DNA from: Siphonobacter aquaeclarae
GTDB lineage: Bacteria > Bacteroidota > Bacteroidia > Cytophagales > Spirosomataceae
Direction: 5' to 3'
DNA: 64,000 bases
Assembly (NCBI RefSeq): GCF_900103285.1
Contig: NZ_FNGS01000003.1
Span: forward strand, 485,997 to 549,996
Of the stretch, positions 1-64,000 are shown piece by piece. A program made the position numbers and the translations under genes. Positions within the stretch are counted from its first letter, which is position 1. Every line of letters begins with the position of its first letter. The notes below the pieces were generated by a model. It had not been told where the DNA came from, did no database searches, and worked only from the letters and a program-made list of their open reading frames with translations.

Positions 1-232
1 TCAGGATAACTTCCTGCTGTATTGCGTCAATTAATTTGACCAGTTGAAAATCAGAAGGTTCCAGTCGCTCAACAAATTCACTGATGTTTTTCGAGGAAAT
101 CGACTGATGCAGTAAGGTCAGTTCGTCCCGGTCGTTTAACTGGACTATAAACGGCTCCCATAGATAGCCCAGGTACTCATGTTGATAGAGCGAGTAGATG
201 AGGCAGAAAGGTTGGGATGTAGAGACTTTCAT
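1..232 (-). CDS. SNF2/DEAD-type helicase, N-terminal part (runs off window)
   Basis: An open reverse-strand frame begins with ATG at 232 and continues past the left edge, giving 77 residues. The protein starts MKVSTSQPFCLIYSLYQHEY and continues with LGYLWEPFIVQL and SISSKNISEFVERL. This resembles, from memory, the conserved N-terminus of the large SNF2-family ATP-dependent helicases of Bacteroidota. No helicase motif lies inside the visible part, so the assignment rests on that N-terminal pattern only. The gene is divergent from the carboxylase gene. A forward frame starting at 179 overlaps it, and I treat that extension as spurious. Confidence 0.6.
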   Translation of the reverse strand, partial: MKVSTSQPFCLIYSLYQHEYLGYLWEPFIVQLNDRDELTLLHQSISSKNISEFVERLEPSDFQLVKLIDAIQQEVIL

Positions 233-508
233 AGTGGGATAGCGGAGTTGTTCGCGTCAATCCTGACGAAACACCTTTGTTTTCTCAGATTCTCCGGAGA
301 AAAGCATGCCTGCCTTTTACCGGTGGGATGGATAAAAAATTTGCCCGAAAAAGGAACTGCCGCCGCTGCCGAACCCCTCTTTTTTGTGGCAAACGAATGG
401 CAATTTTATGATTATGGTGGAAAAATCCTAATTTTTGACACGCAATGTTTAAACGGCCGGCAGGCCTTTCTGCCGGGCCTGCATTCTCACTTCATCAACC
501 GGAATTCT
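233..508. other. divergent intergenic region with leader hairpin
   Basis: This spacer separates the divergent helicase and carboxylase genes. On the plus strand there is a near -7 element (TAATTTTTG, with one extra spacer base) at about 429-437. A hairpin with stem CCGGCAG/CTGCCGG (457-463 and 470-476) lies in the presumed carboxylase leader. I see no small gene. Confidence 0.3.
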
Positions 509-2125
509 ATGGCCTCAAACCGGGAATTATTTCAGAAACTCTTGTCCGACCTGGCATCTTCCGGGGAGGTAGTCCGCCTCGGCGGCGGTCTCAAACGGAT
601 CGAAGACCAGCACCGCAAAGGCAAGCTTACTGCCCGCGAACGCATCGATTACCTGCTTGATCCCGGTTCCCGCTTCCTGGAAGTCGGGCTTTTTGCCGGA
701 GACAATCTCTATAACGACGAAGGCGGCTGCCCGTCCGGGGGTGTGGTAACGGGCATCGGATACGTCAGTGGGCGGCAATGTGTCGTAGTTGCCAATGACG
801 CCACCGTCAAGGCCGGCGCCTGGTTTCCGATCGCTGCGAAGAAAAACCTGCGCGCACAGGAGCTGGCGATGGAAAACCGGCTGCCGATTATCTACCTCGT
901 CGACTCCGCGGGGGTATACCTGCCCATGCAGGCGGAGGTCTTTGCCGACAAGGAGCATTTCGGCCGCATCTTCCGTAATAACGCCCGGATGTCGGCCGAC
1001 GGCATCGTCCAGATCGCGGCGATCATGGGCAGTTGTGTCGCCGGCGGCGCCTACCTCCCGATTATGTCAGACGAAGCGCTCATCGTCGAAGGTACCGGTA
1101 GCGTCTTCCTCGCCGGGTCTTTTCTGGTGAAGTCTTCCATCGGTGAAGACATCGACAACGAAACCCTCGGAGGCGCCGTCACCCATAGCGAAATCTCCGG
1201 CGTAACGGACAACAAGTACCCCGACGACCGCTCCTGCCTCGACGCCATCCGGAAGAAGATGAGCTTGCTCGGGAGGCCGGAATCCGCAGGTTTTGACCGC
1301 ATTACCGCGGTCGACCCCGCTAAATCTTCCGATGAATTATACGACGTATTACCCGTCGACCGCATCAAGCCCTATGACATGCGGGAGGTAATCGAGCGGT
1401 GGGTAGACGGTTCCGATTTTCAGGAATACAAACCCGACTACGGGAAGTCCCTTCTTTGCGGAACGGCCCGGGTCGAAGGCTGGGCTGTCGGCATCGTCGC
1501 CAACCAGCGGAAAATGGTAAAAAGCGGCAAAGGCGAAATGCAGATGGGCGGTGTGATCTACTCCGATTCTGCCGACAAAGCTGCCCGGTTTATCATGAAC
1601 TGCAACCAGCGGAAAATACCCCTGGTGTTTTTGCAGGACGTTTCAGGCTTCATGGTCGGTAGCCGCGCCGAGCATGGCGGCATTATCAAGGATGGCGCGA
1701 AGATGGTGGCAGCGATGGCGAATTCGGTCGTTCCGAAGTTTACCTTCCTCGTCGGCAATTCCTATGGCGCCGGCAACTATGCCATGTGCGGAAAAGCCTA
1801 TGATCCCCGGCTGATTTACGCGTTGCCCACCGCACAGATGGCTGTGATGAGCGGGGCGTCTGCCGCCAAAACCCTGCTGCAGATTCAGGTAGCCAGTCTG
1901 AAGGCCAAAGGCCAGGCGCTGACACCCGAAGCCGAGCAGGCGCTGCTGCGCGAGATTACCGAGCGATATGACAACCAGTTGTCTCCGTATTATGCAGCGG
2001 CGCGGCTGTGGGTCGACGGCGTTGTAGATCCCCTCGAAGTCCGGAAAATCATCTCCATGGGTATCGAAGCGGCCGATCATTCTCCCATCACGAAACGATA
2101 CAATGTCGGAGTTATTCAAACATAA
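509..2125 (+). CDS. acyl-CoA carboxylase carboxyltransferase (beta) subunit
   Basis: The 538-residue protein is a biotin-dependent carboxyltransferase of the propionyl/methylcrotonyl-CoA carboxylase beta class, which moves a carboxyl group from biotin to an acyl-CoA. It starts MASNRELFQKLLSDLASSGE and contains KGKLTARERIDYLLDPGS, a GGAYLPIMSDEALIVEG oxyanion-type segment and a second crotonase-like half with YGAGNYAMCGKAYDP. Length and the GGAYLPIMSDE region fit methylcrotonyl-CoA carboxylase beta best, but substrate cannot be fixed from sequence. The frame is open back to 179. The start at 509 is chosen because the family begins there and because the extension would overlap the helicase gene. 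No biotin carboxylase subunit is nearby. Confidence 0.9.
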   Translation: MASNRELFQKLLSDLASSGEVVRLGGGLKRIEDQHRKGKLTARERIDYLLDPGSRFLEVGLFAGDNLYNDEGGCPSGGVVTGIGYVSGRQCVVVANDATVKAGAWFPIAAKKNLRAQELAMENRLPIIYLVDSAGVYLPMQAEVFADKEHFGRIFRNNARMSADGIVQIAAIMGSCVAGGAYLPIMSDEALIVEGTGSVFLAGSFLVKSSIGEDIDNETLGGAVTHSEISGVTDNKYPDDRSCLDAIRKKMSLLGRPESAGFDRITAVDPAKSSDELYDVLPVDRIKPYDMREVIERWVDGSDFQEYKPDYGKSLLCGTARVEGWAVGIVANQRKMVKSGKGEMQMGGVIYSDSADKAARFIMNCNQRKIPLVFLQDVSGFMVGSRAEHGGIIKDGAKMVAAMANSVVPKFTFLVGNSYGAGNYAMCGKAYDPRLIYALPTAQMAVMSGASAAKTLLQIQVASLKAKGQALTPEAEQALLREITERYDNQLSPYYAAARLWVDGVVDPLEVRKIISMGIEAADHSPITKRYNVGVIQT

Positions 2126-3176
2126 GTACTGGCTGATCTGGGCGGTATTATTTGTTCCGGAAGGTGTTTCGGGGCAATGGACCGCCCGCCTCGACAGCCT
2201 GCTGGCCCGGCGGGAAAGCCCCGGCGCCGTGGTACTCATTCAGCAAAACGGCCGGACGCTTTACCGCCGGGCCGCAGGCTATGCCCGCCTGGATACGCGG
2301 AAGCCGATGACAACCGGTTCGGCGCTCCGCATGGCGTCGGTTTCGAAGCAGTTTACAGCGATGGCCGTTCTGTTGCTGGAGAAAGAAGGCCGGCTGAAGC
2401 TCGACGACCCCCTCAGCCGCTACCTGCCGGAATCGAAACGACCCGTCACGCTGCAACAGTTGCTGACGCATACTTCCGGCATTCCCGACTATGAGGAGCG
2501 GATGGATACCACCTGGCGGCGTCAACTGCTCGACCGGGATGTCTGGGATTTGCTGAAAAAGGATACGGTCACCTATTTCCGTCCCGGTACCGCTTTTCGG
2601 TATAGCAACTCAGCATTCTGTCTGCTGTCGCTGGTCGTTGAAAAAGCGTCAGGTATGCCCTATGCGCAGTTTTTGCAGGAAAAGATATTCCGTCCGCTGG
2701 GTATGACCCATACGTTTTTGTACGAAGAGCGTGCCGGTCATCCGGAGCGGGCGCTCGGCTATGCCCGGAATAGGGAAGGAAAGATCGCCGACTCCGACCA
2801 GAGTTTGACGAGCGCTACGCGCGGAGATGGCTGCGTGTATACTTCTGCGGACGACTACCTGCGCTGGCACGAAGCGCTTTCCCGGAATCAGCTGATAGAT
2901 ATGAGCGAAAAGGTACGCGGAAGGGTATTTCCTTTTCCGGACCACCCGGGATATGGTTATGGTTTCGGCTGGTTTACAGCTCCCGGCGGTACGTTTTTCC
3001 ATAGTGGGTCGACGTGCGGGTTCAGTAACGTCGTCATACGGCGGGGCGATCTGCTGATCCTGTTTTTCTCTAACCTGGCAGATAGTCACGCCTTTTTCGG
3101 GAAGGTACTCGGGGTACTGGATGCGGCGCTTGCTCCGGGAACGGACTGGGAAATGCTGCACCGTCTCACAAACTAA
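2103..3176 (+). CDS. serine hydrolase, class C beta-lactamase-like fold
   Basis: A 357-residue exported protein of the beta-lactamase/penicillin-binding-protein-like serine hydrolase family. A hydrophobic segment at residues 10-25 ends near VSGQ, consistent with a signal peptide. The nucleophile motif S79-V-S-K82 and the Y167-S-N169 motif are both present, and a FFHSG motif lies near the C-terminus in the KTG position. The family includes esterases, D-amino-acid peptidases and true AmpC enzymes, and I cannot choose between them. The start overlaps the end of the carboxylase gene by 23 bases, so the two are probably co-transcribed. A large hairpin follows the stop. Confidence 0.85.
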   Translation: MSELFKHKYWLIWAVLFVPEGVSGQWTARLDSLLARRESPGAVVLIQQNGRTLYRRAAGYARLDTRKPMTTGSALRMASVSKQFTAMAVLLLEKEGRLKLDDPLSRYLPESKRPVTLQQLLTHTSGIPDYEERMDTTWRRQLLDRDVWDLLKKDTVTYFRPGTAFRYSNSAFCLLSLVVEKASGMPYAQFLQEKIFRPLGMTHTFLYEERAGHPERALGYARNREGKIADSDQSLTSATRGDGCVYTSADDYLRWHEALSRNQLIDMSEKVRGRVFPFPDHPGYGYGFGWFTAPGGTFFHSGSTCGFSNVVIRRGDLLILFFSNLADSHAFFGKVLGVLDAALAPGTDWEMLHRLTN

Positions 3177-3186
3177 TCAATTGATC

Positions 3187-3252
3187 TTCTGTGCATTCTG
3201 TGTTTTCTGTGAGAAAAAAATAGTGCTCACAGAAAACACAGGATGCACAGAA
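3187..3252. repeat. 27-bp inverted repeat made of nonamer words; likely bidirectional terminator
   Basis: The left arm (3187-3213) and right arm (3226-3252) are reverse complements with one mismatch, around a 12-nt loop. Each arm is made of 9-nt units starting TCTGTG (TCTGTGCAT, TCTGTGTTT, TCTGTGAG). It fills the gap between the convergent serine hydrolase and trehalase genes, ending 1 base from the trehalase stop. A second copy with the same architecture lies at 7689-7755. Confidence 0.9.
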
Positions 3253-3253
3253 A

Positions 3254-4840
3254 TTACTTTTCCGAAAGTAGTCTCAGCAGAACGCCGTTCGTCCATCCGA
3301 AGCCATCCTGCAGCGGATATTCTCCTCCTCCGCCAAGCAGGGAGATATCATAGACGTTGTATTTCTCGACGAGTCTTCCCGTCGCTTTATACACGCGGAT
3401 ATTTTCGTGTATCCAGCGTGATTTCGCTTCCGAGGCGAGTTCGTTTTCTCCATACTGTCGCAGCCCCTGGATACTCATCCATTGCAGCGGCGCCCAGCCG
3501 TTGGGCGCGTCCCACTGCTGACCGGTCGGTGTCAGGGTAGTCGTCAGACCGCCGGCCTGAAGAAACTCGGCTTTGAGCTTCCGGGCTACACCTTTTGCCT
3601 GCTCGGGCGTCGCCAGGTTAAAAAACAGAGGATATACGGCAGCCAGCGAAGGGATACCTGTCTGCTTGCCTTCCACGAAATCATAGTCGTAGAAGAAGCC
3701 GTCTTTTTCATTCCAGCAGTACTGGAGGAGGGCTTTCCGCCGCTTTTCAGCGAGGTTTTTGAAGCTTTGGCTATGCTTCGTATCGTTCATCAGGCCATAC
3801 ACCTTCGAAAGGGTCATTTCGAGGTGGTACAGGAGGCTGTTGAGGTCGACCGGAAGAATTTCCGTCGTGTGAATCGTGGCAAGCGTCTTGCCGTCTTTCA
3901 GCCAGCGGGACGAAAAATCCCAGCCCGACTCGGCGCCGGCGCGGAGGTTCCGGTACACATCCTCCGCCTTGCGGCCGGAGTGCTGAGCGACGGCGATGTC
4001 TTCCTTGTAGGCTTCGGGGCGGGGCGTAGCTTTGTCGTCGTAGTAGCGGTTGAGCGTCACACCGCCGGGCATCCGGACAATGCGGCGGAGTGCCTGGCCG
4101 GGCTTGAGATCGGCGGCCTGCTTGATATCTTCGTCGTTCGACGCACTCATCCAGTAATAGTATTCTTTCTGAAGTTCCGGAAGGTAGGTAACGAGGATCG
4201 CCGGGTCCTTTTTCGTTTCCGCCAGTAATTCAACCATCAGCGAAAAGAACGGAGGCTGAGACCGGCTCATGTAATAGCTCCGGTTACCGTTGGGGATATG
4301 CCCCTGGTAGCGGAGAAGGTGGGCGAAGTTGGCTACCATCCCGTCGATCAGCGAGTCCTTGCCGGCGACCTGTAATCCGAGCATGGTGAAGTAGCTATCC
4401 CAGTAGTAGATTTCGCCGAAGCGGCCGCCCGGTACAACGTAGCTGCGCGGCAGCGCCAGAAGCGAACCCCGGACCCGACCGGAAGGCTTGCGGGTCAGTA
4501 CCGGCCAGAGGGCGTTGATGTGGGCTTCGGCGGAGAGACTGGTATCCGATGTGAAGCCGCTGTTGAGGGGTTTCGGGATTTCGAAGTACTGGTTGATGAA
4601 CGCCCGCAGGTCGAACCCGGGTTTGCCTTTTTCTTCTTCGTATGCCTTCAGGATATGGCCGGACGAAATGAGCGGTTCGGCGTCTGCGAAGGTCTTGGAA
4701 TCCGGGAAAAGAGCCTTCGTCTGAACATCGTGGAAGAGGGCGCCGAACTCTTCATCGGGGCTCGGCGGCGTCTGCAGCTCTGCCGGCGTGCAGGCGGTAA
4801 AAAGGATAGGAAAAGCCAATAGTATCAACGGAAATCGCAT
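3254..4840 (-). CDS. treA: trehalase (GH37), lipoprotein
   Basis: A 528-residue trehalase that hydrolyses trehalose to two glucose molecules. Both GH37 signatures are present: PGGRFGEIYYWDSY at residues 137-150 and QWDAPNGWAPLQ at about 442-453. The likely catalytic acid D308 lies in ESGWDF and the base E492 in EKYN. The N-terminus has a lipoprotein signal (PILFTAC, C17), so the enzyme is probably membrane-anchored in the periplasm or at the surface. It is a single-gene unit, convergent with the serine hydrolase and divergent from dnaN. A -7 element for it is at 4885-4892. Confidence 0.94.
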   Translation of the reverse strand: MRFPLILLAFPILFTACTPAELQTPPSPDEEFGALFHDVQTKALFPDSKTFADAEPLISSGHILKAYEEEKGKPGFDLRAFINQYFEIPKPLNSGFTSDTSLSAEAHINALWPVLTRKPSGRVRGSLLALPRSYVVPGGRFGEIYYWDSYFTMLGLQVAGKDSLIDGMVANFAHLLRYQGHIPNGNRSYYMSRSQPPFFSLMVELLAETKKDPAILVTYLPELQKEYYYWMSASNDEDIKQAADLKPGQALRRIVRMPGGVTLNRYYDDKATPRPEAYKEDIAVAQHSGRKAEDVYRNLRAGAESGWDFSSRWLKDGKTLATIHTTEILPVDLNSLLYHLEMTLSKVYGLMNDTKHSQSFKNLAEKRRKALLQYCWNEKDGFFYDYDFVEGKQTGIPSLAAVYPLFFNLATPEQAKGVARKLKAEFLQAGGLTTTLTPTGQQWDAPNGWAPLQWMSIQGLRQYGENELASEAKSRWIHENIRVYKATGRLVEKYNVYDISLLGGGGEYPLQDGFGWTNGVLLRLLSEK

Positions 4841-4884
4841 GGAATCGGAAGTCAGTATGGATGAAGAAGGAGGTGAGATCGGAC

Positions 4885-4892
4885 CAAAAGTA
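4885..4892 (-). promoter_or_regulatory. -7 element for trehalase gene
   Basis: The reverse strand reads TACTTTTG, matching the Bacteroidota consensus TAnnTTTG, 45 bases upstream of the trehalase start. I see no convincing -33 TTTG, so this is a partial match. Confidence 0.4.
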
Positions 4893-4995
4893 CAGTCTCC
4901 GGCATTAAAACAGACGGCCCCTTTCGAAAAATCTAAAGAGAGTATTAACTTTCACGGTCAAACGCAAAAAAGCGTGCCTCTCCAACAAAAAGTTG

Positions 4996-5003
4996 TAGCT
5001 TCG
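4996..5003 (+). promoter_or_regulatory. possible -7 element for dnaN
   Basis: TAGCTTCG is a one-mismatch match to TAnnTTTG, 45 bases before the dnaN ATG. No clear -33 element accompanies it. Confidence 0.3.
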
Positions 5004-5048
5004 CTTCAGTAAAGTCATTCTCAGCCACCATTAATATTAGGATAGTCA

Positions 5049-6173
5049 ATGAAATTTATCGTCTCGTCTTCGGCATTGTTGAAACAACTTTCGGCTATTA
5101 ATGGGGTCGTGGCGTCGAATCCGATCGTGCCGATTCTCGAGAACTTCCTTTTCCAGCTGGAGGGAAGTGTCCTGACGGTGACCGCTTCGGATCTTCAGAC
5201 TGTCATGATTACCGAAATAGAGGTAGAATCGTCGGATAAGGGAGCTATTGCCGTACCGGCGAGACTGTTGCTGGATACGCTCCGCGGTCTGCCGGAGCAA
5301 CCGATTACCTTCAAGATTGATGCCGATACCTTCGGAACCGAAATCGTTTCCGAAAACGGTCGCTATAAGCTTTCCGGTGAAAATCCGATCGATTTCCCGA
5401 AAGTACCCGCCGTCAACAAGACCCTTTCCATCGAAGTAGCTGCCGACGTACTCGGCAAGGCCATCTCCAATACAAGTTTCGCTGCCAGTACGGACGATCT
5501 TCGACCGAACATGACGGGGATGTATGTACAACTCGGTGAAAACAATACGACGTTTGTCGCAACCGACGGCCACCGCCTCGTGCGTTACCGCCGGCAGGAT
5601 CTGCGCTCTGCTCTGGCGACTTCCCTGATCATTCCGCGGAAGGCGCTGGGTTTGCTGAAATCCTCCCTGCCGTCTGACAATACGGTAGTGAAGGCTGATT
5701 TCAGTCAGTCGAATGCCTTTTTCAGCTTCGGAAATATCAAAATGATCTGCCGGCTGATCGACGAGCGTTTCCCGGATTACGAAAACGCCATCCCCGTCAA
5801 TAATCCCAATATCCTGACAATCAATCGTCTGGAGTTGCTGGGTTCATTGCGCCGGATTTCGATCTACGCCAACAAAACCACGCACCAGATCCGTCTGCGC
5901 ATCGCGAAAGATGAGCTGGTTATTTCGGCGGAAGACCTCGATTATTCGAACGAAGCCACCGAAAAACTGAATTGCGACTACAACGGCGAAGACATGGAAA
6001 TCGGCTTCAATGCCAAGTTCCTCATCGAAATGCTCGGTAACCTCAGTACCAACCTGCTTCAGCTGCGCCTTTCGGCGCCGAACCGGGCAGGTATTCTGGT
6101 GCCAAACGATCAGGACGAAAGCGAAGACATCCTCATGCTGGTCATGCCGGTGATGCTCAATACATATGCCTGA
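5049..6173 (+). CDS. dnaN: DNA polymerase III beta subunit (sliding clamp)
   Basis: A 374-residue beta clamp, the processivity ring that tethers DNA polymerase III to DNA. It begins MKFIVSSSALLKQLSAINGV and shows typical clamp segments such as FVATDGHRLVRYR and IDERFPDYENAIP, ending MLVMPVMLNTYA. Length is normal for the family. It is not beside dnaA or recF here. A strong rho-independent terminator follows 17 bases after the stop, so dnaN appears monocistronic. Confidence 0.97.
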   Translation: MKFIVSSSALLKQLSAINGVVASNPIVPILENFLFQLEGSVLTVTASDLQTVMITEIEVESSDKGAIAVPARLLLDTLRGLPEQPITFKIDADTFGTEIVSENGRYKLSGENPIDFPKVPAVNKTLSIEVAADVLGKAISNTSFAASTDDLRPNMTGMYVQLGENNTTFVATDGHRLVRYRRQDLRSALATSLIIPRKALGLLKSSLPSDNTVVKADFSQSNAFFSFGNIKMICRLIDERFPDYENAIPVNNPNILTINRLELLGSLRRISIYANKTTHQIRLRIAKDELVISAEDLDYSNEATEKLNCDYNGEDMEIGFNAKFLIEMLGNLSTNLLQLRLSAPNRAGILVPNDQDESEDILMLVMPVMLNTYA

Positions 6174-6190
6174 TGTTGAATACAGGCGGA

Positions 6191-6222
6191 AAAGTCCCTC
6201 CACACCGGAGGGACTTTTTTTT
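6191..6222 (+). terminator. rho-independent terminator after dnaN
   Basis: An 11-bp perfect stem (AAAGTCCCTCC / GGAGGGACTTT) with loop ACACC is followed by an uninterrupted run of T residues. Confidence 0.93.
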
Positions 6223-6340
6223 GCCCTGACGGCTGTTTCGGGCGGTATCCGCGTCCGCCGAAAGAAAAAAGCTTGCTCGGGAAACATTTCTCCGCGAACT
6301 TCACGTTTATCCAGAACAGAAATCCCTTTGTTATAACCTT

Positions 6341-6772
6341 ATGAAGCTGTTTCGACTCGTCATTCTTCTTGCCCTTAGCGGATTGACCCTCCAGACCCAG
6401 GCTTTTGACGAACCCAAAACGCCGGGTATCCAGTTCTACCACGGTTCCTGGAAGCAGGCGCTGACCAAAGCCAAAGCCGAGAAGAAGCTTATCTTTCTCG
6501 ATGCCTATACAACCTGGTGCGGACCCTGCAAATGGATGCAGGCGAAGTCTTTCCCCAACAAGCAGGTAGGTGACGTGTATAACTCGAAGTTCATCAACAT
6601 GAAAGTGGATATGGAAGCAGGCGAAGGCATCATGCTGTCGAACAAATACCCGGTTGACGGCTATCCGACGCTTTTCTTCATCGATGGAGACGGCAAAGTC
6701 GTCAAGAAGATCATGGGCGCGCAGACGCCTGATCAGTTGCTGGCGATTGCCCGGGACGCCGCTGCCCTCTGA
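6341..6772 (+). CDS. exported thioredoxin-fold protein
   Basis: A 143-residue protein with an N-terminal signal peptide (residues 1-21, ending QAF) and one thioredoxin domain with the redox motif W-C60-G-P-C63-K. The cis-proline segment VDGYPTLFFID is present. It is a periplasmic thiol-disulfide protein, probably a reductant or folding helper. The partner is unknown. It stands alone between two terminators. Confidence 0.88.
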   Translation: MKLFRLVILLALSGLTLQTQAFDEPKTPGIQFYHGSWKQALTKAKAEKKLIFLDAYTTWCGPCKWMQAKSFPNKQVGDVYNSKFINMKVDMEAGEGIMLSNKYPVDGYPTLFFIDGDGKVVKKIMGAQTPDQLLAIARDAAAL

Positions 6773-6794
6773 GACGCCTTCCCAGACATTATAC

Positions 6795-6827
6795 GCCGGT
6801 AAGCAGCCCTGTTTACCGGCTTTTTTT
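6795..6827 (+). terminator. rho-independent terminator after thioredoxin-like gene
   Basis: Stem GCCGGTAA (6795-6802) pairs with TTACCGGC (6813-6820) and is followed by seven T residues. The beta-lactamase ATG lies only 5 bases beyond, so that gene must be transcribed by read-through or from a promoter inside the preceding gene. Confidence 0.85.
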
Positions 6828-6832
6828 ATGCC

Positions 6833-7657
6833 ATGATGAAAAAAATACTGTGTTTGATGCTTCTGGCTGCGCCGGTTTTCGGCCAGGCAGTTACGGAGCG
6901 CGACTTTCGGAAGTACTTCGATGCCCGGCAGGTGACGGGCTCCTTTCTCCTCCTCGATCTCAAAAAGAACCAATATACGGCATACGATGCCGCCCGGTGC
7001 CGGAAGGGTTTCCTGCCGGCGTCGACATTCAAAATCCCGAATACCCTGATTGCCTTTGAAACCGGGATCATCCGGGATACGAGCTATGTCTTTCACTGGG
7101 AAGGAAAGAAGTGGCCGGTGGAGGCATGGAACAGGGATATGTCGCTGCCGCAGGCGATCGCAGTATCGTGTGTGCCGTGTTTTCAGCAAATCGCGCGGAA
7201 GGTAGGAGCCTACCGGTACCAAACGCTCCTGGGCAGGATGCAGTACGGGCATTTTCAGGTACCGGTTGATAGTGTCGAGTGGTTCTGGCTCCAGGGTGGC
7301 GCCAGGATTTCGCAATTCGAGCAGGTAGATTTTCTGAAACGCTTCTACCTCAATCAGCTACCGGTGAATACCCGGAGCGCGCAGGTTACCAAAGCATTAC
7401 TGCTGCTCGGACAGGGAAACGGATGGAAACTACGGGGGAAAACCGGCTGGGCAAGCCCGACGCTGACGGGCGCCGAAGGCTGGGGCGATGATCCGAACGA
7501 TTATGGCTGGTTTGTCGGCTGGATTGAACAAGGAGGAGATGTATACGTCTTCGCGACGCAGGTCGAGGCGAAGCGGCCGGTACCGGATTCTTTTGGCGCA
7601 GCCCGCCGGGCGATTACAGAAGCAATTCTGCGGGAGGAGTTTGGCTTAATGAAGTAG
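6833..7657 (+). CDS. class D beta-lactamase (OXA family)
   Basis: A 274-residue secreted class D beta-lactamase that hydrolyses beta-lactams through a serine whose neighbouring lysine is usually carbamylated. The signal peptide ends near VFGQA. The motifs appear in order: S64-T-F-K67, S112-C-V114 (family S-x-V), Y138-G-H140 (where most OXA enzymes have YGN), F-W152-L in the omega region and K203-T-G205. All core catalytic residues are retained, so activity is likely. No mobile element flanks it and its composition matches the surroundings, which suggests an intrinsic chromosomal gene. The start could also be the second ATG at 6836. Confidence 0.92.
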   Translation: MMKKILCLMLLAAPVFGQAVTERDFRKYFDARQVTGSFLLLDLKKNQYTAYDAARCRKGFLPASTFKIPNTLIAFETGIIRDTSYVFHWEGKKWPVEAWNRDMSLPQAIAVSCVPCFQQIARKVGAYRYQTLLGRMQYGHFQVPVDSVEWFWLQGGARISQFEQVDFLKRFYLNQLPVNTRSAQVTKALLLLGQGNGWKLRGKTGWASPTLTGAEGWGDDPNDYGWFVGWIEQGGDVYVFATQVEAKRPVPDSFGAARRAITEAILREEFGLMK

Positions 7658-7688
7658 CAGAGGGTATGGGACGAATAGCCCAAATACC

Positions 7689-7755
7689 TTCTGTGAAGTC
7701 TGTGTAGTCTGTGAGCCATTTCTTATTTCTCACAGACTACACAGACTTCACAGAA
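7689..7755. repeat. perfect 27-bp inverted repeat made of nonamer words; likely bidirectional terminator
   Basis: Left arm 7689-7715 and right arm 7729-7755 are perfect reverse complements around a 13-nt loop. The words are TCTGTGAAG, TCTGTGTAG and TCTGTGAG, the same word family and arm length as the repeat at 3187-3252. It separates the convergent beta-lactamase and TerC genes. Confidence 0.93.
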
Positions 7756-7776
7756 AAAGGCATAGAGCGTCCGTCG

Positions 7777-8589
7777 CTATTCGATATATCCTTCTTTCTC
7801 CGCCTGTTTCTTCACGTCATGAAGCTGAACCGGTTTCTCCGCGGTTTTCCGGAGTTTCATGTTCAGGAATTCGACGAGCAGCGAGAATGCGATTGCAAAG
7901 TAGAGGTATCCCTTCGGAACGGAACCGATGTGGGAATGGAAGATCTCTACGCCGGCCAGGTGAGCGGATTCGGCAATGAGCATGAAACCGATCAGGATAA
8001 GAAAGGCGAGGCCCAGCATCTGAACAGACGGGTGTTTGTTGACAAACGATCCGACAGGTCCGGAGGCCGTCATCATGATGATAATGGACAGTACCACCGC
8101 GCCGATCATGACGGGCACGACGGTCGTAATACCGATGGCCGTCAGAATGGAATCGATCGAAAACACAATGTTGATAACCGCGATCTGAAGCACAACGCCG
8201 GTGAGTTTGTCGGAGCCTTTGGGCTTGTGGACGATTTCTTCTTCGCCTTCCAGTTTGTGGTGGATTTCGGAGGTCGCTTTGTAGAGCAGGAACAGTCCGC
8301 CGACAAGCAGGATCAGGCTTTGACCGGAAATGCCCGCCTTAACCCACCCGAGGTCGATGTGCGCAAATGGTTCCTGCATCTTCATGACGAACGAGAGGAA
8401 GAAGAGGAGGCTCACCCGAAAGAGCATAGCGAGCAGAAGGCCGATGTTGCGGGCTTTTCCCTGCTGGTTGGCCGGAAGTTTTCCGGCAGCGATGGAGATA
8501 AAGATGATGTTGTCAATCCCGAGGACGATTTCGAGGAACGTCAGGGTGATGAGACTGATGAGGTTTTCGGCAGTGAGCAGCGATTGCAT
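7777..8589 (-). CDS. TerC family integral membrane protein
   Basis: A 270-residue polytopic membrane protein of the TerC family, members of which are linked to metal (manganese) export and tellurium resistance. Family-typical acidic membrane segments are visible: FLEIVLGIDNIIFIS near the N-terminus and INIVFSIDSILTAIG in the middle, each carrying an in-membrane Asp. About seven hydrophobic segments are apparent. There is no CBS or TerD-type partner nearby, and the substrate is not determinable here. A long forward frame across the same DNA (7711-8724) is the antisense shadow. Confidence 0.9.
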   Translation of the reverse strand: MQSLLTAENLISLITLTFLEIVLGIDNIIFISIAAGKLPANQQGKARNIGLLLAMLFRVSLLFFLSFVMKMQEPFAHIDLGWVKAGISGQSLILLVGGLFLLYKATSEIHHKLEGEEEIVHKPKGSDKLTGVVLQIAVINIVFSIDSILTAIGITTVVPVMIGAVVLSIIIMMTASGPVGSFVNKHPSVQMLGLAFLILIGFMLIAESAHLAGVEIFHSHIGSVPKGYLYFAIAFSLLVEFLNMKLRKTAEKPVQLHDVKKQAEKEGYIE

Positions 8590-9196
8590 GATGGGAAAGG
8601 GTCTTCAAATCGGGTTCAAAGAAAAGGGGAAGGAAGGGTATTCAAAGCAGGTATTGAGTGGAAACGGCGGTTTCTTCCGGATGAAAGGAAGAAAAACCGG
8701 TTAAAAGTAAAAAACTTACGTTAAATGCTTGTATATCACGACGAAACGTCCGTAATTTGCAGCTCTGTTTACGAATAGAATCACAGACCGATGCTCGCAA
8801 CCGGTTGGCAGAACTGGCCGAGCCTTTGATTATCAGGTTGTTAACGTGGTTCTTTTCGAACGTCTAAGGTCGGATACTTCCCGATTTTTGAACGTCAGGA
8901 CTGTTACTGGCTCCGGTAGTTGAATGCCCAGTTCCGGAGTTGAGTAGTAAGCTGACAGGACTTTGCTCCGCCATGGAGTTTGACGTGTATAGTCTGCACA
9001 GGCAGGCATGCTTCTCTGCACGTCTTCTGAGGGGTCCTTTCAGCTGCTTCTTTTCCGGTTTCTATCTGATTTTCAAAAAAATACAGGGGGTTTTCTGTCT
9101 GCGACTCGGTTGTAAACAGAAAAAGTACTACTTTTGCAGTCCGTTTTCTGAGGCTCCCGGGGTGGGAAAGCCTATAACCAATTAAAAATCAAGAAG
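8590..9196. other. 607-bp leader/promoter region before the ribosomal cluster
   Basis: This gap holds no protein gene I can support. It contains the proximal promoter described at 9110-9136 and a weaker distal near-match (TTG, 21 nt, TAATTTG ending at 8759). Several short stems are possible, for example CTCCGG/CCGGAG around 8910-8940, but I recognise no known RNA family or riboswitch. rpsJ, the usual first gene of this cluster, is absent. Confidence 0.5.
9110..9136 (+). promoter_or_regulatory. promoter of the rplC-led ribosomal cluster
   Basis: TACTTTTG (9129-9136) is an exact TAnnTTTG -7 element, with TTG at 9110-9112 as a possible -33 core 16 bases upstream. The leader to rplC would be about 55 nt. 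Confidence 0.6.
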
Positions 9197-9814
9197 ATGT
9201 CTGGTATTATTGGGAAGAAAATTGGCATGACTAGCCTCTACAATGCTGACGGTTCGTCCGTTGCTTGTACGCTAATTGAAGCCGGTCCCTGCGTCGTGAC
9301 GCAAGTTAAGACCGTCGAAAACGATGGATATGAAGCTATCCAGCTCGGTTTCGGCGAGAAAAAAGAAAAGAATACTTCCAAGCCGCTGGCTGGCCATTTC
9401 AAGAAGGCCGGTACGACTCCGAAGCGGAAGCTGGTTGAATTCAAAACGTTTGAAAAATCCCTGTCTCTGGGCGAAACGATCGACGCGACGCTTTTCACAG
9501 AAGGTGATTTTGTAGATGCAATTGGTTCTGCCAAGGGCCGTGGATTCCAGGGCGTTGTAAAGCGTCACGGTTTCGGCGGGGTAGGCGGCCAGACGCACGG
9601 TCAGCACAACCGGGCACGTCACCCGGGTTCTATTGGTGCTTGTTCTTTCCCCTCACGTGTATTCAAGGGTCTCCGCATGGCGGGCCGCATGGGTAACAAC
9701 CGTGTGAAAGTTCAGAACCTCCAGATTCTCAAGGTATATCCCGAGCAAAATCTGATCGTAGTAAGCGGTTCAGTTCCGGGTGCCAAAAATTCGTTCGTAA
9801 TTCTTGAGAAATAG
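9197..9814 (+). CDS. rplC: 50S ribosomal protein L3
   Basis: A 205-residue L3, an early 23S rRNA-binding protein whose long loop reaches toward the peptidyl transferase centre. It starts [16 protein letters not shown]. The conserved loop [18 protein letters not shown] and the [15 protein letters not shown] segment are present. It is the first gene of the cluster in this genome rather than the second, because rpsJ is not upstream. The leader is A-rich without a Shine-Dalgarno sequence. Confidence 0.97.
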
Positions 9815-9870
9815 GCTGAGGGTGTTTCTGACACCGTTGACCTGTTTCCAAAGTAGCACTTTACAAGAAA

Positions 9871-10497
9871 ATGGAACTGTCCGTATATAGTATTCAAGGC
9901 AAAGAAACCGGCAAGAAAGTAACGCTGTCTGACGACGTGTTTGCGATCGAACCGAACGAGCACGTAATGTGGCTCGACGTCAAGCAGTACCTGGCCAACC
10001 AACGTCAGGGTACGCACAAGTCCAAGGAACGCTGGGAAGTGGCCCGTTCTACCCGCAAGCTGATTCGTCAGAAGGGTACGGGTGGCGCCCGCCACGGTTC
10101 TTACAAGGCGAACATCTTCAAGGGTGGCGCGCGTGTATTCGGACCGAAGCCCCGCGACTACTCCTTCAAACTCAACAAGAAAGTGAAGAGCCTGGCCCGC
10201 AAGTCAGCCCTGGCGTCCAAAGCCAAGGATGGTGTGGTAACGGTAGTAGAAAACTTCTCTTTCGACGCTCCGAAAACCAAGCAATACATCTCTGTGCTGG
10301 CCGCTTTCGCTGCTGCTGACACGAAGACTCTGCTGGTATTGCCTGCGGCCGACAACAATGTATTCCTGTCTGCCCGGAACCTGCCCAAAGCCAATGTGCT
10401 TCCGGCAGATCAGCTGACGACTTACGCCCTGCTGAACGCTGATCGTCTGATCATCGCCGAAGGTGCCGTCGAGAAAATTGAAGCATTGTTGAACTAA
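9871..10497 (+). CDS. rplD: 50S ribosomal protein L4
   Basis: A 208-residue L4, which binds 23S rRNA and lines the exit tunnel with its extended loop. The loop region with RQKGTGGARHGS and GGARVFGPKPRDY is the part that contacts the tunnel in the family. Whether L4 controls its own operon here, as in enterobacteria, cannot be judged. It follows rplC by 56 bases. Confidence 0.97.
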   Translation: MELSVYSIQGKETGKKVTLSDDVFAIEPNEHVMWLDVKQYLANQRQGTHKSKERWEVARSTRKLIRQKGTGGARHGSYKANIFKGGARVFGPKPRDYSFKLNKKVKSLARKSALASKAKDGVVTVVENFSFDAPKTKQYISVLAAFAAADTKTLLVLPAADNNVFLSARNLPKANVLPADQLTTYALLNADRLIIAEGAVEKIEALLN

Positions 10498-10527
10498 TCA
10501 GCGGTCGCAGAATAAGCGACAATCATT

Positions 10528-10815
10528 ATGAGCATCATCATTCGTCCCCTTCTGACTGAAAAGTCAACGGCTCAGAACGAGCAAGGGAAGTACGGCTTCG
10601 AAGTGGCGCTGACGGCCAATAAGGTCGAGATCAAGAAGGCCATCGAGAAGATGTACGGTGTGAAAGTTGAATCTGTGAATACGCTGCGTCAGATCGGGAA
10701 GAAGAAATCCCGCAGCACGCGTACCAAGATCACTTCCGGTAACACGTCCACTATCAAGAAGGCGATTGTAACGGTAGCCGAAGGCGAAGTTATCGACTTC
10801 TATCAGGGCATCTAA
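10528..10815 (+). CDS. rplW: 50S ribosomal protein L23
   Basis: A 95-residue L23, which sits at the tunnel exit and docks trigger factor, SRP and the Sec translocon in the family. It begins MSIIIRPLLTEKSTAQNEQG, and NKVEIKKAIEKMYGVKVESV is the typical core. Length is normal. Confidence 0.97.
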   Translation: MSIIIRPLLTEKSTAQNEQGKYGFEVALTANKVEIKKAIEKMYGVKVESVNTLRQIGKKKSRSTRTKITSGNTSTIKKAIVTVAEGEVIDFYQGI

Positions 10816-10910
10816 TTCGCCCGTTCAGTAACATTCCTTTCCTCCGGAATACGTATGAATCAGGCAGGCTGGCAAGTTGGAGGACATAGCCTGCCGCAGC
10901 AAACAAATCA

Positions 10911-11735
10911 ATGGCAATCAAGAAGTTGAAGCCTGTAACGCCGGGGATGCGTTTTCGTTCAGCCCCGACGTTTAGCGAGATCACGACCAGCAAGCCTGAG
11001 AAGAGCCTCCTCGAGCCTCTGAAGAGAACGGGTGGTCGCAATGATCAGGGTCGCCGCGCGATGCGTTACATCGGTGGTGGTCACAAGCGTAAGTACCGTA
11101 TCATCGATTTCAAGCGCGACAAGGCAGGAGTATCGGCAGAAGTGAAGACGATCGAGTACGATCCGAACCGTTCTGCACGTATCGCACTCGTTCAGTACGC
11201 TGACGGTGAGAAGCGTTATATCATTGCTCCGCAAGGCCTGACGGTTGGTCAGACGATCCAGTCCGGAGAAGGAATTGCGCCTGAAGTTGGAAACGCGATG
11301 CCGCTGTCGGCGATGCCGATCGGTACGATCGTTCACAACATCGAAATGAAACCCGGCAAGGGCGGACAGATGGCGCGCAGCGCCGGAACATACGCACAGA
11401 TCGTGGGCCGTGAAAGCAAGTATGTGATTCTGCGCATGCCTTCCAGCGAAACCCGGATGATCCTGGGTAACTGCATTGCAACCGTTGGATCCGTCTCTAA
11501 CGCTGATCACATGAACGAGAGCCTGGGTAAGGCTGGTCGTAAGCGTTGGCTGGGTCGCCGCCCGCGGGTTCGTGGTGTGGTAATGAACCCGGTTGATCAC
11601 CCGATGGGTGGTGGCGAAGGCCGTGCTTCCGGAGGTCACCCGCGTTCGCGCAAGGGTCTGCTGGCCAAGGGCAAGAAGACGCGTGACAAGAAGAAGGCAT
11701 CCAACAAGTTAATCATTAGCAAGCGGAAGAAATAA
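10911..11735 (+). CDS. rplB: 50S ribosomal protein L2
   Basis: A 274-residue L2, needed for subunit association and peptidyl transferase assembly. The conserved segment [12 protein letters not shown] keeps the key His of the NPVDH motif, while the following His of the enterobacterial DHPHGG is Met. The basic C-terminus ends [11 protein letters not shown]. Its TAA stop shares its last base with the rpsS ATG, so translation is probably coupled. Confidence 0.97.
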
Positions 11736-12013
11736 TGGCACGTTCACTCAAAAAAGGCCCCTATATTGATTTTCGCCTTTCCAATAAAGTGGAGGTAATG
11801 AATGAGGCAGGCAAGAAATCGGTTATCAAAACCTGGTCACGCCGCTCAATGATTTCTCCGGATTTCGTGGGTCACACTTTCGCTGTGCATAACGGCAACA
11901 AGTTTATCCCCGTGTACGTGACGGAAAACATGGTAGGTCATAAGCTGGGCGAATTCGCTCCGACCCGCAACTTCCGTGGGCACGTCGCTAAAAAGGACAA
12001 AGGGAAACGATAA
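11735..12013 (+). CDS. rpsS: 30S ribosomal protein S19
   Basis: A 92-residue S19, which forms the head of the 30S subunit with S13. It begins [15 protein letters not shown] and shows the conserved [20 protein letters not shown] and [15 protein letters not shown] segments. It overlaps rplB by one base. The downstream gap to rplV contains a tandem heptamer repeat. Confidence 0.97.
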
Positions 12014-12018
12014 AACCA

Positions 12019-12088
12019 GTTTACAGTGGACGGTTTACAGTGGACAGAATAGGTCACTGCAAGCGGGAAACGACAAACTGACAACCAA
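12019..12088. repeat. heptamer-word repeat in rpsS-rplV gap
   Basis: The 14-mer GTTTACAGTGGACR occurs twice in tandem (12019-12032, 12033-12046), which is four 7-nt words. A weaker complementary, roughly 7-nt-periodic stretch (12066-12088, with ACAAACTGACAACCAAC) runs to three bases from the rplV ATG. The word type and the GACAACCAAC end recur at 54570-54670. Confidence 0.65.
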
Positions 12089-12091
12089 CAA

Positions 12092-12472
12092 ATGGAAGCA
12101 ATCGCAAAACTCAATAACGTCCCGACGTCGCCTCAGAAGATGCGTCTGGTTGCTGACCTGATCCGCGGCCAGAAAGTAAACAAAGCTCTGGCGATTCTGA
12201 AGTACCAGCCTAAGTCGGGCTCTCCGCGTCTGGAAAAGTTGCTGCTGTCGGCTATTGCCAACTGGCAGGAGAAATACGGCGAGGAGGTAAAACTGGAAGA
12301 AGCTGACCTGTTCGTAAAGACGATCTTCGTCGACGGCGGTCCCTTCCTGAAGCGCCTTCGTCCGGCTCCTCAAGGACGTGCCTACCGCGTGCGTAAGCGT
12401 TCGAATCACGTAACGCTGGTGGTAGCGAGCAATGCCAAGGCAGAAACTAAAACCGAAAACACGGAAGCGTAA
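12092..12472 (+). CDS. rplV: 50S ribosomal protein L22
   Basis: A 126-residue L22, whose beta-hairpin loop lines the exit tunnel and narrows it with L4. It starts [20 protein letters not shown]. The [16 protein letters not shown] region is the hairpin return. The C-terminus carries a short acidic/Thr tail ([10 protein letters not shown]). Confidence 0.96.
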
Positions 12473-12478
12473 CACACC

Positions 12479-13357
12479 ATGGGACAAAAAGTAAACCCCG
12501 TAGGTCTTCGTCTGGGTATTGTACGTGGTTGGGAATCCAACTGGTACGGTGGAAAGAACTTCGCTGAAAAGCTGGTCGAAGACGAAACGATTCGTAAATA
12601 CATTGCTGCCCGTATCCCGAAAGGCGCGATCTCGAAGGTGATCATCGAGCGTACGCTGAAGCGGGTTACCCTGACGATCAACACGGCCCGCCCGGGTGTC
12701 GTCATCGGTAAAGGCGGTAACGAAGTAGATAAAATCAAGGAAGAGCTGAAGAAGCTGACGGGCAAGGACGTACAGATCAACATTTTCGAGATCAAGCGCC
12801 CTGAAATCGACGCCAAACTTGTTGGCGAAACGATTGCTCAGCAGCTGGAAGCCCGGATCTCTTTCCGTCGTGCCATGAAGCAAGCCATTGCTTCTGCCAT
12901 GCGGGTAGGAGCGCAAGGGATCAAGGTTCGTCTGTCTGGTCGTCTCGGCGGTGCTGAAATGGCCCGTACCGAAGAGTACAAGGAAGGACGCATCCCCCTG
13001 CACACGCTGCGTGCGGATATCGATTACGCGATTTCCGAAGCGCAAACGGTATACGGTAAAATCGGTATCAAGATCTGGGTCTTCAAGGGTGAAGTGTACG
13101 GCAAGCGTGATCTCTCTGTAGTCAACGCTGGTCTGAACTCAGGCCTCGCTGAAGGTCGTGGCGGCTCCGATCGCGGAGATCGTCGTGGCGGACGCGGTGG
13201 AGACGATCGTGACGGTGGCCGTCGTGGCCGTCGTGACGGAGATGGTGGCGGAGACCGTGGCCGTGGTGGCAACAACAACCGTGGCGGTGCTGGTAACCGT
13301 GGCGGTGCTAACCGGGGTGCCGGTAACCGTGGCGGTGGCCAGGGAGGACGTCGCTAA
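12479..13357 (+). CDS. rpsC: 30S ribosomal protein S3 with Gly/Arg/Asp-rich C-terminal extension
   Basis: S3 lies at the mRNA entry tunnel of the 30S subunit. Residues 1 to about 222 are a normal S3 with the KH domain ([12 protein letters not shown]) and the C-terminal domain ending [11 protein letters not shown]. The remaining 70 or so residues are a low-complexity tail of [20 protein letters not shown] and [12 protein letters not shown] repeats, resembling eukaryotic RGG boxes. Total length is 292 residues against about 210-240 for most bacterial S3 proteins. The tail is in the same frame with no frameshift and ends at an ordinary TAA. Confidence 0.96.
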
Positions 13358-13415
13358 GTAGCTTGGAAGAGGGGGGCTTGTTCCCCTGCTTCAAACTCTA
13401 AAGAACTCAACGATC

Positions 13416-13841
13416 ATGTTACAACCGAGAAGAACCAAATTCCGCAAGCAGCAGAAGGGACGGATCAAGGGTCTTGCTACGCGGGGCCACGAGATTTCCT
13501 TCGGTTCATTTGCGATTAAATCGCTGGAACCGGGCCGGATTACGGCTCGCCAGATCGAAGCGGCTCGTATCGCCGTAACCCGTGCAATGAAGCGGGAAGG
13601 TCAGGTCTGGATTCGTATTTTCCCCGATAACCCGATTACCAAGAAGCCGGCAGAAGTTCGGATGGGTAAAGGGAAAGGGGCTCCCGAGTATTGGGTAGCC
13701 AACGTGAAACCCGGAACGATTCTGTTCGAATCAACCGGTGTCCCTCTGGAACTGGCTCAGGAAGCGCTGCGTTTGGCTGCACAGAAATTGCCGGTACGGA
13801 CGAAGTTTGTCGTTCGCCGCGATTATCAGGAAGCTAACTAA
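13416..13841 (+). CDS. rplP: 50S ribosomal protein L16
   Basis: A 141-residue L16, which binds near the A-site tRNA elbow and helps assemble the peptidyl transferase centre. It begins [19 protein letters not shown]. The arginine in [10 protein letters not shown] is the usual hydroxylation region in enterobacteria, though no hydroxylase gene is visible here. Length is normal. Confidence 0.97.
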
Positions 13842-13848
13842 GTGATTC

Positions 13849-13897
13849 GTTACCTGTTATCCTGTACCGGATCTCAGTCAAGAAGATAACTGATAAC
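13849..13897. repeat. short inverted repeat with 7-nt words, rplP-rpmC gap
   Basis: GTTACCTGTTATC (13849-13861) pairs with GATAACTGATAAC (13885-13897) with two mismatches. Each arm is two words spaced 7 nt apart (GTTACCT/GTTATC). It appears to be a smaller member of the heptamer hairpin family. Confidence 0.5.
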
Positions 13898-13915
13898 GCA
13901 ATTGCACCAAGGCAA

Positions 13916-14098
13916 ATGAAAATCAAAGACATTCGGGCATTGAGCACGGAAGAACTCCGGCAGCAAGTCGCCCAGGAAAAAGAAGCACTGAGCCGACTGA
14001 AGTTTGCTCATGCGATTTCTCCGATCGAAAACCCGATGCGTATTCGGACTTCCCGTAAGCTTATCGCCCGGATGATGACCGAACTTAACGCTCGCTAG
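13916..14098 (+). CDS. rpmC: 50S ribosomal protein L29
   Basis: A 60-residue two-helix protein at the tunnel exit next to L23. It begins MKIKDIRALSTEELRQQV, and LKFAHAISPIENPMRIR is the conserved loop. Normal length and position between rplP and rpsQ. Confidence 0.95.
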   Translation: MKIKDIRALSTEELRQQVAQEKEALSRLKFAHAISPIENPMRIRTSRKLIARMMTELNAR

Positions 14099-14133
14099 AA
14101 TCGCCCTGAAAAGGCACAAAGCAAATTCCGAAC

Positions 14134-14394
14134 ATGGAAGAAGTACGTAAGCTCAGAAAAGTCAGAATTGGTCGGGTGCTGTCCAGTAGCATGGACAAGT
14201 CGGTAGTGATTACCGTCGAGCGGAAAGTCAAACACCCTATCTACGGGAAATTCCAGAAGAAAACGACCAAATTGATGGTACACGACGAGAACAATGATTG
14301 TGGCGTCGGCGATACCATTAAAGTGATGGAAACCCGCCCCTTGTCCAAGAACAAGCGCTGGCGGTTGGTTGAAATCATTGAAAAAGCGAAGTAA
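14134..14394 (+). CDS. rpsQ: 30S ribosomal protein S17
   Basis: An 86-residue OB-fold protein that binds 16S rRNA early in 30S assembly. The segments [24 protein letters not shown] (here [19 protein letters not shown]) and [20 protein letters not shown] are diagnostic. It is followed by the long heptamer hairpin. Confidence 0.96.
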
Positions 14395-14407
14395 TCAGCA
14401 GTTACCT

Positions 14408-14490
14408 GTTTTCGGTTTTCGGTTTTCAGTTTTCGGTTGCGGATTCAACAGAAAACAGAAAACAGAAAACAGAAAACGGAAACTGGAAAC
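14408..14490. repeat. heptamer-word hairpin in rpsQ-rplN gap
   Basis: The left arm (14408-14438) is a run of TTTTCGG/TTTTCAG words and the right arm (14447-14477) a run of CAGAAAA words, followed by two degenerate words to 14490. The arms can form a 31-bp helix in which mismatches fall only once per 7-nt word, always at the variable word position. It sits inside the ribosomal operon between two essential genes and ends 11 bases before the rplN ATG. Confidence 0.85.
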
Positions 14491-14501
14491 TCAGCAAAGA
14501 A

Positions 14502-14870
14502 ATGCTCCAGCAAGAATCTAGATGTGGCGTAGCGGATAACAGCGGTGCCAAAGAGGTACTGGTTATCCGTGTGTTGGGTGGTACGGGCAAGCGTTATGCC
14601 TCCATCGGCGACAAAGTCGTGGTGACCGTAAAGCAGGCCCTTTCTTCTTCAAGCATGAAGAAGGGAACGGTGTCTAAAGCAGTGGTGGTTCGCACGAAAA
14701 AAGAAGTACGCCGGAAAGACGGATCATACATCCGTTTTGAAGACAATGCGGTCGTCCTTCTCAACAACCAGGACGAACCGCGCGGTACCCGGATCTTCGG
14801 ACCGGTTGCCCGCGAATTGCGTGAAAAGCAATTCATGAAAATTGTTTCGCTGGCTCCTGAGGTGCTTTAA
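14502..14870 (+). CDS. rplN: 50S ribosomal protein L14
   Basis: A 122-residue L14, located at the subunit interface and the docking site of the silencing factor RsfS in the family. It begins [19 protein letters not shown] and includes [20 protein letters not shown]. Length is normal. Confidence 0.97.
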
Positions 14871-14900
14871 TCACCCGGGTAAATCGTACGAAATCAGACA

Positions 14901-15233
14901 ATGGCAAATCAACAGCAAGTTAAACTCCACGTTCGCAGCGGAGATACCGTAGAGGTCATCGCCGGCGACGCCAAAGGCAAAAAGGGCGTCGTGAAGTCTG
15001 TCGACCGTGAGAAGCAGCGTGCAATTGTCGAAGGTGTCAACTTCGTCAAGAAACACGTAAAGCCTTCTGCGACCAATCCTCAGGGAGAAATCAAGGAAAT
15101 CGAGAGCCCCATTCACCTCAGCAACCTGAAGGTAGTGGATCCGAAATCCGGCGTTGCTTCCCGGACCGGCCGCAAGCTGAACGAAAAGGGCAAGTCCCAG
15201 CGCTACAGCAAGAAGAGCGGAAACTTCATCTAA
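14901..15233 (+). CDS. rplX: 50S ribosomal protein L24
   Basis: A 110-residue L24 with an N-terminal KOW motif ([19 protein letters not shown]) that initiates 50S assembly at the 5' domain of 23S rRNA. The segment [20 protein letters not shown] is typical. A GC-rich hairpin follows the stop. Confidence 0.96.
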
Positions 15234-15235
15234 TC

Positions 15236-15264
15236 GCAGAACGGCCGGTTTCCGCCGGCCCTGC
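15236..15264 (+). other. intercistronic hairpin, rplX-rplE
   Basis: GCAG (15236-15239) and GGCCGG (15243-15248) pair with CCGGCC (15255-15260) and CTGC (15261-15264). No T-run follows directly, so it is more likely an mRNA processing or stability element than a terminator. Confidence 0.5.
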
Positions 15265-15276
15265 AATTGTTTTATT

Positions 15277-15309
15277 CGTGGGTCGGAAATCCACAAACCA
15301 TTATTCTCA
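15277..15309 (+). promoter_or_regulatory. repeated leader box before rplE
   Basis: CGTGGGTCGGAAATCCACAA ends 19 bases before the rplE ATG and can fold as GTGG/CCAC. An almost identical box precedes rplR (17359-17391), also after a GC hairpin and also before an ATGGCAA start. Confidence 0.55.
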
Positions 15310-15864
15310 ATGGCAACTCCTCGGTTAAAAGAAAAGTACCTCAACGATGTAGTATCGGCGTTGAAAGACAAGTTCCAGTACGATTCCATCATGCAGGTAC
15401 CGAAGCTGCAGAAGATCGTCATCAACAAAGGTATCGGTGCAGCCGTAGCGGATAAGAAGCTGGTTGACGTAGGCGTGGAAGAACTTTCCATCATCTCCGG
15501 TCAGAAAGCAATCGCTACGTTCTCCAAGAAGGCTATCTCGAACTTCAAACTTCGGGAAAACATGCCGATCGGAGCGAAAGTAACGCTGCGCGGTGACAAG
15601 ATGTACGAATTCCTGGATCGTCTGACGGCGGTTGCGCTCCCCCGGGTGCGTGACTTCAAAGGGGTAAGCGACAAAGGCTTTGACGGCCGCGGCAACTACA
15701 CCCTCGGCGTGAAGGAGCAGATCATCTTCCCTGAAATCTCCATCGAAAAGGTGCAGAAGATCTCCGGGATGGACATCACCTTCGTAACCTCGGCTCAGTC
15801 GGATGCTGAAAGCCTCGAATTGCTCAAGGCTCTGGGTATGCCCTTTGCTGGACAGAAAAAGTAA
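15310..15864 (+). CDS. rplE: 50S ribosomal protein L5
   Basis: A 184-residue L5, which binds 5S rRNA and contacts P-site tRNA and S13. It starts [15 protein letters not shown]. Segments [17 protein letters not shown] and [16 protein letters not shown] are diagnostic. Length is normal. Confidence 0.97.
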
Positions 15865-15867
15865 TAA

Positions 15868-15913
15868 TTGATTCCCCGCTACTTCGGCTCCGAAAAGGGC
15901 GGGGACCAATCAT
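15868..15913 (+). other. intercistronic hairpin, rplE-rpsN
   Basis: TGATT and CCCCGC (15869-15879) pair with GCGGGG (15899-15904) and AATCA (15908-15912), with a small asymmetric bulge. There is no T-run. Confidence 0.45.
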
Positions 15914-15922
15914 AACAAAAAA

Positions 15923-16192
15923 ATGGCAAAAGAATCAGTCAAAGCAAGAGAGCGGAAACGCGAGCGTCTGGTAGCGAAATATGCAGCTAAGCGCAAAGCC
16001 CTGAAGGAAGCCGGTGACTATGAAGGTCTCGACAAACTCCCCCGCAACGCTTCCCCCGTACGGCTCCACAACCGTTGCAAGCTGACAGGTCGTCCCAGAG
16101 GTTACATGCGGAAATTCGGCATCAGCCGGGTTACCTTCCGCCAAATGGCTTCTGATGGAAAAATTCCCGGCGTAACAAAATCGAGCTGGTAA
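15923..16192 (+). CDS. rpsN: 30S ribosomal protein S14, zinc-free type
   Basis: An 89-residue S14 of the head of the 30S subunit. It is the longer form without the zinc ribbon: only one cysteine is present ([20 protein letters not shown]), where the zinc form has two CxxC pairs. The C-terminus [10 protein letters not shown] is typical. A promoter for the next genes begins directly after its stop. Confidence 0.97.
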
Positions 16193-16194
16193 TT

Positions 16195-16226
16195 TTTGGT
16201 GTATCCATTTTGATTCTCTAATTTTG
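16195..16226 (+). promoter_or_regulatory. internal promoter upstream of rpsH
   Basis: TTTG (16195-16198), a 20-nt spacer and TAATTTTG (16219-16226) match the Bacteroidota -33/-7 consensus exactly. It starts 3 bases after the rpsN stop and lies 42 bases before the rpsH ATG, and would give the second half of the cluster its own transcription start. Confidence 0.75.
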
Positions 16227-16267
16227 CGAGCCGTTTTGAGCGGCCCGTAGCAAAATCATATTCTTTC

Positions 16268-16663
16268 ATGGATCCGATTGCAGATTACTTGACCCGTCTG
16301 AGGAATGCCATCAAGGCTCGCCACAGAATCGTCGAGATCCCGGCTTCCAATCTCAAGAAAGAGATCACGAAGGTGCTCTTTGAGAAAGGCTACATTCAAA
16401 GCTATAAGTTTGACGATGAGGCTTCCGTACAGGGAACCATCAAAGTCGCCCTGAAGTACAACCCCCTCACGAAGCAGTCTGCTATCGTGAAACTGACCCG
16501 CATCAGCAAGCCGGGTCTCCGGAAGTACACAGGTTCCAAAGAACTTCCGCGGGTATTGAACGGACTGGGTATTGCCATTCTGTCTACCTCGAAGGGCGTT
16601 ATGACGGACAAAGAGGCGCGCACCCTCAACGTAGGTGGCGAAGTTCTTTGCTACGTATATTAA
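16268..16663 (+). CDS. rpsH: 30S ribosomal protein S8
   Basis: A 131-residue S8, a primary 16S rRNA binder and, in enterobacteria, the repressor of the spc operon. It begins MDPIADYLTRLRNAIKARHR. The C-terminal motif ILSTSKGVMTDKEAR is diagnostic. It is the first gene after the internal promoter. Confidence 0.97.
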   Translation: MDPIADYLTRLRNAIKARHRIVEIPASNLKKEITKVLFEKGYIQSYKFDDEASVQGTIKVALKYNPLTKQSAIVKLTRISKPGLRKYTGSKELPRVLNGLGIAILSTSKGVMTDKEARTLNVGGEVLCYVY

Positions 16664-16672
16664 TTAACACAC

Positions 16673-16720
16673 GGAATCAGCGGAGGGTAATCTGACCACT
16701 GAAAACCTCCGCTGATTTCC
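16673..16720 (+). other. long intercistronic hairpin, rpsH-rplF
   Basis: GGAATCAGCGGAGG (16673-16686) pairs with CCTCCGCTGATTTCC (16706-16720) with one bulged base, followed by TTTT. It could attenuate transcription within the operon. Confidence 0.6.
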
Positions 16721-16737
16721 TTTTAACATCCAGTGAC

Positions 16738-17295
16738 ATGTCACGTATTGGAAAAAAAATCATCACCCTGCCGGCCGGCGTAACCGTTGACGTAGACAAG
16801 AATAACCTGGTGACTGTAAAAGGTCCGAAGGGTACGCTGTCTCAGGCGGTTGATCCGGATATCTCGGTAGAGATCGAAGGTGGCGAGTTGCAAGTGGTTC
16901 GCCCGACTGAACAAAAGCGTCACAAGGCGCTGCACGGTCTGTACCGTGCCCTGATTAACAACATGGTAGTAGGCGTAAGCCAGGGCTACCGTACCGAGAT
17001 GGAAATCGTCGGGGTAGGTTACAAGGCTTCCAACCAGGGCAATATCCTGGAGCTGGCATTGGGCTACTCACACAGCATTTTCGTCGCTATCCCGACTGAA
17101 CTGAAAGTGACGACGGCGATGGAAAAAGGCCAGAACCCGAAAGTCGTTCTGGAAGGTATTGACAAGCAACTCATCGGCCAGGTCGCTGCCAAGATCAAGT
17201 CTCTCCGCAAGGTTGAGCCTTACAAAGGCAAGGGTATCCGCTTCACGGGTGAATTCGTCCGTCGTAAGGCTGGTAAAGCGGCTGGTAAGAAATAA
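16738..17295 (+). CDS. rplF: 50S ribosomal protein L6
   Basis: A 185-residue L6 near the factor-binding site of the 50S subunit. It begins MSRIGKKIITLPAGVTV. The second-domain segment PYKGKGIRFTGEFVRRKAGK is conserved. Length is normal. Confidence 0.97.
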   Translation: MSRIGKKIITLPAGVTVDVDKNNLVTVKGPKGTLSQAVDPDISVEIEGGELQVVRPTEQKRHKALHGLYRALINNMVVGVSQGYRTEMEIVGVGYKASNQGNILELALGYSHSIFVAIPTELKVTTAMEKGQNPKVVLEGIDKQLIGQVAAKIKSLRKVEPYKGKGIRFTGEFVRRKAGKAAGKK

Positions 17296-17303
17296 ATGGT
17301 TTG

Positions 17304-17333
17304 AGCGCGTGAGGAAGTGGTTTCTCACGCGCT
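17304..17333 (+). other. intercistronic hairpin, rplF-rplR
   Basis: AGCGCGTGAG (17304-17313) and CTCACGCGCT (17324-17333) form a perfect 10-bp stem with a 10-nt loop. No T-run follows. Confidence 0.6.
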
Positions 17334-17358
17334 TATGCCCAACACACACATATCATCC

Positions 17359-17391
17359 GTGGGTCGGTAATCCACAAACTATTTTATTACA
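17359..17391 (+). promoter_or_regulatory. repeated leader box before rplR
   Basis: CGTGGGTCGGTAATCCACAA at 17359-17378, continuing AC-T-A-T-T, differs from the rplE box at one base of 20. It lies 13 bases before the rplR ATG and behind a GC hairpin. Confidence 0.55.
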
Positions 17392-17739
17392 ATGGCAAGT
17401 GCAAAAGATTCCCGTCGGCTTCGCATCAAGCGGAGCATCCGCTCTAAAGTAGCCGGCACACCCGGACGTCCCCGTTTGACGATCTTCCGTTCAAACAAGG
17501 GTATTTACGCCCAGGTCATCGATGACGAAGCAGGTAAGACCGTTGCATCGGCGTCTTCATTCGAGCTCGGAGCTCAGGGTAACAATGTCGAGGCTGCCAA
17601 GCAGGTAGGCTTGAAGGTAGCCGAAAAAGCGAAGGCTGCCGGTATCGAATCAGTGGTATTTGACCGGAATGGTTACCTGTACCACGGTAAAGTGAAAGCA
17701 CTCGCAGACGGAGCCCGCGAAGGTGGCCTTCAATTCTAA
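17392..17739 (+). CDS. rplR: 50S ribosomal protein L18
   Basis: A 115-residue L18, which binds 5S rRNA with L5 in the central protuberance. Segments [20 protein letters not shown] and [20 protein letters not shown] are diagnostic. The rpsE start follows 11 bases later. Confidence 0.97.
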
Positions 17740-17750
17740 TTCTAAGAACC

Positions 17751-18263
17751 ATGCAAACGAACAGACCGACTAAGTATAACGAGTCAGATTTGAAGGAACG
17801 TGTTGTAGCCATCAACCGGGTTGCGAAAGTAGTAAAGGGCGGTCGCCGCTTCAGCTTCTCTGCGATTGTGGTTGTTGGTGACGGCAAAGGAGTGGTAGGT
17901 TACGGACTGGGTAAGGCCAACGAAGTAACGGACGCCATTGCCAAAGGAATCGAAGACGCCAAGAAAAATATCGTTCAGGTACCCCTGCTGAAGCACACGG
18001 TACCCCACGATATGGAAGGTAAATTCTCCGGTGGTTTCGTTCTGCTCAAGCCGGCTGCTCCCGGTACGGGAGTTATCGCAGGTGGTGCTATGCGTGCCGT
18101 CCTCGAAAGTGCCGGTATCCGTGACGTATTGGCGAAATCGAAAGGTTCTTCGAACCCGCACAACGTAGTCAAAGCCACGGTTGACGCCCTGCTGAAAATG
18201 CGGGCACCGCACCAGGTAGCCCGTCAGCGCGGCGTGAAACTGGCAACGGTATTCAACGGATAA
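17751..18263 (+). CDS. rpsE: 30S ribosomal protein S5
   Basis: A 170-residue S5, involved in decoding fidelity and mRNA unwinding. It has the double-stranded RNA-binding-like N-terminal domain ([20 protein letters not shown]) and the [21 protein letters not shown] segment. Length is normal. Confidence 0.97.
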
Positions 18264-18279
18264 GTCATCAGATTCCTGG

Positions 18280-18304
18280 TTCCGGCTGGTTCGCCAGCCC
18301 GGAA
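18280..18304 (+). other. UUCG-capped hairpin, rpsE-rpmD gap
   Basis: TTCCGGCTGG (18280-18289) pairs with CCAGCCCGGAA (18294-18304, one bulged C) around a TTCG tetraloop. It is a very stable intercistronic RNA hairpin without a T-run. Confidence 0.6.
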
Positions 18305-18321
18305 CAGAAAACAACGAAGAA

Positions 18322-18501
18322 ATGGCAAAGGTTAAAATTACGCAGGTTCGCAGCACGATCTCTCGTCCGGAGAACCAGAAGCGTACCATCAGTGCCCTTG
18401 GTTTGGGTAAAATCAATCGGAGTGTGGAAATCGAGCTGAATCCTGCCATTGCCGGGATGATCCGCAAGGTGAACCACCTCGTTCAAGTGGAAGAAATCTA
18501 A
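18322..18501 (+). CDS. rpmD: 50S ribosomal protein L30
   Basis: A 59-residue L30. The frame reads [19 protein letters not shown] and continues [18 protein letters not shown], ending [10 protein letters not shown] with TAA at 18499-18501. The RSxI and GLGKIN segments are diagnostic. Position between rpsE and rplO is standard. Confidence 0.96.
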
Positions 18502-18548
18502 GAAACTCGGTGGGCACTTCAGGTGTTTCACGCAGAACCAATACGACA

Positions 18549-18995
18549 ATGAATCTTAGCAATTTGAAACCGGCCGCCGGTTCTACGAAAGTAGGAAAGC
18601 GGGTGGGTCGTGGTCAAGGCTCAGGAAAAGGGGCTACGGCAGCACGTGGTCACAAAGGGGCTCAGTCCCGTTCAGGCTACAGCCGGAAAAGAGGTTTCGA
18701 AGGCGGTCAGATGCCTTTGCAACGTCGGGTTCCCAAGTTCGGATTTAACAACTTCAACCGCGTTGCCTACAAGGCCATCAACCTGGACGCCATTCAGGCC
18801 CTGATCGAAAAGACGAGCGCTACGATCGTAGACATCGAGCTCCTCTATAACAACGGTCTGGTCGGCAAGAATGACCTGGTGAAGGTACTGAGCAGAGGAG
18901 AAGTAAAATCAGCTGTTGAGGTGAAGGTACACGCGTTCTCCGCAACTGCCATCCAGGCGATCGAAAAAGCCGGTGGTAAAGCTGTTACGATCTGA
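18549..18995 (+). CDS. rplO: 50S ribosomal protein L15
   Basis: A 148-residue L15, a late-assembling 50S protein. It starts MNLSNLKPAAGSTKVGKRVG with the glycine-rich GRGQGSGKGATAARGHKG segment. The open frame extends upstream to 18510, but the family N-terminus and spacing support the ATG at 18549. Confidence 0.96.
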   Translation: MNLSNLKPAAGSTKVGKRVGRGQGSGKGATAARGHKGAQSRSGYSRKRGFEGGQMPLQRRVPKFGFNNFNRVAYKAINLDAIQALIEKTSATIVDIELLYNNGLVGKNDLVKVLSRGEVKSAVEVKVHAFSATAIQAIEKAGGKAVTI

Positions 18996-19041
18996 TAACT
19001 GAGTCTGGATGAACAACAGGCGGATTTGAATCCACGCTGGA

Positions 19042-20364
19042 ATGAACAAGTTTATAACTACTCTCAAGAACATTTGGTCGATTGAGGAACTCCGTACGCG
19101 GATCCTCAATACCCTGTTGTTTATCACCGTCTACCGTGTTGGTTCCTACGTTGTTTTGCCGGGTATTGATCCGGCAAGACTTCCGAAAGGACAAGGAAAC
19201 GGACTGCTTGACCTGATCAATACCTTCTCCGGAGGGGCTTTTCAGAACGCATCCATCTTTGCGCTGGGAATCATGCCGTACATCTCGGCTTCCATTGCTA
19301 TTCAGCTGTTGACGATTGCACTTCCGTATTTTCAGAAGATGCAGAAAGACGGCGAATCCGGACGACGGAAGCTGAACCAGATTACCCGTGTACTGACCAT
19401 TTTCGTCACGGCTGCCCAGGCGGTTGCGTATACGCAGTCGCAGATTCCGGCAGAAGCCCTGATGATTGAGCGCAGCTGGTTTACCCTCTATTCTACTGCG
19501 ATCCTGATCGCCGGCACTATCTTCTGTATGTGGATGGGCGAGCGCATCACGGACAAGGGAATCGGTAATGGTATTTCGCTGCTGATCATGATCGGTATCG
19601 TGGCCCGTTTCCCGATTGCACTTCTTCAGGAAGCCGGTACCCGGGGAACAGGTGGTCTGCTGCTCTTCGTGATCGAACTCGTCGCGCTGTATTTCGTTGT
19701 AATGGGTGCGGTCCTTATCACGCAGGCAACCCGCCGGATTCCGGTGCAGTATGCCAAGCAGGTGGTCGGAAACAAGGTAGTAGGCGGACAGCGTCAGTAC
19801 ATTCCGCTGAAGCTCAACGCAGCCGGCGTTATGCCGATCATCTTCGCTCAGGCGCTGATGTTCGTGCCGGGTCTGGTAGCGGGCTACTTCGCGGAGAAGA
19901 GCGACACTGCCCAGTCGATCGCACAGGCTTTCAACAGCTATGATCACTGGCAGTACAACATTCTGTTCGCTTTTCTGATCATCATTTTCACGTACTTCTA
20001 TACAGCGATTTCGGTTAACCCCCAGCAGATCGCTGATGATATGAAGCGGAGTGGCGGTTTCATTCCGGGTGTTAAGCCGGGTTTTGAAACTTCCGAATAC
20101 ATCGGACAAATCCTCGACCGGATTACTCTTCCGGGCGCTGTGATGCTCGCACTCGTGGCTGTGATGCCGGCGATTGCCCGTCTGTTCGGTGTTTCCCAGG
20201 GTTTTGCTCAATTCTTCGGAGGAACCTCCCTTCTTATCCTGGTGGGTGTAGTGTTGGATACGCTGCAGCAAATTGAAAGCTACCTGCTCATGCGCCGCTA
20301 TGAAGGCCTCATGAAGTCGGGTAGAGTGCAAGGACGGACGGAGAGCGTATCTTCCGCCATCTAA
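19042..20364 (+). CDS. secY: preprotein translocase subunit SecY
   Basis: A 440-residue channel subunit of the Sec translocon with about ten transmembrane segments. It begins MNKFITTLKNIWSIEELRTR. Typical segments are GIMPYISASIAIQLL, the plug/channel region SGGAFQNASIFALG, and the cytoplasmic KRSGGFIPGVKPGFETSEYI loop. Length is normal. map follows within 10 bases. Confidence 0.97.
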   Translation: MNKFITTLKNIWSIEELRTRILNTLLFITVYRVGSYVVLPGIDPARLPKGQGNGLLDLINTFSGGAFQNASIFALGIMPYISASIAIQLLTIALPYFQKMQKDGESGRRKLNQITRVLTIFVTAAQAVAYTQSQIPAEALMIERSWFTLYSTAILIAGTIFCMWMGERITDKGIGNGISLLIMIGIVARFPIALLQEAGTRGTGGLLLFVIELVALYFVVMGAVLITQATRRIPVQYAKQVVGNKVVGGQRQYIPLKLNAAGVMPIIFAQALMFVPGLVAGYFAEKSDTAQSIAQAFNSYDHWQYNILFAFLIIIFTYFYTAISVNPQQIADDMKRSGGFIPGVKPGFETSEYIGQILDRITLPGAVMLALVAVMPAIARLFGVSQGFAQFFGGTSLLILVGVVLDTLQQIESYLLMRRYEGLMKSGRVQGRTESVSSAI

Positions 20365-20374
20365 CGTGGAAAAG

Positions 20375-21166
20375 ATGTTGTACTTGAAAACTGATGAGGA
20401 AATAGAACTCATCCGAATCAGTGCCCAGGTATTAGGTAAAGCGCACGCCGAGGTTGCCAAACGGATTGAACCCGGCGTTGCGACCAAAGAGTTGGACCGG
20501 GTGGCCGATGAATTTATTCGCGACCACAAGGGCCAACCTTCGTTTAAGGGCTACAACGGATTTCCTTCCGCGCTCTGCATTTCAGTCAACGACGTCGTCG
20601 TACACGGTTTCCCGAGCGGATACCGCCTCAAAGAGGGAGACATTATCTCGGTCGATTGCGGCGTATTGCTGAACGGATTTCACTCAGACAGTGCGTTTAC
20701 GTATCCGGTCGGGGAAATTCAGCCGGAAGTAAAAGCCTTGCTGAAGCGAACCTATGAATCTCTCTATCAGGGAATCGGGAAAGCAGTAGCAGGCAACCGG
20801 ATCGGGGATATCGGTTTTGCGGTCCAGAGTTACGTCGAACAGGCAGGCTATGGAGTGGTGCGCGAGCTGGTCGGTCACGGAGTGGGTAAGTTCCTGCACG
20901 AAAGTCCGGAAGTACCGAATTATGGACGGAGAGGTCAGGGCCCTGTGCTGAAGGAAGGAATGACGCTGGCTATCGAACCCATGATTACGCTCGGCAAGCG
21001 CAGCGTGGTACAGGAACGGGATGGCTGGACCATCCGTACGACGGACCGGAAGCCGGCGGCTCACTTCGAGCACACGGTAGCGGTCCGGAAAGGAAAGGCA
21101 GAGATTCTGACCACCTTCGAATACATCGAACAGGTACTGGCCGATAGAAGTATGGCCATCGCATAA
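20375..21166 (+). CDS. map: methionine aminopeptidase, type I
   Basis: A 263-residue metallo-aminopeptidase that removes the initiator Met. The metal-binding residues are visible in [20 protein letters not shown] (two Asp), [13 protein letters not shown] (His), AIEPMITLG (Glu) and the final HFEHTVAV region. The frame also offers GTG at 20366. I prefer the ATG at 20375 because the family starts M(I/L)[12 protein letters not shown]. It is translated directly behind secY. Confidence 0.96.
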
Positions 21167-21221
21167 TCAGTCAGGGTACGGAGATACTTCCCTTGATTCC
21201 TCCGATCCCAAGCCAACTCAT

Positions 21222-21440
21222 ATGGCAAAGCAAAGCTCCATAACCACCGACGGAATTATTCTGGAAGCGTTATCGAACGCGATGTTTCGGGTTCAGCTCG
21301 AAAACAAGCACGAGGTAATCGCTCATATTTCCGGAAAGATGCGGATGCACTACATCAAAATTTTGCCGGGAGACAAGGTGCGTCTGGAGATGTCTCCGTA
21401 CGATTTGTCAAAGGCGCGCATTACGTACCGTTACAAGTAA
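21222..21440 (+). CDS. infA: translation initiation factor IF-1
   Basis: A 72-residue S1-type OB-fold factor that occupies the 30S A site during initiation. It begins [24 protein letters not shown] with [24 protein letters not shown]. Length and position before rpmJ are standard. Confidence 0.97.
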
Positions 21441-21491
21441 CACATGGGCTGAACGGGCCTGGCCCGCTTAGCTGAAAACTTGAATACTCAG

Positions 21492-21608
21492 ATGAAAGTT
21501 AAAGCCTCGATCAAGAAGCGTAGCGCCGATTGCAAGGTAATCCGCCGGAAAGGTAAGCTCTACGTGATCAACAAGAAGAACCCGAAGTACAAACAACGTC
21601 AAGGTTAA
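21492..21608 (+). CDS. rpmJ: 50S ribosomal protein L36, zinc-free type
   Basis: A 38-residue L36 translated as [20 protein letters not shown] then [18 protein letters not shown]. It keeps one cysteine only. The C-x-x-C, Cys and His zinc ligands of the zinc form are replaced, so this is the C-minus paralogue type. Too short for most gene calls but unmistakable between infA and rpsM. A small CGGGC/GCCCG hairpin lies at 21454-21466. Confidence 0.96.
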
Positions 21609-21639
21609 TTCCGCAGCGTACAAACTATTTTCGACCAAT

Positions 21640-22017
21640 ATGGCTCGTATTGCAGGGGTAGACATTCCCGACAAAAAGCGAGGCGAAATCGCTCTCACGT
21701 ACATCTTCGGCATCGGCCGCAGCACGTCTCGCACCATTCTGGCCAAAGCTGGTATCAGCGTTGACAAAAAGGCCGGCGAATGGAATGACGAAGAAGCAAC
21801 TGCTATTCGTAACATCATCAGCAGCGAATTCAAAACTGAAGGCCCGCTGCGTTCCGAAATCCAGCTGAACATCAAGCGTCTCATGGATATCGGGTGCTAC
21901 CGCGGTCTCCGTCACCGGAAAGGACTTCCGCTCCGTGGACAAAAGACCAAGAACAACTCCCGTACGCGGAAAGGTAAGCGTAAGACGGTTGCTAACAAGA
22001 AGAAGGCAACGAAATAA
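21640..22017 (+). CDS. rpsM: 30S ribosomal protein S13
   Basis: A 125-residue S13 of the 30S head, contacting S19 and P-site tRNA. It begins [20 protein letters not shown]. The C-terminal [23 protein letters not shown] segment is the conserved basic tail. Confidence 0.97.
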
Positions 22018-22072
22018 CCAGTAAAGGTCGGGGAAGCGTTTCCTGCGACCTTACGATTCAAACTCCAACAGA

Positions 22073-22468
22073 ATGGCTCAGGCAAAACGGAAAGACAAAG
22101 CCAAAAAGCGGGTCGTAGTGGTGGAACCTGTCGGTCAGGTGCACATCAGAGCTACGTTCAACAACATCATCATCTCTATTACCAATACCCAAGGTCAGGT
22201 AATTTCATGGGCTTCTGCCGGTAAGATGGGTTTCAAGGGTTCTAAGAAGAACACCCCGTATGCCGCTCAGGTTGCTGCCTCCAACTGTGCTCAGGTAGCA
22301 CACGAAGCAGGTATGCGCAAAGCAGAAGTATTCGTGAAGGGCCCCGGTGCCGGACGTGAGTCTGCTATCCGTACGATCCAGGGTGCCGGTATCGAGGTGA
22401 CGTTGATCAAAGACATCACTCCGCTTCCGCACAACGGCTGTCGTCCCCCCAAGCGTCGTCGTGTCTAG
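22073..22468 (+). CDS. rpsK: 30S ribosomal protein S11
   Basis: A 131-residue S11 of the 30S platform. Diagnostic segments include [20 protein letters not shown] and the C-terminus [18 protein letters not shown]. The 177-bp gap to rpsD holds weak stems (GGTGATT with AATCACC) but no recognisable gene. Confidence 0.97.
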
Positions 22469-22645
22469 TGACACCCGCACGCAAACAGTGAGATAGGCAC
22501 TCTCCGGTTGGTGATTACCGGAAACAGGCCGAAATGACAATCAACCAATCACCTTGTCGCACGACGGCAACTCAAAACGATACAGGATCAGGAATAATCC
22601 TCTGAATACGTTCTTGGAATATTCCGTTATCCAATTCAATTTTAC

Positions 22646-23254
22646 ATGGCACGTTACACAGGTCCTAAGGCAAAAATCTCCCGTAAGTTCGGCGATGCAG
22701 CCGTTCTCGGTGGAGGTAAGGCTGTCTCCCGCAAAAACTATGGTCCCGGCCAGCATGGCAAGGGCAAGCGGAGCAAGAAGTCAGAATACTCACTTCAGCT
22801 GCAGGAAAAGCAGAAAGTGAAATATACCTACGGCATTCTGGAAAGACAATTTGAAAATCTTTTCCACAAAGCCGCCGTTCGCGAAGGCATTACGGGTGAA
22901 AACCTGCTCCGTCTCTGCGAAGCACGTCTGGATAACACGGTTTACCGTCTGGGCATTGCCCCGACGCGCCGGGCTGCCCGTCAGCTCGTCGTTCACAAGC
23001 ACATCGTTGTGGACGGAGAAGTCGTAAACATCCCGTCGTACTCGCTGCGCCCCGGACAGGTTGTTTCTATTCGCGAGAAGTCGAAGTCACTCGAAGCGGT
23101 TCAGAATAGCCTGGCCGGCCGTGGTGCGAAGCGCTTTAACTGGCTTGAGTGGGACCAGTCCCTGCTTGCCGGTAAGTTCATCAGCTACCCCGAGCGTGAT
23201 CAGATCCCTGAAAGCTTCAACGAGCAGGCAATCGTCGAATTGTACTCGAAGTAA
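22646..23254 (+). CDS. rpsD: 30S ribosomal protein S4
   Basis: A 202-residue S4, a primary 16S rRNA binder and, in enterobacteria, the alpha-operon repressor. It begins [20 protein letters not shown] with an N-terminal domain lacking zinc-ligand cysteines. The S4 RNA-binding domain ([20 protein letters not shown]) follows. Its position between rpsK and rpoA is standard for Bacteroidota. Confidence 0.97.
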
Positions 23255-23306
23255 TAGGGCCGAACTATTATATCTCCGGCTGGTCCGGAGCCTTGATTCG
23301 ACCAGT

Positions 23307-23344
23307 AAGGATTGGAGGATGGTATAGCCCATCCTTCAATCCTT
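23307..23344 (+). other. hairpin in rpsD-rpoA gap
   Basis: AAGGATTGGAGGATGG (23307-23322) pairs with CCATCCTTCAATCCTT (23329-23344) over 16 positions with one G-T wobble. It lies about 50 bases upstream of rpoA and has no T-run. Confidence 0.55.
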
Positions 23345-23396
23345 TACGTCATGGTCAAGGTACATCATCCAATATTACGCTAAAAACCCAATCCGT

Positions 23397-24386
23397 ATGT
23401 CAATACTCGCGTTCCAAATGCCCGACAAAGTCGTAATGGAGAAAGCCAACGACTTTCACGGAGTATTTGAGTTTAAGCCCTTGGAAAAGGGTTACGGTGT
23501 CACGATTGGCAACGCCCTCCGTCGGATCCTGCTCTCCTCCCTGGAAGGTTACGCCATCACAAGCGTAAAGTTCTCTGGAGTGTTGCATGAGTTCTCTTCC
23601 ATCGAAGGAGTGATGGAGGATGTAACGGATATTATCCTTAACCTGAAGCAGGTCCGTTTCAAGGCGGCTGCCGAAGTACTGGATAATAAGATCAACGTGA
23701 AGGTTAAGAACCAGAAAGTACTTACAGCGGGAGATATTCAGAAATTCACCCCGTACTTCACGATTCTGAATCCGGAACTGGAACTGCTTCACATCGACGA
23801 GTCCAAGGAATTGGATATCGAGCTGATCGTGGAGAAGGGCCGCGGATATGTACCGGCAGACGAGCCCCGTAACACGGAGCTTCCCTTCGGACATATCGCT
23901 ATCGACTCTATCTACACGCCTGTCAAGAACGTGAAGTACAGCGTCGAGAACTTCCGGGTTGAGCAGCGTACGGACTATGAGAAGCTGATCATCGAAGTGA
24001 TGACAGACGGCTCTATTCACCCGGAAGATGCCCTCAAAGGCGCCGCCTATATCCTGATCCAGCACTTCATGCTGTTCAGCGATCAGACGATGACGTTTGA
24101 GACCGTGAAGCCGGAGGAAGAAAACGTCGTAGACGAAGAGTTCCTGCACATGCGGAAGCTCCTCAAAACGCCGCTTCAGGATCTCGATCTTTCCGTTCGT
24201 GCATACAACTGCCTCAAGTCGGCAGACGTCCGCTCACTGGGCGACCTGGTGAAGCTGGAAATCTCCGATATGATGAAGTTCCGGAACTTCGGTAAGAAGT
24301 CCCTCACCGAGCTTGAGCAACTTGTCGCTGACAAGAACCTCCACTTCGGTATGGACGTGACGAAGTACCGTCTGGAAGAAGAATAA
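23397..24386 (+). CDS. rpoA: RNA polymerase alpha subunit
   Basis: A 329-residue alpha subunit. Residues 1 to about 230 form the dimerisation domain that starts RNA polymerase assembly ([20 protein letters not shown]). Residues from about 250 form the C-terminal DNA- and activator-binding domain ([32 protein letters not shown]). Length is normal. A terminator-like hairpin directly follows the gene, ahead of rplQ. Confidence 0.97.
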
Positions 24387-24395
24387 ATCGACCGG

Positions 24396-24437
24396 ATCAG
24401 CGGTCGGAACGACTCCGTTCCGGTCGCTGATTTTTTT
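24396..24437 (+). terminator. terminator-like hairpin between rpoA and rplQ
   Basis: A 16-bp stem (24396-24411 with 24416-24431, two G-U pairs) with a 4-nt loop is followed by a run of seven T residues. It has the form of a full rho-independent terminator inside the operon, so rplQ expression must depend on read-through or its own promoter. Confidence 0.7.
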
Positions 24438-24539
24438 GAACATCGAACCAGCAGCATTCGATCGTTTTTTTCAATCACTCGTAATAGGTGGAGCACGGAC
24501 TGCTGCAAACCGGAGCTCTGACCGCAACTTACGACTCCC

Positions 24540-25097
24540 ATGAGACACGGGAAAAAATTCAATCACCTTGGCCGTCAGGCACAACACCGCAACGCGTTGC
24601 TGGCTAACCTGACCATCTCCCTGATCCTGCACAAGCGCATCGAAACGACCCTCGCTAAGGCGAAGGAACTCCGGAAATACGCTGAACCCCTGATCAACCG
24701 CGCCAAGGAGGATACCACGCACAATCGTCGGACCGTATTCAGCTACCTGCAAAGCAAGGACGCTGTGAAGGAACTCTTCGGTTCTGTAGCAGAGAAAGTT
24801 GCTGACCGTCCCGGTGGATATACCCGCATCATCAAGCTGGGTAACCGTCTCGGTGACAACGCAGAAGTAGCCCTGATCGAGCTCGTGGACTTCAACGATA
24901 TCTACAACGTTAAGGAAGTAGAAGAGAAGAAGACCCGTCGGAGCCGTCGCGGTGGCAAAAAAGCTGACGCTACTGTTGAAGCTGCTCCTACAGCTGCTCC
25001 GGTTGCTGAAGCTTCCGCAGCTGAGACTCCGGCCGCAGAAGCTGCTCCGGAAGCACCCGCAGCGGAAGCTTCTTCTGAAGAAAAGTCAGAAGAATAG
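24540..25097 (+). CDS. rplQ: 50S ribosomal protein L17 with Ala/Glu/Pro-rich tail
   Basis: L17 sits near the tunnel exit. The core (residues 1 to about 128) begins [20 protein letters not shown] and is normal. A basic linker ([12 protein letters not shown]) then leads into a 45-residue Ala/Glu/Pro tail with repeated EA, AP and AAE units ending SSEEKSEE. Such tails vary among Bacteroidota and are probably disordered. It is the last gene of the cluster. Confidence 0.96.
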
Positions 25098-25116
25098 TCC
25101 GAAGACGACACGTAAC

Positions 25117-25151
25117 AAAAAAGGCTTCTGCATTTTGCAGAAGCCTTTTTT
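25117..25151. terminator. bidirectional terminator between rplQ and M20 gene
   Basis: A perfect 16-bp stem (25117-25132 with 25136-25151), AAAAAAGGCTTCTGCA and its complement, ends both strands with T-runs. It serves the ribosomal cluster on the plus strand and the amidohydrolase operon on the minus strand. Confidence 0.93.
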
Positions 25152-25153
25152 GT

Positions 25154-26593
25154 TTACTTCCGGTAATCCAGGGCCGGTTTTCTATCGCCAAGCAATGCTT
25201 CATACCGGAAATTTTCACCGCGGGCTTTTTCCCATTCCCCGCGCGACTTCCCGATCAGTTCAGGCTTCGTAAACAAGTCGGCAGCCGTCAGCGCCAGCGT
25301 TTTGGCTGCTACCAGCATGCCTTTCGTGCCAATAGAAGTCCCGCCAGCGGCAACGGCCTGCCAGCTGTGCGCCGACGTTCCGGGCACCCAGGTGGCGGCG
25401 GTCATTCCGGCTGTGGGGACTACCCAGCTGACGTCTCCCACATCTGTAGAAGCCGATCCGAGCAACCCTGCGGCGGCATAAGGCGCGACCTGGCCGGCAC
25501 TTCCCGGCTTGGGTATCGAACCGAATGCTGCACCAAAAGTCCCGGAAAGCTGCTCTGCAAAGTTTTTTTCCGCGGCGTCGTACATTACTCCGCCGACAAT
25601 ATTGAGGTTTTTGTACATGAGTTCAGCCAGGGTTTCTACGGCCAGCAGGTTATAGACGCCGCCGATGATTTCCACCTCCATCCGGGTTTCGGTACCGAGT
25701 GCCGCACCTTCCGCAGCCTTGACGATGCGCTTCCAGATATCCTGCAATACCGTTCGGTCTTTGTGGCGGGCGTAATAGTAGACTTCGGCGAAGTCGGGAA
25801 CAACGTTCGGTGCTTCTCCGCCTTTCGTGATGATGTAGTGGACGCGCGCGTCCGACGGAATATGTTCCCGCATCATATTCACCATGTAATTCATCGCCTC
25901 AACGGCATCAAGTGCCGAGCGCCCGCGTTCCGGTGAAGCCGCGGCATGGGCAGCTACGCCACGAAAACGGAACTTGCCGGTGATGTTTGCCAGCGAAGAC
26001 GACGGGTTGGCTGAATTCGCATCCCCGGGATGCCAGTGGAGCACGACATCCGTATCCTTGAAAATTCCTTCCCGGACGAGGTATACCTTTCCGGATCCGC
26101 CTTCTTCCGCAGGTGTTCCCACGAGCTGAATCGTACCGGTCCGGTGCCCGTCTTTCAGCCAGTTTTTAACCGCTACCGCCGCCGCTACTGCTCCTGTGCC
26201 GAGCAGGTGATGGCCGCAGGCATGCCCCGCCTTCTGACCGGCTATCGGTTTGCGAACCGGAACGGCCTCCTGCGCCAGACCCGGAAGGGCGTCGTATTCT
26301 GCCAGCAGGGTGATGACGGGTTTGCCGCTGCCATAGCGTGCGACGAAGGCTGTCGGAATGCCGGCCATACCGGAGTCGACGGCGAAACCCTCTTTTTGTA
26401 AATCCTCCCGGAGCAGCGCGGCGCTTTTCACCTCCTGGTATCCGACTTCGGCATATTCCCAGATTTTTTGCGCCAGCGCCGCGTAATGTGGCGCTTTGGC
26501 GTCCAGTGATGCCAGCATTTTCTGCCGGTCTGCCTGAGCGGATGCTGCATAACTGCCGAGGCAGGCGACAAAAACAAGAAGGTATTTTCTCAT
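25154..26593 (-). CDS. exported M20-family amidohydrolase/peptidase (AbgB-like)
   Basis: A 479-residue zinc-dependent M20 amidohydrolase with a signal peptide (YAASAQ at about residue 20). Metal-ligand regions are visible as GHACGHHLLGTGA, TPAEEGGSGK and VVLHWHPGD. The fold resembles the AbgB/aminobenzoyl-glutamate hydrolase and HipO-like group, which cleave N-acyl amino acids. The real substrate is unknown. It is the third gene of the SusC-SusD operon, so it probably processes a ligand imported by that pair in the periplasm. Confidence 0.88.
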   Translation of the reverse strand: MRKYLLVFVACLGSYAASAQADRQKMLASLDAKAPHYAALAQKIWEYAEVGYQEVKSAALLREDLQKEGFAVDSGMAGIPTAFVARYGSGKPVITLLAEYDALPGLAQEAVPVRKPIAGQKAGHACGHHLLGTGAVAAAVAVKNWLKDGHRTGTIQLVGTPAEEGGSGKVYLVREGIFKDTDVVLHWHPGDANSANPSSSLANITGKFRFRGVAAHAAASPERGRSALDAVEAMNYMVNMMREHIPSDARVHYIITKGGEAPNVVPDFAEVYYYARHKDRTVLQDIWKRIVKAAEGAALGTETRMEVEIIGGVYNLLAVETLAELMYKNLNIVGGVMYDAAEKNFAEQLSGTFGAAFGSIPKPGSAGQVAPYAAAGLLGSASTDVGDVSWVVPTAGMTAATWVPGTSAHSWQAVAAGGTSIGTKGMLVAAKTLALTAADLFTKPELIGKSRGEWEKARGENFRYEALLGDRKPALDYRK

Positions 26594-26618
26594 GGGTATG
26601 AATGCGAAAAGGATAAGA

Positions 26619-26648
26619 GCCGGATAGTGAATGACGTCACTATCCGGC
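26619..26648 (-). other. hairpin between susD-like and M20 genes
   Basis: GCCGGATAGTGA (26619-26630) and TCACTATCCGGC (26637-26648) form a perfect 12-bp stem with a 6-nt loop. On the transcribed strand no T-run follows, so an mRNA stability or processing role fits better than termination. Confidence 0.6.
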
Positions 26649-26677
26649 AGGAAATCAAGGGGTAAATCCCGGCGGGA

Positions 26678-28348
26678 TCAGAAATTCGGGTTTTTCGTCG
26701 GAACGCTGCTGGTCGTAGGGTTCAGGCTCGATTCATCGGCCGGAATATCCCAGTAATCCAGGAAATTGTAATTGATAACGGCTTTGGTATTGACCGTTCC
26801 GGAAGAAGACAGGACCGTATTGTTGTAGCTGCCGCCTCCGTTGGCGATATCATAGGTCCAGCCCCAGCGACGGCTGTCGTAAAACGATAGTCCCCGGAAA
26901 ACAAGCGCCACCCGGCGTTCCTGAACGAGTTCCTGAAGGGCATCGGCTAATACCAGGTTTTTATCAGCAACTGTCGCAATACCGGCGCCCTGGTAGCTGC
27001 GTACGTCGTCCAGAAAGGCAAGTCCGGTACTGATTTTTCCGAGGCGTATGTTCGCTTCCGCGAGCATCAGCGCATTTTCCTCATAGCTTCCGGCGATGTA
27101 CAGTTCATATGCGCCGACGGTCCGGTTTCCGTATACATAGACGCCGGCAGCGCCTTTGCCACCGTCAACTATACTCCAGCGGGTACCGAACGTCATTTCG
27201 TCGAGGTAAGTACCGGTTTGTTCGAAGTTATTGGTCAGGCGTTTGTCTCCCGTCTTGAAATTCTGAACAAAGCGCTCGGACAGCTTGAACGTCGAGGAGG
27301 TATTGGTTCCCGTCGTAAGAGACGCGACAGTACCACCACTGGCAGAGAACAGGTAGTTCGACGAGGTTGAGCGTCCCGTAAACACATAATCTCCCTTTTT
27401 GATACCGTTTGTAGCGAGTGTCAGGACGGCATTCCAGTCGGCGGTGCTCATGGCCGTTGTAGAGGATTTTGTGATGGTCGCCGATGGATTTTTGTTGACA
27501 AAAGGAGCCAGCTTGTTGACCAGGATGTTGCGCGCCAGCAACGTGTTGATGTTCCGCTTCCACATGTCTGTCGTGAGTACGCCCCCGTTTCCAACCTGCG
27601 AAAAGGAAGGTATCAGGCGACCGAGTACTTCCTCATAGTCGGCGGTTGTTTTGACCGCGCCGAGGGCCGTGGCCGCTTCGTTGAGGTAGTAGTTGGAACG
27701 TTCGATGATGGCGTCGTGCGTGACATATTCGCTGCTCGTTTTGCCTTCTTCGTCGATAATCAGTCCTGCATAGTACATCGACCCGATGGAAGCGTAGGCA
27801 TACCCTTTCCAGAAATAAGCCCAGGCTTTGAATGTAGCGACCTTTGACGCGGCATCTCCCGAATAGGAAATCTTGTCGATCAGTTTCAGAACGCTGTTCA
27901 GCGACGAATTCATCGCCATCATGTTGAGCCACTGGTAGTACGTCGGATTGTATCCTGAGCCCGTTTGTGCCCGGGTATTGTTCGCGCGGATCTGCCCGAT
28001 GCTCGGCGAAGAGTTTGCGAGCTTTTGCCCGTTATCGAGCGTCACGTAGTCAGGAATACTGAGAGTACTGACGAGCTGGTTGGACGCCTGCGCACCTACA
28101 ACGTCGCCCAATAGCTCGCTGTAGCCATATGGAAGGGAGAAATAGCTGTTCCCGAGCCATCCGTCGCCGTTGACAAAACCATTGATATAAACAGCTCCCT
28201 GTGCGAAGGAGACAAGGCCGGATTCGTCGGTGACGTTGCCGGCAACGGTCGGCGCATTGGGGTTACCGACGTCCAGCTGATCCTTACAGGCCGTCAGCCC
28301 GAAAGCAAGCAGGAACAGAATGAGTGTATGGAAATGAATGCGATTCAT
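26678..28348 (-). CDS. SusD/RagB-family nutrient-binding outer membrane lipoprotein
   Basis: A 556-residue surface lipoprotein (signal with LTAC, Cys at about 21) of the SusD family, which caps a SusC channel and captures its ligand. Typical features are the N-terminal KDQLDVGNPNAPT, TPR-like helices and the C-terminal segments ALQELVQERRVALVFRGLSF and YWDIPADESSLNPT. It lies 11 bases downstream of the SusC gene. The absence of glycoside hydrolases and presence of an M20 enzyme suggest a peptide or amidated ligand, which is inference. Confidence 0.93.
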   Translation of the reverse strand: MNRIHFHTLILFLLAFGLTACKDQLDVGNPNAPTVAGNVTDESGLVSFAQGAVYINGFVNGDGWLGNSYFSLPYGYSELLGDVVGAQASNQLVSTLSIPDYVTLDNGQKLANSSPSIGQIRANNTRAQTGSGYNPTYYQWLNMMAMNSSLNSVLKLIDKISYSGDAASKVATFKAWAYFWKGYAYASIGSMYYAGLIIDEEGKTSSEYVTHDAIIERSNYYLNEAATALGAVKTTADYEEVLGRLIPSFSQVGNGGVLTTDMWKRNINTLLARNILVNKLAPFVNKNPSATITKSSTTAMSTADWNAVLTLATNGIKKGDYVFTGRSTSSNYLFSASGGTVASLTTGTNTSSTFKLSERFVQNFKTGDKRLTNNFEQTGTYLDEMTFGTRWSIVDGGKGAAGVYVYGNRTVGAYELYIAGSYEENALMLAEANIRLGKISTGLAFLDDVRSYQGAGIATVADKNLVLADALQELVQERRVALVFRGLSFYDSRRWGWTYDIANGGGSYNNTVLSSSGTVNTKAVINYNFLDYWDIPADESSLNPTTSSVPTKNPNF

Positions 28349-28359
28349 AGTGCTGGAAG

Positions 28360-31300
28360 TTAGAAGCCGATGTTCAGGCCTACCTGGTAAGATTTGATGT
28401 TGGGGAGCGTGCTGTTATCCACACCGCGGTCGTACGACGAGTTCGCGGTACCGGAGCTGACCTCCGGATCGAAGTTGGTGTACTTCGTGACGGTAAACAG
28501 GTTACGGCCCGTCAGCACGAGCTGGCACTTTTTGAAGTAGGGAAGCCGGAAGATCTTGCCCAGCTCGAAACCGAGTGATACGTTCCGCAGGCGCAGGAAG
28601 GAGGCATCTTCGAAGAAATAATCCTTCGTAGCATTATTCCCGGCGCCATAGAGACTGCCCCACGAACCGGAGTAGGCGCTGCCGTAGTACGCGGTATACG
28701 CCGCTGTTTTGCCGTCGATCGTTACCGGTGTACTGAAATCGCCATGAATACCGTCCCGGTACATCCACTCCTTGGTCTGGTTATAGAGGTGACTGCCGTA
28801 TACCCAATCGAGCTGGAAGGAAAGCGTCACCAGATCCCGGAAACCCAGGTTATTGATGAAAGAAGCATTGAATTTCGGGTTCGGATTTCCGAAAGAATAG
28901 GTGTTTTCGGTGAACTGAAGGCCTTTCGTCGTTTTGTTGACGACCCGGCCGTTCACCACCTCGTACTTCGACACGTCGGATTCGGAAATATACCGGCTGC
29001 CGTCTTCTTTTTTCTGATCGAGCGATGTGAGGGCCTTAAATCCGTAAATCTGCCCGATGACCTGCCCGGGAGCGAGTACCAGAGCCGTGCTGCCGGCCGA
29101 AGACGTCAGGATAATATCTGCGCCGCCTGAAATAGCGTCGATCTTCGAAAGCTGATGACTCCAGTTGGTCGTGAAATCCCAGTTAAACAACCGCGATTTA
29201 TACAGCGGAAAGTTGAGCTGGAACTGTACCCCGTTTGACGACATATTGATGGCGTTCGTCAACTGCCCCGTAGCGCCGGTGGAGGGAGGTACGCTGACGG
29301 AATAGATTACATTTTCGCTCTTCCGTTTCCAGTAGCTAAACGAACCGTTGATGGTATTGAGCCAGTTGGAACCCTTGCCGACGTTGACGGTGAAGTCTGT
29401 TCCGGCTTCGAATTCTTTCGATACTTCTACCTGAAGATTGGGATTCCGGCTCGACGTCTGCGTACTGTACACGATGCCGTCGCCCAAATTCCGCTGATCG
29501 AGGATGGGGTAGCGGTCAAACGCTCCCGGCTGAATACCTGCTTCGCCGTACGCCGCTCTCAGCTTGAAGTAAGGTACGCTTCCCGAAACAGGGCCGTTCC
29601 AGAAGGAAGAGGGGAGAATATACCCGTCGAAGTGCGGAAACGTAAACGGCTTCGAACCGCCGCCAAAGGCCGAGGACCAGTCGCTCCGGAAACCTGCCGT
29701 CACGCCTCCGAAATCCCCGAAATCTACTTTTTGGTTGATCAGGTATCCATACGTAATAAAAGGTTCCTCATAGTCGAGCCCCACCGCCTGCGAGGAAGTG
29801 GATGTGACTTTGATCGGCGGAGAAAGCGGCAGCCCGAGGCCGTAGGTACGGTAGTCGGTCGACTTGTTTTTCCGGTAATCAAACGTGATCTGGGTGCTGG
29901 TCTGGATGGGTACTTTCAGGTGAAAGTCCCGCTCGAAATCCGTTTTGATAAAAGCCGTTGCGAGGAAATTCTGAAACGTACTGGTGTACTGGAAGTTGTC
30001 GATTTCCCCTTTGTTGTCGGACGCATAGTTGCCGGCCCAGGACTCGTAATAGTTCGAGTTGGCATTGAGCGACTGGTTGAGGTACGTCCACCGGGCGTTT
30101 TCCGTGCGGTAGTTCAGGCCATATTTGGCATTGAGTTCGAGGAAGTGTGCCGGCTTGTAGTCGGCTTCGAAATGCTGGAGTATGTCTACCTTATTGTTCA
30201 GCGCCGAAGCATACTCCGCCTGATAGTAGGGGTTAAAGGCGTTAATACTCAGCATTTTCGCCGTTTGGTAGGCCGGAACCGACCCATCTGCCATGCGGTA
30301 CCGCAGGTCGAAAAACGGAGAGGTATTAAGGAAGCTATAGACCGTTCCGACGCCCCCTTTACCCGTGCCGTAGTTGGCGCCCAGCCCGGGATCAAGCGTG
30401 TTTTTGGTGTAGATAAGCTGCGTATTGGAGCTCAGGCGGAAGTTTTTGAACAACTCCGTACCCAGATTGGCCGAGACATTGGTCCGGTCAACATACCCGT
30501 TTTTCATAATCGGGGTGACGGTATGGTTGTTCGAAACCGACAGGGCGTAGTCGCTCTTATCTGTCGCACCCGAAATACTAAGGCTGTTATTGACCGTGCT
30601 GCCCGTCTGAAACATCTGCTTGAAGTGGTCGTAGTACTTCAGGTTGGCGTTGTAAGGCTTGTCGGCGACGTTCCGGGGGTCTAGAATCGCGTACCGCGTT
30701 GCTCCGCCGTATTGATAGGAGATGTAATCGATCGATCCGACATCGTTGTACCCGATGGCCTGCCCTTTGTCGTTGATGATGTTATTACTCCCATCTGTCA
30801 GATACGGGTGATGATCCGCCTTTTTGACATGACCGCTGTTGATGAACTGGTTAGCCGAATAGCTGGTCGAAAACTGAATGGCCACAGCGCCGGCTTTCCC
30901 TCTTTTCGTGAAAATCTGAATAACCCCGTTGGCGCCCTGCGCACCGTAAATAGCGGCGGATGCAGCGCCCTGGACCACTTCCACCCGCTCGACGTTCGAC
31001 AGATCGAGGGAGTTGAGGTCGGTGGCGGCAATCTGCACACCGTCGACCATAATGAGGGGTTTGGTGCCGTTCTGCACCGTGTTGATCCCGCGGAGGACGA
31101 TGTTGACGGGGTCTCCGGGGTTTCCGCTGATGGACGAAATCTGCGCGCCGGGGATTTTTCCGATCAGCGCCTGGTCGATGGAAGCCGTCGGCGTAGACGG
31201 AAGTTTCTCCGCGGTAATGGATTCCACCGCGATACCGAGCTTCTTTTTACTGGTGGCGGTACCGGTACCGGTGACGACGACTTCGATCAGCGACTTGCTG

Positions 31301-31596
31301 TCGGCGGCCAGTTGTACGTCGACGACCGACTGCGTACCGATCTCGATTTCCTGGCTCACCAGGCCCACAAAGCTGAAGCGGAGGAAGGCCTTCTGGCCGG
31401 AGGGGACTTTGATCCGGTAGTTTCCGGAGGCGTCGGTGATGGTACCGAACGTCGTGTTTTTCAGGTTGACAGTAACCCCGACAAGCGGAGCTCCGTCATC
31501 AGCCGAAGTGACTTTTCCGGTGATAATCCGGTCCTGGGCGAAGGCGTTCACCCATGTAAGGACACAGGTCGCCCACACCATTAAAATGGTTTTCAT
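28360..31596 (-). CDS. SusC/RagA-family TonB-dependent outer membrane transporter
   Basis: A 1078-residue TonB-dependent transporter. In order: signal peptide (residues 1-20), carboxypeptidase-like regulatory domain (about 22-100, ITGKVTSADDGAPLVGVTV), TonB box region (EVVVTGTGT), plug domain (about 115-240, PLIMVDGVQI and GAASAAIYGAQGANGVI) and a C-terminal beta-barrel ending QVGLNIGF. It forms the import channel partnered by the SusD-like protein just downstream. The substrate is unknown. Confidence 0.95.
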   Translation of the reverse strand: MKTILMVWATCVLTWVNAFAQDRIITGKVTSADDGAPLVGVTVNLKNTTFGTITDASGNYRIKVPSGQKAFLRFSFVGLVSQEIEIGTQSVVDVQLAADSKSLIEVVVTGTGTATSKKKLGIAVESITAEKLPSTPTASIDQALIGKIPGAQISSISGNPGDPVNIVLRGINTVQNGTKPLIMVDGVQIAATDLNSLDLSNVERVEVVQGAASAAIYGAQGANGVIQIFTKRGKAGAVAIQFSTSYSANQFINSGHVKKADHHPYLTDGSNNIINDKGQAIGYNDVGSIDYISYQYGGATRYAILDPRNVADKPYNANLKYYDHFKQMFQTGSTVNNSLSISGATDKSDYALSVSNNHTVTPIMKNGYVDRTNVSANLGTELFKNFRLSSNTQLIYTKNTLDPGLGANYGTGKGGVGTVYSFLNTSPFFDLRYRMADGSVPAYQTAKMLSINAFNPYYQAEYASALNNKVDILQHFEADYKPAHFLELNAKYGLNYRTENARWTYLNQSLNANSNYYESWAGNYASDNKGEIDNFQYTSTFQNFLATAFIKTDFERDFHLKVPIQTSTQITFDYRKNKSTDYRTYGLGLPLSPPIKVTSTSSQAVGLDYEEPFITYGYLINQKVDFGDFGGVTAGFRSDWSSAFGGGSKPFTFPHFDGYILPSSFWNGPVSGSVPYFKLRAAYGEAGIQPGAFDRYPILDQRNLGDGIVYSTQTSSRNPNLQVEVSKEFEAGTDFTVNVGKGSNWLNTINGSFSYWKRKSENVIYSVSVPPSTGATGQLTNAINMSSNGVQFQLNFPLYKSRLFNWDFTTNWSHQLSKIDAISGGADIILTSSAGSTALVLAPGQVIGQIYGFKALTSLDQKKEDGSRYISESDVSKYEVVNGRVVNKTTKGLQFTENTYSFGNPNPKFNASFINNLGFRDLVTLSFQLDWVYGSHLYNQTKEWMYRDGIHGDFSTPVTIDGKTAAYTAYYGSAYSGSWGSLYGAGNNATKDYFFEDASFLRLRNVSLGFELGKIFRLPYFKKCQLVLTGRNLFTVTKYTNFDPEVSSGTANSSYDRGVDNSTLPNIKSYQVGLNIGF

Positions 31597-31762
31597 AAAG
31601 GATTTAGTTTTGGTAAGGGATGAAAGCTGTCAGCTGTTCCAAATCGGCAATCCCAGCCAGCCAGGAGCGGCGCCAGTTAGTCCTGAGAAGAGAAAAGATT
31701 GTTGCGAAGTGTATAGAGACAGTCTTCGAATCTATAAAAAATTTTATATAATAAGATGAAAA

Positions 31763-31777
31763 CGAAATTAAATTTCG
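31763..31777. promoter_or_regulatory. palindrome upstream of susC-like operon, possible operator
   Basis: CGAAATT-A-AATTTCG is a perfect 7+1+7 palindrome about 30 bases upstream of the candidate reverse-strand -7 element. The position suits an activator or repressor site. The regulator is unknown. Confidence 0.35.
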
Positions 31778-31993
31778 AATAACTCAGTATTTCGGTATAA
31801 TGTATTGATTATTGAAAACTTCTTTTAATAATAGTTTAGATCGGATAAATCCTGCCGGGTACCGGTATACCGTCTTCAAACGGTCAAAAGCCGGAAAATA
31901 CATCAGGTCGGAAAGGAGATGGTTTTCAACGGACTATACCCATACCTGAAAGAGATTGCCGAACGCATATGTGGAAAGTGAAAAAAGAAGGTG

Positions 31994-32001
31994 TATCTTT
32001 G
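31994..32001 (+). promoter_or_regulatory. -7 element for carA
   Basis: TATCTTTG is an exact TAnnTTTG match 87 bases before the carA ATG. The -33 element is not convincing. Confidence 0.5.
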
Positions 32002-32087
32002 CGTGATTTTTCGAGACCCTAGTTTAGTCGCACGATACATGCCCTTGTTTGTCTTCCGACTCACAAGGGCTTCTTTACGAACCAAGC

Positions 32088-33206
32088 ATGAGCAATCAAT
32101 CCCAGGACGCCCTCCTTTTACTGGAAGATGGCACTGCCTTCCGCGGCACTGCCTTGGGCAAAATCGGTACGCACGGCGGTGAAATTTGCTTCAACACCGG
32201 GATGACGGGTTACCAGGAGATCTACACGGATCCTTCGTACTTCGGACAGGTAGTGGTCAATACCAATGCCCACATCGGTAACTATGGTGTTTTGCTCGAA
32301 GAGGAAGAAGAATCCAACAGCGTCAAGATTTCGGGTATGATCTGTAATTCCTTCTCTCCGATTCACTCCCGGAACGTGGCGGATTTCTCGTTGCAGGAGT
32401 ATTTTGAGAAGGCCGGCATCGTCGGTATCTGTGACGTGGATACCCGCCAGCTGGTTCGGATCATCCGCGAACGCGGTGCGATGAACTGCATCATCTCTTC
32501 TGAAATCCTGGACGAAAAAGCCCTGATGGAAGAACTGAAGAAGCTGCCGTCGATGGAAGGACTGGAGCTCTCGTCTGTCGTCAGCACGAAAGAACCCTAT
32601 TTCGTGGGCGCCGAAGATTCCCGCTTCCGGGTAGCTGTGATGGACTACGGTACCAAAAAGAGCATCCTGCGGAACTTCGCCGACCGGGATTGCTACTGTA
32701 AGGTATTCCCTGCCAAAACGCCCCTCGACGAAATCCTGGCCTGGAATGCCGACGGGTACTTCATCTCCAACGGCCCCGGCGACCCTGCCGCGATGCCGTA
32801 TGCCGTTGAGACCGTCAAAGGACTTCTCGACACAGACAAGCCGCTTTTCGGTATCTGCCTCGGCCACCAGCTCCTCGCTGAAGCCAGCGGTATCTCGACC
32901 TATAAAATGCACCACGGCCACCGCGGGCTGAACCACCCGGTTCAGAACCTGCTCACAGGCAAGTGTGAAATCACTTCCCAGAACCACGGTTTTGCGGTAA
33001 AGGCGGACGAAGTGACCAACCACCCCAACGTGGAAGTAACGCACGTCAACCTGAATGATCATACCATTGAAGGCATTCGCCGGACGGATAAGCCCGCTTT
33101 CTCGGTTCAATACCACCCGGAAGCAGCTCCCGGTCCGCACGACTCCCGCTACCTGTTCGACCAGTTTGTTGAACTGCTCGCACAGCGGGAACTCGTAGAA
33201 GCGTAA
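32088..33206 (+). CDS. carA: carbamoyl-phosphate synthase small (glutaminase) subunit
   Basis: A 372-residue CarA, which releases ammonia from glutamine for carbamoyl phosphate made by CarB (arginine and pyrimidine synthesis). The N-terminal domain has LEDGTAFRGTALGK and NTGMTGYQEIYTDPSY. The class I glutaminase domain has the C257 nucleophile in GICLGHQ and the H343/E345 pair in QYHPEAAPGP. An upstream TTG at 32049 is in frame, but the ATG at 32088 matches the family start. carB is not in the window. Confidence 0.96.
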   Translation: MSNQSQDALLLLEDGTAFRGTALGKIGTHGGEICFNTGMTGYQEIYTDPSYFGQVVVNTNAHIGNYGVLLEEEEESNSVKISGMICNSFSPIHSRNVADFSLQEYFEKAGIVGICDVDTRQLVRIIRERGAMNCIISSEILDEKALMEELKKLPSMEGLELSSVVSTKEPYFVGAEDSRFRVAVMDYGTKKSILRNFADRDCYCKVFPAKTPLDEILAWNADGYFISNGPGDPAAMPYAVETVKGLLDTDKPLFGICLGHQLLAEASGISTYKMHHGHRGLNHPVQNLLTGKCEITSQNHGFAVKADEVTNHPNVEVTHVNLNDHTIEGIRRTDKPAFSVQYHPEAAPGPHDSRYLFDQFVELLAQRELVEA

Positions 33207-33237
33207 AAAAAGGCTGCTGAAAGGCAGCCTTTTTTTT
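33204..33237 (+). terminator. rho-independent terminator after carA
   Basis: A stem of AAAAAAAGGCTGC with GCAGCCTTTTTTT around a short loop overlaps the carA stop codon and ends in a T-run. A second, word-based hairpin follows immediately. Confidence 0.9.
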
Positions 33238-33241
33238 GCAT

Positions 33242-33303
33242 GGGGCAGAGGGCAGAGGGCATGGGACGAGCGACCCCATGCCCTCTGCCCCACGCCCCTC
33301 TGC
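33242..33303. repeat. G-rich heptamer-word hairpin after carA
   Basis: The left arm (33242-33265) is made of 7-nt words GGGGCAG, AGGGCAG, AGGGCAT. Its last 16 bases pair perfectly with 33275-33290, and the right arm continues with further CCC-rich words to 33303, two bases from the end of the convergent DUF4249 gene. Confidence 0.85.
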
Positions 33304-33304
33304 A

Positions 33305-34165
33305 TCACTGCACCGATGTTCGCCGGAGGTAAATCGCTCCAAACACACCCAGGCCGTTTTTGACGTTGGACGGAATCAGGGTTGCCTCTGCAAAGGGATT
33401 GTAGGTATTGCGCTGTTGAATCTGCACGTTGCGCATGAAGTCGAAGACATTTTTGTCGCATTGCAGCAGCAGCAGTTCGGAATAGCGGGTGGTGAGCCGG
33501 GTTGAATCGCTTTCTGAAGTCCGGCCGATGAGTACCTGCATTTTCGGCTTGTTTTGCGCTATTTCCCGGTCTGTCTGAAAATGGTCCCAATAGGTATTGA
33601 AGCCTACTGTGACGGAATCCCGGCCGTCGACCGTCGTCGTATCCACAAATTGCGTACGCCTGCCAAGACCGAAATAAAGCGGATCGGCGGGTGCGGCCAC
33701 TTTCCACTGCAACTCATAATTCCGGTAAACCCGGTACCCACGGAACCGCTGGACATAACTGAGGCCATTGTCTTTCCAGGAAACCATCGTATTGGTAGCC
33801 CGCGGCGGAATTGTGCAGTTTGCTTCAATAGCCGGATACCCCGGCGCGCTTGCTTTCAGCGTGTAGGTAGTACCGGCGGAGAGCGGAAACTGCCGGGTAT
33901 TGATTTGATAAACACCTTTTTGATAGGGTAGCGTAATACTCTTTGTCCCGTCTGACAATTGCACGATGGCATCCGGAATACCCAGCACACTATCGGACGA
34001 TACCATCGGCAGGCTCGACTGCAACGTAGCCTGAATCACCGGATCGGATGGATTCAGGTAGCACTCGAGTACCATTTTGGCTTTATAGGGAATCAGGATG
34101 GAATCGGCATCCGACTCGCATCCCCATAAAAACCACAGCAGCGGCAGGTAAAGTAGCTTTCTCAC
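33305..34165 (-). CDS. DUF4249-family lipoprotein
   Basis: A 286-residue lipoprotein that starts with GTG (VRKLLYLPLLWFLWGC, lipid Cys about residue 16) 7 bases after the stop of the upstream TonB receptor gene. The order is an Ig-like N-terminal region (AKMVLECYLNPSDPVIQATL, TYTLKASAPGYP) then a C-terminal domain ending GVFGAIYLRRTSVQ. This matches the DUF4249 family, usually encoded next to TonB receptors in Cytophagia and presumed to be an extracellular partner of the receptor. The upstream extension of this frame lies inside the receptor gene and is rejected. Confidence 0.82.
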   Translation of the reverse strand: MRKLLYLPLLWFLWGCESDADSILIPYKAKMVLECYLNPSDPVIQATLQSSLPMVSSDSVLGIPDAIVQLSDGTKSITLPYQKGVYQINTRQFPLSAGTTYTLKASAPGYPAIEANCTIPPRATNTMVSWKDNGLSYVQRFRGYRVYRNYELQWKVAAPADPLYFGLGRRTQFVDTTTVDGRDSVTVGFNTYWDHFQTDREIAQNKPKMQVLIGRTSESDSTRLTTRYSELLLLQCDKNVFDFMRNVQIQQRNTYNPFAEATLIPSNVKNGLGVFGAIYLRRTSVQ

Positions 34166-34172
34166 GACATCA

Positions 34173-36530
34173 TCAGAATTTAAACGACCAGGAAACGCTC
34201 GGAATAATCGGAAACAGCGAAAGCTTCTTGAGCTTCCGGTTGATCCCGGCTTCTGTGTTTTCGGAGTCGTCGAAATAATAGAAAAACGGATTCTTGCGGC
34301 TGTAAGCGTTATACAGGCTAAGCTCCCAGGTACGCTCATACCGCCGGAATTTTTTATGCAACTGAACGCTCAGGTCCAGGCGGTGATAGGGTGCGGCGCG
34401 GAAGCTGTTTCGCTCCTCGTAGTCATACACGCGGCCTTTGAAGAGCGGATCGATACCTGTCGGGGAAGGCCCGGCGACGGTATAACTGGCCTGCGGCAAT
34501 GTCAGCGCCTGGCCGGTACCATACACCCAGGTTCCGGAAAGGGTGATTTTGGGGCTGAGGTGGTAGATACCGACAACTGAAAGGTCATGCCGCCGGTCGT
34601 ACCTCGCCCAGAATTTCTTTCCGCCATTGAGCTCGTCAAACTGATTCTGAATCCAGGATAATGTATAGCCGATCCAGCCCGAAAAACGCCCGATTTTTTT
34701 CTGGAGCAGCCACTCGGCGCCGTAGCTCCAGCCTTGGCCGGTGGTGATCTGCTCTTCCCAGGAGCGGTCGTTACTGCGGTTTTCTGCTGTTGCTTCGATA
34801 GTGCCGGTGTTCAGGAGGAAGGACGAGCCTTCCCGGTAGGCCAGAATCCCGTCCATTTTCTTGTAGAATCCTTCCAGCGTAACCGAAAAGGTCCGGTAGT
34901 CTTTCGCAACGCCCAGCGCCACCTGCCGGGACTGCTGCGGCGCAATCCGGTTGGTGGTCGGTACCCACAGGTCGGTTGGCAGGCCTATTCCGGAGCTCGA
35001 CAGCAGGTGAATATACTGGTTCATTGTTGCGAAGGAGCCTTTTACGGCCCACCGTCCCGGCAGCGAGTAGGAGGCCGCCAGCCGGGGCTCGGGCCGGGAG
35101 TACTGCTTTCCGTCAGTCAGGAAATAACTCAGTCGTACGCCGGCGTTTACCCGCAGTGCCGGAAACGGATGCCAGGTGTCTTCGGCATATACGCCGCCTT
35201 CGTAGCTGTCGATCGGATTGCTCCGGCTCAGCGCCTGGGAAATCAGCGTGTTTTCGACGGTGACGGCGCTTGGCGTAAACCGGTGGTAGGTAAGTGCTGC
35301 TCCTGCTTTGAGGGTATGATCCGGAGAAGGCATCCAGTCAAAATCGGTCCGAAGGGAGAAATCCCGGATGGCCGACTGGTAGAGGAGCCGGTATTCCGTC
35401 GTCGTCGCGTTAAACGTCTGGAAACTATTCGCGTTTACGCCAAACTTATAGTGGCTGAAAATGGCCGACGTATTGGCAAACAGCTTACCCGAAAACAGGT
35501 GATTCCAGCGGAGACTCCCCGTGGCGTTGCCCCAGTTCAGGCCGCCCGACTGCTTCCCCTGTCCGATTTCAGACGAAAAAGAAAACCGGTCCTGTCCAAA
35601 ATAACCGCTCAGATATAGCTTGTTTTTTCGCCCGAAGTCATAATTAAGCTTGGCGTTGAGGTCGTAGAAATAGTACCCGCCCTTGTTTTCTTTCGGAAGA
35701 AATGGACGGATCAGCAGATCGGCATAGGTACGGCGACCGGAAATAATAAACGAGGATTTTTTTCCGGCAAGCGGGCCTTCCAGCACCAGTCGGCTGGAAA
35801 TGACACCCACGCCGCCTTCTCCGTGAAATCCTTCCTTGTTGCCCTCTTTCATCTGCATTTCGATGACAGATGAAAGGCGACCCCCGTATCGCGCCGGAAA
35901 ACCACCTTTGACCAGCTCCACCGATTTCAGTGCATCTCCGTTGAAAAGCGAGAAAAAGCCGAAAAGGTGAAAGGTGTTGTATACGGGCGCGTCGTCGAGG
36001 ATGATGAGGTTCTGGTCGGGACCGCCACCGCGGATGTAGAGGCCGGAATTTCCTTCCGAGCCTTTCTGAACACCGGGCAGCAATTGGAGGACTTTCAGCA
36101 CGTCTTTTTCACCCAGGAGCGCCGGAATTTCACGTACCTGCTGTATCGGCACCGAAACGGAAGACATCTGCACGGTTTCGCTTACTCCCGGGCTGGCGCC
36201 GGCTGTGACGACTACCTCGTTCAGGTCCTGCCCGGCGGCTTCCAGAGAGACATTAAGCTCGCTTTGCCCGGCAAGCGAATAAACCTGCGTCCGGAAGCCT
36301 ACGGACGAAAAGGTAACAACAAGCGTATCTGTCCTCGGAAGCGTGATGGAGTAAAAACCGTAGCGGTTGGTTGTAGTACCTGCTTTCAGATGGGGAACGT
36401 ATACTGTCACTCCGGGCAGCAGTTCGCCCGATCCGTTTTCCCGGACATACCCGCTCAATGTCCGGCGTACCGTCTGGCCGTAGGAAATCGTACAAAACAA
36501 GATGCCGAACAGGACAAGGACCGGCCGCAT
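34173..36530 (-). CDS. TonB-dependent receptor with carboxypeptidase-like N-terminal domain
   Basis: A 785-residue outer membrane receptor. In order: signal peptide (residues 1-18), carboxypeptidase-regulatory-like domain (about 20-105, LSGYVRENGSGELLPGVTVY), plug (about 125-235, with LLPGVQKGSEGNSGLYIRGG and VKGGFPARYGGRLSSV) and beta-barrel ending SVSWSFKF. It forms a two-gene unit with the DUF4249 lipoprotein. This pairing, rather than SusD, is typical of another receptor class in the Bacteroidota. The ligand is unknown. Confidence 0.93.
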   Translation of the reverse strand: MRPVLVLFGILFCTISYGQTVRRTLSGYVRENGSGELLPGVTVYVPHLKAGTTTNRYGFYSITLPRTDTLVVTFSSVGFRTQVYSLAGQSELNVSLEAAGQDLNEVVVTAGASPGVSETVQMSSVSVPIQQVREIPALLGEKDVLKVLQLLPGVQKGSEGNSGLYIRGGGPDQNLIILDDAPVYNTFHLFGFFSLFNGDALKSVELVKGGFPARYGGRLSSVIEMQMKEGNKEGFHGEGGVGVISSRLVLEGPLAGKKSSFIISGRRTYADLLIRPFLPKENKGGYYFYDLNAKLNYDFGRKNKLYLSGYFGQDRFSFSSEIGQGKQSGGLNWGNATGSLRWNHLFSGKLFANTSAIFSHYKFGVNANSFQTFNATTTEYRLLYQSAIRDFSLRTDFDWMPSPDHTLKAGAALTYHRFTPSAVTVENTLISQALSRSNPIDSYEGGVYAEDTWHPFPALRVNAGVRLSYFLTDGKQYSRPEPRLAASYSLPGRWAVKGSFATMNQYIHLLSSSGIGLPTDLWVPTTNRIAPQQSRQVALGVAKDYRTFSVTLEGFYKKMDGILAYREGSSFLLNTGTIEATAENRSNDRSWEEQITTGQGWSYGAEWLLQKKIGRFSGWIGYTLSWIQNQFDELNGGKKFWARYDRRHDLSVVGIYHLSPKITLSGTWVYGTGQALTLPQASYTVAGPSPTGIDPLFKGRVYDYEERNSFRAAPYHRLDLSVQLHKKFRRYERTWELSLYNAYSRKNPFFYYFDDSENTEAGINRKLKKLSLFPIIPSVSWSFKF

Positions 36531-36587
36531 AGGAATTCAGAGGTGGTACGACGGAGTCTGTTTCTCCGTCAGGGCAACATAATTCTA

Positions 36588-37196
36588 TCAAAAAGGGGTG
36601 TTGAGACGGGGTGTCAGTTTTTTTCGTACCCGGCTGATTTCGTGGTAGCTGACGTTGATATACGAAGCAATAACCTTCTGGGAAAGGCGGCCCCGGAGGT
36701 GGGGATGTACTTCTTCAAACACCTGAAACCGCTGGCGGGGCGACCGGAAACGGAGCATCTGGCTGCGTTCCTTGTGTTTGATAACCGATTCCTCCGTCAG
36801 CTTCATCACGAGACCGAAATAGTCGGGATATTCCCGCTGAAGCCGGTAAAACTGAGTATAGTGCAGGGAAAACAGCAGGCTGTCTTCCAGTACTTCGATG
36901 TATTCCGTGGCCGGCGTCTGCCGGTAAAAACTCATGGGCGAAAAGGCCGTTTCACCCTCTGCCGAAATCCAGGAAGTAACTTCCCGGGGGCCGTCCGCTT
37001 CGTCGGTGAACAGGTAGCTCCGCGCGATACCCTTCTCGATAAAATGCATCCACTCGTTGGTTTGCCCCGGCGACAACAGGGTGGTTCCGCGGGGATACCG
37101 GCCCTTGTGAATCGAGTTCATGAGGTCTTCCGAGGCTTCGGGAGAGAGCATTTCGGCGAAGTCATTCAGCCGGGTGATACGGATTCGCGGGATCAT
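36588..37196 (-). CDS. Crp/Fnr-family transcriptional regulator (first of two paralogues)
   Basis: A 202-residue regulator with an N-terminal cyclic-nucleotide-binding-like beta-barrel (SPGQTNEWMHFIEKGIARSY) and a C-terminal helix-turn-helix (LRGRLSQKVIASYINVSYHE, ISRVRKKL). It lacks the usual RxSA-type cAMP pocket, as expected for this Bacteroidota subgroup, so its effector is unknown. It lies 57 bases beyond the start of the TonB receptor gene on the same strand, and may control it. The next upstream gene is a clear paralogue. Confidence 0.87.
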   Translation of the reverse strand: MIPRIRITRLNDFAEMLSPEASEDLMNSIHKGRYPRGTTLLSPGQTNEWMHFIEKGIARSYLFTDEADGPREVTSWISAEGETAFSPMSFYRQTPATEYIEVLEDSLLFSLHYTQFYRLQREYPDYFGLVMKLTEESVIKHKERSQMLRFRSPRQRFQVFEEVHPHLRGRLSQKVIASYINVSYHEISRVRKKLTPRLNTPF

Positions 37197-37261
37197 GGCA
37201 TCGTCGGAACGTTGTTCAATGATACATATAAATCACTGACAAACAGCCCGAAGGACCTCAA

Positions 37262-37297
37262 AAAAAACGTGAACATCCTGACAGGTGTTCACGTTTT
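37262..37297 (-). terminator. terminator-like hairpin in crp-crp gap
   Basis: AAAAACGTGAACA (37262-37274) and TGTTCACGTTTTT (37285-37297) are perfect complements around a 10-nt loop. The stem gives a T-run on either strand. It probably ends transcripts of the upstream regulator gene. Confidence 0.7.
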
Positions 37298-37347
37298 TCA
37301 ACAGCAAATAGAGTTTGTGAGTTGGATAGAAGGTTCTTCGGATTTAA

Positions 37348-37380
37348 AAAACCGCTCCGGCGCGTAGACAGAGCGGTTTT
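37348..37380. terminator. second terminator-like hairpin in crp-crp gap
   Basis: AAAACCGCTC (37348-37357) and GAGCGGTTTT (37371-37380) are perfect 10-bp complements around a 13-nt loop. Confidence 0.6.
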
Positions 37381-37386
37381 GATATC

Positions 37387-37424
37387 GTCAGACGTGCTTC
37401 ACAAAATAAGCCATAACGTCTGAC
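37387..37424. repeat. inverted repeat in crp-crp gap
   Basis: GTCAGACGT (37387-37395) and ACGTCTGAC (37416-37424) are perfect 9-bp complements separated by 20 nt. It could be a regulator site or a weak hairpin. Confidence 0.45.
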
Positions 37425-37431
37425 AAGTATT

Positions 37432-37467
37432 TTGCGCGAACGCAAGTTCTTCGTTGCGTTTGCGCAA
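37432..37467 (-). repeat. inverted repeat abutting second crp-like gene
   Basis: TTGCGCGAACGCAA (37432-37445) pairs with TTGCGTTTGCGCAA (37454-37467) with one wobble, ending 2 bases from the stop of the upstream regulator gene. Confidence 0.55.
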
Positions 37468-37469
37468 GT

Positions 37470-38084
37470 TTACCGGGTGCCTCGCGCAATCTGCGTACGG
37501 ATCCGACTGATTTGATAATAGCTCATGTTGAGGTAGGAGGCGAGGATACTTTGCGAAAGTCGCCCGCGGAGGAAAGGATACTGCCGGTCGAAAGCCAGGT
37601 ACCGGTTCAGCGGCGACCGCATCCGCAGCAACTGTGTCCGGGCATCGTAGATCAGCAGGTATTGTTCGGTAAACTGGAGGACAAACCGCGCGAAATCCGC
37701 GTACCGGCGTTGCAGTTCAAGAAAATCCTCGCGGGAAAGGGTAAAAACCGTACTGTCTTCCAGTACTTCCAGGTATTCGGCCGACGGAATCTGCCGGTAG
37801 AAACTCTCCGTCGCCATCGCTACGCCACCTTCCGCTACGATCCACGCGGTTATTTCCCTTGGTTCGCGCTCGTCTTCTTCTTCGAAATAATAGCTGCGCA
37901 TTAGACCCTTTTCTACAAAATACAGGCATTCCCCGATTTTGCCGGGCGTCAGAACAATAGAGCCTTTGGGATAAAACTGATATTGAAGAACCTGAAAGAC
38001 GGCTTTTTGCGTAGCCTCGGACAGAGGTTTCATCTGCTCGCTCAGGTGGTTTTTCGGGGCTGGAGAAGGGGGTGATGCTGACAT
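37470..38084 (-). CDS. Crp/Fnr-family transcriptional regulator (second paralogue)
   Basis: A 204-residue paralogue of the downstream regulator. Shared segments include TPGKIGECLYFVEKGLMRSY, SFYRQIPSAEYLEVLEDS and LRGRLSQSILASYLNMSYYQ with the recognition region ISRIRTQIARGTR. The pair probably arose by tandem duplication. The effector and targets are unknown. The paralogues are separated by about 270 bases carrying four inverted repeats. Confidence 0.87.
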   Translation of the reverse strand: MSASPPSPAPKNHLSEQMKPLSEATQKAVFQVLQYQFYPKGSIVLTPGKIGECLYFVEKGLMRSYYFEEEDEREPREITAWIVAEGGVAMATESFYRQIPSAEYLEVLEDSTVFTLSREDFLELQRRYADFARFVLQFTEQYLLIYDARTQLLRMRSPLNRYLAFDRQYPFLRGRLSQSILASYLNMSYYQISRIRTQIARGTR

Positions 38085-38419
38085 GGCTATACTAACGAAC
38101 GCTCAATCTTACGAAGTATTGAGGAGTTGCAGTTATTAAAAAATAGCCGCCATTTATTAATTATTGGACCAAGGTATTGATTTTGAAGGTTTTAGCCGGA
38201 CTGGAAACAGCCGAACCGCTCTTCGGAAGTTCCGCAGGATATCCGAAGCCCAGCTATAAAACATATTTATCTTTTGACCCTTGACAAAAGGGTTTTGGGC
38301 GAGCGTGGTACGGAATCGTTGGTTGCGGGAAATGTAAATCAGATATAAACCTGACTTATCTGAACTTCGCGAGGTCCTTCGGAACATCTCGAAGCGCACT
38401 TCGAAGAGCAGTACGGCGG
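38085..38419. other. intergenic region with possible decayed gene end
   Basis: No intact gene is visible. The segment 38157-38192 on the reverse strand reads PAKTFKINTLVQ-stop, resembling the C-terminus of the neighbouring lipoprotein (PKPFKISVLVQ-stop), and the DNA matches at about two thirds of positions there. A small ACCCTT/AAGGGT stem lies at 38277-38293. The rest holds nothing I recognise. Confidence 0.35.
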
Positions 38420-38956
38420 CTATTGAACCAGAACGCTGATTTTGAAGGGCTTGGGCTCGCCGAAAAACAACTGCTGGAAGCCTTCGATCTGGTAAGCGGA
38501 AAGACGACCCGCCCGGGTTTCCAGGGTTAGTATACGTTCCGACTCGAACAAATAGTTTTTATCCAATAGCGAAGCCTTGATTTTCCGGGGTATTCCCGTT
38601 GAATCCCGGATCACCTCCAGGAACTGCACCGGAAGCTGTTCTCCCTCGCGCAGGCGGTAGGAAACCGTTGCCGCCGACAGGGTATCCGCCATGTAGCTCC
38701 GCGCAAAAGCAGGCTTATTGAGATCGGCCTGCAAGAAAAGATCCAGTTCCTTCTTCCAGTCGACGTCTTTCGTCAGCAAACGGTCGGATTCCTCGCTGAC
38801 GATGACTTCTTTCCGGACCATCGGCTTGTTTTTCTCCAGCCAGGCAATTTGTTGATCCAGATAGCCTTTGAGGTCGAAATACGTCGTTGCCGTCCGGTTA
38901 TCCGCCGGACTGCAGCCTGTCAGCAGCAGAAAGGAAAGCAGGGAAAGCTTTTTCAT
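38420..38956 (-). CDS. lipoprotein of unknown function
   Basis: A 178-residue predicted lipoprotein: signal MKKLSLLSFLLLTGC with lipid Cys at 15. The mature part has charged helical stretches (LKGYLDQQIAWLEKNKP) and later alternating hydrophobic beta-like segments ending FKISVLVQ. I do not recognise a named family. It lies downstream of the epimerase gene on the same strand, beyond that gene's terminator. A fragment resembling its last residues is found about 260 bases further downstream. Confidence 0.7.
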   Translation of the reverse strand: MKKLSLLSFLLLTGCSPADNRTATTYFDLKGYLDQQIAWLEKNKPMVRKEVIVSEESDRLLTKDVDWKKELDLFLQADLNKPAFARSYMADTLSAATVSYRLREGEQLPVQFLEVIRDSTGIPRKIKASLLDKNYLFESERILTLETRAGRLSAYQIEGFQQLFFGEPKPFKISVLVQ

Positions 38957-39001
38957 ATCGTCGGTAACCGCCGGAGAGATCGCTTAGTTTCCGGGTCACG
39001 T

Positions 39002-39033
39002 AAAAAAGCAGGCAGCCCGCGCGGGGCTGCCTG
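39002..39033 (-). terminator. terminator after epimerase gene
   Basis: CAGGCAGCCC (39009-39018) and GGGCTGCCTG (39024-39033) form a perfect 10-bp stem. On the reverse strand it is followed by six T residues. Confidence 0.88.
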
Positions 39034-39041
39034 TCGTAACC

Positions 39042-40103
39042 TTATTTCAGGACGTAGCTGAGCTGCTCGGCATTTTCCTGCAGCCATTCGTGTACTTCTT
39101 CTACGATCTGACGAATCGAAATCTCGGGCTTCCAGCCGGTCAGCGCCGTTACTTTTGAGTTGTCAGTGATGTACAGGGGAATATCGGCCGTACGTCCTTC
39201 CGTCACAGCTTTGATCGGAATGGTCTTACCCGTTACTTCCTGACAGATCTTCGTCAGTTCAACAAGGGAAGTGCTGACCTCAACACCGCCGCCGACGTTG
39301 AGAATCTCGCCGTTGACCTGGTCCATGTGGTGCAGCTGCCAGTCAACCAGCCGGTACAAATCCGCCACGTGCAACATGTCACGGGTTTGCTTGCCGGTAC
39401 CGTTGAAGCCGATGTACGCCAGTTGCTGCTCGTAAAAATGCCGGGCAACCCACAGTACCATGACCCCCTGATCGGCTTTTCCCATCTGCCAGGGGCCGGT
39501 CAGGACACCGCAGCGGTTGATGACCGTTTTCAGGCCGTAAAATTCGTTGTACTCGTGGATCATCAGCTCGGAGGCCAGTTTGGTGGCTCCGTAGAGCGAC
39601 CGGGCGCCGTCGAGCGGGAAATACTCTCCGATACCCTTTTCCGATGCGCCGGGCAGCGGTTGCTGTTGTGCAAGGGCAAAGCGCGTGTCTTCCTCGACGT
39701 AGGTCAGCTTTTCCAGCGGCTTGATCGGATAGATCCGGCTGGTGGAAAGGAAAACGAAGGCTGCCTTGTGCTTCAGGGCGAAATTGAGACAGTTGATCGT
39801 GCCGACGAGGTTGGTATTGATCAGGTAATCAGGCGACCCGTTCAGGCCGGCGAGAACCGAAGGCTCTGCCGAGGCTTCGATCACGGCGTCTACCGCGGGA
39901 ATAGAATCGAAGTCTTCCCTGGACCGGATATCCCCGTGAACGAACTCAACACCCGCTGCCTTGAGGCGGTTGATGTTCAGTTCCGAACCGCGGCGCTTCA
40001 GGTTGTCGAGGGCATATACCTCGTACGACGGATAGTTTTTTTTGAGGCTGAGGGCAAGAGCGGAGCCGACGAAACCGGCGCCTCCGGTGATCAGGATTTT
40101 CAT
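39042..40103 (-). CDS. NAD-dependent sugar epimerase (CDP-paratose 2-epimerase-like)
   Basis: A 353-residue extended short-chain dehydrogenase. The nucleotide motif GGAGFVG is at residues 7-13 and the catalytic pair Y171-x-x-x-K175 lies in LYGATK. The segment ALDNLKRRGSELNINRLKAAGVE-type is characteristic of CDP-paratose/CDP-tyvelose 2-epimerases, acting in surface sugar synthesis, but substrate is inferred. The frame extends upstream to 40151. The ATG at 40103 is chosen because MKILITGGAGFVG is the family start. Confidence 0.86.
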   Translation of the reverse strand: MKILITGGAGFVGSALALSLKKNYPSYEVYALDNLKRRGSELNINRLKAAGVEFVHGDIRSREDFDSIPAVDAVIEASAEPSVLAGLNGSPDYLINTNLVGTINCLNFALKHKAAFVFLSTSRIYPIKPLEKLTYVEEDTRFALAQQQPLPGASEKGIGEYFPLDGARSLYGATKLASELMIHEYNEFYGLKTVINRCGVLTGPWQMGKADQGVMVLWVARHFYEQQLAYIGFNGTGKQTRDMLHVADLYRLVDWQLHHMDQVNGEILNVGGGVEVSTSLVELTKICQEVTGKTIPIKAVTEGRTADIPLYITDNSKVTALTGWKPEISIRQIVEEVHEWLQENAEQLSYVLK

Positions 40104-40112
40104 TCGTGAGTG

Positions 40113-40136
40113 AAAAAGGGCGGTACTTCCCCGCCC
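40113..40136 (-). terminator. terminator after kup
   Basis: GGGCGG (40118-40123) pairs with CCGCCC (40131-40136). On the reverse strand the stem is followed by TTTTT. It separates kup from the epimerase gene. Confidence 0.7.
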
Positions 40137-40161
40137 ATCGTTAACAGACAATAAAAACGGG

Positions 40162-42105
40162 TCAGGAAGTCACCCGCTTGAGATCAAAATTCTGGGCCGG
40201 CCGGATGATCAACGGTACTTTCTCGATCTTCACAGCGGAGCTGTCGAGACCAAACCAGCGATCTTCCGACGTCGTAAAACCTTTGATAAAAAAATAGGCC
40301 TGCATCGTCATGCGCTCCCAGAAAGGCAGGTCGTTTTCGAACGAAAGGAATTTTTCCAGTACCACAAAACGGAAATCGCCGATGACATTCTGTTTGTTGA
40401 GCGACTCATACCGCGACGTGATATCTACTTCCTTATTGCGGACCATGTCTTCGATAACTCTCCGGAAATACAGGTTGATCCGCTGTTCCACCCGGAAACC
40501 GAGCTTAAACGTCACCTTGATGACATCGTCCGGAGCAATGACGTTGACCTTATACTCCATCGTGTACGGCTCATCGACGGTATCTACGTGAACAAACCAG
40601 TAGATATCCGCCCGCTTTGGCCGTTTTTGGAAGATAGAATAGATAATCTTCGATTCGATTTCACTCACCCGCGACGCATTCGACATAAAAATCAGGTGCG
40701 TAGCGTACTTCGGAATCGACATATCCCGGCTGAGTTCTTTCAGCGGCTCCGTGTATTCGGAAAGCTTGACGTATTCGGTCAGTCGGGCTTTGATGTTGAA
40801 CGACCGCAGCCAGATAATCATCACCCCGGCGATCATCGCACCGATGAGAAGCGATACCCAGCCGCCATGCGTAAACTTCAGCAGGTTGGCAACGAGGAAG
40901 GAAAGCTCAATCCCCATGTAGACAACCAGAAAAAGAACAACGGTGTAAAAGTTGTATCGATGTGTATAGAGATAGTAGGCCATGAGCATGGTAGTCATGA
41001 GCATGGTACCTGTAATAGCTAATCCATAAGCTGCTTCCATATTCCCGGACTCGCGGAAATAAAGAACGACGCCGACGCAGCCGGCCCACAGCAGCCAGTT
41101 GACGCTGGAGACATATAACTGCCCCCGCTCATCCGACGGATAGCGGAGCCGTACCTTCGGCCAGAAGTTGAGGCGGATGGCTTCGGAAATCAGCGTAAAA
41201 GACCCGGAAATCAACGCCTGGCTGGCAATAATCGCCGCCAGCGTAGCGATCGTAATACCGGGAAGAAGAAACCACTCCGGCATCATTTCATAAATCGGCT
41301 TCCGGCCACGCAGGAATTCTCCCTGGTGAGACAGGAGCCACACCCCCTGCCCGAAATACTGAAGAATCAGGCAGGCTTTGACGAAAATCCAGGATACCCG
41401 GATGTTCCCGCGGCCGCAGTGCCCCATGTCAGAATAGAGTGCTTCGGCCCCTGTCGTACAGAGGAATACCGCACCGAGCAGCCAGAAGCCGCCGGGTTCT
41501 TTGGTAAGCATCTCCCAAGCATAGTAGGGACTGAGTGCACGGAGGACCGTCCAATCCTTCGAAATCCACATAATCCCGAAGAAACCCAGCATACCAAACC
41601 AGACGAACATCATCGGTCCGAACGAGCGGCCGACGATCTTCGTGCCCAGCGCCTGAATCAGGAACAACAGCGTCAGAATGGCAATGATGATGTAAATCAA
41701 ATAGTGTTCGATCTCCGGATAGCGTATTTCAAGCCCTTCAACGGCTGACGCCACGGAGATAGGCGGGGTAATGATGCCGTCGGCCAGAAGCGCCGCCCCG
41801 CCGATAATCGCCGGTATCGTCAGCCACCTGGCATGCTTGCGAACCAGGGTATAGAGGGCGAAAATTCCGCCTTCACCCCTGTTGTCGGCCCGCAGAATCA
41901 GCGTGACGTACTTCAGCGTGGTTTGCAGGGTTAATGTCCAGAAAACGCAGGATAAGGCGCCAAGAACAACAGCCTGGGTGATCGGTTTGTCTCCGAAAAC
42001 GGCTGACATAACGTAAAGAGGAGAGGTACCGATATCTCCGTAAATGATACCGAGGGCTACCAGCAGTCCCGCGGGTGTCACCTTGTCCAGGTGTTTGTGA
42101 TCCAT
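40162..42105 (-). CDS. kup: KUP/HAK/KT-type potassium uptake protein
   Basis: A 647-residue inner membrane potassium:proton symporter. It begins MDHKHLDKVTPAGLLVALGI with the family hallmark GIIYGDIGTSPLYV, about 12 transmembrane segments (GGEGGIFALY-type loop visible as RGEGGIFALYTLV) and a cytoplasmic C-terminal domain of about 190 residues. Length is normal. A strong -7 element is directly upstream. Confidence 0.95.
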   Translation of the reverse strand: MDHKHLDKVTPAGLLVALGIIYGDIGTSPLYVMSAVFGDKPITQAVVLGALSCVFWTLTLQTTLKYVTLILRADNRGEGGIFALYTLVRKHARWLTIPAIIGGAALLADGIITPPISVASAVEGLEIRYPEIEHYLIYIIIAILTLLFLIQALGTKIVGRSFGPMMFVWFGMLGFFGIMWISKDWTVLRALSPYYAWEMLTKEPGGFWLLGAVFLCTTGAEALYSDMGHCGRGNIRVSWIFVKACLILQYFGQGVWLLSHQGEFLRGRKPIYEMMPEWFLLPGITIATLAAIIASQALISGSFTLISEAIRLNFWPKVRLRYPSDERGQLYVSSVNWLLWAGCVGVVLYFRESGNMEAAYGLAITGTMLMTTMLMAYYLYTHRYNFYTVVLFLVVYMGIELSFLVANLLKFTHGGWVSLLIGAMIAGVMIIWLRSFNIKARLTEYVKLSEYTEPLKELSRDMSIPKYATHLIFMSNASRVSEIESKIIYSIFQKRPKRADIYWFVHVDTVDEPYTMEYKVNVIAPDDVIKVTFKLGFRVEQRINLYFRRVIEDMVRNKEVDITSRYESLNKQNVIGDFRFVVLEKFLSFENDLPFWERMTMQAYFFIKGFTTSEDRWFGLDSSAVKIEKVPLIIRPAQNFDLKRVTS

Positions 42106-42127
42106 GTGGTGATAGGCTTGGGAGCCA

Positions 42128-42157
42128 CAAAGTTAGATTTTTTCGACTTCGGGCAAG
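42128..42157 (-). promoter_or_regulatory. kup promoter
   Basis: The reverse strand reads TAACTTTG (42135 to 42128), an exact -7 match, with CTTG 18 bases upstream as a partial -33 element. The -7 lies 23 bases upstream of the kup ATG. Confidence 0.6.
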
Positions 42158-42181
42158 AGGGTAGCCTAAATTACCAGTGGG

Positions 42182-42360
42182 TTATAGGCTTTAGGCAATA
42201 AGCTATAGGCTTTAAGCAATATACGGCAGACGAGCCTGCCTGCATATCTTTCCGGAAGGCTGTCTGCTTTAAGTCTGGTGCCAGTTTCCAGGTCCGGAAT
42301 ATAAAAAGCTGGTTTCTTTCGCAGCCCTTTGCTTATCGCTTAGAGCCTACTGCTTAAAAC
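42182..42360. repeat. TARGCNN heptamer-word inverted repeat between kup and rhodanese gene
   Basis: The left block (42182-42220) has 7-nt words TATAGGC, TTTAGGC, AATAAGC, TATAGGC, TTTAAGC. The right block (42329-42360) carries complementary words (GCTTA, GCCTA at 7-nt spacing). About 110 nt of non-repetitive sequence separates them. The words match those at 52126-52183. Confidence 0.75.
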
Positions 42361-42364
42361 CTCC

Positions 42365-43051
42365 CTACCACACACTCTCCACTTCCTGCCGCAGGTTTCG
42401 TTCTTCGCGGTATCCGACGAGGCGGTTGACGAGCTTTCCGTTTTTGAACAGCAGCAACGTCGGAATTTCATCGATCTGGTAGCGCCGCGGGATTTCCGGG
42501 TCTTTGTCGGTATCGATTTTCAGAACGGCCACTTTTCCCGCCCACTCCTTCTTCAGCTTTTCGAGGATAGGCGCCTGTTTTTTGCAGGGACCGCACCAGT
42601 CGGCGTAAAAGTCGACCAGCACCACTGCATGCTCTTTCAGGCTGGCTTCCAGTACGTTTTTGGCTGTCGGCGGCGGAGTCAGCGCCGGCGCGGCGACCTT
42701 TTTGTTGGCGCTGGTCCATTTCAGATACCCGCCTTCCAGGTTATATACCTCCTTGAAACCCTGTTTGACGAGGTAGTCGGCCGCCGTCGCACTACGCCCG
42801 CCGGAGTAGCAGTAAACAAGTACCGGTTTATTTTTATCGAGCGATGCCGCCGCCGTCTTGAATGTTTCCGGATTTTTCCAGTCGACGTTTTTTGCCCCGG
42901 GAAGGTACCCCCGCTCAAACTCAGAAGGTGTCCGTACGTCGAGCAGCTGGGTATTGTCTTTCATTTTTGCCTCGAAAGCGTTGGCGTCGAGGTTGGTTTG
43001 TGCGCCGGCTGCCAGGGTTAGCAGGCTGAAGGCAAGAATCAGGTACTTCAT
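42365..43051 (-). CDS. exported rhodanese-thioredoxin fusion protein
   Basis: A 228-residue protein with a signal peptide (residues 1-17), a rhodanese domain (about 20-115; active-site loop C81-Y-S-G-G-R) and, after a proline/alanine linker (APALTPPPTA), a thioredoxin domain (about 130-228) with W-C153-G-P-C156-K. Both catalytic cysteine sites are intact. A periplasmic sulfur-transfer or persulfide-reducing role is plausible but inferred. Its ATG overlaps the nadB stop by 4 bases, so the two are translationally coupled. Confidence 0.9.
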   Translation of the reverse strand: MKYLILAFSLLTLAAGAQTNLDANAFEAKMKDNTQLLDVRTPSEFERGYLPGAKNVDWKNPETFKTAAASLDKNKPVLVYCYSGGRSATAADYLVKQGFKEVYNLEGGYLKWTSANKKVAAPALTPPPTAKNVLEASLKEHAVVLVDFYADWCGPCKKQAPILEKLKKEWAGKVAVLKIDTDKDPEIPRRYQIDEIPTLLLFKNGKLVNRLVGYREERNLRQEVESVW

Positions 43052-44628
43052 GCTTTGATATTGTCCAGGTTGTAATGCAGCCCGACGTTTTCCCGCCGGG
43101 ACATGGCCATTTTGATAACGAGGTACGAGACGTTGATCATATTCCGGAGCTCGGAGATCGGGACAGAAACCTTCGATTCCCGGTAGAGTTGCTCATGCTC
43201 CCGGTACAGCAGCTCCACGCGCTCGTATGCCCGCCGCAAACGGCGGTTGGTGCGGACGATACCTACGTAGTTGGACATGATGCTGTTCAGCTCCCGCGTC
43301 ATTTCCGTCACCAGTACCTGCTCTTCCGGATGCGTCGTGCCGGAGTCGTCCCAGTCGGGTACATTGTCCGGAATATAGGCGTCCTTGAGGTTTTCAATCG
43401 TGCCGAGGTAGGCGCGGTGCCCGAATACAACCGCTTCCAGGAGAGAGTTGGAGGCCAGGCGATTCGCCCCGTGCAGACCCGTGCAGGAGCATTCCCCGGC
43501 TGCGTAGAGGAAATGAATATTCGTCTGCCCCCATTCGTTCACCCGGATACCCCCGCAGAGGTAGTGCTGGGCAGGTACCACGGGAATCATATCCCTGCGG
43601 ACGTCTATACCAATGTCCAGGCAATGCTGGGTGATATTGGGGAAATGTTCGAGAAAACGGTCGTAATCGGCATCCCGGACATCCAGGTATACATGATCCG
43701 TCCCGTTTCGCTTCATTTCGGAGTCAATGGCGCGGGCTGTAATATCCCGCGGGGCGAGGGACAGGCGCGGATCGTAGTTTTCCATGAACGTCGATCCGTC
43801 CGCATTTTTCAGAATACCGCCGAAACCGCGTACTGCCTCCGAAATCAGGAAGGAAGGCTTCTTCCCCGGCTGGTAGAGGCTCGTCGGGTGGAACTGGATA
43901 AACTCAAGGTTATCACAGATTCCCTTGGCGCGGTAGGCCATTGCGATGCCGTCGCCGGTAGCGATGGTCGGGTTGGTCGTACTCTGGTAAATATTGCCGA
44001 TACCGCCTGTGGCGAGCATCGTGGTTTTGGCGAGGAATTTTTCCACCTGCCCGGTCCGGGTATTGAGGACATAGGCGCCGAAACAGCGGATGTCTTCCCG
44101 GTAGCGGTAAACCGTCTCGCCGAGATGGTGCTGGGTGATCAGGTCGACCGCAAAAAAATGCGTGAAAATCGAAATACTCGGGTGCCGCTGTACTTCTTCC
44201 AGCAGTGCCCGTTCGATTTCAGCGCCGGTGATGTCTTTGAAATGAAGAATCCGGTGATCGGAGTGGCCGCCTTCCCGCGCGAGGTCATACTCATTGCCGT
44301 GCCGGTCGAACCGCGTACCATAGTCAATCAGCTCCTGGATACGCTCCGGGGCTTCACGAACAACGATCTCGACGATATGCCGCTTGTTGACGCCGTCGCC
44401 GGCATCGATGGTATCGTCAATGTGTTTGTCGAAAGAATCTTCTTTGGACCATACCGCGGCAATGCCGCCCTGGGCGTATTTGGTGTTGGTTTCGTCGGCC
44501 TGGACTTTCGTAATGACGGCGATGGAAACCGGCTCCCCGTTCGACTCAAAGTGGCGGGCCAGCTTGGTCGCATAGCTCAAACCGGCAATTCCGGAGCCGA
44601 TTACGAGGAAGTCATATTGGTGCGTCAT
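43048..44628 (-). CDS. nadB: L-aspartate oxidase
   Basis: A 526-residue flavoenzyme that oxidises L-aspartate to iminoaspartate, the first step of de novo NAD synthesis. It starts MTHQYDFLVIGSGIAGLSYA (FAD-binding motif), with KYAQGGIAAVW, EGGHSDHRILHFKDITG and CTGLHGANRLASNSLLEAVV, all typical of NadB. The open frame extends to 44700, but the FAD motif fixes the start at 44628. nadA and nadC are not in the window. Confidence 0.95.
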   Translation of the reverse strand: MTHQYDFLVIGSGIAGLSYATKLARHFESNGEPVSIAVITKVQADETNTKYAQGGIAAVWSKEDSFDKHIDDTIDAGDGVNKRHIVEIVVREAPERIQELIDYGTRFDRHGNEYDLAREGGHSDHRILHFKDITGAEIERALLEEVQRHPSISIFTHFFAVDLITQHHLGETVYRYREDIRCFGAYVLNTRTGQVEKFLAKTTMLATGGIGNIYQSTTNPTIATGDGIAMAYRAKGICDNLEFIQFHPTSLYQPGKKPSFLISEAVRGFGGILKNADGSTFMENYDPRLSLAPRDITARAIDSEMKRNGTDHVYLDVRDADYDRFLEHFPNITQHCLDIGIDVRRDMIPVVPAQHYLCGGIRVNEWGQTNIHFLYAAGECSCTGLHGANRLASNSLLEAVVFGHRAYLGTIENLKDAYIPDNVPDWDDSGTTHPEEQVLVTEMTRELNSIMSNYVGIVRTNRRLRRAYERVELLYREHEQLYRESKVSVPISELRNMINVSYLVIKMAMSRRENVGLHYNLDNIKA

Positions 44629-44737
44629 GCTAATCAACATACAAGGTAGAGCAGCGAAAGTTAGAAGATTACCGGGAAAACGGAGAAAGAACCCGGGCAA
44701 TTTTGACGCGGCCGCTGCGTAATCCGTTCCCCGGAAA

Positions 44738-44774
44738 AGAAAAAGTCATTACCGGAACGGAACCGGTAATGACT
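44738..44774 (-). terminator. terminator after Gfo/Idh/MocA gene
   Basis: AGTCATTACCGG (44744-44755) and CCGGTAATGACT (44763-44774) form a perfect 12-bp stem, followed on the reverse strand by a T-rich run. Confidence 0.85.
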
Positions 44775-44798
44775 GGCAAGAGGATAAGCGGGGCTCTT

Positions 44799-46229
44799 TC
44801 AGACGGTGAGCGACCAGCCGTCGCGGTACTCCCGCTTGACGAACTGATTGGCCAGGTCGTAATTCGTGATTTTCATGTTGGCGGCATCCCAGAGCAGCTT
44901 TTTGCGGCCGTTGTAGCGTTCGGAGGAGCGCTTGGCCGTCGGGTTATCCCGGAGCATCCAGCTGCGGAGCGCGAGGTTGCCGATCAGGATACTTTCGGTA
45001 AACGGAGCAGCATACTCAAACGGCGAGCTCGTCACACCTTTGCCATGCCCGGCGATGCAGGCGTTGACCCACTGGAGGTAGTGGTCTTCGTTCGGTACCC
45101 GGGCAATCGTTTCCTTGATGTTGAGGGTTTCATTTTTCTTGAGGGGCAGCAAGCGGGGGTTGGCGCCGTAGCAATCGGCCATCAGCTTGCCCTTTGATCC
45201 GATGAACATAACACCGCCGTCGGAGTTACCGAACGACTCACCGGGAAGAAGCTCTTCCGGCAATTCCGGAAGAATACCTCCGTCGTACCAGTGGACTTTA
45301 ATATCTCCTTTTTTGTCTTTCCGGGGATAATTGAGGTGAATCGATGTCGAAAAGGGCGTCCAGTCCGGGTTATTGTCCTGCGGCCGGAGATTAAGGGCCC
45401 AGTTGCCCGCTACGCTGCATTCAACTGAATCAGGATAGTCCAGCGGCAGAATCCGGAAAATCGGATCCATGATATGGCAAGCCATATCTCCCAGTGCGCC
45501 CGTGCCATACGGCCACCATCCGCGCCAGGCAAAGGGCAGGTAAGCCGGATTATACGGAACGGATTGGGAAGGGCCGAGCCACAGGTCAAAATCCAGCTCC
45601 TGAGGGGTAGCGAAGGTCTGCTCTGTGGGCACAGCCTGTGGCCATACCGGGCGGTTGGTCCAGCATTGTACATCGTGTACTTCCCCGATGATACCGGAAT
45701 CGTAAATTTCCTTCATCCGGCGAACGCCGTTGCCGGAGCCACCCTGATTCCCCATCTGCGTGACGACCTTGTATTTTTTCGCTGCCTGCGCCAGTACGCG
45801 GGCTTCGTAGATGTCGTGCGTCAGCGGTTTCTGCGTGTAGACGTGCTTGCCGAGCTGCATGGCGGCGAGCGTCGCGACGGCGTGGGTGTTGTCGGGAGTC
45901 GAGATGGAGCAGGCGTCGATGTTCTTGTTTTCCTTCGCCAGCATTTCCCGGAAATCCTTGTAATAGGGAGCCTTCGGGAAGTTCTTGCGGGATTCAACGG
46001 CCTGCCGGTCGTCTACGTCACACAAGGCAACGATGTTGACATTCGGGCTTTTCGCGAACGAGGCCAGGTCACTCTTTCCCTTGCCTCCGACCCCGATGCC
46101 GGCAATGTTGAGCTTGTCGCTCGGCGCGACAAAGCCTTTCCCCAGTACATGCCGGGGCACGATAAAAAACGACGATGCCGCGAGTGAAGAGGTTTTGATA
46201 AAATCCCGCCGGGTGTTCTTTTCGTTCAT
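44799..46229 (-). CDS. Gfo/Idh/MocA-family oxidoreductase with Tat signal
   Basis: A 476-residue NAD(P)-dependent oxidoreductase. Residues 1-30 carry a twin-arginine signal (TRRDFIK followed by a hydrophobic stretch). The Rossmann motif GIGVGGKGKSD lies at about 45-55, the conserved CSISTPDNTHAVA and EKP-like site (YTQKPLTHD) follow, and the C-terminal domain holds WRGWWPYGTGALGDMACHIMDP. Exported members of this family act on sugars or cyclic polyols in the periplasm. The substrate is unknown. It is monocistronic, with terminators on both sides. Confidence 0.9.
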   Translation of the reverse strand: MNEKNTRRDFIKTSSLAASSFFIVPRHVLGKGFVAPSDKLNIAGIGVGGKGKSDLASFAKSPNVNIVALCDVDDRQAVESRKNFPKAPYYKDFREMLAKENKNIDACSISTPDNTHAVATLAAMQLGKHVYTQKPLTHDIYEARVLAQAAKKYKVVTQMGNQGGSGNGVRRMKEIYDSGIIGEVHDVQCWTNRPVWPQAVPTEQTFATPQELDFDLWLGPSQSVPYNPAYLPFAWRGWWPYGTGALGDMACHIMDPIFRILPLDYPDSVECSVAGNWALNLRPQDNNPDWTPFSTSIHLNYPRKDKKGDIKVHWYDGGILPELPEELLPGESFGNSDGGVMFIGSKGKLMADCYGANPRLLPLKKNETLNIKETIARVPNEDHYLQWVNACIAGHGKGVTSSPFEYAAPFTESILIGNLALRSWMLRDNPTAKRSSERYNGRKKLLWDAANMKITNYDLANQFVKREYRDGWSLTV

Positions 46230-46342
46230 GTGTTGAAACTGGTTTGCCGGCTCGGCCGGTAGGTAAGAGGTTGTGATCCGCTTCTTCGGGAAACAGACGG
46301 ATACAATACGGCAAACCGCTCCGAACGTACCGGTTTCGGAGA

Positions 46343-46378
46343 GAAAAAATTTTCGGGGTCCGACCGGGACCCCGAAAA
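46343..46378 (-). terminator. terminator after nitrilase gene
   Basis: TTTTCGGGGTCC (46350-46361) and GGACCCCGAAAA (46367-46378) form a perfect 12-bp stem. On the reverse strand it runs into a T-tract (46343-46349). Confidence 0.9.
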
Positions 46379-46407
46379 CAGAAAATCAGGCAGGTTTTAT
46401 CCTGTTT

Positions 46408-47307
46408 TTACTCGGGAAGACGCACCCGGCGAAGGGTAATGCTCTCGTCCAGAAATCCGGACAGGAGCCGTTGATTATCCTTGAAATTGAAGACATGGCC
46501 GTCTGTCCGGACATCTTCCAGTACTGAAAAATCAAGCGATTGCACCAGCCAGCCCGGTGTTTGCGGAGACTGCCGGGCCACGATGCCTTCTTCCGGCCAG
46601 TTTTTGTCGGGACTAGCATAGATAGCACTGAAGCCGTAGTTGATATCCACTGCGGGCGACCATTCCGACTGACCAATTGTCTGTGAAACAACCGTGTAGC
46701 ACTGGTTTTCAAGGGAACGCGCCCGCGCGCCGACGTGCACGCGCGTCGCTCCGCGGATGGTTTCGGTACAGCTCGGGGCCAGGAGCAGGGTTGCGCCGGC
46801 TCCTGCCAGCAGCGCCGAACCCAGCGGAAATTCGACGTCGTAGCAGATCTGAATACCGAAAGAGCCCCGGCTGCCTTCAAAAACCGTCAATACCTTCGGC
46901 GCCGACGAAATACCCCATTCCTCGTTTTCAAACCGGGTCATGAAAAACTTATCCTGGTACCCGGCCGGCCCGCCGGGGGCAAAAACCCAAACACGGTTGT
47001 AGAGTACGTTTCCTTCCAGAACGGGAAAACTTGGCGCGACAATCACCACGCGGTGTTCGCGGGCGAGGCGCTCGTAGGTCGCGCAGAAATCGGCCCGGAG
47101 CGCGTCCATTTCCCGGACCTGGCGCCGGATATCCATTCGTACCTCGTCCGCAAACAAGCTCACCAGTTCCATCGAACCATATTCCGGAAAAAGCAACAGC
47201 TGCGCGCCCTGACGTACTGCTTTACTGACCCAATCGGCGGTATGCTGCTGCCAGTCGGCGAAATGCGCGTGCCGGGTAATCGGGTATTGTGCAGAGGCGA
47301 CAATCAT
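46408..47307 (-). CDS. carbon-nitrogen hydrolase (nitrilase superfamily)
   Basis: A 299-residue C-N hydrolase with the full catalytic set: E42 (LFPEYG), K120 (YQDKFF) and C155 (QICYDVEFP). It resembles the amidase branches encoded next to acetyltransferases, and the substrate is unknown. Its start overlaps the GNAT gene by 4 bases, and it is the last gene of a three-gene unit (SnoaL-like, GNAT, nitrilase). Confidence 0.88.
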   Translation of the reverse strand: MIVASAQYPITRHAHFADWQQHTADWVSKAVRQGAQLLLFPEYGSMELVSLFADEVRMDIRRQVREMDALRADFCATYERLAREHRVVIVAPSFPVLEGNVLYNRVWVFAPGGPAGYQDKFFMTRFENEEWGISSAPKVLTVFEGSRGSFGIQICYDVEFPLGSALLAGAGATLLLAPSCTETIRGATRVHVGARARSLENQCYTVVSQTIGQSEWSPAVDINYGFSAIYASPDKNWPEEGIVARQSPQTPGWLVQSLDFSVLEDVRTDGHVFNFKDNQRLLSGFLDESITLRRVRLPE

Positions 47308-47903
47308 GCGTCGATCGGTTTAGTCCAGTACACCATTTCTTTCGGGGTTGATTCGGTTTCTCCGATGTCGGTCCAGTCGAAAAAACTCCGGAGAGCCGGC
47401 TCCGGCTGGTATCCGCGCTTGCGCCAGAATACATCGTGCGGACGGTAGTCTGCCGGTCGTGCCGGGTGGTTTTCCGTCCGGACCACAGAGCAAAAGCAGG
47501 TCATCCGGAAGGTGCCGAAGCTGCGGGCATGCGCTTCCCGCTCGTCGAAATACCGGTGCCCCAGGCCGTGCCCGCGCCATTCCGGCAGAAGCAGGCTTTC
47601 CCCGAAATAAAAAACAGAGGCGGGAGCAATACCCGCCCTGAGAAAGGGCTCGCGTACTTCTTCGGTTTCATCCTCCAGCGGAATACAGGTTGTCGCGCCG
47701 ATGAGGCGTTCTCCCGCCCGTACCCCGAAAAGAAAGGCCCGTTCAGACCGGAAATAGGTCTTCAAGTACTCTTTTTCATAGGCCATCGAGCCTTCGTAGA
47801 GGTACGGAAAAGCGCGGAAGACCTCGATCCGCAGGCGGGCGAGGTCTTTGAAAACTGACTCGATATCTTTTCCGGTCAGCCGGAAAAACGACAGGTCCTC
47901 CAT
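47304..47903 (-). CDS. GNAT-family N-acetyltransferase
   Basis: A 199-residue GNAT protein. The acetyl-CoA-binding region LLLPEWRGHGLGHRYFDERE matches motif A (R/Q-x-x-G-x-G/A). Preceding strands (FLFGVRAGERLIGATTCIPL) fit the fold. The substrate is unknown. It overlaps the nitrilase gene by 4 bases and starts 2 bases after the SnoaL-like gene ends, so the three are almost certainly one operon. Linked GNAT and C-N hydrolase genes may act on the same amine or amide. Confidence 0.86.
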   Translation of the reverse strand: MEDLSFFRLTGKDIESVFKDLARLRIEVFRAFPYLYEGSMAYEKEYLKTYFRSERAFLFGVRAGERLIGATTCIPLEDETEEVREPFLRAGIAPASVFYFGESLLLPEWRGHGLGHRYFDEREAHARSFGTFRMTCFCSVVRTENHPARPADYRPHDVFWRKRGYQPEPALRSFFDWTDIGETESTPKEMVYWTKPIDA

Positions 47904-47904
47904 G

Positions 47905-48306
47905 CTATTCGGAAACCAGTTTGATCCAGCGTTCGAGGTTGTAATACGTTGTGACGCGGGCGATTTTTCCGTCTTTTACTTCCAGGAAAGCACCGGCGGG
48001 CAGTACATAGGTCTGATTATGCGCAGGGGGCAGGCCCGGCTCGCCTTTTTTGTAAATACCGTTGACGACGAACTCAACCGCCACCCGGGTATCGGTGGGT
48101 TCGGAGAGAAAGACCATATCGGTCAGGGTCTCATCGTACGAATCGTCCATCTTGCCCAGAAACTCGCGGAAGAGCTCAAGACCTACGCGGGTATCGCCCT
48201 GGTTGGCTTCATGCCGGATTTGGGGATGAAGCAGCGAGAGCATGCCTTCCCAGTTTTTCTGGTTGAAAAATGAATAGTAGTCCTGAACAATCTGAAGTGC
48301 TGACAT
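47905..48306 (-). CDS. SnoaL-like/NTF2-fold protein, ketosteroid-isomerase-related
   Basis: A 133-residue cone-fold protein beginning MSALQIVQDYYSFFNQKNWE and ending TTYYNLERWIKLVSE. It fits the SnoaL-like polyketide-cyclase/ketosteroid isomerase-related family. Enzymatic or ligand-binding function is unknown. A much longer frame upstream in the same register runs through the neighbouring SRPBCC and kinase-like genes and is spurious. It is the first gene of the operon with GNAT and nitrilase. Confidence 0.82.
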   Translation of the reverse strand: MSALQIVQDYYSFFNQKNWEGMLSLLHPQIRHEANQGDTRVGLELFREFLGKMDDSYDETLTDMVFLSEPTDTRVAVEFVVNGIYKKGEPGLPPAHNQTYVLPAGAFLEVKDGKIARVTTYYNLERWIKLVSE

Positions 48307-48414
48307 GATCAAAAATGCGTAAATATCCGGATACTGACTCGCAGGCGGGTGTACCCCCGATGGCGAAAATAACCTTTGACCCCTTTTTCCGGTTGTATAA
48401 AAATAAAAAAGCCA

Positions 48415-48915
48415 ATGTCCCGGACCTTTTCCCTCCGAACTGTCCAGAACCTGCCGATATCCCCGGCAGAAGCCTGGGACTTCTTCAGCCGGCCCGACAA
48501 CCTTGTCCGGATTACGCCGCCGGGGATGGGTTTCAGCATCCGCAGTCATCATCACGGCGACCGGATGTACCCGGGGCAGCTTATCGAGTACACTGTCACC
48601 CCCTTTCCGGGAATGCCGTTGTACTGGATGACCGAAATCACGCATGTATCGGAGCCGTTTTATTTTGTCGACGAGCAACGCTTCGGCCCGTATGCCCTCT
48701 GGCATCACCAGCATCATTTCCGGGAGCGGGAGGGGGGCGTGGAAATGACGGATATTGTGCACTACCGGCTGCCTTTCGGCATATTCGGTGTGCTGGGCGG
48801 CTCCTTCGTCCGGAAAAAACTGGAAGCTATTTTCCGCCATCGCTACGACGTCACTACGCAACTCTTCGGCGCCTGGCCGGAGCAGTCGTGCAGTATCCGC
48901 TTTTTCCGTTCCTGA
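48415..48915 (+). CDS. SRPBCC-family ligand-binding protein
   Basis: A 166-residue START/Bet v1-like protein beginning MSRTFSLRTVQNLPISPAEA. Features are AWDFFSRPDNLVRITPPGMG at the N-terminus, a central LIEYTVTPFPGMPLYWMTEI segment and the family-typical YRLPFGIFGVLGGSFVRKKL before the C-terminal helix ending FRHRYD. This subgroup is often annotated as cyclase/dehydrase-like or cell-division-inhibitor-like without proof. It is divergent from the SnoaL-like gene. Confidence 0.83.
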   Translation: MSRTFSLRTVQNLPISPAEAWDFFSRPDNLVRITPPGMGFSIRSHHHGDRMYPGQLIEYTVTPFPGMPLYWMTEITHVSEPFYFVDEQRFGPYALWHHQHHFREREGGVEMTDIVHYRLPFGIFGVLGGSFVRKKLEAIFRHRYDVTTQLFGAWPEQSCSIRFFRS

Positions 48916-48956
48916 ACAAACAGGATCGGGAGGCGGGTCCTGCCCCGCGGAATGAC

Positions 48957-48964
48957 TACTTTTG
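48957..48964 (+). promoter_or_regulatory. -7 element before lipid-kinase-like gene
   Basis: TACTTTTG is an exact TAnnTTTG match ending 16 bases before the ATG at 48981. There is no clear -33 element. The implied leader would be very short. Confidence 0.45.
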
Positions 48965-48980
48965 CCTTCTTTTTCCTGAG

Positions 48981-49859
48981 ATGATGACTGAGACGACAGC
49001 CTGGTTTGTGGTGAACCCTGTTTCCGGGGTACTGCCGGCAGCCCGGCGAAAAGATATACTCGATTACATTCATACCCAACCCGGCGTACGGTGCCTGGAA
49101 ACCCATTCTGCCGGGCATGCGACGGAGCTTGCCAGGCAGGCCGTTTCCGAAGGTATCCGGAAGGTAATCGCCGTTGGCGGGGACGGAACCGTAAACGAAG
49201 TAGCGAAGGGACTGACCGGCAGCGATACCGCGCTGGGCATCGTCGGGATAGGTTCCGGAAACGGGCTGGCCCGGCACCTGAAGCGCTCTCTGAAGCCGTT
49301 TCAGGCAATTGATGAAGCACTGGCAGGTACCTCCTCCCGCCTCATTGATACCTGTTACCTCGATGATATTCCCTTTTTCTGTACAGCCGGTATCGGGTTC
49401 GACGCCTACGTAGCCGACGCCTTTTCCCGGCAGAAAACCAGGGGTCTTTCCACCTATGTGAAGACCACGCTGTCTTCTTTCCAAACCTACCGGCCGGGGC
49501 AATATGTCATCGAAGGCGCCGGGGAAAACCGGCAGGTAGAGGCTTTTTCGCTGACCTTCGCGAACGCCGGACAATATGGAAATGACGCGTGGATCGCACC
49601 GGAGGCCCGTCTCGACGACGGGCAGATCGACGTATCGATCCTCCGGCCGTTCCCGTTTTTCTATGCACCGGTATTGGGCGCACGCCTGTTCGGGAAGTCT
49701 ATTGCAGCGTCGCCGTACCGTGACCGGTTGAGCGGGGAAGCGTTTTGCCTTTCATCCGACCGGAACCTGCTGCTGCATTACGACGGAGAGCCGCTCCAAC
49801 TCGACCGCAAATCGGTGCGCATATCCATCCGTCCGCTCAGCCTGAGAATCATCGCCTAG
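48981..49859 (+). CDS. diacylglycerol/sphingosine kinase-like (YegS/DgkB-type) protein
   Basis: A 292-residue lipid kinase of the DAGK catalytic-domain family. The nucleotide site VGGDGTVNEVAKG (residues 65-77) and GIGSGNGLARHL (89-100) are present. The beta-sandwich C-terminal domain carries YDGEPLQLDRK. It phosphorylates a lipid, identity unknown. An in-frame ATG at 48984 is an equal start. Its stop codon overlaps the stop codon of the convergent helicase gene. Confidence 0.87.
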   Translation: MMTETTAWFVVNPVSGVLPAARRKDILDYIHTQPGVRCLETHSAGHATELARQAVSEGIRKVIAVGGDGTVNEVAKGLTGSDTALGIVGIGSGNGLARHLKRSLKPFQAIDEALAGTSSRLIDTCYLDDIPFFCTAGIGFDAYVADAFSRQKTRGLSTYVKTTLSSFQTYRPGQYVIEGAGENRQVEAFSLTFANAGQYGNDAWIAPEARLDDGQIDVSILRPFPFFYAPVLGARLFGKSIAASPYRDRLSGEAFCLSSDRNLLLHYDGEPLQLDRKSVRISIRPLSLRIIA

Positions 49860-51232
49860 CGGCGACCGCTTCGCCTGGGTCCCGAGGGTCGTCCGCCTTT
49901 TTTCGGAGGACCGCCCGCAGGTTTGCCGGTGCTTCTTCCGGCAGGTTTCCCGCCGGAGCGGCTGGTACCCGGGCGACCGGAATGCGGCCGTGCGTGTTTC
50001 TTTTCGTGAAACGCGCCTTTAAAGGTGGGATCTTCCTTTTTCCGCTGACTATCCACTTCCCGGAGCATATCCTGCCGCTCATCGAAGGGCGTATTTTCGA
50101 TTTCCACTTCGTCAGGAAGATTATCCCGGGGGATTTCCTGGCCGATCAGCTTTTCAATTTTCGCGATGTGGTACTCTTCGGCCATCGTCACGAAGGTGAT
50201 CGCCTCGCCGGTATGGAAGGCGCGGCCTGTCCGCCCGATGCGGTGCACGTAGTCTTCGTAAACCAGCGGCACGTCGAAGTTGATGACGTGTGTTACTTCC
50301 TGAATATCAATACCACGGGCGGCGACGTCTGTCGTCACCAATACCCGGATTTCGTTGTCGCGGAAGGCCTGCATGGCGTTGATCCGCGTATTCTGGCCTT
50401 TGTTGGCGTGGATAACGCGGACCTTGTCTTCCGGTACCACCTTCCGGGCGATGAACTTGTAAATGTTGTCGGCAACTTCTTTCGACCGGACAAAGACCAT
50501 GACTTTTTGCAGGGCTTCGTCCCGAAGCATGTGGCTCAGGAGGTGGATTTTGGTCTTGAGGTTGGGAACTTCGTAGATCAGTTGCGCTACGGTCTCTGCC
50601 GCCGTTGCCTGGGGCGTAACCTCAATCCGCGTCGGAAATTCCAGAAACTCGTGCGAGAGTGATTCGACCTTGGCCGGGAAGGTAGCCGAGAAGAGCAGGT
50701 TTTGCCGTTTCGTTGGAATAACCTCCAGAATGGCCCGGATCTGAGGCATGAAGCCCATATCCATCATCTTATCGGCTTCGTCGAGTACCATCACCTTCAA
50801 TTCTTTCGTGATGATTTCCCCGCGGAGGTAAAGATCCATAAACCGCCCGGGAGTACTGACAAGAATGTCTACGCCGGCGTTCAGGGCCTCGATTTGCGGC
50901 TTGGGCCCCAGGCCGCCGTAGAGGCAGAGAACCCGCAGGTCGGTGTATTTGCCGAGAGACGTCATCGCCTCGCCGATCTGCATCACCAGCTCCCGCGTGG
51001 GGGCGAGGACGAGGCAGCGCGGAGCTTTCCCTTGGGCAAACTTGATTTTATAGAGCAGGGGAAGGGCATAGGCGGCCGTTTTACCGGTGCCGGTCTGCGC
51101 GATACCGAGTACATCATGCCCGGCCAGCACCAGCGGAATAGCCTGCTGCTGGATTTCGGTGGGGGTCTGGTACCCGGCTTCTTCCACCGCATTGAGAAGC
51201 TGGCGGTTCAGCTTAAAATCTTCGAACGTCAT
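49856..51232 (-). CDS. rhlE: DEAD-box RNA helicase, RhlE-like
   Basis: A 458-residue ATP-dependent RNA helicase. Motifs in order: Q motif (TPTEIQQQAIP), I (AQTGTGKT), Ia (PTREL), GG, Ib (TPGR), II (DEAD), III (SAT), V (TTDVAARGID) and VI (HRIGRTGR). The tail after about residue 385 is basic and Gly/Pro/Arg-rich (SRSGGKPAGRSTGKPAGG), probably binding RNA. It likely acts in ribosome assembly or RNA turnover. The start at 51232 (MTFEDFKLNRQLL) fits the family better than the in-frame codon at 51250. Confidence 0.93.
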   Translation of the reverse strand: MTFEDFKLNRQLLNAVEEAGYQTPTEIQQQAIPLVLAGHDVLGIAQTGTGKTAAYALPLLYKIKFAQGKAPRCLVLAPTRELVMQIGEAMTSLGKYTDLRVLCLYGGLGPKPQIEALNAGVDILVSTPGRFMDLYLRGEIITKELKVMVLDEADKMMDMGFMPQIRAILEVIPTKRQNLLFSATFPAKVESLSHEFLEFPTRIEVTPQATAAETVAQLIYEVPNLKTKIHLLSHMLRDEALQKVMVFVRSKEVADNIYKFIARKVVPEDKVRVIHANKGQNTRINAMQAFRDNEIRVLVTTDVAARGIDIQEVTHVINFDVPLVYEDYVHRIGRTGRAFHTGEAITFVTMAEEYHIAKIEKLIGQEIPRDNLPDEVEIENTPFDERQDMLREVDSQRKKEDPTFKGAFHEKKHARPHSGRPGTSRSGGKPAGRSTGKPAGGPPKKGGRPSGPRRSGRR

Positions 51233-51472
51233 ACGTTTTGTCGGAAACAACGCTGCGAAGTTCGGAAAAACCGTTGAGAGACAGGTATAAACGAGGGGAA
51301 ATGACCGGCTGCTCGAACAGGAAATGCGTTGTCTTTCGGGAGGATTACTTTGCCGTACGGCGTTGGGCCCTCTGACTCAGTGCTATGCGTGCGGCAGAAT
51401 CCGGAAAAACGAAAGTCGCAAAACCGAGCTCGTTCGAGAAGAAAAGTTGTACTTTAGTGAAACTTTACGGCT

Positions 51473-51835
51473 ATTGATTGTTTTTGTGGAAGAGAAAGAC
51501 AAAAACGTGCAGTCCTTTTTTACAAGGAGTATTTTCAGGAATTCTTTTCGAAACAGCGCCCCAAAGTTCAGGACAAGATTATCTGGACGCTAACGCTTCT
51601 GGAAGAGCTTTCCGTTATTCCGGAGACCTACCTGAAACATATTGAGAATACGGATGGATTGTACGAGCTGAGAATTCAGCAAGGCAATGACATTTTTCGA
51701 ATTTTCTGTTTTTTCGACGAGGGGCGGCTGGTTATCCTGGTGAACGGTTTCCAAAAGAAGACACAAAAAACGCCTCGAAAAGAGATCGAAAAGGCTTTAA
51801 AGCTCAAGGAAGAATATGAAAGCGAAAGAAAATAA
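51473..51835 (+). pseudogene. HigB/RelE-type toxin with disrupted or non-standard start
   Basis: The frame ending at TAA 51833-51835 encodes a clear RelE/HigB-like toxin body: ERQKRAVLFYKEYFQEFF, then KIIWTLTLLEELSVIPETYL, KHIENTDGLYELRIQQGNDI, FRIFCFFDEGRLVILVNGFQ and KKTQKTPRKEIEKALKLKEE. No ATG, GTG or TTG exists between the upstream stop (TGA at 51458) and this body. The nearest candidate is ATT at 51473. A GTG at 51486 lies in another frame (VEEKDKN) and would join the toxin frame if one A were added to the run of five A residues at 51501-51505. It is therefore a frameshifted gene, a frameshifting gene or one with an ATT start. Its end overlaps the antitoxin gene by 20 bases. Confidence 0.7.
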
Positions 51836-52121
51836 TCTCACAACGCTCGACCAGTTCAAAGACAGGAACTATGGAAAAAGAGGAACCGCAAAGCGCGAGG
51901 CGTTGGAAGAAGGATACGAACCCTTCAAAATAGGGGCTCTGCTTCATGACGCCCGCCTCGAAAAAGGACTTACTCAGCAGGAACTGGCCGAAAAAACCGG
52001 CACGACGAAATCCTATATTTCGAAAATCGAAAACAATGTCAAGGAAGTTCGCCTCTCGACGCTTCAAAAAATTGTCGAAATAGGATTGGGGGGTGAATTA
52101 CAGGTCGCTATTAAATTGTAG
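51816..52121 (+). CDS. XRE-family antitoxin, HigA-like
   Basis: A 101-residue protein with a Cro/CI-type helix-turn-helix at about residues 40-92 (IGALLHDARLEKGLTQQELA, EKTGTTKSYISKIEN). In HigBA systems this protein binds the toxin and represses the operon. It follows the toxin gene and overlaps it by 20 bases, the typical toxin-first HigBA order. It ends immediately before a word-based hairpin that probably terminates the operon. Confidence 0.88.
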   Translation: MKAKENNLTTLDQFKDRNYGKRGTAKREALEEGYEPFKIGALLHDARLEKGLTQQELAEKTGTTKSYISKIENNVKEVRLSTLQKIVEIGLGGELQVAIKL

Positions 52122-52125
52122 GTTG

Positions 52126-52190
52126 AGCTATAGGCTTTAAGTTATAAGCTTTAGGCCGGGACCGACCGCTTATAGCTTAAAGCCCTTTTT
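52126..52190 (+). repeat. TARGCNN heptamer-word hairpin after antitoxin gene
   Basis: The left arm (52126-52156) has words TATAGGC, TTTAAGT, TATAAGC, TTTAGGC. GCTTTAAGTTATAAGC (52134-52149) pairs with GCTTATAGCTTAAAGC (52168-52183) at 15 of 16 positions. A T-run follows at 52186-52190, giving a terminator form. Words are shared with 42182-42360. Confidence 0.8.
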
Positions 52191-52250
52191 CCATACCTCA
52201 TATTCCCTTTTTTAACAGTTTTGTGCTGTTTTCCATCAACAAGCCTTTTT

Positions 52251-54569
52251 ATGCGTCATCGTTACCTGTTGTATGCCCTTCCCTTCTGTTTTGCCTCCGC
52301 CGTGGCGCAGAAGAAACCGGTTCTGACCGTCGAGAAAATCATGCAGGATCCGAAATGGATCGGCACCGCCCCTTCCAATCCGTACTGGGCGGAAGACGGT
52401 TCCGGCGTGTATTTTTCCTGGAACCCGAACAAGGCCAAGGGCGACTCCCTCTATCTGTACGACCTTCGCTCGAAGAAAATCGCCAAAGTGGCAGACCGCC
52501 GCAACCTCCCCGCCGAAGGGGGCGTGTACAACCGGGCCCGCACCGTCAAGTTGTATGAAAAGAACGGAGATCTGTTCTGGCTCGATATTCCCACCCGCCA
52601 GGCGCGGCAACTGACCAATACCGTCGAGGCTGAAACCAACCCAACCTTCAGCGGAAGCGAGGCACAGGTAATTTTCCGCCGCGGACTGAATCTCTTTTCG
52701 ATGAACCTGGCTTCGGGAGAAGTAGCCCAGCTGACCCAGTTTATCACGGGCGCCAAAAAGGCTGATCCGAAGGCAAACGAGCAGGAAAAATGGCTGAAGA
52801 CCGATCAGCTCGCTATGTTCGATATCCTGAAAGAGCGTGCCGACAAAAAGAAAGACGCCCAGTCCATTGCCAAAGCCGAGCAGCCGAAGCGGCCGAAGGA
52901 GATATACCTCGACGACCGCTCCCTGCAATACCCGTCCTATTCTCCGGACGGCAGGTTCGTCACCTTCCAGCTGGTGAAAGCGGCTTCCGGGGCCAAAAGT
53001 ACCATCGTCCCGAACTATGTAACCGAATCCGGATTTACGGAGGATATTCCGGCGCGGACGAAAGTCGGCGCACCGGCCTCGTCCTATTCCTTCTTTGTGT
53101 ATGATATTCAGAAAGATACGGTTCGGGAAGTACCTGTGAAAGATATTCCGGGGATACGGGACGTTCCGGCCTATATCGCGGAGTATGGAAAGAAAATCAA
53201 GCCTGCCGACCGGCCGGTGCAGTTCTTCGGGCCATCCTGGTCGGAAGACGGAACCTATGCCGTCGTCATTGTGCGTTCTCAGGACAACAAGGACCGCTGG
53301 CTCCTTCGCCTCAATCCGGCAACGCTGGAACTGACGCCGATCGACCGTCTCCGGGACGAAGCCTGGGTCGGCGGGCCGGGCAGCAACTTCCTCACGTGGA
53401 TCGACAGGGAGACTATTCTCTTTCATTCTGAAGCGACGGGATACTCACATCTCTATTCTTACAACCTCCGTTCCGGGGAAAAGAAACAGCTCACGAGCGG
53501 GTCGTTTGAAGTGCAGGTAGCACGGCTGTCGAACGACAAAAAGAACATCTATTTCCAATCGAACGAGGTACACCCCGGCGAGCAGCACTGGTACCGGATG
53601 GCGGTCACCGGCGGCGAGCGCGTCCGGCTGACGACGCAGTCCGGCGCCAATGACGTGACCTTATCGCCGGATGAATCCAAACTCCTCATCCGCTATTCCG
53701 CGCCTACGAAGCCCTGGGAACTATACCTCCAGGACAATCGTCCCAATGCCGCTCCCGAGAAAATTACCGAGTCGCTGACGGAGGAATTCAAGGCATACCC
53801 CTGGCGGGAGCCGCAGGTGATTACCGTGAAAGCACGCGACGGAAAAGACATCTACGCCCGCCTGTACATCCCGAAAAAGAAAAACGGTGCGGCCGTGATC
53901 TTCGTCCACGGCGCCGGATACCTGCAAAACGCCCACAAGTGGTGGAGCCAGTACTTCCGGGAGTATATGTTCCATAACCTGCTGGTAGACAAAGGCTATA
54001 CGGTTATCGATATGGACTACCGCGGCTCGGCGGGGTATGGGCGCGACTGGCGTACCGGTATCTACCGGTTTATGGGGGGCAAAGACCTCGACGACCACGT
54101 AGACGGTGCGAAATACCTGACGCAAAAGCTCGGCATCGATCCGAAACGCATCGGCATGTACGGTGGCAGCTATGGCGGCTTCATGACCCTCATGGCGCTC
54201 TTTACCCAGCCCGGAGTATTCAAAGCCGGCGCAGCGCTGCGACCGGTGACCGACTGGGCCGCCTACAACCATCCCTACACGGCCAATATCCTCAACCAGC
54301 CCCAGGACGATTCCCTGGCCTACCGCCGCAGCTCGCCCATTTACCATGCCGCGGGGCTGAAGGACAACCTCCTGATCTGCCATGGAATGGTGGATGTAAA
54401 CGTTCATTTCCAGGATGCTGTGCGTCTTTCCCAGCGCCTCATCGAACTCCGCAAGGAAAACTGGGAGCTCGCCGCCTACCCGATGGAAGACCACGGCTTC
54501 GTCGAACCGACCAGCTGGATGGATGAGTATAAGCGGATTTTGAAGTTATTTGAGGACAAATTGAGATAA
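52251..54569 (+). CDS. exported S9-family prolyl oligopeptidase-like peptidase
   Basis: A 772-residue serine peptidase of family S9 (dipeptidyl-peptidase/acyl-peptide-hydrolase-like). A signal peptide covers residues 1-19 (FASAVAQ). A beta-propeller with WD-like SPDG-type repeats (YPSYSPDGRFVTFQ) is followed by an alpha/beta hydrolase domain with S640 (GGSYGG), D715 (MVDVNVHF) and H748 (EDHGF). It probably degrades peptides in the periplasm. The frame extends to 52221, but the start at 52251 is the one that begins the signal peptide cleanly. Confidence 0.92.
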   Translation: MRHRYLLYALPFCFASAVAQKKPVLTVEKIMQDPKWIGTAPSNPYWAEDGSGVYFSWNPNKAKGDSLYLYDLRSKKIAKVADRRNLPAEGGVYNRARTVKLYEKNGDLFWLDIPTRQARQLTNTVEAETNPTFSGSEAQVIFRRGLNLFSMNLASGEVAQLTQFITGAKKADPKANEQEKWLKTDQLAMFDILKERADKKKDAQSIAKAEQPKRPKEIYLDDRSLQYPSYSPDGRFVTFQLVKAASGAKSTIVPNYVTESGFTEDIPARTKVGAPASSYSFFVYDIQKDTVREVPVKDIPGIRDVPAYIAEYGKKIKPADRPVQFFGPSWSEDGTYAVVIVRSQDNKDRWLLRLNPATLELTPIDRLRDEAWVGGPGSNFLTWIDRETILFHSEATGYSHLYSYNLRSGEKKQLTSGSFEVQVARLSNDKKNIYFQSNEVHPGEQHWYRMAVTGGERVRLTTQSGANDVTLSPDESKLLIRYSAPTKPWELYLQDNRPNAAPEKITESLTEEFKAYPWREPQVITVKARDGKDIYARLYIPKKKNGAAVIFVHGAGYLQNAHKWWSQYFREYMFHNLLVDKGYTVIDMDYRGSAGYGRDWRTGIYRFMGGKDLDDHVDGAKYLTQKLGIDPKRIGMYGGSYGGFMTLMALFTQPGVFKAGAALRPVTDWAAYNHPYTANILNQPQDDSLAYRRSSPIYHAAGLKDNLLICHGMVDVNVHFQDAVRLSQRLIELRKENWELAAYPMEDHGFVEPTSWMDEYKRILKLFEDKLR

Positions 54570-54670
54570 GTTTACGGTTTTCGGTTTATAGTTTTCAGTT
54601 GTTGGAAGGCAGATGTTTACCGCGCGAAAACTGTAAACCGAAAACTGTAAACCGAAAACCGACAACCAAC
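54570..54670. repeat. GTTTWCRG heptamer-word hairpin between S9 peptidase and aminotransferase genes
   Basis: The left arm (54570-54605) has words such as GTTTACG, GTTTTCG, GTTTATA, GTTTTCA. The right arm (54627-54670) has the complementary words AAAACTG, TAAACCG, AAAACTG, TAAACCG, AAAACCG. A 24-nt stretch pairs with two mismatches, each at the variable word position. It ends GACAACCAAC two bases before the next ATG, as at rplV. Confidence 0.82.
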
Positions 54671-54672
54671 CG

Positions 54673-55767
54673 ATGATTCCCCACCTCAACCTCCAACGAC
54701 AAACCGAACCCTATCAGCAGGAACTGGCAGAAGCCGCGGCGCGGGTCGTGGCGTCGGGCTGGTTTATCCTGGGTAAGGAGCTGGAGCGCTTTGAGGAGGA
54801 CTGGAGCCGGTATTGCGGAGCCCGGTTTGCCGTCGGTACCGGAAATGGTCTGGATGCCATTGCCCTGATCTTCAAAGCGCTGGCTTTCCCGGAAGGGAGT
54901 GAAGTGATCGTCCCTGCGCAGACATTCATCGCTTCACTGCTCGGGGTGCGCCAGGCTGGGCTGGTACCGGTATTGGCCGAACCCGATCCGGCTACCTACA
55001 ACCTCGACCCGGCCGGAATCGAAGCCCTGATTACCTCGCGAACCCGGGCCATTCTGCCAGTACACCTCTACGGCAAGTGCTGTGACATGGATGCGATACG
55101 GGCCGTTGCTGAAAAATACCAGCTTGTTGTTGTCGAAGACGCCGCCCAGGCACACGGCGCTACCTGGAAAGGCCGGCCTGCCGGTAGTTTGGGCGACATC
55201 TCGGCTTTTTCCTTTTATCCGGCGAAAAACCTTGGCGCGCTTGGCGATGCCGGGGCTGTTGTGACAGACGACGAGGCCCTCACCCGCCGGATCCGCCTGC
55301 TGCGCAACTACGGCTCCGAAGAAAAGTACTACAACGAGCTTCCCGGGATCAACAGCCGCCTCGATGAAATACAGGCCGCCATGCTCTCTGTCCGGCTCCG
55401 GTACCTGGACGAAGAGAACAAACAGCGCCGGCTGATTGCCCGCCGCTACCTGAATGAAATGCGGAATCCGGATATACGCCTGCCGGATGCGTCAACTTGT
55501 GAGGAGGATGCCTGGCACCTCTTTGTCGTGCGTGCGACTGACAGGGCGCATTTCCGGGCGTTTCTCGAACAAAAAGGAATACAGTCGGCTGTCCATTATC
55601 CCATTGCCCCGCACCGGCAAAAAGCCTTTCCGGAGTGGCACGGATTGTCCCTGCCGGTGACCGAGCAGTTACACCGCGAAGTAGTAAGCCTGCCGCTGTT
55701 TCCCGGCCTGACCGATGAAGAACAACAATGCGTGATCGACGCCGTCAATCAGTACCGCCTGCCCTGA
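54673..55767 (+). CDS. DegT/DnrJ/EryC1/StrS-family sugar aminotransferase
   Basis: A 364-residue PLP enzyme that aminates a nucleotide-linked keto sugar. The PLP lysine is K185 in [16 protein letters not shown], with D156 in [11 protein letters not shown]. It starts [20 protein letters not shown] and ends [11 protein letters not shown]. It is similar to FdtB/QdtB-type transaminases, but the substrate is inferred. No other sugar-nucleotide genes adjoin it. Its 3' end overlaps the convergent peroxidase gene by 19 bases. Confidence 0.92.
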
Positions 55768-56774
55768 ACGAACGGGTTGGAAAAGGCCGGATTGGTCAGA
55801 AACGTTGAATCGGTAAGGATACGGAGAAACGCCACCAGGTCCTGCTTTTCCAGGGTACTGAGATGGATGGGTTTGGATAGCTCCGGGCTGAGCGTCCGGC
55901 TTGCATGGACATGATCACTGTAGTGCGCCACTACTTCTTCGAGGGTTTTGAAACGGCCGTCGTGCATGTAAGGGCCCGTTACGGCGATGTTCCGGAGGGT
56001 TGGAACGCGAAACCGGGCAAAGTCCGCCTCCTGTGTAGTAACCTCCTGCCGGCCCGGATCCAGCGGCGACGCGTCCAGGCCATTATTATGAAAGACATTC
56101 TGGAAAAACTTCGCCCCTCCATGGCAATGCGTGCAATTCCCTTTGCTTCCCTCAAAAACGGCTAAACCCCGTTTCTCCGCAGCCGACAGCGTTTCTTTCC
56201 CCGACAAAAAACGATCATACCGCGAATCGGCTGAAATCAGCGTCCGCTCAAACTGTGCCAGCGCCCGGGCGATCAGCACAGGCGTAATGGACTCAGTACC
56301 AAAGGCTTTTCGGAATTTTTCGGGATAGAATGTTGTACGGTTGAGCTTTTCGGCGGCTTTTTCCGGAGGAAGACCCATTTCGTCCGGGTGGGCCATCGGC
56401 ACCAGCGCCTGCGCTTCCAGGCTGGAGGCGTGGCCGTCCCAGAAAAAATCCCGGACCCAGAGCAGGTTTGCCAGCGACATGGCATTGCGGAGGGTAGGCC
56501 GGCCGCTGACGCCTACGCTGAGGGCAAACCCATCGGTAAAGGCTTTGTTCTGGTGGTGGCAGCTGCTGCACGAAATCGTGTTGTTTTTCGAGAGCAGGGT
56601 ATCATAGAAGAGATAGCGGCCGAGTTCAACGCCTTCGATGGTCGTAGGATTGTCGTCCGGAACCGAAATACGGTTGCCGAACGACGCCGGATAACGAAGC
56701 GGGAACGGCGTCGTCTTCACCATTGAAAACGCCGCGCAGCCGATCAGTAAACCGCCGAGGAGCCATCGCTTCAT
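55749..56774 (-). CDS. di-haem cytochrome c peroxidase (CcpA/MauG family)
   Basis: A 341-residue exported protein with two haem c motifs, C69-S-S-C72-H and C214-T-H-C217-H, in the two-domain arrangement of bacterial cytochrome c peroxidases. A signal/anchor segment covers residues 4-20. The frame extends upstream to 56993, but that stretch lies in the next gene. The ATG at 56774 begins the signal sequence one base after the upstream stop. It is the third gene of a unit with a TonB receptor and a Moco-domain protein. MauG-like or protective peroxidase activity cannot be told apart here. Confidence 0.9.
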
Positions 56775-56775
56775 C

Positions 56776-57258
56776 TTACTTTGCGAATTTGATTTCGATT
56801 TCCCGGACTTCCCGTATCCAGCGCGCCGGTTTCTTTTCTTCCGGAACGACAATCCGGTAGGGACCGGTACCCGCCGGAAGCGCAGCTCCGTCTGCTTTAT
56901 CGGCCAGGATGATGGTCCGCGGCGAATAGTCCGGATCCAGTTCCGGCAGGGCAAACAAAACTTCATACCCGTCAGCGGCCCGGACGAGCGCATATTTCAC
57001 CAGGTTTTCGCCCCGCAACTGCCCGCCGAGGGTGACGCCGGCTTTCTTCAGGAGTTCAAAAACCGGAACCCCGTCATAGGTGTGGGTTTTTCCGTCGCGG
57101 TCTGCGGCCTTTACCTGTACATGCGGAAAACCGGCAATATCGGACGCCTGGAGCGCCAGCGGCGTCGCTACTTCGCCGCTGATTTTGAGGACTGTCTGGG
57201 CAGAAGTGGCCAATACCGACGCCAGTACGAGTATCAGGCTGATTTTCAGGGATTTCAT
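56776..57258 (-). CDS. exported molybdopterin-domain (sulfite-oxidase-like) protein without cysteine
   Basis: A 160-residue secreted protein (signal to about residue 20, ATSAQ) with one oxidoreductase molybdopterin-binding-type domain: DIAGFPHVQVKA, THTYDGVPVFELLKKAGV, ADGYEVLFALPELDP and PYRIVVPEEKKPARWIREV. True sulfite-oxidase-family enzymes ligate molybdenum with a cysteine, but this protein has none, so catalysis by that route is unlikely. It overlaps the TonB receptor gene by 4 bases and precedes the peroxidase gene by one base. Confidence 0.84.
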   Translation of the reverse strand: MKSLKISLILVLASVLATSAQTVLKISGEVATPLALQASDIAGFPHVQVKAADRDGKTHTYDGVPVFELLKKAGVTLGGQLRGENLVKYALVRAADGYEVLFALPELDPDYSPRTIILADKADGAALPAGTGPYRIVVPEEKKPARWIREVREIEIKFAK

Positions 57259-59216
57259 AAGTTAGAAAGAACAAGATTCACGAAAAAAGTACGGCCCGGC
57301 TCCGGAAATCCTTCCTGTAGGGCATAGTTCCGGTTGAATACGTTGTTGACGCCCCCTTCCACCCGAACGTATCGGACGATCTCCGCCGATGCTTTCACGT
57401 TCACGAGTGTAAACGCCCCGGCTTTGGTACCATAGCTCGTGCTGTAGCGTTCGGAATTGTATTCGAGATTGGCCACGGCGGTGAACCGCTTCAGGAATCG
57501 TCCCTGAAGATACGTAATGACTTTGTTTTCAGGTACGTCGATAAACTTCAGATCGGCATTGGTGCGGTTTTCGCGGTGGAGATACGTATACTGGGCTCCG
57601 GCGGTGAGTACCCGCCCGAGGGTTGCGTCGACGCTCAGCTCCGTGCCGTAAAAAATGGCCTTTCCGGCGTTCTGAAGCTGGTAAACATTGGGCTGGACGT
57701 TATTCACCTGCTGGATGACGTCGTTGATACCCGAGTAGAATACATGTGCCGATCCTTTCAGCCAGGGAAGGAAGCGGTCGTCATACGCTGCCTCCAGGTG
57801 CGTGGCCCGCTCTGCTTTCAGGTCAGGGTTCGGAATCGCGGCGCCCATGCGGTAAGAGTACCGGTCTTTAATGGTGGCGAAGCGGGATTGCCGGGCGGCA
57901 GTCAGGCTGAAACGGCGGGTTGAAGCCGGTTGAAAGAACAACCCGATCTGCCCGTTCCAGGCGGTACTGTTATTCCCGGCAAATGGTACGATTTCCTTCG
58001 TGGAAGAAAGGTAATTCTCCGCGCGGATGGAATTACGGGCATTGAAGCTGATCCCGGGTACCACGCTCCATTTCGGGTGAAAGGCATAGGTATCTTCCAG
58101 ACCGATGGAGTAGGTATCGTCGACAAATGTCCGTACCGGCTCGCCCTGATTATGTTCCCGGTGGTGATCCTGCTTGAAATGCGCCGATACCCGGTACTGA
58201 TTCCGGCTGCCGGGGCGGTTGCCATACTCCGCGGAGCCGCCATACGTATCGTCGTCGTAATAGCTGTTGAAGGAAGAGCCCTTTTTCTGGGTGGAATAGG
58301 TATTGTCGTCGTAGGCGCTCAGGAGGTTGCTGAAGCGGTCGTAGTACAGGCGGGTTTTGACGTAGCTGCTACCCGAAAGCGCCGTTTTCGATAAGAAATA
58401 CCAGCTTTCCTTGTTCCAGTACGGCCATTGCCAGAAGCGGGCGGTTTGTTTGGCGTCGTTCCCGACATACGTCGGAGTACCCTTGCTGCCCTGCTGGTTG
58501 ACATAGCTGAGGGTATACTCGTCGGTAGCGTTGGGCGTAAAGCCGACTTTCAGGCTGTACTTACGGTCGTCGCGATACGCATTATCCCGGTTTCCTTTAG
58601 CCTGAAGCGTTTTGGCTTCAAAATCGCCGGACAGCGGGTAGATATCCTGTTTGAGCTGAGAGACCGATCCCTGGATATACCACCTGCCGATCCGGGAACC
58701 GAGATTGAGGTTGAGCCGGCGACCCGTACCGCTGAAAATACCCGCCCGGGCATCAAATTCAAGTTTTTGCTGTGGCCGCCGCGAAACGAGGTTAATAGCG
58801 CCGCCGAGGGTATTCGAGCCGTATGTGACGGACGTAAACCCTTTCGAAACCTGGATTTCGGAAACGTCAAACGTCGTAAAGCGCCCGAGATCCACATAGC
58901 CGTCGTATGGTACATATACCGGAATGCCGTCAATGAAAACCGGTACCTGGCGCAGGTCAAACCCCCGGATGTAAACCGTGGATTCATTCCGGGCGCCCAC
59001 GGCGGAAAGTGTCACACCGGGCAGGAGCGATAACGCATGGCTGGCGTCGACCCGGTTGAAGGCTTCGATCCGGCCGATGCCCAGCGTGTGGGTAGAATCT
59101 GCCAGCCGGTTGGCGAGGATAGTGACCTCGCCCAGGCGGAAAATCCGGGTAGAGTCGGCCTGTCCCCGAACCAGAAAGGGTACTAGTAAAAGCGTACAGA
59201 GGTAAAAAATGCGCAT
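57255..59216 (-). CDS. TonB-dependent outer membrane receptor
   Basis: A 653-residue receptor: signal peptide (1-19), TonB-box-like IFRLGEVTILANR, plug domain (about 45-150: LSLLPGVTLSAVGARNESTV, YIRGFDLRQVPVFIDGIPVY) and a beta-barrel ending TFFVNLVLSNL. There is no carboxypeptidase-like N-terminal domain and no SusD partner, unlike the other receptors here, which fits metal or cofactor uptake. It leads a translationally coupled operon with the Moco-domain protein and the di-haem peroxidase, suggesting a link to redox or metal supply (inference). Confidence 0.92.
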   Translation of the reverse strand: MRIFYLCTLLLVPFLVRGQADSTRIFRLGEVTILANRLADSTHTLGIGRIEAFNRVDASHALSLLPGVTLSAVGARNESTVYIRGFDLRQVPVFIDGIPVYVPYDGYVDLGRFTTFDVSEIQVSKGFTSVTYGSNTLGGAINLVSRRPQQKLEFDARAGIFSGTGRRLNLNLGSRIGRWYIQGSVSQLKQDIYPLSGDFEAKTLQAKGNRDNAYRDDRKYSLKVGFTPNATDEYTLSYVNQQGSKGTPTYVGNDAKQTARFWQWPYWNKESWYFLSKTALSGSSYVKTRLYYDRFSNLLSAYDDNTYSTQKKGSSFNSYYDDDTYGGSAEYGNRPGSRNQYRVSAHFKQDHHREHNQGEPVRTFVDDTYSIGLEDTYAFHPKWSVVPGISFNARNSIRAENYLSSTKEIVPFAGNNSTAWNGQIGLFFQPASTRRFSLTAARQSRFATIKDRYSYRMGAAIPNPDLKAERATHLEAAYDDRFLPWLKGSAHVFYSGINDVIQQVNNVQPNVYQLQNAGKAIFYGTELSVDATLGRVLTAGAQYTYLHRENRTNADLKFIDVPENKVITYLQGRFLKRFTAVANLEYNSERYSTSYGTKAGAFTLVNVKASAEIVRYVRVEGGVNNVFNRNYALQEGFPEPGRTFFVNLVLSNL

Positions 59217-59233
59217 GGGAAGGGTGGAAGAGG

Positions 59234-59265
59234 TTATCGTTATGTTTGCAAAAATATAACGATAA
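59234..59265. promoter_or_regulatory. divergent promoters inside a perfect inverted repeat
   Basis: TTATCGTTAT (59234-59243) and ATAACGATAA (59256-59265) are perfect 10-bp complements. Between and partly within them lie two exact -7 elements back to back: TATGTTTG on the plus strand (59241-59248, for the MFS gene) and TATTTTTG on the minus strand (59256-59249, for the TonB receptor operon). A protein bound here would control both directions. Confidence 0.65.
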
Positions 59266-59355
59266 TGGAATTGCCTCTTTTTTTACGCCGGATTTCCGCT
59301 CCGGGAACCATCTCCCGCTCCCGCTGTTACCCTTCCGAGCGAGCAAGATGAACCC

Positions 59356-60594
59356 ATGAGTCAAACGTCTACCCTGTCCTCTTCGTCCGTCACGATGCGG
59401 GAATACCCGTGGGTCATCGCCGTATCGGGCCTGATGATTCTGATTACGGTCAACGGCCTGACGACGTCCTCCCTGTCGGTTTTTGATGAGGTGATCCAGC
59501 AGGAGTTCGGGCTGTCCCGCGGGCTCCTCAAATCGCGTGAAACCGTCACGTATGCCGTTTCGGCGGCGTTTATTCTGCTGTCAGGAGTATTGATCGACCG
59601 TTTCGGAGTGAAAAAGCTGTTGCTGACCGGTCTCGGCTTCATGACGCTGGCGCTTGCCGGCTACGGGTATGCCCGGAACCTCACGCACCTGTATCTGCTC
59701 CATGTATTGCTGGGCCTGGCGTACGTTTCTGCCGGATCGGTATCGGTTGTGATTCTGGTATCCGCCTGGTTTCGGGAGAAGCGGGGACTGGCCCTGGGCG
59801 TAACGCTTGCCGGTACCAGTCTCGGCAGTGCTGTATTTCCTCCGTTGCTCACTTATCTCATCCGGACCGAGGGTTGGCGGAGTGCCTTTCACTGGCTGGC
59901 GGTTATTCCGGTGGTATTGGCGGTGTATACAGCGCTGGTGGTACGGGATTCGCCGGGAACGGTCGGGGCGCGGATAACCGACGCTACCGAACACCCGATT
60001 CAGGAAGGCATGGAGTATTCGGTCGCTCTCAAAACCCGCCTTTTCTGGATTATCAGTTTTTGCGGCTTTTTGTCTTTCCTGGGGATAGTAGGGCTGGTGT
60101 CGAACCTGTTTCTGCATTTCCGTTCGACGGGCTTTTTACCTGCCGAAGCCGCCTGGGTACTGACGCTGTACTTCTCGATGGCGCTCCTGGGGAAATTTAC
60201 CGTATCGTCGCTGTCTGATTATGTCTGCATCTACCGGATGTTCAGCCTGTGTTTTGCGGGGCTGGCCGCCGGTGCGCTGGGAGTAGCGTGGCTGTCGGGC
60301 GGGCCGGCGGTCGCGGCGGTAGGCGTCGCGGCGTTCAGCTGGGGCGGCGTATTTACGTTGTACACCATCCTCATCGTCCGGACATTCGGGCTGAAAGCCG
60401 CCGGAAAAATCAACGGAACCATCCACCTGTTCGAAAACATCGGATCGCTGCTCGGGCCGGTGCTGGTAGGTCTTTTGTCGGATGTGGGCGGATCTTACCG
60501 GACGGCGCTGCTGCTGGTGGCGGTCGTTTTCAGCGTCGCGCTGATTCTCTCGTTCTTTTTTGAACGCTGGAAACCAGCAAATTCCGCCGGATAA
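59356..60594 (+). CDS. MFS transporter
   Basis: A 412-residue major facilitator protein with about 12 transmembrane segments. The loop 2-3 motif appears as GVLIDRFGVKKLLLTG and its second-half counterpart near SSLSDYVCIYRMFS. FREKRGLALGVTLAGTSLGS resembles the monocarboxylate/oxalate-formate (MCT-like) branch. The substrate is unknown. It is divergent from the TonB receptor operon and shares its operator, so the two may serve the same compound. Confidence 0.88.
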   Translation: MSQTSTLSSSSVTMREYPWVIAVSGLMILITVNGLTTSSLSVFDEVIQQEFGLSRGLLKSRETVTYAVSAAFILLSGVLIDRFGVKKLLLTGLGFMTLALAGYGYARNLTHLYLLHVLLGLAYVSAGSVSVVILVSAWFREKRGLALGVTLAGTSLGSAVFPPLLTYLIRTEGWRSAFHWLAVIPVVLAVYTALVVRDSPGTVGARITDATEHPIQEGMEYSVALKTRLFWIISFCGFLSFLGIVGLVSNLFLHFRSTGFLPAEAAWVLTLYFSMALLGKFTVSSLSDYVCIYRMFSLCFAGLAAGALGVAWLSGGPAVAAVGVAAFSWGGVFTLYTILIVRTFGLKAAGKINGTIHLFENIGSLLGPVLVGLLSDVGGSYRTALLLVAVVFSVALILSFFFERWKPANSAG

Positions 60595-60796
60595 ATGGTT
60601 CGCTGTCAGTAACTTTTACCCCCCTCTACTGTTGCAGGTTCGGAATGTTCGTCCCAACTTTGGAGTCCGTGGACGCCGGATATCCTCCGCCCGGCCGGAT
60701 CGACGAATCCTTTTCAGATTATCCTTCCCATCTAAACACTTATTTCAGAACGAATACGTTAAGTTGTTCAGAACCAATTCGGAGAGTGTGAATTCG

Positions 60797-61561
60797 ATGA
60801 GAGCCATCGCTTTTTTTTGGACGATTACCCTGATTGCCCCGCAAGTATTCGGGCAGTCGCCCCGACTGGTGAGCCAGACGCAGGCCCTGGCCCGGCCGGA
60901 TCAGTCTTTTGCCAGGGAAGACAGTGAGATTGCCCGCCTGAACTGCGTACCGATGTTTGGAGAAGTGAAGAAGACGGCACGCCAGAAACAGGAGCAGGAC
61001 GCTTTTCTTCAATCGTGTGACCGGTCTTTCGGAGACCGGGCGGAAGCCAGCCGGTTCTTTGCCGAACGCGGGTGGGAGTACATTGCCGAAGGCGAGCTGG
61101 ATACTGCCTGCTACCGGTTTAACCTTGCCTACCTCCTCGACGCCGCCAACAGCGACGCCTACTGGGGTATGGGTGTGGTTTGCCACCAGAAAGGAAACAC
61201 CACCGAAGCCATCCGCATGCTGAAGAAAGGAGTCAGCATTGATTCGACAGATTCCATGCTGATCGACGACCTCGCTACGCTGTACATTCAGCACTTCACC
61301 GACACCAAGGACGAGAAGGAGCTCGATGCTGCCTTCACCTGGCTCGGCAAGTCGATGGCGCTGGATTCCACCAATGCCAACACGTACCTGAAGCTGGCGC
61401 TGGCAGAGTACCATCGGACCAACTACGACAAGTCCTGGGAAAACCTGCACAAGTGCCGGGCGCTCGACGTGCAGCTGCTTGATTTTGATTTCATTCAGCA
61501 ACTGGTCGCCAAAAGAGAAGACCCGCAGGGTATCTTCAAAGGGAAGGAAGAAGAGAAATAA
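60797..61561 (+). CDS. exported tetratricopeptide-repeat protein
   Basis: A 254-residue protein with a signal peptide (MRAIAFFWTITLIAPQVFGQ) and at least three TPR-like helical pairs between about residues 85 and 225 (DTACYRFNLAYLLDAANSDA, YWGMGVVCHQKGNTTEAIRM, AALDSTNANTYLKLALAEYH-type). Such proteins are scaffolds. No partner can be named. The frame runs upstream to 60560, but the signal peptide fixes the start at 60797. A perfect terminator follows. Confidence 0.78.
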   Translation: MRAIAFFWTITLIAPQVFGQSPRLVSQTQALARPDQSFAREDSEIARLNCVPMFGEVKKTARQKQEQDAFLQSCDRSFGDRAEASRFFAERGWEYIAEGELDTACYRFNLAYLLDAANSDAYWGMGVVCHQKGNTTEAIRMLKKGVSIDSTDSMLIDDLATLYIQHFTDTKDEKELDAAFTWLGKSMALDSTNANTYLKLALAEYHRTNYDKSWENLHKCRALDVQLLDFDFIQQLVAKREDPQGIFKGKEEEK

Positions 61562-61576
61562 CCTTCTTCGTTCCAT

Positions 61577-61610
61577 AGCAAAGCCGGCAATATGCATTGC
61601 CGGCTTTGCT
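61577..61610. terminator. bidirectional hairpin between TPR and DUF2306-like genes
   Basis: AGCAAAGCCGGCAA (61577-61590) and TTGCCGGCTTTGCT (61597-61610) form a perfect 14-bp stem with a 6-nt loop, followed by GTTTT on the plus strand. It lies between convergent genes. Confidence 0.8.
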
Positions 61611-61614
61611 GTTT

Positions 61615-62316
61615 TCAGGCCGTTGCTGCCGTCCGCTCGAATTTCCGTCGGTAGTACCGGACGCAGCGGGGAATGATGATACCGGCCAGGATACCGGGGC
61701 CGACCCACAGCAGGATGTTCACAAAGGACGGCAGCGCTTTCGGAAGCATACGCGGCACGCCGGTGACGAGGAAGGCCGTCAGCGTAGCGGTATACGATGC
61801 GAGCATCCGGGAAAGGTGCGTATAAAACCAGCGCATTTTTTCAGCCGGAACCTTCCGGGTAAACGAGCGGTAATCAGCCCAGGCGCTTCCGACACATAAT
61901 ACGGTGAGAAAACCAAAGAGGATGGTCATAAACACATCGCCGGCCAGTGCGCGCTGCACCGTCCACGTAATCGTTACCAGTCCGAAAAGACCGATGCACC
62001 AAAGGGCGATCCAGTCGGGTAAGCCGGGTTTGTCGGCTGTTTTTTTCCGGAGAAGAATACGCTTGCCCGTAAACGTCTGGTAAAAACTGGCGATACCGAC
62101 CGGCAGCAAAAACTGCATTTGCAGGGAAAGAGGATTCAGCGAAAAGAGGGCGATGGTCGTCACGAAGACACCCGCCATTCCCCAAAAATAAATACGGCCG
62201 GCGGAGTTGTGAACCCGGCCGCCTTTTTGGGCGATCATCGGAACGATGCCGGAGACCAGCGCGGTAAAACCGCATAGGATGTGGATAACGAGAAAAACCG
62301 AATGTGCCGTTGCCAT
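61615..62316 (-). CDS. DUF2306-like integral membrane protein
   Basis: A 233-residue membrane protein with about six hydrophobic segments. The N-terminus SVFLVIHILCGFTALVSGIV, the motif GGRVHNSAGRIYFWGM and the later MRWFYTHLSRMLASYTATLT with conserved histidines fit the DUF2306 family. Function is unknown. The start at 62316 is chosen over the longer frame because hydrophobic helix 1 begins there. A reverse-strand -7 element (TAGTTTTG, 62348-62341) lies 25 bases upstream. Confidence 0.72.
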   Translation of the reverse strand: MATAHSVFLVIHILCGFTALVSGIVPMIAQKGGRVHNSAGRIYFWGMAGVFVTTIALFSLNPLSLQMQFLLPVGIASFYQTFTGKRILLRKKTADKPGLPDWIALWCIGLFGLVTITWTVQRALAGDVFMTILFGFLTVLCVGSAWADYRSFTRKVPAEKMRWFYTHLSRMLASYTATLTAFLVTGVPRMLPKALPSFVNILLWVGPGILAGIIIPRCVRYYRRKFERTAATA

Positions 62317-62340
62317 ACTTGTTGCGTTTTGAAGACGAAA

Positions 62341-62348
62341 CAAAACTA
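62341..62348 (-). promoter_or_regulatory. -7 element for DUF2306-like gene
   Basis: The reverse strand reads TAGTTTTG, an exact TAnnTTTG match, 25 bases upstream of the start. No good -33 element is seen. Confidence 0.4.
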
Positions 62349-62445
62349 GGCAGCGGCCAAACGCCGCGCTGGTCAATGGGCTGATCAACAGCGTTGTGGG
62401 ACGTTTGACAAAGCTTGCGGGATGCCGGGGACGATTGACAAGGCG

Positions 62446-63288
62446 TCAGGAAGACCGGAACGGAGCCATGACAACGTCGGCGTATTTCCGGGCTACAGGA
62501 ACGGGTATCTCCACGCCGTTCAGATGCAGTTTATAGCCTTGTGCATTACCGGTGACTTTCGCGACCTGCCCGCGGTTGACGATGTAGGAGCGATGGCAAC
62601 GCAGGACGGAATCGCCGTGGAGCTGCGCTTCGAGCCGGCTCAGACTGCTGCGCAGGAGATCTTTCCGGACCTGGCCGTCCCGGACGGATACAATCTCCGA
62701 ATAATTATCTGCCGATTCGATGTAGCGAAGTTCCCCGAGCGTCACCGTCAGCGTATCCCGGCCGTTTTCGGCCACGAACGTGAACGTCTCCGCCGGTACC
62801 GGCGCGGGTACGGGCTGTGGGGGAGAACTGTACCGCTTCAACTGCTGGATATACCGGGTCAGCGTAAATCCGGCGGCCGGAAAAATCCCGAGAAGGAAGG
62901 TAGACGCCACCATACCCGCTAATCCGGGAATACCGTGATTATGGCCGGATTCAAAAAACAGGTTGTTGTAAAAGTAATTGGCGACTCCGATGAAGAGAAA
63001 GTGCGCGAGGATGAAGCCTATATTTCGGCCGACGGTCCAGGTTTTCTCCGAAAAAAACGAAGGAAACAGGACCGGCGCGACGAAATAATGTACCAGCAAT
63101 ACTGCCCCCGAAACCGCCCCGAAGCCGAAGAGGTACAGGTATTTGTAGGAAAAGGTCACCGCCGCGGTCCCGAAAGGCTGAAAAACAGCCAGAAAAAGCC
63201 CGACAAACAAGCCTGTTCCAAGGCAGAGAAGGAGCGTCTCCCGGTCGCGCTCAAACAGCGGAAAAGGCTGGCGAAGCAGGGAAAACAT
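62446..63288 (-). CDS. membrane-bound LytTR-family transcriptional regulator
   Basis: A 280-residue regulator with four hydrophobic segments in the N-terminal half (residues about 20-150), a proline-rich linker (PPQPVPAPVPAE) and a C-terminal LytTR DNA-binding domain (about 172-275: ELRYIESADNYSEIVSVRDG, SLSRLEAQL, RCHRSYIVN). There is no receiver domain, so it senses something in or near the membrane directly. It follows the rhomboid gene by 3 bases and is probably co-transcribed with it. Confidence 0.9.
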   Translation of the reverse strand: MFSLLRQPFPLFERDRETLLLCLGTGLFVGLFLAVFQPFGTAAVTFSYKYLYLFGFGAVSGAVLLVHYFVAPVLFPSFFSEKTWTVGRNIGFILAHFLFIGVANYFYNNLFFESGHNHGIPGLAGMVASTFLLGIFPAAGFTLTRYIQQLKRYSSPPQPVPAPVPAETFTFVAENGRDTLTVTLGELRYIESADNYSEIVSVRDGQVRKDLLRSSLSRLEAQLHGDSVLRCHRSYIVNRGQVAKVTGNAQGYKLHLNGVEIPVPVARKYADVVMAPFRSS

Positions 63289-63291
63289 AGG

Positions 63292-63915
63292 TTAGAACCG
63301 GCCGGCAATCTGCTCGAAAAACATGCTGATAACCGGCGGGTACGTCGCAATGGTAAAAACAATACCGTAAAGTGCTCCCCAGAGGTGAGCGGAATGGTTG
63401 ATATACCCTGCGCCGCGGCGTGCTTCCCAGTAGGAATAGGCGATGTAAAGTCCACCGAAAATCCAGCCCGGGATAGGAATGGGAATGAAGAACATATACA
63501 GCTCGGTGAGCGGGGCAAACATAATTCCCGAAAAAATCACCGAAGAAACGCCGCCGGACGCGCCGATGGAATTGTAATACGGATCGTTACGGTGGCGGAA
63601 GTACGTCGGCAGGTCAGAGACGATGATTCCGCCGATATACAGCAGCGCGAAAAGTGCTGCTCCATTGGCTGATATCTGATGAAAAATACTTTCCACCATC
63701 CGGCCGAACGAGTACAGGGAAATCATATTGAAGGCCAGGTGCCCGATGTCGGCATGGATGAACCCGGATGTCAGAAAACGCCAGTATTCGTTCCGGCGGC
63801 TGACCTGATAAGGGTTCATGGCCCATTTTTGCTGTATGGAGGGATCGTAATACCAGGCGTAAAGGCTTGCGCCAACGGCGAGAACGACAAAGAGTAGGGT
63901 GAGACTGAGATCCAT
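63292..63915 (-). CDS. rhomboid-family intramembrane serine protease
   Basis: A 207-residue membrane protease with about six transmembrane segments. The catalytic serine S120 lies in SIGASGGVSS and the histidine H177 in INHSAHLWGALYG. The family H-x-x-x-N motif is H59LAFN63. The substrate is unknown. The frame also offers ATG at 63942, but the -7 element at 63951-63958 would place transcription start almost on that codon, so the start at 63915 is preferred. Pairing with a membrane LytTR regulator suggests a shared membrane-signal role (inference). Confidence 0.9.
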   Translation of the reverse strand: MDLSLTLLFVVLAVGASLYAWYYDPSIQQKWAMNPYQVSRRNEYWRFLTSGFIHADIGHLAFNMISLYSFGRMVESIFHQISANGAALFALLYIGGIIVSDLPTYFRHRNDPYYNSIGASGGVSSVIFSGIMFAPLTELYMFFIPIPIPGWIFGGLYIAYSYWEARRGAGYINHSAHLWGALYGIVFTIATYPPVISMFFEQIAGRF

Positions 63916-63950
63916 AAGATTCGGGTAATCGGCTGCTTGCAATGCGTGCC

Positions 63951-63958
63951 CAAAAATA
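63951..63958 (-). promoter_or_regulatory. -7 element for rhomboid-LytTR operon
   Basis: The reverse strand reads TATTTTTG, an exact TAnnTTTG match, 35 bases upstream of the preferred rhomboid start. The -33 element is not clear. Confidence 0.5.
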
Positions 63959-64000
63959 GGGCTTTTCGCCGTTGTGTAGCCGTTTTGAAAATTTTAGCCT

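Follow-up and report, generated by a model that had tools for sequence, protein, structure and literature searches.

The closest precedent for the word hairpins described here is the set of paired tandem-repeat sites of Geobacter metallireducens, catalogued in 2009 as tandem 7-9-nt repeats in inverted pairs (PMC2700814). In the passages of that report compared here, these "predicted global regulator binding sites" consist of 7-9-nt tandem repeats, paired on opposite strands at variable distance; they number in the tens in one genome, and G. sulfurreducens yielded none. In class 2, three TCTCCGTS[Y] repeats follow one another, an architecture like that of the TCTGTGNNN hairpin of this genome (hereafter the TCTGTG hairpin) but with a different core word. 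The Geobacter sites also differ in being reported from one species and proposed as IHF/HU sites, and those passages contain no analysis of arm covariation or mobility.

GTAG/CGTC REP elements are palindromic, 20-40 bp long, high in copy number, patchy among species, and located near 3' ends. In the compared parts of the same source, other inverted repeats flank certain RAYT genes, and no dedicated transposase goes with the CGTC REPs (PMC3733652). The TCTGTG hairpin likewise lies downstream of genes, in convergent and unidirectional gaps, but it is about 66 nt long with three 9-nt words per arm, no tag, and no RAYT linkage found.

The TAACTGA heptamers of Beggiatoaceae, Cyanobacteria, and Bacteroidetes also occur within ribosomal protein operons, and some relatives are without arrays; in the compared part of the report they are direct repeats (169 sets and one indirect in one genome), whereas the present genome contains opposed pairs and several vocabularies (PMC4679880). 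Site 13849 holds GATAACTGATAAC, in which a complete TAACTGA unit and a partial one stand in register. In the portion compared, PMC4666352 concerns triplex motifs, and a term search of the available PMC2267715 text returned no match. No paper on a TCTGTG hairpin family is among the matches listed, by title and abstract, from open-access PMC text.

Two kinds of word hairpin

The window is the whole 64,000-nt stretch of Siphonobacter aquaeclarae DNA that was analysed (NZ_FNGS01000003.1, positions 485,997 to 549,996). The word hairpins in it are genuine but fall into two kinds and do not form one class. The first is the fixed-architecture TCTGTG hairpin of sites 3187 and 7689, with an AT-rich loop. 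The second consists of variable-length heptamer arrays at the other seven sites, with GTTTWCN, TARGCNN, GGGCANN, and GTTATCA vocabularies.

Table 1. Word hairpins of the window and an adjoining terminator.
Feature	Position	Structure	Setting	Support
TCTGTGNNN hairpin	3187..3252	3 words/arm, arms 26/27, 12-nt loop	convergent gap, ORF 2103-3176(+) / trehalase gene 3254-4840(-)	gapless scan
TCTGTGNNN hairpin	7689..7755	3 words/arm, arms 27/27, 13-nt loop; words start at 7690, 7699, 7708 and 7731, 7740, 7749	convergent gap, ORF 6833-7657(+) / TerC-family gene 7777-8589(-)	gapless scan
Drifted GTTTACN-type heptamer repeat	12014..12091		S19 / L22 ribosomal protein gene gap	folding z -2.4
GTTATC / GATAAC (TAACTGA-type) heptamer inverted repeat	13842..13915		L16 / L29 gene gap	
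GTTTTCR heptamer hairpin	14408..14490		S17 / L14 gene gap	folding z -6.2
Canonical intrinsic terminator	33207..33237		immediately precedes GGGCANN word hairpin	
GGGCANN heptamer hairpin	33250..33290	arms 16/16	convergent gap, carbamoyl-phosphate synthase small-chain gene / DUF4249 gene	whole-gap folding z -9.0
Two opposed TARGCNN arrays	42185..42356	5 + 4 words, 113-nt core between		folding z -2.1
TARGCNN hairpin	52131..52184		upstream of S9 peptidase gene	folding z -4.4
GTTTWCR heptamer hairpin	54570..54652	arms 25/27	S9 peptidase / DegT-family gene gap	z -6.7

A gapless scan of the window returned nine inverted repeats of at least 14 bp, four of them periodic, versus zero to two, none periodic, in each of 20 dinucleotide shuffles. 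The sequence-only reading had named nine sites with inverted repeats built of short words. The words are present at all nine, and the inverted repeats hold at the five recovered by the scan (arms at 3187, 7689, 33250, 52133, and 54570) and strongly, by folding, at 14408. The four other sites (12019, 13849, 14408, and 42182) are imperfect inverted repeats; the support is modest at 12019 and 42182 and not significant at 13849 in this genome (z -0.6). The 52133-52184 repeat, with arms of 16/17, was not scored as periodic. Folding against shuffles gave z scores of -1.9, -0.9, and -1.3 at 12019 in the three congeners tried, -2.1, -3.7, and -3.8 at 13849 in G001, G002, and G003, and -2.9 to -5.2 at 14408 in four congeners. 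A known RNA family as the identity of these hairpins was rejected, with no Rfam match in the window at the gathering score.

The words, which that reading saw recurring between sites, are repeated far more often than chance would allow across the genome: two-word TCTGTGNNN patterns match 432 times, against 0 for the reversed pattern, three-word TARGCNN 504 times, and three-word GTTTWCN 256 times, each of these against a control of 0. The single class that it proposed does not hold up, since the 9-nt and 7-nt vocabularies form arrays of different length. In the gaps of this genome (G000), TCTGTG arrays comprise 85 of three words, 5 of two, and none longer, whereas TARGC arrays span 2-9 words and GTTTWC arrays 2-12. 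The 432 two-word and 206 three-word TCTGTG matches fit mostly three-word arms. The contrast in arm matching agrees with two classes, although one of its two methods is insensitive: for TARGC it gives barely higher agreement within loci (0.840) than between them (0.827), and for TCTGTG only 0.939 and 0.885. Among periods 6-10, only 7 and 9 are enriched, at 4.6 and 4.3 repeated 5-mers/kb, against 0.9, 1.0, and 0.9 for periods 6, 8, and 10. These figures come from 785 gaps in a sample covering 1.264 of 6.19 Mb; 20 of its pieces were chosen for holding TCTGTG matches, which inflates density.

Heptamer arrays and congeneric gaps

The heptamer arrays are an already described kind of repeat, with tandem 7-nt units in variable number for TARGC and GTTTWC. 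A wholly undescribed class, as first supposed, is not supported: heptamer arrays (PMC4679880 and studies cited there) and inverted tandem pairs (PMC2700814) are on record in the compared parts of those papers.

The sequence-only reading proposed that the repeats move or are rewritten between sites and set simple vertical descent against this. Descent is seen at 12019 and 14408, where drifted GTTTTC-type words are retained in the same gap in 5/5 congeners; at 14408 the outer flanks are conserved and the arms rewritten. It is not seen for TCTGTGNNN and TARGCNN, which both match hundreds of times in this genome and have no match in the five congeners, and some gaps filled here hold only a terminator or nothing there, in keeping with expansion or movement. 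The orthologous gap of 42182 is without TARGCNN arrays in five congeners, the 33250 gap contains a terminator but no word hairpin in all five (by eye), and the 3187 gap contains a terminator-like hairpin instead in G001 and G004, the only pairable congeners (by eye). No congener gap could be paired for sites 7689, 52126, and 54570. Vocabularies change from species to species, and rewriting is supported at the locus level in the L16-L29 gap (13849), which holds GTTATC words in G000, G002, G003, and G005 and ATTTGAA words in the sister pair G001 and G004; at the word level the case is ambiguous, and point mutation also fits.

Spread, arms, and siting of the TCTGTG hairpin

Three-word TCTGTGNNN arrays number 206 in this genome, 0 in five congeners, and 0 in 31 other genomes of the family; not even single TCTGTG arms were found in the congeners. 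This genome has 78 exact-pattern hairpins, and 394 others sampled from its class have none. Other carriers, by record title, are Chlamydiota, Acidobacteriota, Gemmatimonadota, Planctomycetota, Thioalkalivibrio, and two more Bacteroidota MAGs; most are metagenome bins, so titles may misplace single contigs. Fourteen carrier genomes hold 1-34 hairpins each. One Parachlamydiaceae-titled genome has 34 copies, and three of 116 genomes of its class are positive, with 34, 2, and 1; record L144, titled Verrucomicrobia, was classed by the tool with that same class. With dozens of copies in single genomes of unrelated phyla and few or none in sampled relatives, the hairpin looks like a mobile or horizontally shared system. 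Carriage by phage was rejected, with 0 TCTGTG hairpins in viral contigs.

The NNN letters of the words vary between loci yet agree between arms, in 33/40 hairpins with exactly matched constant letters here versus 4.25 for shuffled partners, and in 22/28 versus 7.3 in the Parachlamydiaceae set. When two mismatches per arm are tolerated, the arms differ at 4/828 constant letters and 19/276 NNN letters. The match extends 8-32 nt past the words in 8/28 Parachlamydiaceae hairpins, while in the mixed "others" set only 2/23 have perfect arms and most are imperfect. Other arm lengths occur, including a Simkania arm of five words; the lack of shorter arms in chlamydial and other loci is not evidence, because the search pattern demanded three words per arm. 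Fourteen NNN words differ between a TCTGTG hairpin's two arms. For 12 of them both variants belong to the common vocabulary, but 9 of the 14 differ from their counterpart by a single letter, where 34% would be expected if vocabulary words were paired at random; point mutation also explains such differences. Whole-word swapping between arms was set aside on this count, the evidence being ambiguous.

In this genome the hairpins lie where genes end (3'), the majority of them in convergent gaps, and often against an intrinsic terminator. The enrichment at convergent ends that the sequence-only reading had put forward for testing holds here, with 22/37 placed hairpins in convergent gaps (129/769 gaps; odds ratio 8.6, p 2e-9), where gene calls by a simple codon-usage script make gap classes approximate and the chosen pieces perhaps affect the counts. 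It is not seen among the 17 JABDEO chlamydial hairpins (one in a convergent gap, nine in tandem gaps, one in a divergent gap) or in the mixed set (2, 10, and 3; n=23). In tandem gaps of this genome, 13/13 copies lie nearer the upstream stop, and for 7/13 the nearest terminator stem is no more than 16 nt away, as is the case for 5-6% of randomly placed points; the association is weak in convergent gaps (6/22 versus 10-23%). In three of ten paired gaps (C7:102739, window 3176, and L094), congeners have a terminator-like hairpin and this genome the TCTGTG hairpin alone, as judged by eye. Of the 41 gaps compared, 31 could not be paired usefully, and among the ten pairs L088 and L098 are unclear. 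Such gaps would allow a direct test of whether elements of this kind can take over transcription ends. Terminator replacement as a rule was rejected, as it appears in only these 3/10 gaps and the terminator deficit (p 0.10) is not significant.

Mobility and competing explanations

MITEs are marked by terminal inverted repeats and target duplications. The JABDEO chlamydial genome carries the hairpin as the core of such a unit, with 8-bp target duplications in 10/16 units against a permuted mean of 0.85 (one mismatch allowed; maximum 4 in 300 permutations), and 1/17 hairpins is without recognisable ends. The bare hairpins here have no conserved flank beyond the first base or two. Target duplications of lengths 3-6, 8, and 9 at boundary offsets 0-3 do not exceed the permuted range for the 39 hairpins tested here or the 28 from the Parachlamydiaceae genome, and so lend no support to transposition of the bare hairpin. 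None of the 10/41 pairable gaps gave a clean comparison between a filled and an empty site whose flanks are identical. An autonomous copy was also rejected, as the genes between hairpins at C7:102.8-104 kb, L139, and L142 look, by eye, like host genes.

The most likely reading, with moderate confidence as the best explanation overall, superimposes a mobile REP-like TCTGTG hairpin on heptamer arrays made by slippage. The TCTGTG hairpin would be small, mobile, and non-autonomous, behaving much as REP elements do; it would arrive horizontally and then multiply to tens of copies within one lineage. Its landing sites would be 3' gene ends, often beside an intrinsic terminator's T-tract, and in some convergent gaps it would be the sole hairpin. 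Its TCTGTG words are near-constant, presumably because something recognises them. The NNN letters would drift while the arms are kept matched, most likely when replication or copying switches template across the hairpin, and these arm-matched letters may serve as a natural record of how hairpin arms stay equal. The 7-nt vocabularies would be slippage-generated arrays, often in opposed pairs, tolerated between the stop codon and the next gene.

The strongest alternative, though an unlikely one, is that TCTGTG hairpins are selected bidirectional 3'-end structures (terminators or mRNA 3' protectors) whose words bind a lineage-specific RNA- or DNA-binding protein. The convergent-gap and 3'-end siting here, the nearly invariant constant words, and the three gaps with a terminator-like hairpin only in congeners favour it, as does the somewhat lower frequency of canonical terminators in hairpin-bearing convergent gaps (9/22 versus 53/87 word-free ones, p 0.10). 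Those 9/22 gaps nevertheless keep a terminator beside the hairpin, and all five congeners manage without the element. A T-tract directly follows only 8/40 hairpins on either strand, which is not the form of an intrinsic terminator, and T-tracts more often precede the hairpin (13 on each strand, n=40). A more novel reading, also unlikely, is an unrecognised mobility or 3'-end system, shared horizontally between phyla, in which a protein or RNA part would read three 9-nt words per arm. It would copy the hairpin by way of a single-stranded intermediate, leave no target duplication, and in doing so even out the arms and alter the words.

It seems improbable that no mobile element is involved and that all word hairpins stem from replication slippage combined with template switching where terminators fold, their shared words reflecting mutational bias. 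Variable array length, period-7 enrichment, the opposed heptamer arrays that flank a terminator at C7:701900, the vocabulary swap at 13849, and the roughly ten GTTGATA units in G004 versus one in G001 all fit this for the heptamers; for the 9-nt words it is disfavoured, because several phyla share the TCTGTG core, the 9-nt period, and arms of three words, with none in sampled relatives. Movement of the TCTGTG hairpin as a REP by a RAYT (Y1 HUH) transposase is very improbable. Its placement is REP-like, and Y1 genes are present once in this genome and as matches in 11/14 other carriers searched. They also occur in the hairpin-free congeners G002-G004, and none were found in carriers G066, G068, and G072. 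Tandem TCTGTG words lie within 450 bp of only 1/20 Y1 loci examined, with single words near two more. GTAG/CGTC tags within 10 nt of the hairpin foot are no commoner (2/40) than in a control window further out (4/40), and the two chlamydial sets have 0/28 (control 1) and 0/17 (control 0).

Viral contigs contain direct three-word arrays frequently, in at least 120 stretches, and three viral contigs contain GTTTTC hairpins.

Word periods at the nine sites

The genome holding the window comprises 6.19 Mb in 19 contigs. The sequence-only reading had placed inverted repeats of short words at no fewer than nine intergenic sites, and inspection of the sequence finds the words at all nine that it named. 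A window inverted-repeat scan with shuffled controls, together with folding of the gaps at the seven heptamer sites, upholds the inverted repeats only in part: they are strict at five sites, strong though imperfect at 14408, modest at 12019 and 42182, and weak at 13849 in S. aquaeclarae. Sites 3187 and 7689 carry the TCTGTG element, a hairpin with the 9-nt word TCTGTGNNN three times per arm, whose variable letters are denoted NNN. The remaining sites carry heptamers of the vocabularies TARGCNN, GTTTWCN, GGGCANN, and GTTATCA.

Across 785 gaps of a 1.264-Mb sample of this genome, periods 7 and 9 are enriched (4.6 and 4.3 repeated 5-mers per kb) relative to background periods 6, 8, and 10 (0.9, 1.0, and 0.9), and every leading period-9 word is part of CACAGA and its neighbours. 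Among the congeners, gaps of G002 (9.0) and G004 (8.0) are rich in period 7, those of G003 (2.8) less so, and values in G001 (1.5) and G005 (1.0) are close to background.

TCTGTG arrays in the S. aquaeclarae gaps contain three words (85) or two (5) and never more, with 50 single words counted as background, whereas array length ranges from 2 to 9 words for TARGC and from 2 to 12 for GTTTWC. Genome-wide, 432 two-word and 206 three-word TCTGTG matches are consistent with arms of mostly three words. The two chlamydial hairpin sets, whose loci were picked by the three-word pattern, contain 56 three-word and 3 two-word arrays, and 34 three-word and 6 two-word arrays; one Simkania arm has five words. 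The two periods thus differ in behaviour and do not form the single hairpin class first proposed. Here the 9-nt hairpins are regarded as a single family of elements, and the 7-nt words are regarded as arrays.

Matching between hairpin arms

NNN letters are identical across arms in 33 of 40 S. aquaeclarae TCTGTG hairpins, compared with 4.25 when partners are shuffled (maximum 12 in 5000 shuffles), and NNN differences are 0.35 within and 2.77 between hairpins. Arm identity also occurs in 22 of 28 hairpins of the Parachlamydiaceae set (7.3 expected), in 14 of 17 of the JABDEO set (7.7 expected), and in just 2 of 23 of a mixed set from other genomes (0.9 expected). In the Parachlamydiaceae set, 8 of 28 hairpins have arms that stay matched for 8–32 nt beyond the words.

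A relaxed search allowing at most two mismatches per arm yields 46 elements, whose arms disagree at 4 of 828 constant and 19 of 276 NNN positions. NNN words are unequal across arms in fourteen cases, and for 12 of these both forms belong to the common vocabulary (at least 4 counts). Nine differ by one letter and five by two; the expected shares of one-, two-, and three-letter differences among random vocabulary pairs are 34, 44, and 22%. With nine a single letter apart, part of the arm differences resembles point mutation, and the swapping of whole words is unproven. For the heptamers, matching was compared within and between loci by a method that is insensitive, because the TCTGTG element itself scores 0.939 within and 0.885 between: TARGC arms score about the same within (0.840) and between loci (0.827), and GTTTWC arms show a modest excess (0.897 and 0.835).

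Gene ends, terminators, and orthologous gaps

Of 40 sampled S. aquaeclarae TCTGTG hairpins, 22 occupy convergent, 13 tandem, and 2 divergent gaps (129, 506, and 134 available), and 3 lie at edges or inside called genes. All 13 tandem-gap copies are closer to the upstream stop than to the downstream start; PMC3733652 describes REPs with such gene-end placement. The Parachlamydiaceae set contains 9 convergent, 10 tandem, and 3 divergent copies of 28 (21, 73, and 19 gaps), and there is no convergent excess in the JABDEO set (1, 9, and 1 of 17) or the mixed set (2, 10, and 3 of 23).

This placement raises the alternative that the hairpins are terminators. In S. aquaeclarae, a terminator stem lies within 16 nt of 7 of 13 tandem-gap copies (5–6% of random points) and 6 of 22 convergent-gap copies (10–23%). 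T-tracts are more frequent before the hairpins (13 on each strand) than after them (8 of 40), which argues that most TCTGTG copies are not canonical terminators themselves, as judged from sequence. At position 701900 of contig C7, a bidirectional terminator is flanked by a TARGC pair.

Window positions 1–20000 and 38500–57500, which are mostly collinear, were compared with all five congeners. Orthologous gaps were paired for every site except 7689, 52126, and 54570. Vertical descent, the test set by the earlier reading, fits the S19-L22 and S17-L14 gaps (flanking genes assigned with Pfam), where drifted GTTTTC-type words are kept in every species, but not the 42182 gap, whose words occur in none of the five congeners. 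Folding z in the congeners tried is -1.9, -0.9, and -1.3 for S19-L22 and -2.9 to -5.2 for S17-L14. The vocabulary swap also envisaged is seen in the L16-L29 gap, where G001 and G004 carry ATTTGAA words and the other four species carry GTTATC words. Judged by eye, the 33242 gap holds a terminator in congeners and a terminator plus GGGCANN hairpin in S. aquaeclarae, and the 3187 gap holds a terminator in G001 and G004, the sole pairable congeners, and only the TCTGTG hairpin in S. aquaeclarae.

For other TCTGTG sites, flanking genes located in congeners, with 40 stretches examined, allowed 10 of 41 gaps to be paired, including L088 and L098, which give no clear reading; terminators were judged by eye. 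Three of the ten (C7:102739, window 3176, and L094) have a terminator in congeners and the hairpin alone in S. aquaeclarae. At C7:771473 and L085:14174 congeners have terminators and S. aquaeclarae holds both structures; the former gap contains about ten GTTGATA units in G004 and one in G001. At L085:12092, G001 shows a hairpin of GTTTGAA words, and S. aquaeclarae shows a terminator together with the TCTGTG element. The divergent gap C7:103849 holds two TCTGTG hairpins in S. aquaeclarae and none seen in four congeners, and at C7:359972 the G001 gap is 51 nt with no visible terminator.

Distribution, mobility, and proposed mechanism

Beyond S. aquaeclarae, 2 of 22 genomes from the order contain a few three-word TCTGTG arrays; the five congeners and 31 further family genomes contain none. 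S. aquaeclarae has 78 full hairpins, and there are none in the 394 other genomes sampled from its class or in the viral contigs searched. Scanning some 85,000 species genomes yields at least 64 stretches with the full hairpin. Among the matches listed, carriers by record title are Parachlamydiaceae, other Chlamydiae, Simkania, Acidobacteria, Terriglobia, Gemmatimonadetes, Planctomycetota, a PVC-group bin, a Verrucomicrobia bin, Thioalkalivibrio (T. denitrificans), and two Bacteroidota bins (Chryseobacterium and Bacteroidaceae). Fourteen carrier genomes taken from these matches contain 1 to 34 copies, with 2 and 1 in the Bacteroidota bins. The class of the Parachlamydiaceae genome has 3 positive genomes of 116 (34, 2, and 1 copies), the single-copy carrier being a bin titled Verrucomicrobia. 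Three-word TARGCNN occurs 504 times in S. aquaeclarae and 0 times in five congeners; three-word GTTTWCN occurs 256 times in S. aquaeclarae and 26 to 122 times in each congener, and a search of 59 genomes finds it in 12.

Units resembling a MITE (a non-autonomous transposon), with ends like GGCCTTGTTCACCTTT, have the TCTGTG hairpin at their centre in the JABDEO chlamydial genome. An 8-bp direct repeat, taken as a target duplication and with one mismatch allowed, bounds 10 of 16 units (permuted mean 0.85, maximum 4), whereas none beyond chance surrounds 39 S. aquaeclarae or 28 Parachlamydiaceae hairpins. The hairpin can thus ride a transposon; its mobility in S. aquaeclarae is putative. Genes for Y1 transposases, a type tied to REP hairpins, are present in most carriers and three congeners, and 1 of 20 lies close to tandem TCTGTG words.

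The TCTGTG element is most likely REP-like, a compact hairpin that a trans-acting factor would disperse and that would insert where harm is smallest. Its near-constant words suggest recognition, and its free yet matched NNN letters, with arms matched past the words, suggest that the arms may be equalised by template switching. That the hairpin is a substrate of an unrecognised mobility or 3'-end system shared across phyla, which would change words during copying, is rather unlikely, the more so given the ambiguous signs of word swapping. Slippage is the best explanation for the heptamer arrays, in line with a proposal in work that PMC4679880 cites; that paper describes TAACTGA repeats, also within ribosomal protein operons. 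PMC2700814 reports inverted pairs of tandem repeats in G. metallireducens (GTTGCTYN four times, TCTCCGTS[Y] three times, and MTYCTGA five times), predicted as global-regulator sites. Among the open-access PMC matches listed, no title or abstract concerned a cross-phylum three-word hairpin with arm covariation.

Loci of TCTGTG-bearing units and of other repeats (L, loci; C7 and C18, S. aquaeclarae contigs)
Feature	Locus	Coordinates	Observation
JABDEO MITE-like unit, TCTGTG hairpin core	L107, L111, L119, L126, L131, L133, L139, L140, L143, L145, L149, L155, L160, L161, L163		
Tandem TCTGTG units	L097	10720-11110	Three units, one hairpin each; NNN words vary across units and arms, spacers near-identical (by eye)
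TCTGTG cluster, Terriglobia-titled genome	L148	5495-7744	Five hairpins inside 2.3 kb, two pairs 109 bp apart
TCTGTG hairpin, Parachlamydiaceae-titled genome	L146	4083-4147	In ribosomal protein operon, gap before secY-like gene (names by eye)
Y1 transposase gene	C18 (L169)	329412-329756	One gene, GACCCCGAAGGGGTC palindrome pair directly downstream; possibly an ordinary RAYT/REP pair
Break in matches	C7 (L018)	349742-350063	322 N in C7:1-800000; matches break 349741 to 350064, between two TCTGTG arm pairs; perhaps a scaffold gap at repeats
TARGC tandem units	C7	651710-652355	Each about 189 bp, with TARGC arrays and near-identical cores
Another dispersed repeat	C7	94176, 218822, 423493 (gap starts)	About 100 bp, arms GGTGGTTGAGC..CGTCGAAACC and complement around variable centre
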